Shown piece by piece: positions 1 through 64,000 of a stretch of DNA of 64,000 nucleotides. Source of the stretch: Agelas oroides (lineage: Eukaryota; Porifera; Demospongiae; Agelasida; Agelasidae); assembly GCA_949130485.1 (NCBI GenBank), contig OX422185.1:17735353-17799352 (forward strand), given 5' to 3'. The translations under genes were made by a program, and so were the position numbers. Position 1 is the first letter of the stretch. The number at the start of each line of letters is the position of its first letter. A model generated the notes under the pieces. That model saw only the letters and a program-made list of their open reading frames with translations. It was not told where the DNA came from and did no database searches.

Positions 1-960
1 TTATTTAGTTTTGCATAAACCGAGTGCTTTGATATTAGCCCCCTCTGCAAGTCTGAAGTGTGAATTCATGAAGTTGCAATTCCTGAATGTTGCATGCATT
101 GGTTTGGCATGCCATTTATTGCTCATACTACTATAGTGATACTTTGCCCTGCAATTTCCTTGGCTGGTGGTAAATGAGTGCTGATATGAGCAAATAGCTC
201 GTCATATAAAACTGCAGCACATTCTGTTACTGTGAGCCTCTCACGATATAGCTACAAAGCACATGCAGTCATGCTGACATTTGCACACTGGCAGCAAGAC
301 ATCTGAGAACCGTGACTATAGGAGTATTAAAGCATTCAAGAAGTTTTTCTGCTCTTGAGAATTGACTACGTTGAGAGTGTAAGAGCTTAAACTATAGTTA
401 ATATGCAAGCACTTGACTGTTGAACTTGTTATTAGCGCCGATAAGTGTCCAGTCGCTACTGACGTAAGGGGAAGATTTCATGGGGGAAAACCGTCCTGCG
501 TATCTTGTATAGTATAAGGACGGGATGTTTTGTCGTGCGAGCAGTCTGCAGTGCCAGCCAGTTAGCGCTCGTGCTCGACTGCTAGTTTGCGGAAGGATTC
601 AGGCCGCGTTGCCTTGTACAAGCCGAGTGCAGCGTCGACAGCTGCAGGTACGCGTATATTGCCCGCGTAGCCGCAAGTATACTATAGCAGCCTGCGTGGC
701 ATGGCCCTTCCCCATATGCAATCGCGTCTGCTTTGCCAAACTGTAACATGTTGTAATATAGTTAGTTCTAGTTACGTGGGCATGGATTTTCCGCAGGTAA
801 CTGCTTGCCTCCCTCGCAACTGGGCGTATACTGCCGTGACTTCAGTAATATGCCCTTCCGTGGGGGAAGTTTCTGTGGGTTGGTTACGTGTCATGTCTAT
901 GGTAGTTGCAGTTCAGGGTTTTATGCACTGTTTCTGTACTGTTTCGTTTTGTTAACTGCA
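1..960 (+). promoter_or_regulatory. Upstream region and likely 5'UTR intron of the coiled-coil gene
   Basis: No coding exon is evident. Bases about 430-700 are richer in CpG than the surroundings and probably hold the promoter and first noncoding exon. A pyrimidine-rich stretch ending TTAACTGCAG at 960 looks like a 3' splice site just before the ATG exon. The transcription start cannot be placed from sequence alone. Confidence 0.4.
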
Positions 961-1014
961 GGAACCAGCTAGCTTAAACTCGGCGACCAAGAAGAGAAGC
1001 GTTTCTGTGCGAAG

Positions 1015-4000
1015 ATGGCAAGCGAGAGTTTGCGAACCACAACCCCAGCAGACAATGACACCAGCTCTCGGCGCTCACCGAGCCCTGCCAGCCTGCAGCT
1101 ACTGCCCAGCGGACAGGAGGTGTCGGAGATTCTACAACAGATGTGCGGCGAGATCTCGCAGACGACGACTGCGGAGATTGTCGAAGTTGCGAACTCCGCT
1201 GCTTCCCGGAGCAAATTGCAGGATCTATTGCCGGTCTATTTCTACTCGTGGCAGTTGCAGAGTCCTGAGGCAGTGATAATTCACCTGCTTCTCAACTACT
1301 TTATTCTGTGGCGAGACGGGAGCGAAATGAGACGAGATAGACGGGCGTTTGAAGAGCACATTGCGCGGCTGAAAAGTCGCGTGGCGGAGCTGGAGGAGAA
1401 GGGGGAGCCTGACCAGGAGATTAATAAACTCCTGAAGAAACTTCAAGATTTGAGACTACAGAATGAGAGATTGCAGAAGGCTCATGATGAGGTATGTGTC
1501 TGTCATCTTGTCTGTCTGCATGTCGGCCTTCCAGCTTAGTACATGCATGCAATGGTCTCCCATGCACACTTGGTTTCAACTTGTGAAAGCCTTTCCAGTC
1601 TGAATGTGAGCAACTGTAACTGAATGAGCCTCTCTCTCTCTCTCTCTTCAGCTCTGCCACATTAATGGCCAGTGGGCACAGGACTATGAATCACTTACCC
1701 AAAAAATGACGGCTAACTCAACAGGTTGCTACAGTATCCCTTCTTCTACTGCCAGTCACCAACACTTTTCAATATGTACTCAGTGTCCACAATTGGAGAG
1801 AAGATTAGACGAAAGTCAAAACGAAGTTCGTCAATTAACTGCAAAGTTAGAAACACTGCAAAAAACCATTGATCAGAGAAATCGACAAGTTGAACACTTG
1901 GAAAATGAAAATCGAGCAATACAATTTCAGGTGAGTAGAAGTATATAGTATGATGGTACTTTACAATTTCTTGACTTAGTTAGAATCTACAGTAAATGTA
2001 TGATGTTTGGTGGTATGAAGTGAAATAGGGAATAGTGAAAAATCCGGTAGGCTCTGTGAATGGAGGCCACAGCCCCCAGCTTGAGCTGCCAGTGCTCTAA
2101 TATAGATTATAATATTGCAAATAAGCTTGTGTCCAAAGTTGTTTGTTCATGGTAATGTTATTCACGGCACTAATTATACATCCATATTCATAGCAGTGTT
2201 GCAATGGGGATAGCAGTACTTAAGCTCAGACAGGGGAATTCTTCTGGGGTAATCACCTACTATAAGTTATGCATTAGAAGCCATTTATTGTTTGCAAATC
2301 CTATTTATAGTTATGTACACATAGACAGTCGAGTTTCATTTGAGTAGGCAGCTTGTGAACTGGGGTTAAGTCATTGTGTGGGAGGAAAAGAAAGCCTTCA
2401 ATATTAGTACTGTAAACTTTAGTCTGGGTTGCTTTTATAATTTTGTAGCTACATGCAGATGGGAGTCTTCCCTGCTGCTGTATAAAGCTTTTTTTGTCAA
2501 TGTAAGCATAATTCTGTATATTAATCTATACGGTATCGAGCCGCGTTCTTGGTGTACAGCTAGTACAGTATGTCATTGACAGTCAGGGTTCTATCTAGGT
2601 CTGGGGGCATGCCCCTCAAGAAAAATGTGGGATTTTAGGTCCTCTGAGATTGATTTTGATGCAATCCAAGAGGTAAAATTATGCCTAGAACTGTATGGAT
2701 TACAAATATTTCAGGTAGTCTTTAAAATTAATGGGGGGGAAGCTGGAGTGTTTGGGGGGGGGGGAGCTATATTGAACCCTGACAGTATATGTGGTATTGA
2801 TCGAAAGCCCCACAGGTAAGAGTTTAGACAGCTGTTTAGCACTGCATAGCGGTGGTATTTTGTCCAATGCTAGAAGAATTATAAGTAGCTTGTTCCATTC
2901 ACCAAGATCGTCATAGAAACCACTACATCGTTGTACACCAACATGTGGTAGTTTTCTTTTTCCTTGGTATTTCAAAGGTCGCGACAACGCGTGAAAAAGC
3001 TCTATTAGTATTGTGAACTTTTAATGAATTGTGTTGTTTGTTTTTATAATTCTATAGCTGCAAGAAATTGGAGATTTACCCACCGCCATGAGGATTAAAC
3101 AAGACTATAGTAAGCTTCAGATTCACCTGTCTCAACTGAAGAAGCAATACCAAGATGCCGTGTGCCAGCGATTGCAACTGAACAAGCAGGTATATATATG
3201 TGCAGACAAGAGCGCATAAGAATGGGCGGCTTGAGTAAGAGTGTGTAACTCCTATAGAAGTCCATAGTGCGGGCAAATTATTGAACTGCACTAAAAATAG
3301 AACACCCGGTCACATGCTTAGCAATGAAAGCGCAGTATGTGTTACTGTTTTTAGTACTGGTGGTAAGTTCCGAGTGGTTTCAAATTTCACGGAGTTACAC
3401 GCTCTTACTCCAGCTGCCCGTTCTTATGTGTTCTTGATGCAGACAACATGAATGTAACCGTACAACTTCACATGTATACCTTGCATGCACGTACACACAC
3501 ACAGTCACACACATGCACAAAATAAACGACGATGTACGTAGGACACGTGCCTAGAGTTTGTTGCTGTCTGTATTGTTACAACAAGACATTGAACAAGGAA
3601 GGAAGCTATAGGCAGCCATTTCGTCTAGTTGAGTCACTTATCGTTACAGGATAGATGGTGAATCAAGCAGCAGCTTAATTTATAAATGCGTTTATTAAAA
3701 AAGGCATGTTGTGTACAATCGTATTATTGATCAGCCACTATTATTGGATGTTTGTTTTGCCTAAAAGTGTTTACTCGACTTGAAAGGAGTTCGTTTAAAT
3801 ACCTGTATACTGAGCAATTAGCTGATTGCACAGTATACAGGCATTCAAGTAACTGGCATATAGGTTAGAAATGACCATATAAGGTACTGGATATCATTAT
3901 CTTTATGGTATGATAAAATTAGATCACACGTTGACTTCGACCACAAACGTAACATGTTTGCTAACTTTGTGACCATGCAAGATCTCCTAAAAGCCGAAAA

Positions 4001-7000
4001 CCCCTTTCATGTCTGCTGTTTTCAATTACAGCATATGAATTGCAATAGGTAAGACTGGAACTATTACATAGCTGTATCATACCCCCTTGATGGCAATCAC
4101 TGTTCTGCATAGATATGCGTGGGTTTTATAGTTATCATTGGTAATTTTTTTGTTCCCGTTTCGTTTCCCATGGTGTGTTATTGTTCCAAATTCAAGGTTG
4201 AGAAACTGCGCCATACTTTCCTTCAACTGTTTCCCTTCGGGAGAAGTGCAACCCCTTTCAGTGCAAAGAGGAGGAGTAACTCGACACTGGCTCCATGTAG
4301 GATGCAGCAGTATTATTCAGACCCCGGCCCTCCCACGCCACCTGTAAGTAATACTGTATTCAATTTAATACAGTATTTATATCAGTGTGTGCATGCATTG
4401 GCAAGTATTTGCATTCAACAGTCATGATTGTATTACAGTGTAAAGTACACCCCTGAAATTAAGAACACCTGTTAATTGGAACTTTTAACAAGTTGATATA
4501 GAGCCATTGGTAATTAGAACTTTGTTCCACGTTGCGTGTCCGCCGTGAAATCGTGAGTCTCACAGTGGCACCGTAACAGTTGAAACGTCATGATTTTTTC
4601 AGTCCCTGTGGTGTATTTTTTTTCAAGGTGTGCTTTAATAAAGTAATAGTTATAGCACAGTGCCAGGGATTTATGGCAGTAAACAGACTGAGTCCGAGGG
4701 CGTAGCCCAAGGACGAGGTTTGTTTACTACAGCCATAAATCCCTGGCGCTGTGCTGTAACTGTTATAATCCCACCTGATTGGTCCTTTGTTGTTATTAGG
4801 CAAAACTATACTAGGTGGAACATAACTACATGCAAGTACGACATTGTTCTGACATGCTTCTGTATTGCTATCTAGGGCCAAAGCTATTCCTGCACCAAAC
4901 TAAAGGCACTAGCTACGAGTAGCCGTATCAAACATTGTGTTCCCAGCCCCTATACCCATCCTTACAATGCGTGTGTGTCGCTTGTAGTACAGATTTGTAC
5001 CTGGGAACGAGGCTAGCATTGTTAAATTTTATTTAAAAAAAAATTAAATCCAACCTATCGATCCTCATTTTGAAACCTGGTACAACCTGGAACAAAGTTT
5101 TATTTGCTAATGACCTAAAATATGCGTTTATTTTTCCCCTGAATATAACTACATCCAGTGAAATCTCTCTATTGCGACACCTTTCAGACCAAAATATCTG
5201 TCTTGATTGTTTTGGCCTTAATTTCAGTGGCTTCTCGGTTGGTTGGCTCCTTGGATAATGGAAATGGACGCTATGTTGCCAACTTTGGGTTGAAAGTGAA
5301 GAACATTTAATACAAATATTGTTGGTGTTTCACGCTTTCTTCGCTTTCGTCCTGATTGACAACAAAGCATTATTGACAATGTTAAGGTTGCGGGTACAAG
5401 TTCATGAATAAAATTAGCATGTAACAAACTTACCTGCATAACATTTCCTACCAAAAATAGTAATATGGAGCCCTCTTTCCATCTATGGGAGAAAAAGTAC
5501 ATGTTATTTAACCCTTTATTCTGCACAAGTGTGTCAGGAGTAAAGGGTTAATGTGAAAATAAGGCATTTTCCTCAAGTGATGTAATTTTTGCATACTAAA
5601 CTCGAGCCGCCATCTTGGTGTACGGTCTGTCATTGGCATGCAATATTGAGCGTGGCATTGTGTCCAATTGAACACATACTAGAAGCATTTCACCAGGATT
5701 CCGTTGCATATTTCAATCGCATTACTGTGTTCGAAGCGCTGTAGCGCAGAACTTCCGTTAAGGGCGGGGCTCATACATGGTACGTGAATGTGTCAGGTAT
5801 TCGAGCATCTACGCAGTTTGTATGAGTCCCGCCCTTAACGGAAGTTTTGTGCTACAGCACTTTGAACGTGGTAACGCAATCGAGATACGCAACGGAATAA
5901 TGTTCGATTTCTACCCAGGACTGCCACATATAGGTATTCTTGAAAGTGATTATATTTCCATGACAACAGAGATTTTGATTGTGGACATTGGGGCTTTTCC
6001 AAATGGCCAATGTATCAATTAACAAGTGCCCTTTGAACATGACATTATCAGGCTATAGAAGCTGTATAATCTTACCAGGAAGGAAGACTTAAATAGATGA
6101 TATTATACTGAAACTAATTCACCTTGAAGCTCACTCGCCAACTAAGGGCATGTTGATTAATAAGCTTCTTGTTAATACATTATAAGACCGTGAGCTCATG
6201 TTGAGGAATTTTCAGTTGTAAGCATGCTGAGGTCTTCTCGTTGGTTGTTTGTGAAAACTGTTCACACATGTACAAAATTTCCAGTTTCTCTTGCGTGCAT
6301 CGTGAGTTCCAAAGTTCACATCACACAAAGTATACCCGGCAGTTATGAGGCAGTTAGCAAGCAAATTCTAACTAGGGCCCTCCTGTGGTCACAACGCACG
6401 AAAAATAGAAGGTATTCTTGCACATGCGTCGGCCGGTTTCGATTTTTCTAACGGACAACCAACTCACAAGGGCTGCTTAATTAACTCTTTAACTACCGTA
6501 GGTGGAAGTCTTTATGAGGCTACGGATACCTTCCTTGGTCCGTATTTCCACTTTTGCTTGGAGCTAGCACTGGAAATTTTAGTCAAAGCTTTATTGACGC
6601 ATTCTCTGTGGGTTCATGACCTTAGCCACACCCACTCATTAGCGAGCGTTCAATAGTCAGGGCCCTCTGACCAGAGAACGCTCCTCCAGACTAAAAGCTG
6701 CCTAAAATGCCAGAAATGGTGTCCCTACAAAGTGAAAGGAGTGTTTTCTATGCCCGTTTGTGCAAGAAAGCAGACAAATGGCCCACCTGGCGCTGATAGC
6801 ATGTGGCCAAAGTCAGACAACATCATGGGTGGTTAAAGGGTTAAATCCCCACACTGAATTGCAGAGGATGCAACTGGCTGATAATATCCTGAAAGTGTAC
6901 TTAACTTTGAACTGTCTTGAAAAGAACATCCACCAATTTGGGGCACCTTTGTTAATCTGGATGTTCCCAACTTTTTGTTAATACGTTTTTACTTGTGCTA

Positions 7001-8682
7001 CTATATAGCAGGCTAAAAGACTCACTTAGATCCTACGCTAAATACTGCTAACGTCCAGTTGGGTGGGACATACCCCATGTGACATTGCTTGCTTGCTTGG
7101 TGTTAATTAATAAGCTTCTTGCTCAGTAAAATAGCCACCAGGCAAAAGGCTGTCTTGTCACGTGGCCTCAAGCAGCCGGCTGGCCTCCTCCCATGTTTTA
7201 ACTCTGTTAAACTACACTTTTGTTGGGGACTGCTTCATTAAGGACTCAATCATAATAACAAGAATGAAACTGCTAGTTTTGAGGCTTATGCCATCTTTTG
7301 CCACACAATTATTAGTTGTTGACCTTATATGGTGTCAACTGGTTGGTTGTCAATGAGTATTCATGGTACAAAACCACTAAGCCATATAACTACACTAGCC
7401 ATCTTGCTGGTTCTAACCCTAATCTCCCCTAAAATAGGCCCACCCTCAATAATAGGCCCACCTTCAAAAATAGGCCCACCTTTGAAAATAGGCCCACCCT
7501 CAAAAATAGGCCCACCTTCAAGAATAGGCCCACCCTCAAAAATAGGCCCACCCTCAAAAATATGTCCACCTCCTCTTTAAATGAAGTCATTGCAAAGGGT
7601 GCTTTCCTTTTGAAAGTATGCCCACCTATTTATGCTGTAGTGCATGCCAGTAGTGTTAGGGTCAACAAGAAACAGCACAATGAGACGAACAAATGAAGGC
7701 AGGCCATTTGCTGCTATTGATAAGCAGGCAAATGACAGGGTAGACATCACAGAATTTCTGCATGCCAAGGGCTAGACTAATTGTGTGTGAGGGTTGGCAT
7801 ACTGAAATGTCAAAACATACCCACTCCTCTCTTTAAGAAGCCACATCACCCATGAGTAATCCTTCACAAGTTGACTAATTGGAACTGTGTATTTAATTGT
7901 GGTAAATTCCCCAACTTTTTAACATAAGTGTTTTGTGATTAGACAGTAGTGTTAAAGCGACCATATAAGGCCATATACATTCAGTCATGTAAGGTGACCA
8001 CTTACTATCTTTCATGTGGTAAAAGTGTTGGGTATACATGGTTATATCATGTATATAACCCATTACCCAGGCAACATCTAAGAATGTTGCCCATATCTCT
8101 CTTGTACAGTGATGTTGCCTAGGTAACAGGTTATATAACTATTACTTATACTCCAAGTATGGATGATATATCTATACCACATTGAGACAGTGAACTGAAA
8201 CTCAAGTTTGTGTAAACTATTCTGTATATCATGCAAGTTTTTGGGAATACTATTCCTCCTCCATTCATCCAATGAAGTACTTAGAAAGTGATGTAATGAT
8301 ATCACCTTTATTTTCACCTTTTTAGGGCTTGATAGCTCGAGGGGATCATTTCGGAAGTCTAGTTGAGAAAGACTTGGAACCTCCGAAAATACACATTGAT
8401 GAACAAGTCACTGGCTTTGAAAGCTCTTTACCCCGATTGGACGATTACCATACGTGGCATGGTGCTACTTCTGCAAATGAGCTACACATGCAGTTAGCAG
8501 CAAAGAAGCCCCGGCCACGATCCCTCTTTCAACCCACCACTTCAGCAACTGCTTCTAAACCCCCTTCAAATGTAGTATGTTTGGACTATCTGGAATGTCG
8601 CAGCTGTTCCAAAATGTATCCGTTTAATTTGGAAGGATTTGAGAGATGGTTCGACCATGTTCGTTTCTGTGGTGTTCTCTAA
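1015..8682 (+). CDS. Coiled-coil protein with C-terminal UBZ-like zinc finger (5 exons)
   Basis: I assembled five exons by reading frame and splice sites: 1015-1491, 1652-1930, 3058-3189, 4197-4343 and 8326-8682. All introns are phase 0, and donors and acceptors are GT/AG (for example GAG|gtatgt, tcttcag|CTC, CAG|gtgagt, CCT|gtaagt). The product is 463 residues. Residues about 30-115 look helical. Residues about 118-160 and 180-300 are heptad-rich coiled coil (LERRLDESQNEVRQL, then LQIHLSQLKKQYQD). Exon 2 opens with LCHINGQW, which resembles the NxQW start of the TNIP/ABIN coiled coil. The C-terminus has CRSC..MYPFN...FERWFDHVRFC, a C-x2-C-x16-H-x3-C finger with the YPFN and FE features of TAX1BP1/CALCOCO UBZ fingers. 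By family knowledge this suggests a ubiquitin-binding adaptor in NF-kB, TBK1 or autophagy signalling; that role is inference. The ATG at 1015 follows a CAG|GAACC acceptor-like site at 960, so a 5'UTR intron is likely. A further exon inside the 4-kb last intron cannot be excluded. Confidence 0.8.
3207..3436. mobile_element. F1 inverted-repeat element, copy 1
   Basis: It begins CAAGAGCGCATAAGAATGGG and ends with the reverse complement (CTGCCCGTTCTTATGTGTTCTTG). The two arms differ inside: one continues GTAACTCC-TATAGAAG, the other GTAACTCC-GTGAAATTTG. Flanks GTGCAGA and ATGCAGA suggest a 7-bp target duplication. It lies only 17 nt past the exon 3 donor of the coiled-coil gene, inside its intron. 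Confidence 0.8.
4649..4762. mobile_element. F14 palindromic element, copy 1
   Basis: A near-perfect inverted repeat. TTATAGCACAGTGCCAGGG on the left matches CCCTGGCGCTGTGCTGTAA on the right, around a GC-rich centre. A second diverged copy lies at 51478-51594. It sits in the last intron of the coiled-coil gene. Confidence 0.7.
5694..5932. mobile_element. F5 long palindromic element, copy 1
   Basis: About 240 bp and almost fully self-complementary. TTCCGTTAAGGGCGGGGCTCAT on the left faces ATGAGTCCCGCCCTTAACGG on the right, and the right end is CAGGACTGCCACATATA. The same element recurs at 20471, 40876 and 44367. Confidence 0.75.
6481..6844. mobile_element. F12 element, TTAACYCTTTAA termini, copy 1
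   Basis: The left end is TTAACTCTTTAACTACC and the right end GGTGGTTAAAGGGTTAA. The internal sequence has a diverged, partly inverted relative in the 43213-43656 copy (GTGGCTAAGGTCA / TTAGCCACACCCACTCATT region). No coding sequence was seen. Confidence 0.6.
7434..7575 (+). repeat. 18-bp minisatellite (about 8 copies)
   Basis: The unit is TAGGCCCACCCTCAAAAA with minor variants. Because 18 is divisible by 3, it reads as a repeating GPPSKI peptide, but there is no gene context and it lies inside an intron. Confidence 0.9.
8051..8139. mobile_element. F7 palindromic element with X-box-like core, copy 1
   Basis: TATATAACCCATTACCCAGGC faces GTTGCCTAGGTAACAGGTTA around TCTCTCTTGTACAG. The right arm has the palindrome GTTGCCTAGGTAAC, like the RFX X-box consensus. 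Other copies are at 17371, 30326 and (half) 40690. Confidence 0.7.
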
Positions 8683-8747
8683 ATGCCACTGAGTTTTGTT
8701 GTTGACTTTGTTTTAACTGCATACTAGACATTTTCGCGTGTTAGTTT

Positions 8748-8779
<32 letters not shown>

Positions 8780-10800
8780 GCATGTGTATAATACATGTGC
8801 CCGAAATAGTGGCCATATTCATTGATTGATGTGACATTCACCTGCATACCCGTGACATTGGTGATCATTTGATGGCCGAGCAACCATGGCCAAATGGACA
8901 TGCAACACATCAAAGTGACTATCTTTAAACTGTACACTCGTTTTTTTGTCAACTGTTATTCTATATTATCATGTTTGTTCATCGAATGCACAACACAATA
9001 CTTATATTTGTCAATACATTAATCATGTTTTTCTGTGCACCTTTATATGTTTACCCATAACTATCCTGGATATAGCAACTGTTACACTAATTTCGTTTGT
9101 GCAGCAAACACCAACTTTTGCTTTCATTATAAACACAAGACCGGCAAGGTGAATTTATTCAATTAATCTGTTAAGCCAAGTTTGCTTGTTGATATTGCTT
9201 TCAGTTCATAAGGATGCTCAATATTTGGTCATGGCAACAGTTTTCTTATTGATGGCCTAGAGCCAGGGACAGGGACAGGGACAATGGCCACTAAGTCACA
9301 TATACTTCACTACTAGCTCTATGTGGTTTTCCGAGGCCTTAACTCCTGAAAATGTGTCTAATGTGTAAGCCCATAATTTTATTTCTGAATGTTATTTTAA
9401 GAGTATTCCCATGTTAGGGGGGGGGGGCTAACTCAACATTTGTGGGTTAAGCCACTCTGGTTCTCAACCCTTCAATTGGCAACACCATACCCACACCCTG
9501 CCTAGCCCCTCATTCCCATGCAGTCCTCCGATCCCACTGTCACTTGCAATGAGTAGTGTAGAGGTGCATGGTATACGTATATGTAGCCACACGGTGGTGT
9601 TCTGGCAGACCTAGCTTGATTAGCGCAGCCGGAGCTACATGTATATATACTTGTCTTGTGTAAGTGAAAATTTAACAGAGTTCTAATCAGCTGCAAGGCT
9701 CATGCTGTGCACAGAAAGATGGCTGAGATCAGCTGAAGTTTCTTCTGCTGTCTGACTTGCTTCTGTTCCTGCTGCAAAGGCAAAAAGAAAGATATTGGCC
9801 ATAACCATAGCATGGTTGCAGTCCTCCCACTGACTTCAGCATTTTGATAAGTCCTTGCCATATAAATACATTTGCACAATGGGTGACTGTATAACATCTA
9901 GGCCTTCATCAGGAAATGTTTTGTTTTTTTTTAAGTCCAGTGACTCAGTGGTAACAGCAATCACAAGGTCCTGGGTTCAATTCCCAGCCAGACTTATTTT
10001 CTGCGAACTTTTCTCAAGTTCTCTCAAATGCTTTCAACATATGAGTCATTCTAGGCAAAGGATGCCTGTCATTTGAGCAACAACGGTGGCTTTTTTGTGT
10101 GGAATCTGGCTTATCAAAGACAGCGTTGCTAACCCATTCGTTTGCTGTCACTGTCTCTGTGGTGAGAGGAAGACAACTAAGTCCTGTGGAGTTCAAGGAT
10201 CCATGATAGGTTAACTTTCTGATTGATCTCTCCTGATCAAGGCAGGGGGGTGGGAAAATATTTGCTGTTAGCATACACAACTCATGAAGTTGCAGTTGCT
10301 TCAATCCATAACCTTCGATGTAGGCTCACTGGTGTGTTTCATGATGTCACTCTGTTGCCATGCAGCTGAAGGACTATACCCCACACCCTCATACCCTTGA
10401 TGAGCTCATTGTGAACAGCCATTGAAGTTAGCCTTGTAACCAGCCCGAAATAAATATAGACTAGGGAAAATCCCACTTGAAATATTGTGCACTCTTTGGG
10501 CTTTTGCACGCATTCCCACACATTCCCCTGTGCTCAAATGCACCCTTTGCTGACTGTATATGGAAGTTGGCTGGCTTACTTGCCTCTACATTAGATACAT
10601 AGCTTCAATTATTACCAATTAGCACCCACACAATTGCAAATAGCCTCTCAATTAATTAGATAAGCTGTAATTTGGTTGGCCATGTTCAAATAACTCCGTC
10701 AATGGTGTAAAAGTGCAAGATTTGAGTGCAAATGTTAAGATAAATTTTCTGTAGATATATATAGCTGGTCAAGAGACTAAGTGAAGTATGCCACATAATA
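8683..10800. other. 3' flank of the coiled-coil gene; no gene seen
   Basis: Holds a (GT)n run at 8747-8780, low-complexity AT-rich DNA and one tRNA-like sequence (9926-9990). No clear AATAAA follows the stop codon at 8682 closely. I see no coding exon on either strand. Confidence 0.5.
9926..9990 (+). mobile_element. tRNA-derived SINE head or tRNA pseudogene
   Basis: Contains an A-box-like TGACTCAGTGG and a B-box GGTTCAATTCC, with a GTCC...AGAC pair at the ends. At about 60 nt it is too short for a cloverleaf with a normal anticodon arm. A SINE remnant fits better than a functional tRNA. Confidence 0.5.
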
Positions 10801-11696
10801 CTCAGGGGCATTAAGGACTGGGTCCATGGCTTTTGAGATTATATTATGGCAAAATTTGGATCAACTTTATGAAAATTGAAGAAGCTTGACATAATTGTTT
10901 ACTGTTGTTACATGTAGCCCCACCCTTAATGTTTACTGTGACATCATTTCAGGCCATGCCCATAAACAGCTTAGCCGTACCAAGCCCCACCCTCGGGGTA
11001 TATCGGTACAATAAACTTGATATGAGGACTTTTTGCGAGCAAAATTTCATGATTGTTTCTACACCAATACGTTCTATTTCAGCTGGCTCAACTTTTTATC
11101 CGTGGGAATAGTGGATATCTCTTTCGAAAGCGCTGGAACTGGCAAATATGCCACACCCACCAGGCATTTAAACATCCACTTGGAACCTTTAGCGGTAAGC
11201 TACGAACTTTTCCCACGGTGAAATCAAAGACAATTCGATTTCTTCGCGATCGAACCCAACAGGATACTCCAGTTCTCTTCGCAAAAACTCCTCGTGAGTT
11301 ACTTCCGGAAAAAGAGCTGCTAAGCGGCCATTATGCGGCTTATTCAGAGGTAGCTGGCACGTGCTACACTACACGGTGCACGTGACTCCACTATGTGCGC
11401 TTTGAAAGTTGCTGAAAGCGCTTGGCAGAACGACTTCTATTGTTACAGACGTGCGTCTCACATCATGCTTAAGTCGAAAATAGTAAGGACTGGACTGAGC
11501 GTTGTTGTAAGGACCGGTACGAGCCTAAGCCGTCCCTCAGTACCGTGATGGCCAAGGTGGATAATTGCATTCCAAGGTCCCACATTGTTTACATAGATAC
11601 AACCGGCTTCCTGTTTATGGTGCGATAACGCCCGCCCCAGGGGTAATTTAGGCAGCGCGCGCAAAACAGCTGGACCCAGTCCTTAATGCGCCTGAG
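10801..11696. mobile_element. 896-bp element with 25-bp terminal inverted repeats
   Basis: The left end CTCAGGGGCATTAAGGACTG and the right end CAGTCCTTAATGCGCCTGAG are reverse complements bar one base, continuing through GGGTCCA. The flanks are TA on both sides. The interior is CpG-richer than the surroundings and holds an open frame at 11053-11385 (about 110 codons, with WNWQICHTHQAFKHP) that I do not recognise. Size and structure suggest a non-autonomous DNA transposon. Confidence 0.65.
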
Positions 11697-11745
11697 TAAG
11701 CATGTGATAGTCATGTGATAGTCCGTGACAGTGCCAACTGCTTTA

Positions 11746-11840
11746 CAGGAGCTCAGCACTACAGCATGCTGAATTCAGCGACGCGCTCAAAATATGACAG
11801 AATAGTGTTCAGTTTCTATCCAGCACTGCCACATGTAGTA
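11746..11840. mobile_element. F5 fragment (right arm only)
   Basis: Matches the right arm of F5: CTACAGCATGCTGAATTC and then TTTCTATCCAGCACTGCCACATG. The left arm is missing. Confidence 0.5.
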
Positions 11841-12034
11841 ACAGCTGAAGCGCGTCAACACAGTGGTCTTATTGAAAGTACAGTACACACAAAACCATCT
11901 ATACATGATACAATACTCGAACATTATATTATATACAGCTATACATTAGGTATACCATCATAATGTGCAAATAGTTTTACTAGTGCAATAATGATAATAC
12001 ATTTTATGTCAAACACAGAAAAATATACCGAGGT

Positions 12035-12259
12035 TCAAAATAGATGTGTTGCATTTGTTGGGCCATGGCTTGCATTACAGGCTGGGTCATTTGAAATGGT
12101 ACAGTTTGGGCGAATTGGTGTAACGTGATGGTTCTCGGTTGGTTGCTCATACCAGGCAAAAATATCCGTGGTGACGCACTGGAAGAAGAGGAAGGTGCAC
12201 TGGACAAAGATATACCACATCATGTTGGCACCAAGTGCACCACGGAAGAACCAGAATAT
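12035..12259 (-). CDS. Exon 5 of the minus-strand membrane gene
   Basis: 74 codons and a TGA, after the acceptor ccacag. It starts [20 protein letters not shown] and aligns without gaps to the partner's last exon (about 10 of 40 identical, including W, IFV and TDI). It then extends into a Cys- and sequon-bearing tail absent from the partner. Confidence 0.8.
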   Translation of the reverse strand: MFWFFRGALGANMMWYIFVQCTFLFFQCVTTDIFAWYEQPTENHHVTPIRPNCTISNDPACNASHGPTNATHLF

Positions 12260-12373
12260 CTGTGGAATGGATGGAGTTAACAGTATAGATAAATGAAATT
12301 TTTATTTTTACAGACAAATATAACCTTTTCTTTCTATAATATAGATAGGTAGATAGGTAGATTGATAGATAGG

Positions 12374-12413
<40 letters not shown>

Positions 12414-12470
12414 CAGATAGATAGATAGATAGACAGATAGATAGATAGACAGATAGATAGATAGATAGAC

Positions 12471-12514
<44 letters not shown>

Positions 12515-15500
12515 GGGTGTATATGTGATAGAAATTGTATTCCTCTGTGTATTTAGACCACATGGCTAAGTACTTTATTATCCAGTTGATATTTCTACAA
12601 CAGTATTGTCCTATTCCCGTGCCGTGCAATATCACACGATATTGCACGGGTAGTTATTGCACGGGTAGTTATTGCACGGGCCCTGAGGCTATATATGCAC
12701 GATATCCTAGCAACCAGCGTGCGCTTTAATTAGAACCAGTGCGTTCGAACGGCGAGTTACTCGGGACTTTGTGGGAGAAGAGACACGACGCTGTTGTGGT
12801 AATGGATAATAAATACTTTATTACACTCGTTAGCGTGCATATCGCGGTTATTGCACTCGTGGGCTGCATTTTCACTCGCCGTGTATTGCTGCACTTCATA
12901 GATGCACGAATATCAGATGAGTATATGAGTCCTCCCCTCAGTAGTTTTGTGCCCAGGCACGAGACTACACCCTTAATGACAGTTCAGCAATACAGCACTT
13001 CAAATGAAGGGATCAAATGGCAAAGCTGTGAGATAAGGGACGAAAAACCTGTTGCCATGGTGATGGCTACCAAAAGCGACATTGATGCTGGGTAGCCATC
13101 ACTATGGTAACAGGTTTAATTTTGAGACGTACATCGAGGGGGGTCTAGGAGTGCATTACTTAGTTAACAAATATAGGAATGTTGGCTACCAGTTACGGCA
13201 GGTCTTTCTCTGTACACACTTCTCGCAGCTTTGCAGCTTACGTAATTGTTGAGAAACAGTTACCAAAAGCACTGGACTAACACACAGCTGAATAGTACTT
13301 TTAATGGCAATGTTTCAAATGGTCTGTGCAGCTCTTTGTAGATGAATGATTGATGAATGCAGCACACAACGTGTAGGTTGTCATCACTTGTAAGAACAAA
13401 TGAGTAAGAATGGAAGCACAAGGGGAGGCCTATTTTTAAGGGAGATGTGGTTCCTTGATTGTACATGGATAAGGACAACCTTATAAATTAGGACATTTGA
13501 ACAAATCCCTGCTCCTTGTGTTGTCCCCTTGCCCAGCTGGACACTTGTTTTTGTGTCTTCCTAGTATAGCTTAATCTCGTTCCCAGACCCCACCCTTTCA
13601 CGAAGAAAAACGGTCTGGTGAACCAAGTCAAATTTCTTGGGCACTTTTGCGACGGTGTCACCTAGCAACGTTCAAAACATTTTACGCCAAACCTGCTCAA
13701 AAAAGGTACAGATACCCAAGTAGAGATTTTAAAAATCTGTTGTAAGGGAAGTGCTATGTAATAATTACCAATCTCGCAATCTCATTGGTCCTCCTAGATT
13801 GAAGGTTTTAGTTGGTAAGGAAAAGAGTGTCACTTCAGAGGAATCTGGAAATCTAGAAATCTAGAGGCTATGGAGTGGCTCTCACAATGCTACCTAGATT
13901 TAGCAGACACAGGAGAGAAAGATCATGGGGATCTGGAAACTTAGATGCTATAAAATGACTTCAAGTTGACACCTAGATCAAAGTAGGCAAAATGAAAATT
14001 AGCAAAAACTGGAGTAACAGGGAATATACCGTAGTGATATCTGAGACATGTGCACTGAGTGATTCCATTGATAGCAGCCTTTCAACACATAGAAGTATTA
14101 TCATGCAACTTGCTTTTCATGTGTGCCAATAGGGAATAGCTATGATCTCACTATTGTAGTTGCGTATAGGCCTAGATATTATACAAAGTCACCCACTATG
14201 TCCTTTCAAGAGAAATTCCAATGTACACAATAAATCCATTTGTAGTGTCAGTTGCCTTGCATGTAATGACCAAGTCAACAAAAGGTCCCTAACTCAACAT
14301 TAATTTGGTAGTAGCTAATAGCCAACAAGAACTCCAAGATAAATTAGAAAGCAAATAAGTGAATATTAAGCCTTGGCAAATTATGCTAGCATAATTTTGA
14401 GAATAATAGGCATTACTTAAAAGCATAAGAGAAATTATGCTGGAATAATAGGTATAAATATCTAGACCTATGAGAGTAAGTTGCTATACCATATTTGTTC
14501 CCAGCTTGCCCAAATTTTTGAAGCTCACCCGATCACTGAAATTAACATAGTCCATGTGCATTCATTAGCTGTTGCAAAACTAGTACCTTTCCTTTATACT
14601 AGCATGGAAACCTTGTGACATATGTAGCCTCATTCCCAGGTTGGGGGCGTGAGAGCCTGGGAATGAGGCTAGTGATAGTTGTCCCTATTCTGTAATGCTA
14701 CAATACACTGTATATGCAAGAAAAATAATGCAACATTGAAAAACATAATTCAGAAGATAGGGTCACTTTAAAAGCATAAATCATGAGCAGAAGGGAATAG
14801 AATAATTTGTCAATAATTTGTCAAGGGATATTGTTTGAGACAGTTGTTCTTCTGGCATTGTGATAGAGTAACAAGATTTATACCAGACAAATTTTGATCG
14901 GCAATGTTAGCCTTGTTCCCAGGCCCCGCCCAGCTTTCCACTGATTGCAGTACGGCATGTGGGGGGGAACCTGGGAACGAGGCTAAGGCAATGTTTCGAC
15001 TGCTGTGTCACGATCTTTATGAGGTACCAATGAACACAATTTCATAGAAAATAAGTATAAACAGCGGTAAACAAAAACAGTCTTAATAACAGCGGTAGAC
15101 ACAAACAGTCTTAATAACAGCAGTAAACAAAAACAGTCTGTTTACAAGTGAATGGAATACTGAAGACGGCAGGAGGTCTTACATGATGATACTTGTGTAT
15201 GTACGCATGTACTGCAAGCAACGGAAAGCTGGGCAGGGTCTTAGAACGAGGCTATTGAGTATATATTATATTACTTAATTATGTATTTGTGTTCATGTGG
15301 CAGCTGCATTTGCGTATAATTACCATATTAGTTCATAGTACTTAATGTATTGGTGTATTGGTGTATATATGGCAGCTGTATTTGTGTTACCATATTAGTT
15401 AAGGTGGCGGGTAAGCTACCACACAAGCGCAATAATTGTTTCCGGTTTACACCCACCATTGTACAGCTGGTTTTTCTTTTTGAATGAAGCAAATCACTGT

Positions 15501-18500
15501 AGCAGCTGCTTCAGTAGCTTAATATCGAAGAGCTACCTAGCCGTACAGCCGTACTACAAGCGACAAAAGCATGAAGGAAACCCTGAGAAGTTTCTACGTC
15601 GTCGATCGCCGTACATCAATGGCCACACCCACCGAGAAGGCCAGCTGTACTTAATGTGCATATGTGGCAGCTGTATCTGTGCATGTACTGTGCAGCTGCA
15701 TTTATGTGTATGCAGCAGCTGTTTGTAGTGGTCACATAATTAGAGACAGCTATTCACAACTGTCAAAAGGAGGAATGCAACACTTACACTGAATGCATCA
15801 CTTCAAAGCTTAAAGACAGCAAACAACCTGAGTAATGGAGGAAGTCAGCCCTATTTGTGTTTATGTGGCAGCTGCATTTATGTATCTGAGTTACCATATT
15901 AGTTCATTTGTGCCTTACTTAATGTATTGGTGTATACGCAACAGCTGTATCTGTGCATGTGACTTGTACTGTGCAGTTGTATTTATGTAGCTGTTTGTAG
16001 TGGTCACATAATTAGAGACAACTACACACAAGAGCGCATAAGAACAGGCGGCTAGAGGAAGAGCGTGTAACTCCAATAGAAGCCCGTAGTCCGGTCAAAA
16101 TTATTGAACCATACTAAAAATAGAACACCCGGCACATGCTTAGCAACAATGCCTTACGTCTACACGTAGCTGCACAGTACGTGTTACTATTTTCAGTACG
16201 GTTCAATAATTCCGACCGGTTTCAAATTTACGGAGTTACATACTCTTCCTCTAGTCGCCCATTCTTATGCGCTCTTGCTACACCTAATAGCTAGCTTCAA
16301 AGACAGCAGACAACCTGAGTAATGGAGGAAGTCAGCCCTATTTGTGATCACACACCCCATAGTGGAAATTATGAGGTAGTTTACCTGCATCTGGGTGGGG
16401 TGGGAGGGTTTCATTAAAATTAAATACAGCTGCCACCTGACATACCACTTGGCTGCTTGCTGTAATAAATTATGAACAGCTAGCCTTAAATGGTGCCTAG
16501 CCATAGACCACACCTTAATACTTCCATTGAACCGTAGTTAGTTAGTAAACACTAAAAGTATACTAATTAAGGTTTTGTTGATTGTCAGCTGCTACTGGTA
16601 CCAGACGCATTTGTTAGGTTTATAAGTACCAAAATTGTTAAGTTTTAGATGTAGGTACCAAATGCATTTGTTAAGTTTTAGATGTACCAAATGCATTTGT
16701 TAAGTTCATAAGTACCAAATGCATTTGTTAAGTTCATAGGTACCAAATGCAGTTCATAGGTACCAAATGCAGTTTAGAGGTACCAAATGCATTCGTTAAG
16801 TTTAGAGGTACCAAATGCATTCGTTAAGTTTAGAGGTATCAAATGCATTTGTTAAGTTTTAGATGTAGGTACCAAATGCATTTGTTAAGTTTTAGATGTA
16901 GGTACCAATACATTTGTTAAGTTCATAAGTACCAAATGCATTTGTTAAGTTCATAGGTACCAAATGCATTTTGTTAAGTTTTAGAGGTGTCAATAGCAGG
17001 TACTGCTTTTACCAATTATGACTGTGAATGATAAAATTGGTAAATTTAGTACTTGCAGATTGCAGGACTTCATTAACTATAATATAAACACACTTATGAA
17101 GGCTGTTTACTTTTTCAAGAGCTACTAATTAGTGCTTTAAAGTTCTTGTTAATGATCAACTGCTATTGAGCACCTTCCTCCCCCACAATACCCTCAATGG
17201 ACTGTGGCCTTTCCCCTCTATTGATAACTTGACCAGTGAGCCAGGTCAGGTGAGTGTAATTAATGCTTAGAAATACTTGTATGAAAGACCCCCTTTGAAG
17301 AGGGTGGGGCTAGGGACTGTACCTCAAAATTCATTAGTTAATACTGCCTACTATAATGTTATTCAGGACATATATAACCCGTTACCTAGGCAACATATAA
17401 GAATGTTGCTCATATCTCTCTTGTACAGTGATGTTGCCTAGGTAACAGGTTATATAATAGTTAAATCCCTCCCTGGGGTGTGGTCTTGCATATTGGTGTC
17501 GGGCTACGCCCGACACCAATGTGTAAAACGACCACCCCCCAGGGAGGGATTTAACTATTACATATATAGTCCAAAATATATGTAATTAATATCAGTGGTG
17601 AATGCATTGCCTTTGGCTTCTGTTTAGTATAGCATAGTTACCACATTTCACTTACAAAAAAAAACAAACTCACACATTACTATACATTAATGGCTTCCAT
17701 ATATGAAAGTAGCTACCTTTTTTTTACACTGTTCCAATATCATATTGATGTGCAAGAACGTATTGACATGCCCCCTGCATTAATTGGATTCATGAACTTT
17801 TTCTAATCTTAGTCGCAACGTCAAGACGCTTCTTGCTGGTTGAATAACATTTGTGCCTTATGAATATTTTTTGTGAACAGCATGGTGGTGAATTCAGTGT
17901 TATGTAGAATTACACACTAACCGCACACAGACAAGAGAATGTACACTTATTAACAGCTTCACACACATAATGTTCGTAGAGTATTCATAATTCCCAGAAC
18001 TTTTTTCGCCTCACGCTATTTAGGGCATTAATCCCCAGTACCACAGTAAACTGTGCTATTGCCTATACCAGTTCTTAAATGCACAATGGATTCTGCAAGG
18101 TATTAAATATACCTTATTATTATCCAGTTGGTATTTCTACAACAGTATTTTCCTATTCCCGTGCCGTGCAATATCACACGATATTGCACGGGTAGTTATT
18201 GCACGGGTAGTTATTGCACGGGCCCTGGGGCTATATATGCGCAGTATCCTAGCAACCAGCGTGCGCTTTAATTAGAACCAGTGCGTTCGAACGGCGAGTT
18301 ACTCGGGACTTTGTGTGAGAAGGGACAAGACGCTGTTGTGGTAATGGATAATAAATACTTTATTACACTCGTTAGCGTGCATATCACGGTTATTGCACTC
18401 ATGGGCTGCATTTTCACTTGCCTTCGGCTCGTGAAAATACCACGCCCACTCGTGCAATAACTCGCGATATTGCACGCTAACTCGTGTAATAAGGTATATT

Positions 18501-21500
18501 TACACGAGTTAGCGTGCAATAACCGCGATATGCAAGCTAACGAGTGTAATAAAATGTTTATTATCCATTACCACAACAGCGTCGTGTCTCTACTCACACA
18601 AAGAACCAAGTAACTCGCTGTTCGAACACAATGGTTCTAATTAAAGCACATCATGGTTGCTAGGATACCACGTAGTTCCAGGCCGTGCAATAACACCCGT
18701 GCAATAACACCCGTGAAATATCGTGTGATATTGCACGGCACGGGAATAGGAAAATACTGTTGTAGAAATATGAACTGGATAATAAAAACCAGTATTTCGC
18801 ATGGTCAACATAATTCGTATTATTACCTGCGCAGGGCATATCAATACAATGTCAGGACAGTAAGTATTGCTTACATGTACAAGAAATGTAGCTACTTCCA
18901 TATATGGAAGCCATTAATGTTGCATTTCTTAGATTGTGCAAGGTATTGCAATTCGCTTCTGCGTGGGGAAATTAGCCGCTTCCCATATACTTTTAACTTC
19001 ACTTTGCTACTCATCTTGCGATGATTACGATAATTTCGGTGCTTCCACGGGTGTTTACGGTAATCTGAGAGCGGAAAAGGTATCCCAGTATTAACTAGAT
19101 AAGATCTTTCCTACTTCTGTAATTACAATAGCATGCACAACAATCCAATTATGCATACCATCAAATACGATATTACATTATTTGAACAAGGAAAGGACGG
19201 GGGTTTCCAGCACAATACATAATTTACACTAAGACTTGTAGTACTGCAAGAGTGCGTAGGAAAGGGGGGCTAGAGTAAGAGCGTGTAACTCCATTAGAAG
19301 TCGCAAACTGTACTAAAAATAGAACACCTGGTCACGTGCTGTAGCAACAATGGCTTCTGTTACGTAGCATGTGCAGTATGTGCGACTATTTCTAGTACTG
19401 GTGGTAAATTCTGCCCATTCTCAAATTTTACGGAGTTACATACTCTTACTCCAGTCACCTGTTCTTTCCTTATTGCACTACTGTTTAGGGGGTCCCTCGG
19501 CTTTTCCCCCAGCTTGGTGGTACCATAATTGGGGCGAGCCTGAGCAAGCCCCACACTAGCGTGACTGCATTGCGCACGCGTGTGTGTATGTTTGCTTGCT
19601 TGGACCGACCACTTACCGTAAATTTGAAATGAGCGCATTCAAATATTTCACGAAGATCGTCGTGCGTGAAGCATGTGAAGGCCAGTGGAAGGCTACTGTC
19701 AGAGTGCAGTGTCGGGGACCCGGAGCGAAGACGACTGAAGTTGAAGCACGCGTGGCACTGGTTTGTGCTTCTACCGACGACAGCAGGCCGCTCACAGGCG
19801 GTACAAATTTAATATGGACGGTGGTTGACTGCTGGGGTCAGCGCTTCAGGTAGCGGGCCATGCATAAACGGCACTCATAAACGCCAGAAATTTAGCTCAT
19901 GATTTCGGTGTAAAGCTTAGTCCATGCATGTGTAGCCACGTTAGCTGCCCTGGCTGGAGAAATGGCTGGCATATGTGATACTTATATTTATCTCTGGTGA
20001 AGACTTAGCTACTTATAAATTTAGCTTAACAGTCGACAGTGACAAATCCTGCTGTGTGCCATGGTAAAGTAGTAAATCAGCAGTTTGCTGCTTGCTCAGG
20101 CTCGCCCCATGATGATGAATCATCTCACTAGTGTAGATGTAAAATGACGAAAATCTGGGGAAAAGTCTGGATTTTTTTCCTGGGGGATGTAGATGCGTGC
20201 ATGGGTGCATGCGTGTGCTGGTGCACCCGCTAGGGTTTCGTAGATTTTAATAAAATTCTGGACATATTTAAGGACAAGAATCATCAGATTCAGCTAAAAT
20301 GCTGTACTTTGTTATTGTGTTGTATACTCTATTGTAGCTGTTGAGGCTATTATGACATCATAATTTAAGAATTTAAAAACATTTCTGGGGAGGGGAGGGA
20401 GAAATCCCAGTGCCCCCCTCCCCCTCTCTGACAACAACTTACACTTTCTTTTCATGCAGATTCATGTCAGCATATGTTGCAATCCTGGGTAAAAATATTT
20501 CCGTTGCATATTTAGATCACGTTGCTGTATTTGAAGCTCTATAGTGCAAACTTCCACTAAGGCGGGGCTCATACGCGCTGTGTGGGTACGTGAATACCTG
20601 ATCAATTTATGCAGCATGTATGGGCCCCACCCATAGTGGAAGTTCTGTGCTACAGCGCTTTGAATGCAGTAACACAACTGAAATTTGTGACAGACTGAAC
20701 GATGTTTGATTTGGCTGCCACATAGTTATTTGTTTTAATGAACGATGTTTGATTTGGCTGCCACATAGTTAATAATCCATATAATATTTATGTCACATCT
20801 GATTCCTTCCTTAAACCTTAGTCTCGTGCACAGACCCCACCCAGCTCACGCGAGGAGAAGGGGGTCTGGTGTCACAAGTCCAAATCCTTGGGCTTGCTCT
20901 ATCAAATTGCAGAGCGGCGTTTGTTGCCATAATGCGGAAGCGAGAATAAGTACCTCTACCAATTTGTAATTCTACACCAACAATTACAAGGCTTCAACAC
21001 TTTTGCGGATTCAGGCTTGTGTCACCAGACCCTTTCCTCCCCAAGAGTGCTGGATCTGGGCACTGGGCACCTAGTCTCGCGACCAGCCGGAAAAGCCTAC
21101 GGAAAATCCGTCTGGTAACGTAAGGCAATATTCTGGGGCTTTTCTACTTACGACGGAGTTATTTGAATGTGCCAATCAAATTGTAGCATGTCCAATTACT
21201 CGGGCGGCCCACTGGCGAACTAGCGCTTGTGCGGATGCTAATTGGTGATAATTAAGCCATTTAGAGGCGAGAACTTCCATATATGGTCAGCGCCGGCCAC
21301 ATTCAAACCCTGCTGACGTGTGCAAAAGCCCCAGAATCTTGCCTTACGTTACCAGACGGATTTTCCGTAGGTTTTTCAGCTGGTCACGAGACTACTGGGC
21401 ACCAGACTACTTGAACCCTGAGGGTGAATAAGTGAACCATTAGGTAAACTAATACTGAACTCTCAAGTGCCTGGGGTGCAGTTTAGACTAGTCATAATGT

Positions 21501-24500
21501 CTGGTTTCCTCCAATATCAACAGACAAACACAAATTATGTCACTATGATGTAATGCATGACAAGAAACACTATACAGACAGGAAAGTATGTAGTTTATAC
21601 CATTATGCAATAATGAAAATGTCACATGATTAGAATTGGGAGTATCGCAAGAAATTGGACTTATATTGCAATGAAATGTCAAGTACTCCTTTTTGAGTGA
21701 AACTTTAGTTGATAGTTCTAGAGGAAACAGCAGATAGTTGCCACCTAGGTTCCCTAGGACATTCGAGCTATGACCACTGGGACAAACCCTCTCTATATAC
21801 TGCTTTGATGACATATAGCTATTGTTTACCTGATAAGCACCATTAATGAGATTATGCAATAGCATGATGACACCAAGAATTATGGCTATTGCAAGAAATT
21901 CATGATATTGCAACTATCTGGTATTGCATCATACCACAGTTAACCCTTATGACACCACACTTTAACCCTTGCAAAACCAGGTTAACCCTTGTGACACCCT
22001 TGTGACACCAGAGGTTAACCCTTGTAACACCAGAGGTTAATCTCCTCCTCCTCTCTACACCTGACTGCATTTCTACCTCATGATCATGCACGTGTGCCGC
22101 TGTAGATTGCATTCCTGAGCGTTACAGATAAAACTAAGATTTAACCCTGCACGATTAATTGCCTCGCTTTCCACTCAGCAATCATGGTTTCTATTGTAAT
22201 CCCAATCTTTTCCTCGTTTTGAATCACCTTTGATGGCAAGCAGAATTTGATTGGCTTCAAGAAAGAAGGAGAGTTAAGGTTACGGGATACAGTTTGCTCA
22301 TTAATATTCATGAGAAAATATTACCTTCCTTTTCTCCGTGCAGGAACCAGTTACAGCACGCAATAGAAGCGACATATACCTTTTAACCAGTATAGTATTA
22401 ATTCTTATGTACAACGTACTAAGGCGAGCGGCGACGACAAAGTTTGTGACTTTTGGCGTCAGATTTTGTCTTCAGAGAGGATTGCAGGTACAACTTTGCA
22501 ACACCTACGGGTAATACTCAACTTAATTGAGGGCGGCTCGGAGCAACTTCGTTGCTGTGTGCCAGGGGAAGCGAGTGACACGCGTTTCTATCCGAAACCC
22601 AGGTGGTTTTCGACCGACCAAGCAACTAAATCTAGGCGTATATCAAAAACAGTAAGTTGTCTCGGCGAAAACTCTTCGAGCCGCCCTGCGCCTGTCTTCG
22701 TAGAATTTGAATACAGTGTAATATACGGTAAGATGTTCTTCCAACAGGAAATAACTGACGTCGAAGTCAGTACTTCGTATGCGGACGGTTAACCGCAGGC
22801 ACTGCTATCAAGTTGCCTGCTCCGCCCACCCAACCAGCACAGCTAATGCAACTTTTTAGCGGTAAAGTTAAATTAACACATGCATGGCTGGATCCTGCAC
22901 GAAGGAAAGGAAGGTAATATTTTCATGAATATTAATGAGCAAACTGTATCCAGCAACCTTAAGGTTACGATGAACAACCTGTCCTATCTCAGAATTCAAT
23001 AAATGCGCTTGAATGTCAGCGTTATAACTCGAGAGTGCTTGGAGGTATTTTAGCGCTTCAAAAGCCTATGGAGATACCGAAGACAAGGCTATACACAATG
23101 CTCTTTTGGTCATAGCAGCTCTAGCAGCTTATAATCCACACCATCCAGAACAAAGCCTTCACATAAACTCTCTTGCGTCAAATATCTACTTACTGACGGC
23201 CCTCAAACTCACCGTTTTCGGTTACTAGTCTCCTAGCACAAGTATCTAGGTCAAGTCGATGGCAATTTTCAAGCAGCGCTCGAAATGTAGGCGCTACATA
23301 AAATTTTGAGTAGCATTCTTCGTAAACCACGACCGAAAAAGCCATTTTCTGATGGTTTGTCCACAACTTTTTTGGCAAAACTTGACGAGTCGACCTCGAA
23401 AATTTTGTACGGAAGGCCATTGAGCTGTTATCTTCCGCAGAAAATAGAAGTAGTTCGCTAAAATTGACGCAAAGTTAGTAACGGTAGGAATGCATTCGGA
23501 CTTTGCGGTATACGTCATGAATATAATTATAAATAAGCGCGCGCACAGCTCGTTCATCGTAACCTTAACGCGAGCAGCTTTAGTTAATGGACATTTTAAT
23601 ATTTTAGTGTCATAATGTGTGACGATTATAATTGCTCAGAGCAAGTTTTCAAAAATGAAAATGACAATAATTGCACAAGCCGTTTCTACCTTCAAGGAGC
23701 TTTTAGCTACCATGTGGATAAAGTTTGAAGGTAGAAACTCTTTGTACAGTTTTAATTTTAATTTTTGAAAATTACCGTATAGGCAGAAATATTGGCGGTC
23801 TTTAAATTTGGCAGTTTGCCCCCAAACCGAGAGTAATAAATATTGGCGGAATTTAAATTTGGCAGTGGCACCTCACAGCATGTTATGTCGTGTTTATCAG
23901 TGAGTGTTGCCGTCCTCTTGCTTTTGGTACTTGAAAAAAGCCGTGAGTGCGCAAATTTACAAGAAATAAAACTGGCAGTGTGCTAGTGCCGAGCTAGCGA
24001 TATGCACAGCTCGCGTAGAGGGGCGCCGGGCGGGGCCAAGAGCGCTACTGCATGCATTACGTCATTATGCGTTGCTGGCGAAAATAATATTGGCGGATTT
24101 TAATTTGGCAGTTTCAACCCCGACCGCCAAACTGCCAAATTTAATTCCTCGTCAAAGTTTCCGGCTATATGGTATCACCTCTGTTATGACGCTAAAATAC
24201 TAAAACGTTAACTAAAGTTGCTGGCATTAACTCTCCTTGAAGCCAATCAAATTCTGCTTGCCATCAAAGGTGATTCAAAACGAGGAAAATATTGGGATTA
24301 CAATAGAAACCATGATTATATACGTATGGTATGCGTCGTAAAATGACATTCTCGTTCAGATTTTCCCTTGTGGTACAGTTTTGCCACAAATTGGAAGGCT
24401 TCATTTGCAAAGCAGATGGCTTTTCCAAAGTGCATGGAGTGGAAGGCTTCTTACAAAGCTGCACAAGGCCTCGTACAATCATCTAGGGTTTCATACAGAG

Positions 24501-27500
24501 GGGGAGGGAGGGGTGGGCACTGGGATTCCCCACCCAGAAGTTGAAAAATTATGATGTCATAATTGCCTCAACAGCTACAATAGGGTATACAATAATAAAG
24601 TACAGCATAACTATTATAGCTGAATCTGGTGATTCTTGTCCTTAAATATGTCCAGAGTTTCATTAAAACCCTAGCGGGTGCACGACACATACATGCACCC
24701 TTTGCATGCATCTACGAGTTTATTGCCGTCTGTATTGTTACGAGTGTGCAGCACAAGTAACAATACAGACGGCAACAAACGAGTGAGCTTATTTGATACC
24801 ATGGTGATAATGATTTTATCATACGAACCTCAACTCAATTTCATTGCATGTTTAGACGCAGAGCGCGTAACTTGCAGTACCTGATACGCATTCTCACGTG
24901 ACTTGTAATAAAAAATACGGCTTTTTATAAACTGCGCGCAGATTGACTCCCATACATTCGCATGCGTTAGGCGTATGATAAACATATTCATAGTAGGTAG
25001 AAGCCTCTCAAGAGTATGTAGATATCATGAACAATCAACGAACCACATCTCCCAACAAATATAGGCCTGAATGCAGTTATTAAGTTATTCATTACGATAT
25101 CCAATTGCTGAGGGGGGATTTTCTTGTGAGTGCTCAAAGTTGTAATTGTGTAAGCAACCAATGAAATTTGATATCTGATAGAGTAAGACAACAGCTGTAC
25201 TATGGATTGTAAACCAATTTGTGCTAGCCATGCTCCTGGACCTCCCCCATTTTTGCTTTTTTTTTTTGTTTGTGTTCACAAAGGCCGCTCTTCTGCTAGT
25301 CTTGTGCCCAGCCTGCGCACGCTTGCTGGTGAGAAACGGTCTGGTGAACGAAGTTGAATTTCTTGGGCTTATTCCCAAAAAGGGGTAAGGACCAATGAGA
25401 TTGCGAGATCAGTAATTATTACGCAGCACTTCCCTTACAGCAGTAAAATTTTGTACCTCTACTCAAGTAACTGTACCTTTTTTGAGCGGGTTTGGTGTAT
25501 AATGTTTGGAACGTTGCTAGGTGACATTGTCGCAAAACGTGTGCGCTACCCCAAGAAATTCAACTTGGTTCATCAGACCGTTTTTCTTCGTCTGTGGACG
25601 TCCCTACTCTTTGGCCTCTGTGCATTATTGTGGATGCAAACGAAAAGGGTAAAAACGATTTGGACTTGTGACACCAGACCCTTCTCCTCGCGTGAGCTGG
25701 GGTCTGGGCACGAGACTACCCCATAACAATGAAACAGAGATCAGCTGAATGCTGTTAAGGGGTAGCTACTGGCTACCAGCATTGGGCAATATGATGTCAT
25801 AAATTAACAGAAAGTGCCTACAGTGAATGATGTTATACTAGTGGCAAATGATGTCATAATTACTTGGCATGTTACACCACCAAAATGTCACACACTGCCG
25901 TATGATGTCACACCCTGCCATATGATGTTATACTAGCGGCAAATGATGTCATAATTACTTGACAAATATCTCTTCCTGTACTACCAAAATGTCACACACT
26001 GCCATATGATGTCATAAGTCATGAATATTGTCAAACTACCACACAGGAAGTTACATCTGGGTCAGCTCAGTGTTGGTCAGAGAAGTACCAGCCTCGTTCT
26101 CATATACTCGAAAAAATGGGAAAGAGCACCTGGTATACACTGTTTGCACATACGTAACCTTGGTAACCAACATACAGGAGGAAGTCACTTATCCAAACAC
26201 ATGGACCGTAGTGTGTTCAGATAACTGAAATGCTCAGAAACAATATGCTACGACTATTTGAGACTTTCAAAAGTGATTATTACCGTATAGAGCTGAATTT
26301 TCAGGGTATAAATTTTCACGGAAAGCGGTTTTTGGAAATTTAGTTGAAATAATTACGTGAATTTGCCCAAACCACACTGTTTTCAGCTACGTAATGAACT
26401 GAAGAGAAGGTTATCTATTACCAACTTGAGCTCAGAAAATAACTTGCCGACGTTTCGACTGAATGCTCCAGTCGTCATCAGGGGCAATAGATAACCTTCT
26501 CCTCATTTATGCAGAAGCCAACTGAGAAGCCACTGAAAGTTTACGTAATGGACTATAGGCGAGGCATACAAAGACTGGTTCTATATAGCAAGCACCGTTA
26601 AACCATTGTCTGTTTGAGCTCGCGGCTGTCAGCAAAGCAATGCCTACCTTCGTAGGTACATTCATACCATTGCTCCAGGTTGCTACAATGTAGCCACTTC
26701 ATTTTTCACAGCAAGTGAAGGTAGCTATTTATTTTGATAGTGTTCCTGCGGATCCGGCAGCTTAGACCAACTTGAGACCGCCAAATATGGTTATTAGTAG
26801 CCTATTGGTTAAAGCACTGGACTGCGGATCGAACGGTCCAGCGTTCCAGTCCCACTAGCAGCAGAGATTTATTTCTCTTCTGGGTGCACTCATCCCTACT
26901 TCAAAAATTGAGTAGAAGGCTTTCCTTCGCGTCCTTCGGAGGGGACGTTAAGCTGTCGGTCCCGGGGAACCCCTTAAAATTAGCCTAAGTGCTATTGGGG
27001 ATTTCCCCGTTAACTGGGTCATCCCAGGTAAACCATAACAAGTTTTTCGCAGCAGATATCGCAAGTGAAGGTAGCTATTTTATTTGATAGTGTTCCTGCG
27101 AATCCAGCAGCTTAGAGCTGCTTGAGACTGCCAAATATGGTTATTAGTACAGAAATGATCTTGGGCACTAATCAGTCTACACGCAGACCTCAGCCTTCTC
27201 ATATAGTTTATTCTACCTCCAAAATCAGATTAATAATTACAAGCAGACAACTAAAAGTACAGTTTGTGTAAACTATGATTACACAACCGGTTGCAATACA
27301 GCTGTAATTCAGTTTTGCGGCAACAAGTCCGCGAAATTCCCGGGAAAATCCTGGCACATTACTGAACAGTTTTACGATTTTGCTCAGCCATAACTTGCTT
27401 TGTACTGCTAGTAGCACTTAGTTATACGAATAGCGTGCAGTCAAAGTGATGACAAACGTGTACAGAAATTTACGGAGTTTTTCGACGTTCTGCCCCTATT

Positions 27501-30500
27501 TGTACCAACAATTGAAAATCGCTCACCGCTGAAAACGGTCCCGAGGGCACTCGCAAAAGCGCTCGTATCTCGGAGAGTATAATAGGTATGAAAATCGGAC
27601 CTTTTGTAAGCTATATTAAATGGCCAGGAGAGCTAGGCAGCATTGGCTGCGTGTTCATAGCGTGTTCTCTACCGTTTGTACGTTTGTTCCCGCGAGGCCA
27701 TTTTTTTCCAAAATTGTACGCTTCATATTTCCCGTGGAATCTGAGCTTTTTTATTCTAGCTCGAGTATGTTATACTGCTGATTGTAATGTACTCACGCTG
27801 TGACGATCGTCTTGTAGCTCCACTTTGCCCCTATTTGTACCACAAACCAAAGATGGCCCATATCTGAACCTGAATCTTGCGAGCATGCGCTACCTCTACC
27901 ACCATACGAAGCAACCAGCAGAAATAACAGCGCCATGAACTTACAGTAGACAGATCTCTCAACACGCCGCGTAAGTATCGTCTCGATTAAGCTTGCTAAC
28001 TGGGAGATGCAGTGTTTGAAAGTTCAACGTGCGATGAGCTTATTACTTATTCATACCCGATTTGATGACGTCACGTGGTTACGCGGGTGGAATAAATTTC
28101 GAGGTCTGCGTGTAGACTGTAATATTACAAATACCGCACCACGCTAATTACAATAAGTGTAATTTACTTCCCTGAGCAATCTGATTGGTGCAGCATGCCA
28201 ATATGCTTTATACCGTATAGCGCTAAATTTTCGCGGGTCTTTAATTTTGCAAATTTTTAACCGTTCGCGAAATTATTTCAACGAAAAATGTTTACACGTA
28301 AACTACAGTTTTCACATGCAAGAGCGTCGATGGACAACATGCTGCCGAATCCACAAGGGACGCTCTCCAAAGAGATACCTTCAAGTAGGCATTGCTTTGC
28401 TAACAGCTGCAAGCTCGAGCACGGACAACGGTGTGACAGTGTGTATTAGATAGAACTTGCTTGTATGCCACGCCCATACTACATTACGTGTGCAGCATGT
28501 GCATAGTTTAGACAGCGAATTCGCGAAATTATTTCAATGAAATCTTCAAAAACCACCATTCGCGAAAATTTAGACCCTTGAAAATTTAGCGCTATACGGT
28601 AATTAGGCCCCAGTTCTCCTAGCATAGGTGTCCAAACTCTATTTTTCTGCGTGGTGCGAAAAATTTGGTTTCAGGTTAAGGTGTTGCAATCAGGCAGTAA
28701 TATTGAAATTACTTAATTCCGCCAATTGTTTAAGGATGTTTACATGTTGCGTTTTTATTGTGGAAGAGTGTCAAACCACATCTTCCTACTATTAACAACA
28801 CACACCTATTGGTAGACAGAATATGTTACATACGAATATGTAAGACCAAGGAACACATAGAATAGTCCCGCATAGAAGCTAAATATTGCCTATTTTGATT
28901 ACATCATCATGGTTGAAGACCACATCTTCCTACTATTAACAACACACACCGATTGGTAGACGGAATATATTACACACGAATATGTAAGACCAAGGAACAC
29001 ATAGAATAGTCCTTCTGTTTCTGGTCTTACAAGTCACTTGAAAACGACTAAGTCACAAGGCTTTTTAAAATGTGTTTCTTTTTTAGGGGGGGAGGGGGGA
29101 CTCAAGCGGAAAAAAAAAATCATGCCTCAAAATCAGATCCCCCCTTATGAAGCCTAAAAATTAAATTTCCTCAAGGGGGGCATGTTCCCGCCCCCCCCTA
29201 GATATTGGTGTTTCCATGGCAACAATCTTTCTTCCTTGCCCCACCCCCCCTGCTCCCCCCCTTTCAGTACACTCTGCTTATGCCCCTTTAACAAATGAAA
29301 ACCTGCAAGTATGGAAGTCAGGATAGTGGAAGCCACTGAGTGCAGGTTGTGTAAACACAGTGGTTTGTATACTGATTACACACCAGTGAAAAGTGACCCA
29401 CTAGCACACCAGAAACAGGAAATTAACTCTGTGTGGCCTTAATAAGGGAGGAATTTACTAAAGGGCTTCATGGGTGCACCTAGTCTCATTCCCAGGCCTT
29501 CCCACCGTCCAGTTTTCATCGCTTGCAGTATGCAAAAATGGAGGGGGAAGGCCTGGTATATTTTATCACGTGAATGACGTCAGTGTCTACCTAGGTAGAC
29601 AGAGGGAGGGAGGGACCCACGATAGCATTTCGCGCACACGTTCTTCGTTTTGAAACAGGAGTGGTACATTTTTCGCTTTGCAAACGTTTGAAACTCCAAC
29701 GCTTGGGGCAGAAACTACAAGATAAGGCCTCAAGCTCGTTATTTCGATCGGGGACCGCTCCCCCCCTCTGTCTATCTAGGTAGATACTGACGTCATTCAC
29801 GTGATAAAATGTATCAGCCTTCCCCCTCCGTTTTTGCTCCACTGTGGTGTGGGCACCCGAAGTCCCCCACCATTGGGTTAGTACCATAAAACCGGGATAT
29901 TAAGCACCGGTGCCTATTTTCGAAATTAGCAGACCAAATGGGTGCTTATAATAGTTGGGTGCTTATATTCATGGGGTGCTAATAAACTCATGTAAGATAT
30001 TATCCCGATTTCACGGTATATGATTTAAAATTCATGTGTATGAGTTCCACCCGTAATGGACTTTCGCCAATACAAAACTACAGTGAGGCAACTAAATTAT
30101 ATTAGTTCCGTGAAATATGCATGAGTGCGGATGTAGTTGCACAAGTTGGTTGTCGTAGCAACAACTTACCAACAGTAGGGTGACTCCTGTACTCACTGTA
30201 AACAGAAAGAGAGATTCATCATCACCATAGCAACAAACATCACCATAGCAACAAACATCTGGAGTGAATTCTGGTTCTACTAACATCAAATAATTTGTAA
30301 GGAAACAGGACATACCCAAGACTAGATAAAACCTGTTACCTAGGCAACACAAGCATATTTCTCTTCTACGTTGTTGTTGCCTAGGTAACAGGTTATATGA
30401 CACATGTAGTTATATCCTTCCCTGCTGGGGTGGTCTAGCTTGCACTACGCCTGACACCACTGTACAAAACGACCACCCCCCCCCCAAGGGAGGTATTACA

Positions 30501-33247
30501 TAATTATAGTATAACAAGAGTGCATAAGAACGGGTGGCTTGAGTAAGAGCATGTAACTCCAATAGAAGCTCATAGTCTGGTCAAAATTATTGAACCGTAC
30601 TAAAAATAGAACACCCTGTCAAGTGCTTAGCAACAATGGCTTATGTCTATGCGGCATATGTGCACGCAGTTACTTGTTACTATTTTTAGTACTGGTGGTA
30701 AATTCCGACCGGTTTCAAACTTTACGGAGTTACACGCTCTTACTCAAGCCACCCGTTCTTATGCCCTCAAACGTCTGTTGATCAGATATTTTTCCTGACT
30801 GGTGAAACTAATTGCCGAGCGCCTTAGCGCAAGGCTACTAATCATGCAGCGTAGTCAGCTCGCGTTTGTATGTATGTATATCCGTCACACTTTGATTACG
30901 TGGGCGCGGTTTCTGTGGTCTCGTCCCCAGACTACTAGCCACGTGGTACTGGTCCGACCAGGAGGCGATCGAAAGATCGTGCGCGTGCGAGAGCCGAAAC
31001 GGAGCAGGGGCCACATGGTACTGGTGGGAGCAGGAGGCGATCGACGTGTGAAAAAGATCGTCCGAGAGCCGAAATGGAGCAGAAGCAGTCAAAGCGTGTT
31101 CATGCTAGAGAGCGAAGACGGAAACAAAGGGACACTGCATCAGAAGAGAGTAAGGCAAAGGAGAAAGAGTCTGACAGATACTCGCATGACACTACGCTCA
31201 CTTCCTGAAACTCTTCAGACGACCGCTTTGCCATCTTCATCGCTCTATCTCGTCTCCAGCACCTAGCACCTACACGCTACACGTGGTTACAACGGATATC
31301 TACTTGCATATTTCCGGATATTCTTCTGCACGAGGCATACTCTGCGCATGCGTATTCCTAGTATAGTTATAATCTTTAGCTGCTGCTTAAGAGGATAATA
31401 AACTAAATAGCTATTTAATAAACAATAATAAAGGACTATAGTCCAACTTTGATTATCTGAACCAGGAAAAAAACGCTAGAATAATCAAGGGTTTGGATAA
31501 TTGAGGTGGACTGTATGTATTAAATAACTATTTAGTTAAGAAGGGGTTAATATAAACAAGCATTAATGGTACTCAAGGGGTTAATTGAAGTACTCACAAA
31601 TGAGATTAATGATGAGAAGAAAGTATCTAGGTTGATGGTATCTTATTCCACCTGCCAGACAGAATGCAAGTGCCAGCTGTGAGGGGGAGAGGAGGGAAGA
31701 AGGAGGGAGGAGAGGAGGGAGGGGAAGAGGAGGGAGGGGAAAGGGGAGAGGAGGGAAGAAGGAGGGAGGAGAGGAGGGAGGGGAAGAGGAGGGAGGGTAA
31801 AGGGGAGGGAGGGTAAAGAGGAGGGAGGGGAAAGAGGAGGGAGGGTAAAGGGGAGGGAGGGGAAGAGGAGGGAGGATAATGGGGAGGGAGGGGAAAGGGG
31901 AGGGAGGGGAAAGGGAAAGGAGAGAGGGGAAGAAGGGGAAAGGGAAAGGAGAGAGGGGAAGAAGGGGAAAGGGAAAGGAGAGAGGGGAAGAAGGGGAAAA
32001 GGAAAGGAGAGAGGGGAAGATTGAGGGAGAGAATAAGGAAAGGGGGGACCAACAAAGGGAGGGAGGGGAGGGGAGGGGAGGGGAGGGGAGGGGAGAAAGG
32101 TGAAGAGCTAACTCCATGTTTACTTGACTATTGTATTTCACGTGAGAATGTTGCTACAACTGTACACACATGACCTCTAAGGGTCAGATAACACAGCCAC
32201 TACATCATGATAACACTCACACACTGTCACATGACCCGCACTCACAGTTTCACAAACAACGGGTTAGCTTTGAACTCAGCTGTGTCATAGCTAATGTGCA
32301 AGCCAGCCTTGTTCGCAGACCCTGATTAGCTTTTCATTGCTTCAAGAACAAAACAGAGATAATGCCTGGTACATACATGTACATGTACATGTACGGGCGT
32401 AAAACTTGCTTGGTTTTAGCCTCGTTCCCAGGCTCCCCAGGTCCAGAACCCTTAATCACAGTTTCACAAACAAATGGGTTAGCTTTGAACTCAGCTGTGT
32501 TTTAGCTAAAGTGCAAGCCAGCCTTGTTCGCAGGCCATGATTAGCTTTTCATTGCTTCAAGAACAATAACCTGGTACATACGTGTATGTGCATCTTAATT
32601 CAAACTTGCTTGGTTTTAACTGAGAGGGATGCCACTTTTCAAACCACGATTGAAAACTTGGTCCAGTTCTATTCCAGTCGTAGTCTATCAAGCTAGACCC
32701 TCTCTCACCCTCCAGCAGGGTGAGAGAGGGTCTAGCGCACCAGTATTAGTCTTACATACTGAAGCCGAGGTGTTGCTACTGTCTCAAAATGGAACAGTAG
32801 GATTTGATTGGTCAGCATCTTAATAACATCTGCTAGACCCTCTCTCACTTTTCTGGAGGATGAGAGATGGTCTGGCTTGATAGACTATTCTGGTCCTAGA
32901 GAAGCTTTTATTGTGCACGATCAATTAGTCATGACCCCAGTTGTTTTAATCAGCAAAGGTCAATCACGTTCCTTCTCTGAAGTAATGTTCTCGATCTACC
33001 TAATGTGGTTACCATGGAAACTTACCACAAACATTATTGCCATTACACCTGTTGCTGATGCCAAGACAATTTTCTGTGCGTGTGTGTGTGTTGTGTGTGT
33101 GTGTGTGAGTGTGTAAGTGTGTGGGGAGAGGAGGGGGAGGGAGAGGGGTATGGAGGAGGGAGGAGTAGGGAAGGGAGGGAGAGGGAGGAGAGAAGGGAAA
33201 GAGAGGAAAGGAATTGAGGGAGTGGGAAGGAGAGGGGATAATAAGGA

Positions 33248-33291
<44 letters not shown>

Positions 33292-36200
33292 CAGAAGGTA
33301 CACGTAGCCCACACATAACCCAAGTCCCATGTTTAAGATTTGAAACAAATATTAGAGAGGGAGAGGTGATAGAGAGGGGCATGTGGGGAGGAAGGGAGAG
33401 AGAGGAAGGCAGGAGGGAGGGAGGGAGGGAGGGAGGGAGGGAGGTAGGGAGGGAGGGAGGGAGGAAGGGAGGGAGGAAGGGAGGAAGGGAGGAGGGAGGG
33501 AGGGAGGGAGGGAGGGAGGGAGGGGCAGAGCATGTGAGGAAGAAGGGAGGGAGGGAGGGAGGGAGGGAGGAAGGGAGGAAGGGAGGAGGGAGGGAGGGAG
33601 GGGCAGAGCATGTGAGGAAGAAGGGAGGGAGGGAGGGAGGAAGGGAGGGTCACATTGCATGTGAGAAAAGAGAGTAAGCAGGTGGGACACACACTGCAAG
33701 TGGAGAAGGAGGGGTTGCATACTACATGGAAGAGGAGATTAGGGGAGGGAGGGGGACACATCTGGAAAAGTCGAAGATGATTTATTATTCATTCTGCTAA
33801 ATTCCAAGAAAAGCACTTAGCCATGCCCGAGGCCTCCTCATCCAGCGTAAGGGACAAACCCTGGGACGAGGAGGACTCCATGTATGGCTAAGTGGTTTTT
33901 CTTGGAATGTAGCGAAAGATCCTGGAAAAAAATTGGGTTCCTGGAATTTTCATAAATATACATGCAGTCTAACGGAAGCAGAAATTGAAATTATTCATAG
34001 TAATGGAGTAATGGAGGAGGCACTGCAAGGTCGAGGAGGAAGGTGGGGGGAAGGGAAGGGGACACATTGCAAGGTGGAGATGGAGGAAGAGAGAGGGAGA
34101 GAGGGGGGTGATACATGTGCGGAAGTAACAAGTTGGAGATGTGGAAGGAAGGGGGAGGGGGAAGGGGAGGGGGAGGGAAGGGGGAGGGAAGGGGGAGGGG
34201 GAAGGGGAGGGGGAGGGAAGGGGGAGGGAAGGGGAGAGGGGGAGGGAAAGGGAGAGGGGGAGGGAAGGGGAGAGGGGGAGGGAAAGGGAGAGGGGGAGGG
34301 AAGGGGAGAGGGGGAGGGAAAGGGAGAGGGGGAGGGAAGGGGAGAGGGGGAGGGAAAGGGAGAGGGGGAGGGAAAGGAAAGAAAGAGGGGGGGGGGGGGG
34401 GAAGGGAAGAAAGAGGGGGAGGGGGGAGGGGGGAGGGAAAGGGAGAGGGGAAGGGAGGGGAAGGGAGGGAAAGGGAGAGGGGAGGGGGGAAGAAAAGGGG
34501 GAGGGAGGGAAAGGGAGAGGGGGAGGGGGAGGGAAAGGGGGGAGGAGAAGGGAAGAAAGAGGGGGAGTGGGGAGGGGAAGGGAGAGAAGGGGGAGGAAAG
34601 GGGGGAGAAGAGGGGAAGGGAGAGAAGGGGGAGGAAAGGGGGGAGAAGAGGGAAAAGGAGGGGGGTTGGGAAGTGGCAAAGAGGGGGTAAGGGGAAGAGG
34701 GCCTTAGAGGGGTGAGTGAGGGGGATGTTGAAGGAGTGCATACAAAGGAAGAGTGGAGAGGGAGGAGAGAGGGGGAGGGGGGGGGGAAATAGGGGAAGGG
34801 GCGGAGCAAGGAGGAGCGAGAAGACAGGATGTTTGAGTTGATACAAGGAGATAAGTTGTGTCCCACATTCCATACTGGACTGGACTGGAGTACATGACTC
34901 ACAAACCTTATAAACAGCTTGTGGGATGGCTATGTAACATCAAAGCCATGTGTGTGTGTGTGCATTCTAGGAAAAACCTAGCCTCGTTCCCAGGCCTCCC
35001 CCATGAAGCATACTTGGACATACCGGACTGGACTGGAGTACATGACTCACAAACCTAGCTTGTGGGATGGCTATGTAACTGGTATATAATCAAAGCCATG
35101 TGTGTGTGTGCATTCTAGGAAAAACCTAGCCTCGTTCCCAGGCCTCCCCCATGAAGCATACTTGGACATACTGGACTGGACTGGAGTACATGACTCACAA
35201 ACAGCTTGTGGGATGGCTATGTAACTGGTATATAATCAAAGCCATGTGTGTGTGTGCATTCTAGGAAAAACCTAGCCTCGTTCCCAGGCCTCCCCCATGA
35301 AGCATACTTGGACATACTGGACTGGACTGGAGTACATGACTCACAAACAGCTTGTGGGATGGCTATGTAACTGGTATATAATCAAAGCCATGTGTGTGTG
35401 TGCATTCTAGGAAAAACCATGAAGCATACAGAAACAGCAGACAAAGCCAAACCCTGCTGCTAAAGTGGAACGTATGGTCAGTTTGCTGAGATGAGCTATA
35501 AATTCAGCAGTGTGCTAGTCGCTCAGGGTCGCCTCATGACATCATAACAAAGATCTGCCTAGTAATGGTAATGCTTGTCCCCCCTCTACACCCCCCCTCA
35601 CCCCCTCACACCCCCACACCTCTGCTCCTGCATATGAACTTTGAGGGAAAGCCCGCAATGAGGAACAGACGTCGCTGCACCCTCAAACCCTTGTGTGCGG
35701 CATACATGTAATTGGCAAAGCAGCACACAGGAAAGACATGTACACAAAGAAGGCCAGCCCGGATAACGGATAATCCTATTTCCATCTGGGTCGAGGAGTC
35801 CACAACTCTCATATAGATGGTTTCCAAATGTCAATTAAGTGTCCTACTTCAGGAGAGCAAATGTGTGATCAAGAGGCAGCTGTACGGCAGACCTTTCACC
35901 TTGAGAGAAGCAGCTTCTTTTATCTTTCGGTACTAATGGTAAGGACTTGATGTAGCACTTACTAGCCTGTATTTGGTACACAGCTGCACTAACGACTCTT
36001 GCCCTCCGGAAGTGAGGCCATCTATACATGAAATCTTCACAAACCTAGCAACATACATATGTATACTAGCTTGAAATCTTGAACACCCTCAACTGAAATC
36101 TCTATCTCCGTTCCCAGGCCTTTGCATGCATATAAGGAGGGGGAAAGAGATTGGAGATTTTGTCTCACGCATGGTGATGTGACATAATGTCCAGTAGACA

Positions 36201-37683
36201 CGTGGGGGGGCGGTGCTTGACGAAGAATTTTGAGGTCCTTCCTTGTATTATGCACCTATCAATGTTATGCCCCACTACCCCCGTATACGCATACGGGCAG
36301 AGGAAAGGCATTATAGGAGGTTTGACAAAAAGAGGCTGCCCCTATAGTTGGGGATTTGATTGCCTTTGAAGACGCCTCGAATACAGCAATGTTTTCTGTA
36401 TACAACTACACTGTATGTCAAATCTAGCCTCGTTCCCAGGCCACTCCCAGATTTTATCTTGTAGCTGTGGAGAAATATAAAATCTGGGAGTGGCCTGGAA
36501 ACGAGGCTACATCAAATCCCCAACCTTCTGCAAGGGGATTTGATCATAGAAGATGCCCTGTATACTGGGGTAATTGACATTTTAATCCCCACTATAAATC
36601 GTACTTAGTCTCGCACAGGCTGGGAGGCGCGCACAGGCTGGGCATGAGACTAGCTCGGGTAGTCTTGTCCAAGGACTGGAGGTCACAATGTTCACAAGGC
36701 AGCATCATTATAAAGTAAATTCCGGACCAATCAATGCAAAGTTTGTAAATTATAACAGTCGGGCACCATGCACCCTTGTATCTTTATCCACTGTCCACCT
36801 GACGTCACCGTACATGCCTAGGCCTTCTTCTCTGTATTGGCAAACTGAAATCGAATGCATGAAAATGAGGCTATAAATCTCCGCCGAAATCTTGGGATCT
36901 TGTACACAAATGTGGCAGTTGCAGATCCCTTGGTCTGGGCATGAGATAGCCTCGTTCCAAGGCCTCCCGCATTTTTTGTTCATCGGTTTGCATGGAAGCG
37001 GAAGAGCGGTGAGAAACAGGGAAGGCCTGGGAACACTTATCACGTGACGTGGACACGAGGTGGATGTAGGACAGGCAGTGCCCAACTAAAAATACGTGTG
37101 CAATAAACCTGAGAGTGAGTTTCTACTGGTTAAGTTAAGTGGAGTACTTTCGATCTTGTGAACATCTGGGGTCCTGTATAGTAGTGGAACATTCAACAAC
37201 GAAGTCTAGTTCGCTATTTGATCGAAGACCCCTCCCCCCTCCCCGCCCAACGTCCACCTTGCGTCCACCTGACGTCATTCATGTGATAAGTGTTCCTAGA
37301 CCTTCCCCGTTTTCGTCGCTCTTCCACTTCTTCTCAGTATCCTACTGAATGCAAAACAAAGAGCTAAAAACGAGGAAGGCCTGGGAACAAGGCTAGCCAG
37401 ACTAAGACTAAGGTTCTGTGGTTCTACTTCCTTCAAGTGAAATTTAATTTGCTTAATTACATCTGCCAATTCCGCTTTGTCAATCTGAGTGCATCATTTC
37501 AGCCAATTCCAAGCCTTATGTACGTGCGGCTTCTCACAGGTTGCAAACAAACGGAATCACCCTCACAAAACCACCCCGCAAACTTACAGCTCTTTTTCCA
37601 GAAAACAGCCCCTTGTCCACGTAGATTTCCGAAACTTCTTCATATTCTGGCGGCTTCTCTGGAGCTGGGGGTCGCTTTGCCAT
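12035..37683 (-). CDS. Three-pass membrane protein, 157 aa, 5 exons (minus-strand paralog)
   Basis: Exons in transcript order, all on the minus strand: 37588-37683, 33026-33073, 31598-31676, 30170-30195 and 12035-12259. They total 474 nt including the stop, with phases 0,0,1,0. Splice sites are strong (GCT|gtaagt, gcacag|AAA, GTG|gtaagt, tcacag|CTG, T|gtgagt, tttacag|TG, TTG|gtaagt, ccacag|ATA). The protein has a cytosolic-type N-tail with a PPEY motif (11-14). TM1 is about 34-58, starting [11 protein letters not shown]2 is about 66-88, YFLLIINLI onward. TM3 is about 96-119, with W98, IFV and TTDI. A C-tail follows with three N-glycosylation sequons (N135, N145, N152) and two cysteines, fitting an outside C-terminus. 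Every exon has a counterpart of equal or near-equal length in the plus-strand gene at 37948. I recognise no named family. The 17.9-kb last intron is the weakest link. Confidence 0.8.
12343..12514 (+). repeat. (GATA)n microsatellite
   Basis: About 170 bp of GATA with occasional GACA and GGTA units. On the minus strand it is a pyrimidine-rich (TATC)n run about 85 nt upstream of the last exon of the membrane gene. Confidence 0.95.
12575..12885. mobile_element. F13 half-element
   Basis: Closely matches the left half of the 18113-18786 element (CCGTGCCGTGCAATATCACA, then GTGCGTTCGAACGGCGAG), with no matching right arm. A short GTTGCCATGGTGATGGCTAC hairpin follows at 13047-13122. Confidence 0.75.
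13130..14620. other. Intronic DNA without a gene
   Basis: AT-rich. It holds the F3 fragment and, at 13290-13360 on the minus strand, a sequence ending GAAACATTGCC that weakly resembles Penelope-type ends. I see no exon. Confidence 0.4.
13572..13810. mobile_element. F3-type fragment
   Basis: ATCTCGTTCCCAGACCCCAC, then GGTCTGGTGAACCAAGTCAA, CTAGCAACGTTC and GTAAGGGAAGTGCT. These are arm sequences shared with 25297-25718 and 50358-50680. The far end is missing. Confidence 0.55.
14625..14671. mobile_element. F2 short palindrome
   Basis: TAGCCTCATTCCCAGG faces CCTGGGAATGAGGCTA with almost no interior. Confidence 0.7.
14908..14985. mobile_element. F2 element with 9-bp target duplication
   Basis: TAGCCTTGTTCCCAGGC faces CCTGGGAACGAGGCTA. 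The nine bases on each side (CGGCAATGT and AGGCAATGT) match at eight positions. Confidence 0.75.
16029..16277. mobile_element. F1 element, copy 2
   Basis: Full length. CAAGAGCGCATAAGAACAGG faces CCCATTCTTATGCGCTCTTG. Flanks CTACACA and CTACACC suggest a 7-bp duplication. Confidence 0.85.
16597..16987 (+). repeat. Minisatellite, unit about 25-30 bp
   Basis: GGTACCAAATGCATTTGTTA followed by AGTT and a short variable spacer, repeated about 13 times. Length variation lies in the spacer (TTAGATGTA, CATA or TAGA). Confidence 0.9.
17371..17565. mobile_element. F7 plus F8 composite palindromes
   Basis: An F7 palindrome (17371-17457, with GTTGCCTAGGTAAC) abuts an F8 hairpin. In F8, TAGTTAAATCCCTCCCTGGG faces CCCAGGGAGGGATTTAACTA around GTGTCGGGCTACGCCCGACAC. 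The same F7-F8 order recurs at 30326-30495, so the two are probably one element. Confidence 0.65.
18113..18786. mobile_element. F13 long-arm palindromic element
   Basis: About 670 bp. The left half (ATTATCCAGTTGGTATTTCTAC, then GCCGTGCAATATC) returns inverted on the right (GATATTGCACGGC, then GTAGAAATATGAACTGGATAAT). The arms are about 310 bp. Outer inverted flanks (17685-17714 against 18886-18920, CATTAATGGCTTCCATATAT) enlarge the symmetric region. Confidence 0.75.
19247..19482. mobile_element. F1 element, copy 3 (degraded)
   Basis: GCAAGAGTGCGTAGGAAAGG faces CCTGTTCTTTCCTTATTGC. The internal arms GAGTAAGAGCGTGTAACTCC and GGAGTTACATACTCTTACTC are well kept. Confidence 0.8.
19531..20108. mobile_element. 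578-bp element with 19-bp perfect inverted ends
   Basis: GGGGCGAGCCTGAGCAAGC (left) equals the reverse complement of the right end. An internal frame at 19629-19853 (74 codons, starting [20 protein letters not shown]) has no family I know, and no splice context supports it as a host gene. Part of the right arm also recurs near 35500-35540. Confidence 0.6.
20190..20425 (+). repeat. Left copy of a 4-kb-apart inverted repeat
   Basis: GTGCACCCGCTAGGGTTT, then TGGACATATTTAAGGACAAG and a G-rich end. The reverse complement lies at 24487-24705. The pair brackets about 4 kb containing the nested elements. Confidence 0.7.
20471..20725. mobile_element. F5 element, copy 2
   Basis: Palindromic. CTTCCACTAAGGCGGGGCTC faces GGGCCCCACCCATAGTGGAAG. 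Flanked on the right by a short direct duplication of AACGATGTTTGATTTGGCTG. Confidence 0.75.
20819..21418. mobile_element. F3 element interrupted by F4
   Basis: It starts TAGTCTCGTGCACAGACCCC and should end with a GGTCTGGGCAC...AGACTA arm. That arm is split by the F4 insertion at 21072-21394. Confidence 0.6.
21072..21394. mobile_element. F4 element with perfect 9-bp target duplication
   Basis: TAGTCTCGCGACCAGCCGGA faces CAGCTGGTCACGAGACTA, and long arms continue (GGAAAATCCGTCTGGTAACG against CGTTACCAGACGGATTTTCC). CTGGGCACC lies immediately outside both ends (21063-21071 and 21395-21403). A 9-bp duplication points to the Mutator-like superfamily. Confidence 0.85.
22276..22970. mobile_element. 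695-bp inverted-repeat element
   Basis: AAGGTTACGGGATACAGTTT faces AAACTGTATCCAGCAACCTT, with arms of about 55 bp. A 108-codon open frame (22466-22792) has no recognisable motif. Confidence 0.7.
22971..23566. mobile_element. 596-bp inverted-repeat element
   Basis: AAGGTTACGATGAAC at the left is the exact reverse complement of the right end. It abuts the preceding element with no spacer, and both begin AAGGTTACG. Confidence 0.65.
23575..24222. mobile_element. 648-bp element containing an F10-like insertion
   Basis: The left end GCTTTAGTTAATGGACATTT matches the right end inverted (AAAACGTTAACTAAAGTTGC). Inside, 23776-24175 starts ACCGTATAGGC and ends CCGGCTATATGGT with TTTGGCAGTTT repeats, a diverged F10 relative. 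Confidence 0.6.
24487..24705 (-). repeat. Right copy of a 4-kb-apart inverted repeat
   Basis: Reverse complement of 20190-20425, including CTTGTCCTTAAATATGTCCA and AAACCCTAGCGGGTGCAC. Confidence 0.7.
24711..24982. mobile_element. F9 element (left part missing)
   Basis: GTTTATTGCCGTCTGTATTG, then the inverse CAATACAGACGGCAACAAAC, then the F9 tail with TTGCAGTACCTGATACG and CGGCTTTTTATAAACTGCG. Confidence 0.7.
25297..25718. mobile_element. F3 element, full length
   Basis: TAGTCTTGTGCCCAGCCTGC faces GGGTCTGGGCACGAGACTA. The interior carries AAGTTGAATTTCTTGGGC and its inverse CCCAAGAAATTCAACTTGGT. Confidence 0.7.
26401..26505 (-). mobile_element. F11 element with hammerhead-like core, copy 1
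   Basis: Inverted ends GAGAAGGTTATCTATTACC and GGCAATAGATAACCTTCTC. On the minus strand, 26449-26481 reads CTGATGA, then a CGACTG/CAGTCG stem-loop, then AAACGTC. These are the pieces of a hammerhead ribozyme core as found in Penelope-like and retrozyme elements. Confidence 0.55.
26796..27055 (+). mobile_element. tRNA-derived SINE
   Basis: A tRNA-like head (A-box GCCTATTGGTTAAAGCACTGG, B-box GCGTTCCAGTCCC) is followed by a body with GGAGGGGACGTTAAGCTGTC and GGTCCCGGGGA. That domain resembles the conserved central region of several invertebrate SINE families. It is bracketed by two ~90-bp direct copies of its flank (26713-26799 and 27060-27150). Confidence 0.75.
27173..28119. mobile_element. 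947-bp element with 19-bp perfect inverted ends
   Basis: CAGTCTACACGCAGACCTC at the left is exactly inverted at the right. TAAT-type bases flank both ends. The interior has no frame I recognise (longest about 71 codons at 27588). Confidence 0.7.
28211..28602. mobile_element. F10 element, copy 2
   Basis: TACCGTATAGCGCTAAATTT faces AAATTTAGCGCTATACGGTA, with inner arms TTCGCGAAATTATTTCAACG and CGCGAAATTATTTCAATGAA. TA flanks. Confidence 0.8.
28776..29012 (+). repeat. 92-bp direct duplication
   Basis: ACCACATCTTCCTACTATTA through CACATAGAATAGTCC occurs at 28776-28867 and 28919-29012, about 97% alike, 143 bp apart. Confidence 0.85.
29480..29863. mobile_element. F2 composite element with TCTACCTAGGTAGA arms
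   Basis: CTAGTCTCATTCCCAGGCCT, then TTATCACGTGAATGACGTC, then CTACCTAGGTAGACAGAGGG, all mirrored on the right (CTATCTAGGTAGATACTGAC, GTCATTCACGTGATAAAAT). Close relatives are at 38525 and, more distantly, 36947. Confidence 0.65.
29881..30018. mobile_element. Short element with CCGTGAAATCGGGATA-type ends
   Basis: TACCATAAAACCGGGATATT faces ATATTATCCCGATTTCACGGTA. The interior repeats GGTGCTTATA. Confidence 0.55.
30170..30195 (-). CDS. Microexon 4 of the minus-strand membrane gene (26 nt)
   Basis: 26 nt between ctgtttacag and gtaagttg. With the split codon (T+TG) it encodes L-STGVTLLL. The partner's exon 4 is also exactly 26 nt in the same phase. Sense reading of neighbouring repeats would hide it from ORF-based gene finding. 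Confidence 0.8.
30326..30495. mobile_element. F7 plus F8 composite, second copy
   Basis: An F7 palindrome (ACCTGTTACCTAGGCAAC facing GTTGCCTAGGTAACAGGT) is followed by a degraded F8 hairpin (CCTTCCCTGCTGGGGTGG and GACCACCCCCC). It lies about 130 nt upstream of microexon 4 of the minus-strand gene. Confidence 0.6.
30514..30770. mobile_element. F1 element, copy 4
   Basis: CAAGAGTGCATAAGAACGGG faces CCACCCGTTCTTATGCCCTC. Full-length inner arms. Confidence 0.8.
30920..31210 (+). other. CpG-rich segment with a small basic ORF
   Basis: A 72-bp unit (GGTACTGGT...GGAGGCGATCGA...GAGAGCCGAAA) occurs twice. It runs into a 44-codon frame at 31074-31208 starting [20 protein letters not shown], highly basic. 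It lies inside intron 3 of the minus-strand membrane gene on the opposite strand. It could be a transposon remnant or a first exon. I do not recognise it. Confidence 0.3.
31437..31514. mobile_element. Pogo/Tigger-like mini element
   Basis: TATAGTCCAACTTTGATTATC faces ATAATTGAGGTGGACTGTA, the typical look of pogo-family ends with TA flanks, with only about 25 bp between. Confidence 0.5.
31598..31676 (-). CDS. Exon 3 of the minus-strand membrane gene (79 nt)
   Basis: Encodes [10 protein letters not shown], then IRYHQPR, then YFLLIINLI, plus one base of a split codon. The acceptor directly abuts about 430 nt of CCCTCC-type array on the sense strand. The donor is gtgagt. Phase 1 at the end matches the partner's exon 3. 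Confidence 0.85.
31678..32100 (+). repeat. GGGAGGA purine array (CCCTCC on the gene's sense strand)
   Basis: Over 400 bp of nearly pure purine with GGGAGGGGAAG higher-order units. In the minus-strand gene it is the pyrimidine tract of intron 2, ending at the exon 3 acceptor. Confidence 0.95.
32681..32886. mobile_element. F15 palindrome, interrupted copy
   Basis: TAGTCTATCAAGCTAGACCC with CTCACCCTCCAG faces TGAGAGATGGTCTGGCTTGA and TAGACTA. About 90 bp, including a second GGGTGAGAGAGGGTCTAGC hairpin, lie between. The intact form is at 58264-58340. Confidence 0.6.
33026..33073 (-). CDS. Exon 2 of the minus-strand membrane gene (48 nt)
   Basis: Encodes [16 protein letters not shown] between cgcacag and gtaagt. 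The partner's exon 2 is also 48 nt and encodes KYVLGVFLAFVIFNLV. On the sense strand the acceptor is preceded by a CA repeat and then a pyrimidine array. Confidence 0.85.
33078..33292 (+). repeat. (GT)n and GGGAGG arrays
   Basis: (GT)n at 33078-33118, a purine array at 33119-33240 and (GT)n at 33250-33290. They lie directly upstream of exon 2 of the minus-strand gene, where they read as CA and pyrimidine tracts. Confidence 0.9.
33353..33640 (+). repeat. (GGGA)n array
   Basis: GGGAGGGA and GGAAGGGAGGA runs, with a repeated GGCAGAGCATGTGAGGAAGA spacer (33525 and 33600), so the array expanded in larger blocks. Confidence 0.95.
34010..34810 (+). repeat. Long GGGAGGGGGA purine array
   Basis: About 800 bp, over 95% purine. 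A higher-order 34-bp unit (GGGGAGAGGGGGAGGGAA and AGGGAGAGGGGGAGGGAA) repeats at 34230-34370. Long open frames here are low-complexity artefacts. Confidence 0.95.
34866..35425 (+). repeat. Tandem repeat, unit about 145 bp, carrying an F2 end
   Basis: Four copies of ACTGGACTGGAGTACATGAC, then GTGGGATGGCTATGTAAC, then TAGCCTCGTTCCCAGGCC. The F2-like terminus is inside each unit, so an insertion was amplified in tandem. Confidence 0.85.
35430..36420. other. Intron 1 DNA of the minus-strand gene; no exon supported
   Basis: Contains a fragment related to the right arm of the 19531 element and the left half of an F18-type repeat (36249 onward). Two minus-strand frames (35598-35834 and 35844-36029) look vaguely protein-like but lack paired splice sites. 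Confidence 0.35.
36249..36600. repeat. Dispersed repeat copy interrupted by F2
   Basis: TATGCCCCACTACCCC, then GGGGATTTGATTGCCT, then GGGGATTTGATCATAGA and TTTTAATCCCCAC. This is the same block order as 44757-44990. An F2 element sits inside it. Confidence 0.6.
36425..36509. mobile_element. F2 element with near 9-bp target duplication
   Basis: TAGCCTCGTTCCCAGGCCAC faces GTGGCCTGGAAACGAGGCTA. Flanks TGTCAAATC and CATCAAATC match at 7 of 9. Confidence 0.75.
36947..37395. mobile_element. F2 composite element
   Basis: TAGCCTCGTTCCAAGGCCTC faces AGGCCTGGGAACAAGGCTA. Inner arms include TATCACGTGACGTGGAC and GTCCACCTGACGTCATTCAT. It ends about 190 bp from exon 1 of the minus-strand gene. Confidence 0.6.
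37588..37683 (-). CDS. Exon 1 of the minus-strand membrane gene
   Basis: Encodes 32 residues starting [19 protein letters not shown] and ending GKRA|gtaagt. The ATG lies 264 bp from the ATG of the divergent partner. An out-of-frame upstream ATG (37724-37726) opens a 28-codon frame overlapping the main start. Confidence 0.8.
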
Positions 37684-37947
37684 CTTCACAGAAGCTGTTC
37701 ACTGACTCAGAAATTGCAAAGTGCATGTGAAGACTTACAATAGCCACTCCCTTTTTCATTGAGCGCATACAAGGTATCCGTATTTTTCCGTAAACGTCTT
37801 AAAGTTGTCCGTAATTAACCGTATAGTTTCCGGATAACGTTGTCAATGTAATCTATATTTGGATACTATTGGGATATTTTTGCAACACGCTCTCGGGATA
37901 TTACCGTCTTTTCATGGTCTTGGATTGACAAACGCAGCCTTGGTAAA
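37684..37947. promoter_or_regulatory. 264-bp bidirectional promoter region
   Basis: The only DNA between the two divergent ATGs. It must carry both 5'UTRs and core promoters, unless further upstream exons exist. No TATA box is obvious. On the minus side an upstream ATG at 37724-37726 starts a 28-codon frame overlapping the main start; on the plus side a 4-codon upstream frame is present. Confidence 0.65.
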
Positions 37948-40900
37948 ATGTCAACATACGGTACTGTGGCGAGCGGTTCGGACGACAAGCAGCCGCTGTT
38001 TGCTGCCCCATCCGACGCTCCCACGCAGGAGCCAATATACCAGGAGAGAACGCAGACGAGAACTATGGTAAATGGACACATAATTTTTGGAAGGTTGAGG
38101 GGAGGGGAAGGAAAGGTTTAGGGTACACTTTGCAATTAGTTGATGGTTTGCAGAAGTAGGCCTATATTAGGGGGAGGAAGGAGACTAGTTTATATATTTG
38201 GTACAAAGCAGTTATCTAAATTCAAAGGGTAGTCACTCTATGTTTTGTGTTGAAGCGTTGCAACCGAGATTAAAATAGAATCAAGCAATCAAGGTTAAAG
38301 TGACCTCTAAATCAACCGATCAAGATGCAGGACTGCCATTTGACCTTCGAACCACTGAGAATCAAGCGATCAAAGCTTCGGAAGGGAATGGTCAAGTGAT
38401 CAAGCAGACTTTTTGTCAATTAAAAATCTTGATCGTGGTCACAAACGATTCAACAAGCGACGTATAAGTGGCTACTGTTTGCAATTGTCCAGATCTGCAT
38501 GGGGTTCTCAATGTACATATGCTGTAGCCTCATTCCCAGGCCTTGGTCACCGTCCAGTTTTTGATCGCTTGCAGTATGCAAAAACAGAAGGGGAAGGCAT
38601 GGTCCATTTTATCACGTGAATGACGTTTTGTCTACCTAGGTAGACAGAGAGCGGGAGGGGTCCCCCATCGAAAAAACGAGCTTGAGGCCTTATCTTGTAG
38701 TTTCTGCCCCAAGCACTGGAGTTTCAAATGTTTGCGAAGTGAAAAGTGTACCGCTCCTGGTTCAAAACGAAGAACGCGTGCGCGAAATGGACAAGGCCTT
38801 CCCCCTCAGTTTTGCACACTGTAAGCAATCAAAAACTGGACAGTGGGAAGGCCTGGGAACAAGGCTACACACACAAGGTGACATCATTTTTATTGCAGAG
38901 GAAGAGCGTGTATCTCTTGACACACTTTGTATAGACCTTATGCAATTGACGTCATTACCTCGCGTAACCAAACGTGAAATGGATAGTGGACGGAAATCCA
39001 GATACTATGCCGCCATTTTGAGTGGCAAAAATGACCTGTGTTCTATGGAGCGTAAGTACAGTGGAGCAGTTTGTGAGCTCCTTTCTCACCAGCATAGGAA
39101 ACGATTTTACATTTATACCCAGAATGCATAATGTCTCAACAGGACCTAACGGTCACTGAAGCAAACAAGCTTACCTGCATGTGTCATTGACGCAGTGAGC
39201 TCACAAAGTGCTTCACTGTACTTACGCTCCATAGACCACTGTCTTCCAAAATGGCGGCGTAGTGTCTGGATTTCCGTCCACTGTCCGTTTCACGTTTGGT
39301 TACGTGAGGTATTGCGTTTATACAGTATACTTGCCTCGTTCCCAGGCTCTCCCCTCCTGGGAACGAGGCTAATACTTACCTATGTTGTTTCTCTTTTCTT
39401 TTGCAGAAATATGTTCTTGGGGTGTTTCTTGCCTTTGTGATCTTCAATCTTGTGGTGAGTTATGAATAGGTAGCTGAATACCAAGAGCGCATAAGAACGA
39501 GCGGCTTGAGTAAGAGCATGTAACTCCAATAGAAGCCCGTAGTCCAGTCAAAATTATTGAACCATACTAAAGTAGATGTCATTAGGGCAGGTCAATTTAC
39601 AATGTGATATTTCACCATGGGCAAAATGTCAGTTGCCATGGGCAAAATGTCAGTTGCCATGGGCAAAATATCAGTTGCCAATGGGTAAAATATCAGTTGC
39701 CATGGGCAAAATATCAGTTGTCAAAGGTCACGGCTATAGAGTCCATGGGAGTGGCCATCCCTGGATCCCACCTCCTCACAATGTAAATTGACCTGCCCTA
39801 ATGACATCATGACCTTTCTGTAGTAGCTAGCAGGACAGCACTTTTGAATGCCCTGGAAGCTTCTGTGGTCATGGCACAACCTCAGAGGAGAAAGGTGTAA
39901 TCATCGTAGTGACATTTAGTGCAGCCAACTGGCAAACCAGCCACCCAGCTGACCAGCTGATCCACTACTTAAAGAGGGTCGTTGTGACACTTCTTTGCCT
40001 ACATTTTGCATGCAGCTGCACTGCATACTAACCCACGCCCCATGATAACCATCTATAGCACCAACCAAGAGCGCATAAGAACGGGCGGCTTGAGTAAGAG
40101 TGTGTAACTCCGTAAAATTTGAAACTGGCTAGCTTTTTCCCCCACTTTAGTATTGCAGTGTATGGACACCATTAGTTAATTGTTCACATTTTAATGATAT
40201 TCATAGTGATGAAAGGAAGTTGTGGCCACGCCCCTTGGTGGAATTGAGCTGTATGGCACTCTGTGGAGGTGGTAGCTAAACACTGCTCAGGATGGCTTGA
40301 AAAGTGTTAAAACAGGAAAAGGCACTTACGCTAAGGTGCCATACGTCAGCTAGCAGAGGGAATATCCCAAGATACCAATCCAGATCCTTGGTTTCTGATA
40401 CATGGTATTAGTCAGACCCCCCTTTCCTATTTGGAGTCTGGGTACGAGACTAGCAACTAGTGGGGTATGTGCTCTACCAAGAGTTCAGAGTGCTCTATAC
40501 CAGTATGACGTAGGCAATCAGCAGTGAATATGCTAAGCTGAGAAGTGGGCTTTAATTTGCTTTTCACTCAGCTAATTACATGTACACTAGCACCTACATG
40601 TAGAATGGCTTCATGTTAAGTACCTGCTAAGCATATTCACTGCTGATTGCCTACGACATACTGTCCAGATGGCATGTGTTGAAATACAATGAAAGTGTAG
40701 AAGAGAGATATGAGCAACATTCTTATATGTTGCCTAGGTAACAGGTTATATCAAACCATATGGGAGTCTACACTCTTACTGTTGCAGCAGATTGCCAAGT
40801 CTTGCAACAAGCACAGCTGCCAGTGGAAAACCACACAATTCATTTGTGTGTGATCATGAACTAAGGCTAAAGATAATATGTGGCAGTCACGGATAGAAAT

Positions 40901-42511
40901 TGAATATTATTCCATTGCGTATTTCGAGCACATCACCAAGTTTGATGCGCTGTAGCGCTGAACTTCCGCTAAGGGTGGGGCTCATACGTGCTATATGTAA
41001 ACGCATGAATATCACGAAGCGCGTATGAGCCCCACCCCTAGCGGAAGCTTAGTGCTACAGTGCGTCAAACTCGGTGATGTGCTCGAAATATGTGACGGAA
41101 TAATATTCGAATTCTATCCAGGACTGCCACATATGTGGTAAATCAATTGTGGTTTTCCACCGGTCAGCTTGCCTGTTGCAAGACTTGCTGTACATGTATG
41201 AACTCTTGGCTCTACGGAGCTCTAGCTGAGCGATGCTTAGGGAAAGGCTTGAAAAATATCGGAACAGTACTTACTACGGTACACTAAGGTGCCGTACGTT
41301 AGCTAGCAGTTAGAACTTGCTGCGATAGCCACTTGCTGTTGGTTTCTGTTACAAACTTACTCCCATAGAATTCACCAGAATTTTGGTCCTGCAATACAGT
41401 TCTACCCCACCAAGGGGCGTGGCTAAACGGCTGTGACCATTTGCTGCATAATTGATTTGTGTACTTCTTCTCTTGTTGCAGCTGTCAACAATTATGGTTT
41501 CTGTACAAGCAGCCCGGATAAATGGTCTTTTCGCACTGCTGTTGATTAGCTTGCTCTGTAAGTATGTGGGGAGGGAGGGAGGGAGGGAGGGAGGGAGGGA
41601 GGGAGGGAGGGAGGGAGGGAGGGAGGGAGGGAGGGAGGGAGGGAGGGAGGGAGGGAGGGAGGGAGGGAGGGAGGGAGGGGGAGGGGGAGGGGGAGGGGGA
41701 GGGGGAGGGAGGGGGAGGAGAGAGGAAGGGAGAGAGGAAGGGAGGGAGGGAGGGAGGGAGGGAGGGAAGGAGGGAAGAAGAGAGGGTGGGAAAAAGGAAG
41801 AGAGGGAGAGTGTGTAAGAAGAGGTGAGTGGAGGGAGAGAGGAGATGGTAGGAGGGGGTGAGGGCTGGAGGAGGGAGAGGGTGGGAGGAGAGAGAGTGGA
41901 AGAAGGGAGAGGGTGAGAGGAGAGAGAGGGTGGAAGGAGGGAGAGGTGGAAGGAGGGAGAGGGTGGGAGGAGAGAGAGGGTGGGAGGAGAGAGGGTGGGA
42001 GGAGGGAGAGGGTTGGAGGAGAGAGATGAAGGAAAAGAGCAGAGGTGAGGAGGGGGGGAGAGGCAAAGAAGATAAAGAGAAAGATAGAGGAGAGGATTTG
42101 CTGTCACGACCGTTTCTTTTGTTTCTTTTCTCAGCATTTGCACAAGTGGAAGGCTTTGTGGTGAGTGTAGTACACACAAGTTTAGTTCACATTGTCGTGC
42201 TGTAGTGTGAGTCGTGTGCTTTGCCTCTTCCTCCTCTTCCCTTTTCCCTCCCTCCCTCCCTCCCTCCCTCCCTCCCTCCCTCCCTCCCTCCCTCCCTCCC
42301 TCCCTCCCTCCCTCCCTCCCTCCCTCCCTCCCTTCCACCCTCCCACCCACCCTTCCAACACTCAAAGGTATTTTTCATATACAAAGACCACCTTAAGAGA
42401 AGCTACTTTTGGGCTATATTTGTGATCGGGATTGCCGTGGTCTTCGAGGCCATTGCGACTGACATCATTGTATTCACAGTACCAAGCGAAGCCCAACCTA
42501 ATAGTTCATAA
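37948..42511 (+). CDS. Three-pass membrane protein, 137 aa, 5 exons (plus-strand paralog)
   Basis: Exons are 37948-38067, 39407-39454, 41482-41557, 42135-42160 and 42368-42511. They total 414 nt with the stop, with phases 0,0,1,0. Splice sites are clean (ATG|gtaaat, cttttgcag|AAA, GTG|gtgagt, gttgcag|CTG, T|gtaagt, tctcag|CA, GTG|gtgagt, caaag|GTA). The protein has a 40-residue polar N-tail starting MSTYGTVASGSDDKQPLFAA. TM1 is about 42-64, KYVLGVFLAFVIFNLV onward. TM2 is about 71-95, GLFALLLISLL onward. A basic loop KDHLKR follows. TM3 is 103-128, with W105, IFV and T121-D122-I123. The tail ends EAQPNSS. Exon sizes, phases and the TM3 core match the minus-strand gene. Function is unknown; the tail lacks the partner's glycosylation sites. 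Confidence 0.85.
38525..38867. mobile_element. F2 composite element, close to the 29480 copy
   Basis: TAGCCTCATTCCCAGGCCTT, then TTATCACGTGAATGACG, then CTACCTAGGTAGACAGAGAG on the left, and GAAGGCCTGGGAACAAGGCTA on the right. The middle block (CTTATCTTGTAGTTTCTGCC) is inverted relative to 29480. In intron 1 of the plus-strand gene. Confidence 0.65.
38928..39330. mobile_element. Palindromic element with about 115-bp arms
   Basis: GTAACCAAACGTGAAATGGA and GTACAGTGGAGCAGTTTGTG on the left return inverted on the right (CACTGTACTTACGCTCCATA, CCGTTTCACGTTTGGTTAC). Confidence 0.7.
39331..39371. mobile_element. F2 short palindrome
   Basis: GCCTCGTTCCCAGGCTCTCC faces CCTGGGAACGAGGCTA. It ends 36 nt before exon 2 of the plus-strand gene. 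Confidence 0.6.
39482..39806. mobile_element. F1 half-copy joined to a GATGTCATTAGGGCAGG palindrome
   Basis: 39482-39571 is one F1 arm. 39575-39806 is a separate element with perfect ends GATGTCATTAGGGCAGGTCA, inverted at the right. Its interior repeats CCATGGGCAAAATGTCAGTTG about five times. Confidence 0.7.
40066..40131. mobile_element. F1 half-copy (other arm)
   Basis: CAAGAGCGCATAAGAACGGG followed by GTAACTCCGTAAAATTTGAA, the arm type opposite to that at 39482. Confidence 0.7.
40505..40656. mobile_element. 150-bp palindromic element
   Basis: GTAGGCAATCAGCAGTGAAT with ATGCTAAGC faces GCTAAGCATATTCACTGCTG and ATTGCCTAC. Confidence 0.65.
40876..41136. mobile_element. F5 element, copy 3
   Basis: A 260-bp near-perfect palindrome, ATATGTGGCAGTCACGGATA facing TATCCAGGACTGCCACATAT. 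In intron 2 of the plus-strand gene. Confidence 0.85.
41563..42080 (+). repeat. (GGGA)n array in intron 3
   Basis: Starts about 6 nt after the donor of exon 3 (plus-strand gene). About 130 bp of pure GGGA is followed by GGGGGA and GAGAGGGTGGGAGGA variants. Complementary to the CCCT array at 42247-42340. Confidence 0.95.
42247..42340 (+). repeat. (CCCT)n array in intron 4
   Basis: About 22 tandem CCCT units ending 28 nt before the exon 5 acceptor. With the array above it flanks microexon 4 on both sides. Confidence 0.95.
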
Positions 42512-42729
42512 CAAATATTATATTAACAACATAATAGTTATTAATAGTTATTAATGTTTGTGCTGTTTGTGTGTATAACAGAGTTGTAAGATGTTGAAAC
42601 TATTATTGTGGTTGTCATGGTTACATATTAGTGAGTAATACATATTTAAGGTCACACATTCCTAAGTACGTGTATGTATGTGTTTAATGGTACATATATA
42701 CACACTGTATATACGTGTTTATATAATAA

Positions 42730-43085
42730 TATTATCACCATAGCACAAAGCTATACAGGAAAATATCACGAGTTTGTTGCTGTCTGTATTGTTACGAGTG
42801 TGCAGCACGGGTAACAATGCCAACGGCAACAAATGGGGTATTTTTTCCGGTATAGCTTGGTACTATGGTGATGATGATTTTATCATATGAACCTTCGATT
42901 TCATTGCACGTTCAGATGCACACACGTGACTTGTAGTACCTGATACAGATTCTCACGTGACTTGCAGTACTGATACGGATTCTCGCGTGACTTGTAGTAA
43001 AAAATACGGCTTTTTATAAACTGTGTGCAGCTGCAAGGCTTCCCCATTGACCCATACATTAGCGTGAGTTAGACGTATGATAATT
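42730..43085. mobile_element. F9 element, copy 1
   Basis: ATTATCACCATAGCACAAAG, then a hairpin (GTTGCTGTCTGTATTGTTAC facing GTAACAATGCCAACGGCAAC) and TTGGTACTATGGTGATGATG. The tail repeats GACTTGTAGTACCTGATACG and ends CGTATGATAATT. Confidence 0.75.
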
Positions 43086-43212
43086 AAGAGTATTGACGCG
43101 TATGTGTTCGCACATGTGTTTAACAGTATTCATAGTACATGTTAAGCGTATTGATATGTGTTTACTGCATGTATTTAAGGGTACGCATACATGTACGCAT
43201 ACACATACGTGT

Positions 43213-43656
43213 TTAACCCTTTAAACCCTACAGTGCACTTTTGGTTACATCATACTGCGCACTGTGCAGAAAAGATAGTCTGGGGGGTGACATGCACATG
43301 GCGGCTGCTAGGCTTGGCTGTCAAAGCGCCATGGTTGGGACCGGGTGGGCCAATTCTTGCCCTGGCTGCATGGACAGGCTTAGAAAACGCTACTCTCACC
43401 TTGTAGCGGGTTCATTTCTGGCAGGGAAGGCTGCTTGGGCTCTGAGTGGGTGTATGACAACCGAGAGTGCTGACTATTGCATGCTCGTTAATGAGTGGGC
43501 GTGGTCAAGGTCACGAGTCTGCTTGCTAAGACTGGAAGTGGACTTAGGTTCGGTTTTGGAGTCAGAGCTGGGACAGAAATGGAGATACGGTGCGTTAAAG
43601 GCATGTATAGGCTAAAACTGGTCTCAAGTGAAAATAATTCAGGGTTTAAAGGGTTA
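43213..43656. mobile_element. F12 element, copy 2
   Basis: TTAACCCTTTAAACCCT at the left is exactly inverted at the right (AGGGTTTAAAGGGTTAA). The GC-rich interior has open frames of about 120 codons that look incidental. Confidence 0.75.
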
Positions 43657-43703
43657 AGAGTATTGAATGTATGTGTTTAAGGATATTAAGGGTATACGTA
43701 CAT

Positions 43704-43963
43704 CAAGAGCGCATAAGAACGGGCGGCTAGAGTAAGAGCGTGTAACTACGTAAAATTCGAAACCGGGCGGAATTTACCGCCAGTACTAAAAATAGTAACA
43801 CGCCCTGCACACGCTGCGTTGACATAGGCCCTATGCATTGTTGCTAAGCGCGCACGTGACCAGGTGTTCTATTTTTAGTACAGTTCAATAATTTTGCCCG
43901 GACTACGGGCTTCTATTGGAGTTACACGCTCTTACTCTAGCCGCCCGTTCTTATGCGCTCTTG
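43704..43963. mobile_element. F1 element, copy with clear target duplication
   Basis: Full length. CAAGAGCGCATAAGAACGGG faces CCCGTTCTTATGCGCTCTTG. GTACAT lies on both sides. Confidence 0.85.
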
Positions 43964-44281
43964 GTACATACATGTTGAAGAGTATTGATGTGTGTGTTTT
44001 AGAGTACATGCTAGGGTATGCATACGCTGTGGTATTGTGACCATTGTGACTGACATCATTGTGTTGTAATTAACAAAACCAACACGTGAACTGTACGTGG
44101 TTTATATATAACAAACACTCTCCTCACGTGTTGAAACTATTATTGGCATAATTATTAGAGTAATTATGACATTGTACTTATTTCATTCCTGAGCCAATTA
44201 AACATACTAAAAGAAATATTTTCTACTCAGACTCTTGTCGGAGTTTGAGCGGGGTTTCGTTTGTGTTGTCATAATAGATTC

Positions 44282-44642
44282 TACAGTGGAACCTCTCTAC
44301 TACGGACACCATTGGGACCAAAATATGTCCTGATTAGTGAGGTGTCCTTATTTCAGGGGGAGAATAATATGTGGCAGTCCCGTGTAGAAATCGAAGATTT
44401 TTCCATCGCATATTTCAATCGCATCGCTGCGTTCAAAGCATCGTATCACTGAACTTCTATTAAGGGCGGGGCTCATACGTGCTTCGTAGACTCATTAGAT
44501 ATTTATGCATCTATGAAGTGCGTATGAGCCCCGCCCTTGACGGAAATTCAGTTATATGGCGCTTCAAACACAGCAATGTGATTGAAATACACGACGGAAT
44601 AATCTTCGATTTCTACACAGGACTTTAAGAGGTTTCACTGTA
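44282..44642. mobile_element. Pogo-like element carrying an F5 insertion
   Basis: TACAGTGGAACCTCTCTACT at the left and AAGAGGTTTCACTGTA at the right are typical pogo-family ends. F5 occupies 44367-44624 inside. A left end alone is seen at 62861 (GCAGTGGAGCCCCTCTAAAA). Confidence 0.65.
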
Positions 44643-44756
44643 CCAGCAAGCTTTCCTTGCCCAGCTCTAAGATTTGTCTTCTGTATCTGAGCATGCTGTC
44701 CAACCTTCTCAATCAGTGAGAAAAAACCATGGTGATGGCTACCAATATTAGTAGAG

Positions 44757-44990
44757 TAATGCGCCTATCAACTACCCCCTTATTGATGGGGATTATAAGG
44801 GGGGGTTGACTGAAGACAGAGCCCCAATAGTCAGGAATTTGATTACCTCAGACTGCATAGTTTAACAGTATGAGTCAAATCCCATCTTTTCAAGGGGATT
44901 TGATTACAGGGTCTGCCCCACTATAGGGGCAATTGATGTTTTAATTAGTCAAATCCCCACCATGCCCCACTACAGCCCGATTTGGGGGGG
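44757..44990. repeat. Dispersed repeat, uninterrupted copy of 36249
   Basis: AACTACCCCCTTATTGATGG, GGGGATTTGATTACAGG and ATTGATGTTTTAATTAGTC share order with 36249-36600. Confidence 0.5.
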
Positions 44991-45665
44991 TGGTGCATTA
45001 CATTGATACATTAGAAATGTTAGACATTCTTATTACATTCCTGAGCCAATTAAACGCACTAATTGACTCAGATTGAATTACCATGTATGAATATGATTAT
45101 CTTTCCAGCCTCAGCATGCCATTCCTGTTGGTTCATAGACAGTAAATTAATTGTGGTTTTCCACTGTCAGCTGCTTGTTGCAAGACTTCTGCAATACATA
45201 CTGTACTACGGTGATACATACTTACTGTATCATAAGTCTAATTGAGTTAATGTGGAAGTCTTACAGATACACAGATAAAGTGAATCATGTGAGAATGCCA
45301 AGGGCTGTTTCGTAAATCAATTTTAGTTTCACTATACAGGCCACCATATGCATTTGCGTAGCACTAATTCAATATCTTATAAGCAATCTCTTCTTGTATA
45401 CAGTGCGCAGTTGTAGGGTACATGTAACATGTAATTGTTCATCTATGTACTAAATAGGCTATTGTAGTTACAATATGGGTTAAAATGAGGTCTAAGTTCG
45501 CATAGACAGTAAATTAATTGTGGTTTTCCACTAGCCAGCTATGCTTGTTGCAAGACTTTACAATCTGCTGTAACATTACCAGAAACAGTGGTGTCAAAGA
45601 TTTGCCATTTGAGGCCATTTTGACTGTCTTAACAGTACCAAAAACTTAACTGATATGTGCTCTTC

Positions 45666-46082
45666 ATACCGTGTAGCGCTAAATTTTCGAGGGTCTACAT
45701 TTTCGCGAATAGCAGTTTTTGAACATCTCATTGAAATAATTTCACGAATTTGCTGTCTAAACCACGTGCGCGCATTCCGCAAACGTAATGTACTATGGGC
45801 GTGGCATACAAGCCTAGTTCTATCTAATACGAACTGTCACACTGTCATCCGCTTGAGCTCGCAGCTGTCAGCAAGGCAGTGCCTACTTCGAAGGTATCTC
45901 TTTTGGAGAGCGTCCTTTTCGGATTCAGCAGCATAGTCCCCGGGATGTTGTCCATCAAATCTCTTGCAGTCAGAGCGTGAAAACTGTGGTTCACGCGTCA
46001 AAAATTTTCGTTGAAATATTTTCACAAAGGGTTGAAAATTCACGAAATTAAAGACCCGCGAAATTTTAGCGCTATATGGTAT
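45666..46082. mobile_element. F10 element, copy 3
   Basis: ATACCGTGTAGCGCTAAATT faces AATTTTAGCGCTATATGGTAT. The interior matches the 26283 copy (GAGCTCGCAGCTGTCAGCAA). Confidence 0.75.
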
Positions 46083-46354
46083 TACATTGATGTGTGAGAT
46101 ATTGAAACTAATAGTATTGTCTTAACATTGTAATTAAGCATTCTTGAGCCAATTAAGCATGCTACAGCTGGTTTGTGTTTTGCTCAAGAATCAGGCAGGC
46201 ATCGGCTTCTGTATGTCATAACAAAACTAACAGCTTTCTTTGATAGCTTCAGTGTAAATAAAATTCGTTTTCTAGTGTGCGTAAACATCCTGGGGGGCAA
46301 AAAAAAATGATGACTGTCACAATTAGCATTAGAGTAATTATGTAATCAGTGTAT

Positions 46355-46547
46355 ATACCGTATGGCGAGAAATTTTCGCGGGACAAAATTTTCGCAGATT
46401 GGCCGCTGGCAAAGATTTCGCGAAAATATTTTCGCGGTTCGACGATCACAAAGCACAAAGCACGACGATCACAAAATTTCACGGTTAAAATTTTCACGGT
46501 CTGAGGCAAATCCGCGAAAACCGCGAAAATTTCTCGCCATACGGTAT
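46355..46547. mobile_element. F10-related short element
   Basis: ATACCGTATGGCGAGAAATT faces AATTTCTCGCCATACGGTAT, with TTTCGCGG motifs throughout. Confidence 0.75.
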
Positions 46548-46965
46548 ATATTTATGAGACAATACATAAAACGATATATATTTATATGAGATGACATTAA
46601 GTACCCAGATGCTGACATAGAAAGTTGTGGCAGTGAATAAAAACAAATAAAAAAATAAACAAACAAACAAAGAAATAAAAACAAATGAATAAATTAGCAA
46701 GTTGATGACTCCTTTAAGTGTTGATATATGAATGTTAAGTCCACAATGTTGAAAATAATTTCTTAAAATTAGAATACATATGCTTAATAAGAATGCTACA
46801 TGTCATGTGTGTGCGCTGAAACCAGACCCTCGCACTTATGACGGTTCCATGACCACACCAGACAAACAACCCTAACCTACAGGTAGTGAGACGGCAGGAT
46901 GATAGATGACACGAAAAAAACCATGGGAAAATTTACCAAACCATGCCTACTAAATTTAACATATA

Positions 46966-47335
46966 ATTATCACCATAGTACAAAGCTATACCGGAAAATA
47001 TCACGAGTGTGTTGCCGTCTGTGTTGTTACGAGTGCGCAGCACGAGTAACAATACAGACGGCAACAAACGAGTGATGTTTTTTTCCGGTATAGCTTGGTA
47101 CTATGGTGATAATGATTTTATCATACGAACCTTCGATTTCATTGCACGTTCAGACGCAGCGCATGTGACTTGTAGTACCTGATACGGATTCTTGCATGAC
47201 TTGTAGTACTGATACGGATTGTCGCGTGACTTGTAGTAAAAAATACGGCTTTTTATAAACTGCGTGCAGCTGCAAGGCTTCCCCATTGACTCCCATACAT
47301 TAGCGTGAGTTAGATGTATGATAATACTGCATACT
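46966..47335. mobile_element. F9 element, copy 2
   Basis: Full length. ATTATCACCATAGTACAAAG at the left, with CTTGGTACTATGGTGATAAT closing the hairpin at about 47112, then the GTAGTACCTGATACGGATTC tail. Confidence 0.8.
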
Positions 47336-47428
47336 TCCATACTATATGTCGGTTAGGCTGTATGAATTATAAGTTCTTTGTAAATTACCATCACAACATG
47401 GCTTCTCAGTTGGCCCTACAAAAATTAA

Positions 47429-47575
47429 GGGGAAGGTTATCTGTTACCAACTTGAGCTCGGAAAATAACTTGCCGACATTTCTACTGAATGCTCCAGTCG
47501 TCATCAGGGCGATGACAACTGTGCAGGGCCTCCTTCCCTTTCTGAGCTCAAGTTGGTAACAGATAATCTTCCTCT
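47429..47575 (-). mobile_element. F11 element with hammerhead-like core, copy 2
   Basis: GGAAGGTTATCTGTTACCAA faces TTGGTAACAGATAATCTTCC. On the minus strand 47471-47508 reads CTGATGA, CGACTGGAGCATTCAGTAG, AAATGTC: the same core as 26449-26481 with two changes. Confidence 0.55.
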
Positions 47576-47809
47576 TCATCACAAACTGGCAGTTGTCATT
47601 TGATATCTGCAAACTACTTAAGAAATATAGAGAAAGTAAGTTAACTTATTTAGGAAGTGAAATGGCAGGAAGCAGCTAAACAAGTTAATTCTTAAAACCA
47701 TGAGAATATTTACATATTATGAAAATTACTGCTGCGCTCAGACTACACATTGGTTGTTTTGTATGTGGTTTGTAAGTATTCGATTACATTGAAGTGGGTT
47801 TGTGACATT

Positions 47810-48236
47810 TTCATGTCCAGTGTTCAAGCTCATGTCTACTGTTCAAGTTCATGTCCAGTGTTCAAGTTCATGTCCAGTGTTCAAGTTCATGTCCGGTGTT
47901 CAAGTTCATGTCCAGTGTTCAAGTTCATGTCCAGTGTCCAAGTTCATGTCCGGTGTTCAAGTTCATGTCCGGTGTTCAAGTTCATGTCCAGTGTTCAAGT
48001 TCATGTCCAGTGTTGAAGTTCATGTCCAGCGTCCAAGTTCATGTCCAATGTTCAAGTTCATGTCCGGTGTTCAAGTTCATGTCCAGTGTTCAAGTTCATG
48101 TCCAGTGTTCAAGTTCATGTCCAGTGTTCAAGTTCATGTCCAGTGTTCAAGTTCATGTCCAGTGTCCAAGTTCATGTCCAGCGTTCAAGTTCATGTCCAG
48201 TGTTCAAGTTCATGTCCAGTGTTGAAGTTCATGTGT
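47810..48236 (+). repeat. 19-bp minisatellite (about 22 copies)
   Basis: The unit is TTCAAGTTCATGTCCAGTG. Because 19 is not a multiple of 3, all three frames stay open and give the same 19-residue peptide in different registers. This is not evidence of a gene. Confidence 0.95.
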
Positions 48237-48250
48237 CCAATTAAGAAACG

Positions 48251-48294
48251 GGAAGTGAAATGACAGGAAGTGAAATGACAGGAAGTGAAATGGC
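48251..48294 (+). repeat. 15-bp triplicate
   Basis: GGAAGTGAAATGACA three times directly after the minisatellite. A single related unit is at 47656. Confidence 0.8.
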
Positions 48295-48299
48295 AGAAC

Positions 48300-49610
48300 T
48301 ACATAGCTATAACTGAGTCCTCAAAAGTTTGGGAACATCTGTTTATAGATTGTGTTGCTAAAATTAGAATCCTCTCCCAGACCCCAGGTACCGTGTTTCA
48401 TAGGGGTTGGTCCGTACAGGTTTGTAGGTAAATCACCATCATGATGGCAATGCATTTTAAACAGGTGATATGTGTGTTTCCTTTCAGTAGCTTCTCATTT
48501 GGCTCCTGCATAAAAGAAAAGAAAGTTCATTGTTACAAATATTGAAATCGGAAAACTTTTGCTATTGTATTGACTGAATGCTTTATGTAATTGTTGTCAT
48601 GGCAACAGTGAAGAAGGTGTCAATATTGAGGTGATTGTATAGCCATGTGCTACTGCAAGGTTACACAGCATTGGAGGTCAAAGGTCAATCGCTCCTCCGT
48701 TCCTGTCTCCTCATCACTGCAGTCCGGTAGCTAGGAGGAACATCCGCATCCAGTCCTCCTTCCCAGATGGTAAGCAGTTATAGTCATGTGCTCAGACCAT
48801 GTTCTCCTCCTGGCAAGAAAAAGTCTTGTGAACTAAGTCAAATTTCTTGGTCCTATCACCAGAATGTGGTAAGGACCAATGAGATTGTGAGATTGACCGT
48901 TACTTATTGCACAGCACTTCCTTTACAGCAGTAAAATTTTTCATCGACATTTTGTGAACAGCTGTGTCAAAAAATGTTTCAACTAGTTATAAAATCGTGC
49001 GCATAAGGTCCATTGATTGACAGGAAGTGACAAGACAGGAAGTATGTACACTACAGGAAGTGGATGAAACCCTTGAAGTACATTTTTAGAAGTGTTACTA
49101 AAATTAGAACTGAGCTAACATGATACTGCTTGTACAGACCCCAATTCACGTGTTTCATGGCTAGGTTTTTTTAAAGGGAAATATAGTTAATTTGATAGTA
49201 AGATTACGTAGCTGCATGTCTTCTCACTACTTACCAAGCTGGAAGCTCCCCAAAGGGGGAATACTGAGAATAAGGAAATATGTACTATGTAGGTTGTGAC
49301 TTAACTGTGAGCAGAAATGACCTGTTACTAAAAACAGAGCGTAGTTGAGTAGTTGTGAGTAATGTCCCTAGACTCCCCCTCTTCCTTATATGGCTGACAG
49401 CTACAGTCAGCTGAGTGCTCTTCCAAACTTTCTTTTCTACACAAACGTTCCGGCTTAACTAAATTCACCGACAGCTAGTGTGTTCTTTGAATCAATACTA
49501 GTCTGGTACCCAGACGCTTGGTCTGGGTTCAAGACTAGTACTAGTCTGGTACCCAGACGCTTGGTCTGGGTTCAAGACTAACTCAATACCAGCAGGATTG
49601 CATTGTGCAT
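48300..49610. other. No gene seen; F3 fragment and short tandem duplication
   Basis: 48787-48990 is an F3-type arm (AAGTCAAATTTCTTGGTCCT, GGTAAGGACCAATGAGATTG). 49499-49581 is a 43-bp unit (CTAGTCTGGTACCCAGACGC, TTGGTCTGGGTTCAAGACTA) in tandem twice. The rest is unremarkable. Confidence 0.5.
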
Positions 49611-49830
49611 GAACAATCAACGAACCACATCTTCCTTTAAAAATGCCTAGATATAAATGTTATGCAAAGTCACCCACTGGACAGGACGTGTTTCAGCCAA
49701 TAGCAGACCTCATCAGCTGCACTGGGGTGACCGGGAGATGGGGCCTGCTATCTCATGCACAGAATGCAGTCAGATGGCTGGCTTTATCCAAAAAGTCGGT
49801 AGAAGCTTGCTTGCTTGGACAAACCTCTTA
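49605..49830 (+). pseudogene. piggyBac-like transposase C-terminal remnant (repeat copy A)
   Basis: A dispersed repeat also found near 57640, 56990, 61505 and partly 25020. Read loosely it gives MPRYKCYAKS, then DREMGPAISCTECSQMAGF. Across copies the conserved pieces are a basic-PRC-x-V motif and a later D-x-EM...ISC-x2-CSQ. That spacing recalls the cysteine-rich end of piggyBac transposases (RRC-x-VC ... ETxYxCxxC). Frames are broken. The assignment is tentative. Confidence 0.35.
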
Positions 49831-50357
49831 TACATATATCAAACTCATTTCACAGCAAATAATAAAAAATTTAAGTAAAATGTCCACACAAATGCTATTT
49901 TACAGAACTGAGCATGCATATACTATTATAATAGAAGATAGTTTCCATGGTTACATTTAATGGTTTTGGTGCCACTGTTACAGCCACCGACAGGTGTCCA
50001 CACGCATGTTACAAAGAAAGAGACATGTTGCTATGGCAACATGAGTGAATACACCTTGTTCTTTATAAATGCCTATCTGTTACTTTGAATACAGTTGCAG
50101 TCAACATTGTGTACACAAATATACATTACAATATACTCACTTGTGGGTTGTGTGTATAAACGACAGCTGTGAATGTACCGTTGCCATTGTAGATTTATAT
50201 TCTCATTGGGATAATGTAGATATATGATCATGTGATCATGGCACTTGATAGTGTGGGAGCAACAGTACTATAACAGCTGTCATTTACACAGCTCACTATA
50301 ATATTCAGCCGGTAGAATTGATTTTTATTTTACTTTAGCTAACACATCGTGTCAACT

Positions 50358-50680
50358 CTTAGTCTTGCGCCCAGACCCCACCCTCTCACAAGGAAAAAGG
50401 ATCTGGTGAACCAAGTCAAATTTCTTGGGCTAGCATGCACTTTTGCAACTAGTGTAACCTAGCAACGTTCGAAACATTTTGGGCCACACCCACCTAAAAA
50501 TGTTGAAATACCCATAGCACATAGACAAGAAAATTTTTTCTGTTGTAAGGGAAGTGCTACATACATAATACTTAACCATCTCACGTTCGATCTCCTTGGT
50601 CCTTGCCACATTTTGGAGATATGTGCAAGAAATTCGACTTGTTCACCAGACTGTTTCTCACCAGGAGGTGCACGCAAGAG
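50358..50680. mobile_element. F3 element
   Basis: TAGTCTTGCGCCCAGACCCC faces a degraded AGGAGGTGCACGCAAGAGACTAG. Inner inverted arms AAGTCAAATTTCTTGGGCTA and GAAATTCGACTTGTTCACCA. Confidence 0.6.
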
Positions 50681-51477
50681 ACTAGCCCATTCTCCTTCTC
50701 ATGAGAGAAAACAGTCAGTGATGTCGAATTTCTTGGCCACAGGGTTAGTTTTTCTGTCGAGCTGGACTTCTCAAGGGCAAGAGATGGTCTAGCTAGATAG
50801 ACTAGAGCCAAGTGAAATCAAGCAGCATTTGTGCGAAAATTTGTGACACATCTGCTCCAAAACACCTGAGTAGAGATGCAAAATTATATTTGCTGTAACT
50901 AAGGAAGTACCATTAATGCCTAGACCTTACCACATTGTAAGAAAAATTTGACTTGGTAAAACAGTGGGAGGTGGCACACACAGTGTAGGCATGAGAATAG
51001 AGGCTAATGTAACAAAGCAATGTTGAAAAACATTTGCCCCAATTAATAAGATGCGAAATCTTACTGCTAGTGGAAATGTTGCATAATAGTTGATGCATGT
51101 ACATGAAATCTCCTTGGCCCTTACCACATTTAAGAAGAAGCCCAAGAAATTTGGTAGATCAGACCATCTCTCAGGCACATGGGAGGCATGTATACAATGT
51201 CATGGTCTGCATGTGATCAAATTGTTATCACAGACAAGCTTATGTGCTTTGGCTTGCAGTTTGCATTGTGTGGATGGTTGCTATAGCAACAGACATTTAT
51301 ACTGCTAACATGGTTACTAAACTCGATACTGGTTTGTTCACCGGCTCGAATTTCTTCACAGTTCTGTTTTGGGATATTATTCCCTAATTGTTATGTAATA
51401 AAGCGTGTTGGAATTGGTTGCCAAGCAACCATATGACTATTATGTAATGGGTAATTTATGCTGCTGGGATATATTTA

Positions 51478-51594
51478 TGTTATAGCACAGGTTGCCGGAA
51501 ACATAGTAATCAAACACTGTCTTTAGGCTATGCCCTCGGACTTGTTTTGCTTGCTGCTAGAAATCCCTGGCACCGTGCTATAATAATTTCACCT
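51478..51594. mobile_element. F14 element, copy 2
   Basis: TTATAGCACAGGTTGCCGG faces AATCCCTGGCACCGTGCTATAA, more diverged than 4649-4762. Confidence 0.6.
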
Positions 51595-51676
51595 GTTACT
51601 AGGGTAATAATATGATTATATATAGTTACAAAGACATGCTCTAACAAAGTATTGTTAATTCTCTCATATATTATAT

Positions 51677-51923
51677 CAAGAGCGCATAAGAACCGGCAGC
51701 TAGAGTAAGAGCGTGTAACTACCTAAAAGTCGAAACCAGGCGGAATTTACTGTGAGTACTAAAATAGTAACACGTATGTGCAGCTGCGTAGACATAAGCC
51801 ATTGTTGCTAAGCACGTGACCAGGTGTTCTATTTTTAGTACGGTTCAATAATTTTGCCCGGACTATGGGCTTCTATTGGAGTTACACGCTTTTACTCTAG
51901 CCGCCCGTTCTTATGCGCTCTTG
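51677..51923. mobile_element. F1 element, copy with TTATAT flanks
   Basis: CAAGAGCGCATAAGAACCGG faces GCCCGTTCTTATGCGCTCTTG. TTATAT occurs immediately outside both ends. Confidence 0.85.
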
Positions 51924-52094
51924 TTATATACATGTAGCTCTCATATAAGGCAACTATTGAATGTGCTTTTCGAATTGTATTGATTTTGAACGAGCCAATA
52001 AAATTAGTGCTATGTCTTGCACGCATTGGATGTAAGCCAAGGGATAGCCATGCAAGCATCTAACCATAGCAACAAGAAAGAAAGCCACAATACC

Positions 52095-52162
52095 CACACG
52101 CAATCAATAGCCGCATGCAATCAATACCCACACGCAATCAATAGCCGCATGCAATCAATAGC
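52095..52162 (+). repeat. 17-bp tandem repeat, alternating
   Basis: Units ACCCACACGCAATCAAT and AGCCGCATGCAATCAAT alternate four times. Confidence 0.85.
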
Positions 52163-52512
52163 TACCAGACACTTCCTTGAGCTCAGGAACAGCATTAAAG
52201 CTAGACCATAATGTTCCAATTACTCATCTTTCTAATATTACACTTCCAAGTACACAGTGAGGCCATACACAACAAACTTGTACTTCCTATGGGAAGACTG
52301 CACTAGGGGAAACAGTAACCACAGCCCTAGCTTAATAGTTCAACCGTATTCTTTAAGTATGTGCCCTTTGCACTGGTATTTCCTAGCTACTTTATTTGTT
52401 TTCCTTACCCTTTTATAGAACATAATGTAGCTACCAAAGTCCGTCAGCAAAAATGTGTTGCCCCTGGCATTTCCTATAGGAAGTCTGTGTTAGGTGAAAA
52501 TTAAATATCTAT

Positions 52513-52600
52513 ATATGTGAGAGCGTGTAACTCCAATAGAAGCCTATAGTATGGTCAAAATTATTGAACCGTACTAAATCACCTGGTCACATGCTCATCA
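52513..52600. mobile_element. F1 half-copy
   Basis: GAGAGCGTGTAACTCCAATA through ATTGAACCGTACTAAAT and CACCTGGTCACATGCT. The outer tip and the other arm are missing. Confidence 0.6.
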
Positions 52601-52621
52601 TCTATATATTATTTCTTGTAC

Positions 52622-52721
52622 TAGCCTCGTTCCCAGGCCCCACCCAGCTTTCCGTCGCTTGCAGTACGGAAAAGCCGTGGATAAGCGACAGAAAGCTGGG
52701 CAGGGCCTGGGAACGAGGCTA
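52622..52721. mobile_element. F2 element with near 9-bp target duplication
   Basis: TAGCCTCGTTCCCAGGCCCC faces GGGCCTGGGAACGAGGCTA, with inner arms CCCAGCTTTCCGTCGCTTG and GCGACAGAAAGCTGGGCAGG. Flanks TTCTTGTAC and ATTTTGTAC match at 7 of 9. Confidence 0.8.
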
Positions 52722-53655
52722 ATTTTGTACATCATAACTCAGGTCTCAACTCTGCTTTGTACAGTTGCTGGTGGTCCCTTATTTTTTCATAGCCATCGGA
52801 TAAAACGATGGAACTTGCCAATGTTATTTGAACATGTCTGTCATTACACAGTAAAATATGAGGAGGCAGCTGCTTCCTGTGCCTCAATGCTAGCTACGCC
52901 CACGGTTACTTGTTGTATAGAAAGATATAAAACTGAGCTAGTTGCTATGCATGTATGTGGCAATGATTTCACACACCTAGGGTAGAAAATATCAACCAAC
53001 TTTTAAGGATGATGTAAAGTATGTCTCCTAAAACATACTTTTACTGCGTGTTATATGAAATGTATGTCTTTACAGAACTGAATAAGGATATAAACTAATA
53101 GGTTGCTATAGCATTTAATGTTCACTTTTTTACAGTCTTCCTACAGGAAATACCGAAGACAATTAATTAACTTTGATTCATTATATATCTTGTAAACAAA
53201 ACAGTACATACTGTAGGTAAACACATTAACTATTGTATGGCATTTGTTGTGTAATTTTCACCTAATAGATACAACCTTCCTATAGGAAATACCAGGCTAG
53301 GCACAACACTTCATATTTTGGTACGTTATGTTCTAAAAAAGGGTACAAAATATAGGAAAGCAAATATGAACTAGCGTCTATGGCATTTGATGTTTCATTT
53401 TCACCTAATACAGTGTTCCAATAGGAAATACCAGCAACAGCCAACATAAATTCTAAAATTCTTGGTATCCATTGTTACTGTCTTTGTTAACTGAAGGTTT
53501 GATATTATTTGTTAAGTATCAGATGTTAAGTTAGATATATTTGTAAGTTATAATGATTAATGTCACAATAATGCGTGTTTTGTGCCTGATGAGATACTAG
53601 TTGAAACATCACATAATCAAATTTATCTGGTGAAGGTTTGATATTATTTGTTAAG

Positions 53656-53929
53656 TATCACCATAGTACAAAAAAATCACGAGTTTGTTGCCGTCTGTAT
53701 TGTTATGAGTGTGCAGCAAGAGTAACAATGCCAACGGCAACAAACGAGTAATATTTTTTCTGGTATAGCTTGGTACTATGGTGATAATGAGCACGTTCAT
53801 ATGCAGCACACGTGACTTGCAGTACTGATACGGATTCTCACGTGACTTGTAGTACAAAATATGGCTTTTTATAAACTGCATGCAGCTGCAAGGCTTCCCC
53901 ATTGACTCCCATACATTAGACGTATGATT
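53656..53929. mobile_element. F9 element, copy 3
   Basis: TATCACCATAGTACAAAAAA, hairpin GTTGCCGTCTGTATTGTTAT facing GTAACAATGCCAACGGCAAC, then the shortened GTAGTA tail. Confidence 0.7.
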
Positions 53930-55600
53930 TAATCAATGTCTCAATAATGAGGGAAAAAAAATCTGTTACCATACGTATGGTGATTGTGTTGAAGACATTC
54001 ATCGGCAAACGTTGGTTACCATTTCCTATAGCCAGCGAGGAAGCTGTATTGTATAAGAATAGCAACCATCCACACTTTGTTTCCTTATAAGGAGAACGAG
54101 TATATACATGTGGTTCAAACATTGTACAATAGCCAGAAACTGACATGCAATGTGGTAAGTAGCATTATGTACGTATTGCACAACTGGTTTTATTGGCTAT
54201 AGTTGTAGTAATAGTAGTTGTAGGGAAATCTCGGGCTAGAATAATTAATCAATTAATTAATTAATCGATAGTCATTAAATTGATTGCTATATAATCAACT
54301 TTTATCAATTTTAATAGGCATTAAATTTTTGCTGATGAACACCAGTGAACACTTAGATTCTACCTCTGGCAGACAAAATATTTGCTGTCGGAAAGTGGCT
54401 GCCAGCTACACCCAGTTAATTGTAATTACCATCTGTGGTCAATCAATTAATTTTATGGTACCGATAATGGGAATATATACTCAATTAGTATTGGTGATGG
54501 AAATCTATAGCCTAATACTATGTATATATATCACAGTAGCTTGTTGCCCTATTGTTAACTCTTCCACACACTTGTAAACTTAAGGTAAGTATGCTTAATG
54601 CATTAATTGTAGCTACTTTGGTGATATCCATAAAACCACCAATTTATTGTATGTTATCAACCAGTGTAGTATGCATGACTTGTGGTACTGATGCCAGATG
54701 TCTTGCGTGACTTGCAGTACCGGTATACTGATACGGATTCTCGTGTGAATTGTAGTAAAGTTTTGTCAACTGTTACTTACAAGGCTTTTCTTGATCCTGT
54801 ACACATGAGCTAAAAATTAGGTTAGTTAACTCCGGTGGAATGGGGGATGTGCCAAGCTGTAGGTTGACAATATTATACGTAGCTAGCTAGGTGTGGGTTC
54901 AGTTTTGTTTGTTGCCATTTTATTATTATTTTTTTTGTGGGTGTGTGTGTGTGTCATATGATATTGTGTGTGGGTTCTGGCCCTTGCAGTCTGTATGTTA
55001 TTGAACGATAATTTCATCATAAGGACAAAGTACAATTTCATTGACTCGATAATGCTGGCATTTCCTCCGTGAAGACTACACTCGCAACGTAGGTGTGAGA
55101 GCCTTGGATTGTATCTTCTAATAGAAGACATATACAGCACCAAAGTTGGTTCGGATTCTAATGCAACTTGCATGTTGCTGCATTTTTGTCAATTTGGCGA
55201 TACTTTCAAGGTATTCATTCACCCACCTGCAGTTCTGATTACTTACATTATATACTGTAGCTAAGTGGAAAGACTCAGACACAAAGATTGAGCAAACACC
55301 TTCATCTTCATCTCAGTAATAAGGGTAAAAAAATTTCCTTTGGGTCCCACACTCTCTATAGTAGCACTAGGGTTAGTTGCTCCAAGTGCAAATTTTAGGA
55401 GGTGCTGTCTGCACGTTTGTGTGTGTTACAGACCCCTTTCTGAATGTCCAGTTTCCTGGAGGTTAAATGGTAACTATAGACATCAGATTGGTTACATTCT
55501 TACTAGTGAATGTATTGTTCTTTGACAGTGCCAGCAGTAGTTCAGCGTCAGAGACATCTGTCACTGATTTTCAAATGTTCACTGCAATTGTAGATTGTTC
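53930..55600. other. AT-rich stretch, no gene seen
   Basis: A fragment of the F9 tail lies at 54660-54760 (GACTTGCAGTACCGGTATAC). A (GTGTGT) and T-rich run lies at 54920-54960. No exon pair with splice sites was found. Confidence 0.45.
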
Positions 55601-56275
55601 CTTGACCTACAATACGATGTATTACCACGGGAACCACATACTCAGAAAGAGGTCTATGGGTATGATAATGAGCATTACCTTATAAGGACAAAGGCATGCA
55701 ATTTCATTAAATAGTATCATCATCAATTGCCAAAAGGCAAGAACACTTAAAACTGAATCACACTGCAGTCATTATTCCTTGACCTTCAATACGATGTATT
55801 ACCACGGGAACCATATACTCAGAAAGAGGTCTATGGGTATGATGATGAGCATTACCTTATAAGGACAAAGGCATGCAATTTCATTAAATAGTATCCATCA
55901 TCAATTGCCAAAAGGCAAGAACACTTAGAACTGAATCACACTGCAGTCATTATTCCTTGACCTTCAATATGATGTATTACCACGGGAACCATATACTCAG
56001 AAAGAGGTCTATGGGTATGATGATGAGCATTACCTTATAAGGACAAAGGCATGCAATTTCATCCATCATTATTGCCAAAAGGCGAGAACACTTAAAACTG
56101 AATCACATTGCACATTGTTCCTTGACCTACAATACGATGTATTACCACGGGAACCACATACTCAGAAAGAGGTCTATGGGTATGATAATGAGGATTACCT
56201 TATAAGGACAAAGGCATGGAATTTCATCCATCATTATTGCCAAAAGGCAAGAACACTTAGAACTGAATCACATGA
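55601..56275 (+). repeat. Tandem repeat, four units of 165-178 bp
   Basis: Units start at 55601, 55778, 55956 and 56121 with CTTGACCTWCAATACGATGT. Each contains GGAACCATATACTCAGAAAG and ends in AACACTTARAACTGAATCAC. The last units lack AATAGTATC, giving the shorter period. Confidence 0.9.
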
Positions 56276-56569
56276 CTCGTGATCACATGTGCATGAATTG
56301 GGGCGTGATTACAACAAATACAACCTTGCTGGTAGCCACAATATTTTCAAATTATGTTTGTGTTGTGTTTGCGCAAAGAACTTAAGTTTATAAACCCAGC
56401 TAATAGAATCAAGATCAAATTTCGGCCATCACAAGAAGTTTGACCAACCTACTGTGTCAGCATTATATAACTGCTAGAGGTATAGAATTACACAAAGCTG
56501 TTTGTGTGAGGATCGAGTAATTAGATTTCTACTGCACATTGTTAGTGTAACACTTCGCCATAGCTATGT

Positions 56570-56661
56570 CATTTTAAGGCTAACCTGAACAAGGTGCTTC
56601 TTAAACAAAATCATTTTAAGGCTAACCTGAACAAGGTGCTTCTTAAACAAAATCATTTCAT
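56570..56661 (+). repeat. 46-bp tandem duplication
   Basis: ATTTTAAGGCTAACCTGAAC, then AAGGTGCTTCTTAAACAAAA, occurs twice with no changes seen. Confidence 0.9.
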
Positions 56662-56861
56662 GGCTTCACCAGCATTTGAAGGAATCGCATTTGTTCAGCC
56701 AGAGCAGCTAGCTACTTATATGCAGGTAGCTACTGGATGCAGCTACACAGAAGTGAGCTAAGTAACATTCACACTCAAACTGTGAGCTAACAAGGGCGTC
56801 TCTATGCTTAGGACTCTTGCATCACATTGGGAATTTAGGCGAAAATAGAGGAAAGTGAAAA

Positions 56862-56942
56862 GGTCAGCAGCCGCCAGGAATTGAACTCAGGACATCTGGC
56901 TTGTGCAGCCAGTACTCTGCCACTGAGCTACGACAACCGGAC
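56862..56942 (-). mobile_element. tRNA-like SINE head or tRNA pseudogene
   Basis: On the minus strand: GTAGCTCAGTGGCAGAGTAC (A-box), an anticodon-like stem CTGGC/GCCAG with loop TGCACAA, then GAGTTCAATTCC (B-box). The loop lacks T33 and the T-stem pairs poorly, so it is not a working tRNA. A related but weaker copy lies at 58194-58262. Confidence 0.6.
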
Positions 56943-56989
56943 AACCACCAGCCCTCATAATCCTCTATAGCTATGTACTGACTGAGGCA

Positions 56990-57120
56990 ACAATGAACCA
57001 CCTCTCCCTGAAGAAAGGCAAGTTGTATAGAGTTACCAACAACTGTGCAGGACCTGTTGCTGGGGTGACTGGGAGATGTAAACTGTTTTGTCTTGCAGGA
57101 AATGGTGTCAGGTGACTGAC
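56990..57120 (+). pseudogene. piggyBac-like remnant, copy C
   Basis: Aligns with 49605-49830 through GGGTGACTGGGAGATGTA and TGTCTTGCAGGAAATGGTGT. Strongly degraded. Confidence 0.3.
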
Positions 57121-57639
57121 CTTATTTGTGTAGTGTGGTAGAAGCATCTCGAAGGCTTAAATCTCTTTGTGTATGATTGCAGTCAAGCTTGTCATTCACG
57201 ATGGAGCTTACGTGAAGCAACTTCCACCACTGTCTATACCGTTCGTGAGCAGCCTGCCGTGTCTATCATTGTTACAGTGAGCTCTTTATGTGCAGGGTAG
57301 TCTAGTTTCTATAACAGTTGGTACCATGTGTGTATATACAGAACTCTTATAAGGAGTGTACACTACTAAATTAAGAACGTCTTCGTTACTGACACTATGT
57401 GCCAATCACAAACAAACAAACATATAGCGACTACTATTTCCCCCCAAATAAGTCAGGGTGCTTCTTGCAATAACTGGCTTCTCATTACATTGGCTATCGG
57501 GGAGGCCCCAATATTAGTTGCCACTCCCTTGCAAAGCAGCAAGGCCCAGAGGAACCCCTCCCGAGGAGAACCAACAAGGCTCGCAGAGTACAAAGGCTCA
57601 GTGATGGGAAGAAGCAACAATAATGCCAAATCTTTGGCC

Positions 57640-57815
57640 TCCCTGGCTGTTCCACATCTCCCTGACCAGCCTGTTAAAAGGCAGGCCTAGATGTAATGTA
57701 CAGGGTTGCCCACTATGCAAAATAATTCAGCTACGCCTCATCAGCTGCACTGGGATGACTGGAAGATGGAGATTGCTATCTCATGTAGGAAAGGCAGTCA
57801 AGTGGTTGGAGTTGT
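57640..57815 (+). pseudogene. piggyBac-like remnant, copy B
   Basis: Best-kept copy: a frame at 57623-57817 gives GRPRCNVQGCPLCK and then ISCTGMTGRWRLLSHVGKAV. It shares CTCATCAGCTGCACTGGG and GCTATCTCATGTAGGAAAGG with copy A. Confidence 0.35.
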
Positions 57816-58263
57816 AATGCAATTATTGTCTGTATAGTGGTGTAGCTGTATCTTAAAAGTATTGTAACATTTTATTTGTGCAGCTGTTCTTCTTGCAGAA
57901 AATTGAGGTTGCTATGAGCAGATTGTGCATGCCCCAGCAATAAAAACAAGTATAAGAAATCGGCTAATGGCAGTCGTTGCTATGACAATGGGTTATTCTT
58001 TTATTGAGATGTGGGAAGTTTGTTAATAGGGACAATAGTAGACTTAACCCACACACATGCACAGTTTGATTGAGAAAGAGGCTAATTTATCATGAAATCT
58101 TTGATAATGCTAACAACACTATAACAGGACATTGAATAGCTGCACATTTAGGTGAAATTAACAGGAGCTTTGAGAGGCAGAAAAAGTACAACTGGCATTC
58201 AGCTGGGAATCAAAGCTGGGACCTTTATTAAATACTAGTCAGATATTCTTACAACTAACCCTA

Positions 58264-58340
58264 TAGTCTATCAAGCTAGACCATCTCTCACCCTCCAGAC
58301 CTTTTCTGGAGGGTGAGAGATGGTCTGGCTTGACAGACTA
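58264..58340. mobile_element. F15 palindrome, intact
   Basis: TAGTCTATCAAGCTAGACCA with TCTCTCACCCTCCAGA faces TCTGGAGGGTGAGAGATGG and TCTGGCTTGACAGACTA. The stem is about 35 bp. Confidence 0.75.
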
Positions 58341-58349
58341 AACTGCATG

Positions 58350-60550
58350 ATCCATGATGGAAGATGGAAGCAAGTCAAACATGAAAGAAAGACAGCTGAA
58401 ATGGGCTGAGGCACTCTACGTACCCTAGCTGTTCTGGTCCTACTTCCACGCCCCTACATGCCCAGCCCTAGCTAGTTCTAAGATGCCAAGATTAGATTTC
58501 CTTTAATTGTCATACAGAGGCCCTGGAAGGATACCGTATCCACGGAAACAACTTGTTCACTGATAGGAAATGTGCCAAATTGAATGTTTGATGTTTAGTG
58601 GGAATTTTGAAATTCCTTTTGCGCTAGTTATTACCAGGAACAGATGCTAAATGTCTAATATTCGGATGCCAAGTCTGTGTATTGTTTGGAAAAGTATGTG
58701 TATACAGAATCCTGATGAGCAGAAACCAGCCGAGTGAGGAAGTGACTAAGTAGCTAATGATTACTATACTTCCAACAACTAAAACAACATCCTAACTAAA
58801 TAAGACACTGAAAGATGTAGTTGCTAAGTGATAACTGTGAATAAGGGTCACTTTAGCCATAAACTATGCTACATTTTGTCTCACTTCAACAGAATGGGAA
58901 ATTATGTCCATTTACGTAGATGGCTAATCTTTGAAATATGCTGGACAATGTCCAGCACATTGCATCTTAGGCAATATGTTCCTTAGGTAGAGGGTTTAAT
59001 GGACATCATCTAGCAAATGTGTTCTTAAGTTGAGAATTTGTTGGACGTCATCCGGCAACCATAAGTGTAGCTAGATGACTATGAAATTTTGGTTAGAATT
59101 TCTATGTTTACAGGGGCACTTCATTTTTAATGTCTTATTCAGTTACATGTTGTTTCATATTGGAGGTCACAGAACGTCACATAATTGCAGGGGATGTGGT
59201 TGTGTAAAGAATCTACAACTGACAAGGGCCGATGTAGAGTTACATGTAGGATGTTGTTAACACTCAGTAGCTATTTGTACACAGTCTTATCGGAGACGTT
59301 TTTAAGACTTCCACAAACTATGATGCAAAGCTGTTTAAGAGACACTTAGGGTTTTGCTAATGACTTCATACTATCTAAACAAAGTGGTATTTTGGTTTTG
59401 CCACGTCATACCGTAGCCTAGGAGGCAGAGTGATATGTTGAGATGAGGTTAATGGTCTGAAAGAAAAGAACAATTTGTAACAATGGCAGAGGGCTTAGCT
59501 ATTGTGGTGTTATTGTTATCTTGTGGGCTGGGGGGAGGGGAGCTAAACTGTGTTACATAACAGTTTTATATAATTTGTACAGGACACTGGAAAGATACAT
59601 GCAATTCTCATGCTTAGTCTGATGTGGTATAGATGAATATTGATTTATGTGTGGGCATTGTGATTATAAATTTTATGTGCAACATACCTCTGTATACCTG
59701 CACTGGGTGGCTCTCCACTTGTGGGCTCGGTTGTGGTCACTGGTTGCCTCTGTCACTCCCTGGATGATTCAATCTAGGGCGGCCTCGCTCAACAGTGCAG
59801 TACATGCCCTTCATGACGTTTCCACTGTACAGGTTTTGATTGATTGCTCCCTGTTCATATACTTGAAGTGGATATAAACTGGACAATAGGAATGTGGCTA
59901 ATAGTGACTACAACCTAAACCTGCCATGTAATATATAGCATATGTAAGTGAGGACATTTTTCTACTGGGGGGTGAATTGCATGAACTTTAATAGTCTGTA
60001 GACTTTTTTTAGAAACACTTGTCACTCATCATCCACACTTCACCAAAGTCTACAGACTCTCCACAAAACACAAAACAGCTGTATCTGGTTATATATCTCT
60101 GTTGTTTGACAAATTAAAATAGCACCGTAAGCTGAAGTAACATGAGGGGAACATGGCTAGCTACCATAGAATTCCATTTAGTCACAAAAGCTTCTATACA
60201 TGTTCTAACACATTGTGTGAACATGTCACTGTAGAGGCATTGTAAATTAAGGTATGCACTAACAGGAACACAACAGTGGCCCTAACACATAACATGAAAG
60301 CATTGAATACATCAAAGGCCATTCAGACAGAAACTGCAAATTTCTGTATGACTATTGTGAAATGTGGCAGCCTAATCTAATCAATATCAATGAATTCTGC
60401 TTGGTCTTTTGTCAATGTTGTAACAGTCATGTATGACAATGCATGCTGTACACGTACATTATGTGCATTGTAGTGAGTAGCTACATACATGCAGTACAAT
60501 TTAATTGTGAGTCAGTATATGTCGACATTCATAGCTACATTGAGCAGTGT
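58350..60550. other. No convincing gene
   Basis: Mostly AT-rich single-copy-looking DNA. A short minus-strand open stretch at about 59690-59760 (reading TTTEPTSGEPPSA before a gtatac donor) is the only exon-like hint, and its acceptor is poor. Confidence 0.4.
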
Positions 60551-60579
60551 ATCATATGACCGGGCTGGTATTACCAAGC

Positions 60580-60903
60580 TAGCTATATAAGGCCAGTCAA
60601 CTCCTTGCCGTTCAATTCAAGCCACGCAGGTGCAGGAAGACGTAGCTATAAACTGGCTCGCCTCCCGAAGCCCTAGGCGCCGACGTACGAAATTTCACCG
60701 ACAATCCGGAAGCGGCCGCATTGTGATTATTGACAATACAACTATGCAGCTGAGCTGGGGGGTGCTATATATGCCGACCGGGACACTTTGCCGTTTGTCA
60801 AGATAGCAGGCACACTTCTTCGATCGATGCAGACACAACCGCGACAGCCGAAACTCCGGCGACAAAGACAGCTTGTCCAGTGAAAGTCTCGGAACCAAAA
60901 GCA
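60580..60903. promoter_or_regulatory. CpG-rich promoter-like island
   Basis: TATATAAGG at about 60585 on the plus strand and GCATATATAGC near 60765 on the minus strand are TATA-like. CpG density is far above the flanks. A plus-strand open stretch (DADTTATAETPATK) ends at a good donor AAAAGCAG|gtattt (60903) but lacks an ATG in frame. Probably a first exon plus promoter of a gene I cannot follow. Confidence 0.4.
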
Positions 60904-61504
60904 GGTATTTCCCCTCACTAGCTCCGTCGGTAGCAGCCAGACTTTACTGTTACCGTCTGTTTGTTATTGAATCAATGCATCCAGGTATATAGAGTGATGC
61001 ATCATAGCAATGTCCGTATGGAGTGCAGTCTCTCACAGACTCAAAGGATTTATAGTGTCCCGGAATGTATAGATAGCTTGTATATAGGACTCTTGGATGT
61101 ACTCTACATGGATGTATATACTAGATTGTTGAATCATACAGCTTGTATTCAGTCTCCAATTACAAGACATATGACAGATTTAGTCCATGCAGCCAGTAGG
61201 CTGGGTGCCTTCAACAGTGTAGGCTAAAGACAGCTTTACAGCATGCAGCTATGTATTCAGTGAGAGATGCCTTCAATGAGTATGCTAAAGACAGCTTTAG
61301 GCCTTATGCATGCAGCTAGTCAGCGCAGGTACCTTAAATAATATATGCCTGAGACAGTTTTAGCCATGCAGATGTGTGCTCACTATATGTCTTGCTGAAT
61401 GATCCTTGTATGTTTAGTTGGGTCCACATAGGCTGCATGTACTGCTGGCATACATAATTGTATTTTCTAGTCAATTTAGACTTGTGGAAAGGCTGCCAAA
61501 CCAC

Positions 61505-61575
61505 ACACATGTACGTACAATCAATGAGCCACATTCCTCTGAAATAAAGCCAGTCCTAGATGCTATGCAGAGTCA
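61505..61575 (+). pseudogene. piggyBac-like remnant, copy D (short)
   Basis: AATCAATGAGCCACATTCCT, then CAGTCCTAGATGCTATGCAG and AGTCACCCACTGAGCAGG, collinear with the first part of copy A. Confidence 0.3.
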
Positions 61576-61914
61576 CCCACTGAGCAGGTATGTAGTGCAA
61601 GTTCGGGCATTGTATTTCTTTGGTAGAGTTGATAACCATTGTCATGTAGTGTATAGCTGTTGCAAGTGTGTATCAGCTGGCTTCATGCTATGCAACGTCA
61701 TGTGATATAGGCATGGTGCATAGTGTCAGTTCCAATGTTCCGTGAAATATTCATAGCCTTAGGGTTGATTGTAGACTGTATTCACGACATTGATTCATCA
61801 ACCTTTACTATATATGTACAGTGCACTACATAGTCATCATGCTTAATTTTTTTTTAGTATTCTGAGATCATTTGCCTTCATTTTCCTACTCTGATATCAT
61901 TTGCCTACTCTGTC

Positions 61915-61985
61915 CCTGTGGTGACACAACATTTTCGCTGTGGTGACACAACATTATGCTGTGGTGACACAACATTACGCTGCTG
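61915..61985 (+). repeat. 22-bp tandem repeat (three copies)
   Basis: TGTGGTGACACAACATTWYG plus CT, three times. Confidence 0.85.
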
Positions 61986-61999
61986 ATTTGCCTTAATGA

Positions 62000-63575
62000 T
62001 GCAACTTCCTCCACGAAGAAGTGTTTAAAAGCGTGTGCTTGCTATCAGTGATGCAGAAATAAAGGTTGTCAAGTTCTTTGTAGGTGGCTTAGAGAATTGT
62101 GCGAATGATGTAGTCTAAATTGTTTTGTTTCGCGTCTGAATGTCGTCTTTGATGTGTATTCACCCTTTGTCACTGAATGTTGTACCTTTGGCTCCAGCAC
62201 TGCATTGAAGAAAGCCACAACTTTAAAACTGTACCCCCTCCTTTTGATAGTGAGAGGCCAACCCCAATTGCAATTACCAAATATGGATGTGCCATGCAAC
62301 TGATATATGGTGAGCATTAGAGTTTCTATTTAAGTTCAATATTGTGCTTGCCTTTGGGTGAATAGCCATCATTTGCCACCATTCACAACTAAATTTACTT
62401 GCATTTACTAAAAACACTTATAAAATTAGCATTGTGGCTCCTATATATGCCTACGTGTGAATGGCCGTCAATTGCGACCATTTTCATTTCATGTTTAGAT
62501 TCACAATATTGTGTTACTGAATGTAACATTCCAAATAAGATACGTAATAATATAAATGAGTTTTAATATTGTTCCTTTGATTGTGAATGTATACCGACTG
62601 CCAGTAAATAAAACCATGTTTTTGTTCACAATCTAATCGCCGTATGATTATGATATTCCAAGAAAACACTAATTTATCAATTAAGACAAGTGCCATAGTT
62701 CCGCTTCAAACTGGCAAACATTTCAACTGTATTCTATTACTGATTAGCTGAATAAGGAAATTGTAGCACTTTAAAAACACACTGCTTATAAACCTGACAC
62801 CAGTTTATGATACATGTGACCTTTAATGGTTACCTATACAAGGAAGTGATTGTATGCAGTGGAGCCCCTCTAAAATAGACACCGACCCCTTGTGACCCCT
62901 CAAAAATACCCTCTCCAATTGTATTCTCGTTTCTGATCATTTGGGACATTGTCCAGAGTCCAAATTAGTAGGGAGGTCCATTTTTGTGACAGTACATAGT
63001 ATGTAATGTCATCCGACGACATCCCGAGACTCAGGATGTTATGCTGTCATGTAGGAAGGTTAAAGATACAAATATAAATGTCAGATTAAATCTTCAAATC
63101 CATTGTAAGTAAAGTAGATGAAGTCCGACAGTGTACTCAAAATCCATAAGGCAGTTGTACAAAGGGCTCACAATATGGGGGTAATTACCTTATAGTATAA
63201 ACCTGTGAAAGGATATTGTTTGTATCATATGACATGCAGCCGTACATTACAGCTACATCAATATTTCTACACAAAAGATGATATTGAGCATCTCCAAACC
63301 TGCAAAACAGATGAATTCCATGCCATATGGTAGTTGGACATGACAATAGGCCGGGCTCCTGTAGTATGGTGAGCTGAATCATGTGACAGTGTGATTGTGG
63401 TCACTATATGGAACTTCTGTATAAAAGGTGATAGTGCATATATCCATTGTTAGTCAAGCGTACAAGAGTTTACATAACAAAGATCATAAGGTAGTTTCAC
63501 ATGACATCGTGGCTTGAGGTGAGTGTACATAACATGATGGATATATATACGGTTGATACATTTCATACATTATAC
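62000..63575. other. No gene seen
   Basis: A pogo-like left end lies at 62861 (GCAGTGGAGCCCCTCTAAAA). The rest is AT-rich, with no supported exon. Confidence 0.4.
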
Positions 63576-63829
63576 CAAGAGCACATAAGAACGGGCAGCT
63601 CGAGTAAGAGCATGTACGTAACTCCAATAGAAGCCCATAGTCCGGTCAAAATTATTGAACTGTACTAAAAATAGAACACCTGGCACGTGCTTAGCAACAA
63701 TGGCTTATGTCTACGCACAGCTGCGCAGTATGTGTTACTATTTTTAGTACAGTTCAATAATTCCGACTGGTTTCAAATTTTACGGAGTTACACGCTCTTA
63801 CTCTAGCTGCCTGTTCTTATGTGCTCTTG
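63576..63829. mobile_element. F1 element, last copy
   Basis: CAAGAGCACATAAGAACGGG faces GCCTGTTCTTATGTGCTCTTG. Flanks ATTATAC and ATTATAG suggest a 7-bp duplication. Confidence 0.85.
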
Positions 63830-63859
63830 ATTATAGCTATGGGCTACTAGCATTTCTAC

Positions 63860-63900
63860 TAGCCTCATTCCCAGACCCGAAGAGGCCTGGGAATGAGGTT
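63860..63900. mobile_element. F2 minimal palindrome with 9-bp target duplication
   Basis: TAGCCTCATTCCCAGACCCG faces GGCCTGGGAATGAGGTT. Flanks CATTTCTAC and CAGTTCTAC match at 8 of 9. Confidence 0.75.
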
Positions 63901-64000
63901 GCAGTTCTACACACATGCATGCTATGCACATGGCTTGAGTGTACCATGCACGTAGCTTAGCTTGTTTATGGTAGTGTACATAAATACTACATGTAGGTGT

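Follow-up and report, generated by a model that had tools for sequence, protein, structure and literature searches.

Two head-to-head genes in the Agelas oroides genome, here called A and B, are very probably two diverged demosponge paralogs of TMEM243 (Pfam DUF2678). They lie within the window, the whole 64,000-nucleotide stretch of DNA that was analysed, and all coordinates below are positions in it. A previous reading made from the sequence only had described the pair and knew no family with this pattern. The second part of that reading is now superseded: rather than founding a new family, the two genes form a divergent side branch of one already known; they are diverged relatives of TMEM243 and keep most of its intron layout.

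Gene models at the divergent locus

Gene A occupies the minus strand from 37683 to 12035 and encodes 157 amino acids in five exons; gene B, on the plus strand from 37948 to 42511, also has five exons and encodes 137 amino acids. The two genes are oriented head-to-head: the start codons, at 37683 in A and 37948 in B, are separated by 264 bp. Both start codons were recovered by a script that received the claimed exon-1 lengths as its only input, and they lie at the claimed spacing of 264 bp. Besides A/B, one other pair of starts within 700 bp fitted the lengths, 471 bp apart. The exons measure 96/48/79/26/225 nt in A and 120/48/76/26/144 nt in B, with intron phases 0,0,1,0 in both genes. The divergent arrangement first proposed is confirmed, and the exons were found at GT-AG sites with the proposed lengths and phases. 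The parts of the locus are as follows (P numbers designate the related proteins described in the next section).

12035..12259, minus strand: A exon 5, 225 nt including the stop; end of TM2, TM3 and a tail with three N-glycosylation sequons
30170..30195, minus strand: A exon 4, 26 nt, LSTGVTLLL; middle of TM2; LSTGVTVLL or LSTGVTGLL in P0001-P0003 (LSTGVTVLL in P0001)
31598..31676, minus strand: A exon 3, 79 nt; end of TM1, loop, start of TM2
33026..33073, minus strand: A exon 2, 48 nt; start of TM1; gapless against P0001 and P0002
37588..37683, minus strand: A exon 1, 96 nt, 32 residues; predicted cytoplasmic N-terminus; N-termini of P0001 and P0002 match weakly
37684..37947, no strand: inter-start region, 264 bp; both 5' ends and any shared promoter would be expected here
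37948..38067, plus strand: B exon 1, 120 nt; predicted cytoplasmic N-terminus with SDDKQPLF and EPIYQE (similar to QPLFGE of TMEM243)
39407..39454, plus strand: B exon 2, 48 nt; start of TM1
41482..41557, plus strand: B exon 3, 76 nt; end of TM1, loop, start of TM2
42135..42160, plus strand: B exon 4, 26 nt, SFAQVEGFV; middle of TM2; SFAQVEFFL in P0005, SFAQLEFFL in P0006
42368..42511, plus strand: B exon 5, 144 nt including the stop; end of TM2, TM3, short tail

The exon-2 peptide of B is KYVLGVFLAFVIFNLV, and that of A has 16 residues. No gaps interrupt the alignment of the last exons through TM3, and W, IFV and TDI are common to both, in agreement with the initial description. Alignment of the A and B cores gave a score of 71, reached by 0/1000 shuffles (shuffle maximum 59), and the relatives of both align across the exon junctions. 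The proposal of a paralogous pair is upheld: the predicted genes A and B have conserved exons and share common descent.

The observed/expected CpG ratio is 1.17 in the 264-bp inter-start region versus 0.55 for the window. This value was rejected as a distinctive mark of the region, as 185/2638 sliding windows reach 1.17.

Relatives of A and B in sponges

A protein search with A (E up to 1) retrieved four proteins from 32 candidates. The best, P0001, is the hypothetical protein GBAR_LOCUS10680 of Geodia barretti (47% over 97% of A, E 3e-37); the others are two JGI proteins from contigs of about 1 kb (P0002 and P0003, the latter lacking its N-terminus) and the partial P0004. With B, four proteins were obtained from 80 candidates: P0005, the uncharacterised LOC135332491 of Halichondria panicea (56% over 88% of B, E 2e-33), P0006 from a contig of about 1 kb, and the partial P0007 and P0008, which match B exon 1 with 98% and 93% identity and cover 29% of B. 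The open reading frames on the 1-kb contigs may be of transcript origin.

P0001 and P0002 align gaplessly with A over the whole stretch that begins with exon 2 and ends with TM3 in exon 5. The same stretch of B is gapless against P0005 and P0006, which also match its exon 1, with gaps. Among the matches listed there was no named Geodia relative of B and no named Halichondria relative of A, and the protein searches found no other named species with relatives of both. If the assignment to TMEM243 holds, two sponge proteins filed as hypothetical or uncharacterised gain a family.

The partial P0004 continues beyond the position of A's stop (exon at 12035-12259), and the end of the tail may therefore differ among close relatives.

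Homology to TMEM243

In a Pfam search with A, DUF2678 (PF10856) ranked first of 24736 families (E 0.0081, 16.6 bits), residues 33-117 matching positions 28-112 of the profile colinearly and over equal lengths. The same family came first of 24736 for the Geodia protein P0001 (E 0.00062, 20.2 bits) and second for P0002 (E 0.043, 14.2 bits), after a plant domain (E 0.018); both matches are colinear. All three scores (14.2-20.2 bits) are under the curated DUF2678 cut-off of 27.8 bits. The Pfam search with B, P0003, P0005 and P0006 gave no DUF2678 match; the best matches were an unrelated O-antigen polymerase for P0005 (E 0.0029) and DUF2070 for B (E 0.18). Database proteins that carry DUF2678 are named transmembrane protein 243.

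The relationship was further assessed by profile-profile alignment with hhalign, whose E values are pairwise and not database-calibrated. Probabilities were 93% for A-TMEM243 (E 2.9e-7), 93% for B-TMEM243 (E 4.1e-7; 85% in a separate script) and 90% for A-B (E 1.6e-6). As a control, alignment columns were shuffled separately inside hydrophobic and non-hydrophobic segments, using one alignment per pair. For each of the three pairs, 0/150 shuffles reached the observed score, which compared with the shuffle maximum as 46.0/30.3 for A-TMEM243, 38.5/21.9 for B-TMEM243 and 44.7/29.5 for A-B. Pfam's own ranking was the sole control for unrelated families. Because B does not match DUF2678 in Pfam, its link to TMEM243 draws on hhalign, on the position of the last intron and on its kinship with A.

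The signature WYR-G-LEPKFR is invariant in 21/21 aligned TMEM243 proteins (21 of 106 matches were used) and is absent from A and B. Where the hhalign pairing covers invariant TMEM243 residues, A keeps W, G and L (3/8) and B keeps L (1/13). At the N-terminus, EPIYQE of B and QPLYSE of P0006 pair with QPLFGE of TMEM243; for A, MAFFT and hhalign choose different stretches as the counterpart of this motif. Since A and B fail both the Pfam cut-off and the signature, we refer to them as TMEM243-like, that is, homologous and built on the same frame but diverged, and not as TMEM243.

TMEM243 (also C7orf23 or MM-TRAG) resembles A and B in its three membrane helices, its size and the colinear profile match, and shares with them the position and phase 0 of the last intron. 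Exon 2 is of similar short length, though its boundaries match less exactly, and the length of exon 3 deduced for vertebrates is close to the sum of exons 3 and 4 in A and B. A and B differ from it in lacking the signature, in having one extra phase-1 intron and in scoring below the Pfam cut-off, and A also in its sequon-rich tail.

Three other identities were discarded. UQCR10/QCR9, considered for the last exons, was not among the Pfam matches; TMEM230 was also considered and dropped; and a match of WW_USP8 to the last exon of A (E 0.22) was attributed to chance.

Comparison of intron layouts

Intron positions were compared in a joint alignment of 13 sequences built with three MAFFT modes. 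In 3/3 modes, each of the four introns occupies the same column in A as in B. The last one (phase 0, between TM2 and the WYR motif) also shares its column with sponge TMEM243 and with vertebrate TMEM243, as deduced from the isoforms below, in 3/3 modes; introns 1 and 2 lie 3-4 columns from those of TMEM243 in all three. In the hhalign pairing to TMEM243, intron 2 of A coincides exactly and its intron 1 is one codon off, and those of B are 3-4 residues off.

The vertebrate plan was deduced from exon-skipping isoforms. Isoforms P0101 and P0112 are shorter by 17 residues (51 nt); in P0089 and P0094 the missing segment, immediately ahead of IYWYR, comprises 35 residues (105 nt). This alignment comprised 11 of the 106 matches, ten of them picked for shortness; 4/10 lose exactly 17 or 35 residues, and the other six short isoforms lose different parts. 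From the skipped segments, exon 2 of the vertebrate TMEM243 gene would measure 51 nt and exon 3 105 nt, and its last exon would begin at the same place as those of A and B. In A and B, exon 2, bounded by phase-0 introns, is 48 nt long versus 51 nt in vertebrates, and exons 3 and 4 together amount to 79+26 = 105 nt in A and 76+26 = 102 nt in B, versus the deduced 105 nt. The 79/26 split is therefore read as a 105-nt exon cut by a phase-1 intron. Among the genes examined, this extra intron, located in the second membrane helix, occurs in A and B only.

Relatives far below the Pfam cut-off would thus still be recognisable with the help of intron positions. By keeping the TMEM243 gene skeleton and dropping its signature, A and B would also separate what the three-helix frame needs from the role of the signature.

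The ordinary TMEM243 gene of the same genome

A DUF2678 profile search of the genome (259 Mb, 141 contigs) identified one place above the cut-off, on the minus strand of contig C21. Its joined exons encode a protein of 139 amino acids that scores 84.4 bits against DUF2678 (E 7.4e-24) and is, over 90% of its length, 63% identical to a TMEM243-like protein of Halichondria; the closest named relatives are from Halichondria and Amphimedon. Four exons make up this gene. Its three introns, all of phase 0, correspond to introns of A and B, exactly for the last one and with an offset of 0-4 positions, depending on the alignment, for the first two. Relative to the vertebrate gene, exon 3 has 17 additional codons, a loop with two cysteines between TM1 and TM2. 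Unlike A and B, it carries the full WYR-G-LEPKFR signature.

Another three DUF2678 matches in the genome, with E values of 2.4 to 9.4, were treated as noise; one of them, L005, was inspected. When the genome was searched with the full A, B and TMEM243 proteins, the best candidates scored all lay in the proteins' own genes, apart from one weak match to A (E 0.59) on contig C14. Scans of a collection of bacterial genomes and one of viruses yielded no relative, as expected.

Long purine/pyrimidine tracts (GGGA-type and relatives) at 31681-34660 and 41569-42353 flank exon 3 of A and exons 3 to 5 of B. A similar tract precedes the last exon of the ordinary TMEM243 gene.

History of the gene pair

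In a maximum-likelihood tree of 18 proteins, the branch separating A and B from TMEM243 had a support of 100/100. Very long branches lead to B and TMEM243, and A was recovered as one group in 44% of the bootstrap trees, so the tree gives no date for the duplication.

The long branch between A+B and TMEM243 would also fit the alternative that A and B are a separate sponge membrane family, their likeness to TMEM243 being a convergence of hydrophobic three-helix proteins. B's missing DUF2678 match, the score of A under the cut-off and the absence of the EPKFR signature from both agree with it as well. We consider this quite improbable: DUF2678 ranks first of 24736 models for two A-family proteins, shuffles that preserve the hydrophobic segments reach the observed scores in 0/150 cases per pair, the last intron matches that of TMEM243 in position and phase both in this genome and, judging from the isoforms, in vertebrates, and the exon sums of 105 and 102 nt compare with 105 nt.

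With A and B taken as TMEM243 paralogs, the shared extra intron and the tree are most simply explained by a single TMEM243 copy that diverged and was later duplicated in inverted orientation. This copy would have moved far from its parent in sequence, with one phase-1 intron in TM2 distinguishing the two. The inverted duplication would then have left A and B back to back, in what is the probable order of events, and the ordinary TMEM243 would have remained elsewhere in the genome. The presence of an A relative in Geodia and of a B relative in Halichondria suggests that the A-B split is old among sponges.

Membrane topology and possible function

Hydropathy profiles contain three peaks in A, B, P0001, P0002, P0005 and P0006, in keeping with the three membrane passes first predicted for A and B. 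A structure model of the A family, computed for P0001, contains three helices at low confidence (mean pLDDT 56), and that of TMEM243, computed for P0009, three long helices and one short one (pLDDT 78). Fold searches against the PDB returned nothing usable.

The tails of the A family contain 3-4 N-glycosylation sequons in 5/5 proteins, the P0004 tail having been trimmed at the end of its A-aligned part before counting. Most shuffled tails contain fewer, the sequon count being reached in 103, 29, 1, 11 and 23 of 5000 cases. In the B family, whose tails are short, a single sequon stands at the very end of B, and P0005 and P0006 have none. We read the sequons of the A tail as marking an N-glycosylated luminal or outer tail, which implies an N-in/C-out orientation and a secretory-pathway location for A. 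Each of the two proteins would be N-in/C-out with three helices. The tail of A would be glycosylated on the luminal or extracellular side, placing its action in the secretory membrane system and not in mitochondria, and B would probably be devoid of an N-glycosylated tail of the A type.

The predicted cytoplasmic N-terminus of A contains PPEY. NDFIPs are three-pass PPxY proteins, and A could accordingly be imagined as an NDFIP-like adaptor whose cytoplasmic PPxY recruits NEDD4-type ubiquitin ligases, an identity consistent with this motif and with the three hydrophobic peaks. It appears very improbable: PPxY is found in 1/3 A-family proteins that have an N-terminus (A itself, not P0001 or P0002) and in 0/3 B-family proteins (B, P0005 and P0006), and no NDFIP model figures among A's listed Pfam matches. 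The SDDKQPLF stretch of B, for its part, is one that we take to resemble acidic-dileucine sorting signals.

Returning to A and B as relatives of TMEM243, we tentatively propose that they could serve as accessory subunits or adaptors, small membrane proteins of the TMEM243 kind, with one bidirectional promoter possibly driving both for joint use. A more elaborate and rather unlikely scenario is that the duplicated TMEM243 became a two-subunit device, in which A with its glycosylated outer tail and B with its sorting-type N-terminus, expressed from one promoter, would form a heteromer whose role, at the cell surface or in endosomes, would be specific to sponges. The biological stakes are modest until expression or partners are known.

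For TMEM243 itself, a review describes an expression that rises with paclitaxel resistance and is repressed by A2M; lowering TMEM243 resensitises resistant lung-cancer cells and reduces their proliferation and invasion (PMC12841848). The passages of that review on these effects give no molecular activity for the protein. Among the titles listed in literature searches, none deals with the molecular function of TMEM243 or with a sponge relative.

Reliability of the exon models

Several exons of A and B adjoin simple repeats, in line with the suggestion that standard gene finders would miss both genes; in relatives the suggestion is contradicted, as NCBI lists proteins related to B from Halichondria panicea and to A from Geodia barretti. 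Open 26-mers flanked by AG and GT number 37 between exons 3 and 5 of A and three between those of B, and a 26-nt exon by itself proves nothing about a gene model. The 26-nt exons chosen are supported because near-identical residues are encoded in the relatives. That the models are chance products, short open AG-GT stretches strung together by eye, is hardly credible: short exons are cheap, with 37 candidates for the 26-nt exon of A, and the last intron of A spans about 18 kb, but proteins from other sponges and from further sources have closely similar residues in the same order for exons 2-5 of A and 1-5 of B, which in effect refutes this explanation for exons 2-5 of both genes. Exon 1 of A is the least certain part of the two models and could still be wrong.

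Other features in the window

Within the 18-kb intron of A, the segments 12640-12983 and 18182-18720 have TATTGCACGGGTAGT units in common, together with similar open frames and a high CpG content in both, and look like a mobile element.

Two open stretches at 973-1948 on the plus strand (MASESLRTTTPADNDT...) look like the N-terminal portion of a coiled-coil protein; Pfam gave no match for the first and, for the second, only generic matches of coiled-coil type below the cut-off. An open reading frame at 8326-8682 on the plus strand ends in a C-x2-C ... H ... C pattern (CRSCSKMYPFNLEGFERWFDHVRFCG) and has no Pfam match; it is perhaps the last exon of the same coiled-coil gene.

Tandem arrays are present at 34871-35418 (146-bp units, 3.7 copies) and at 55594-56227 (178-bp units, 3.6 copies). 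ARAGORN identified a tRNA-Val (CAC) at 56865-56938 on the minus strand, where Rfam also calls a tRNA.
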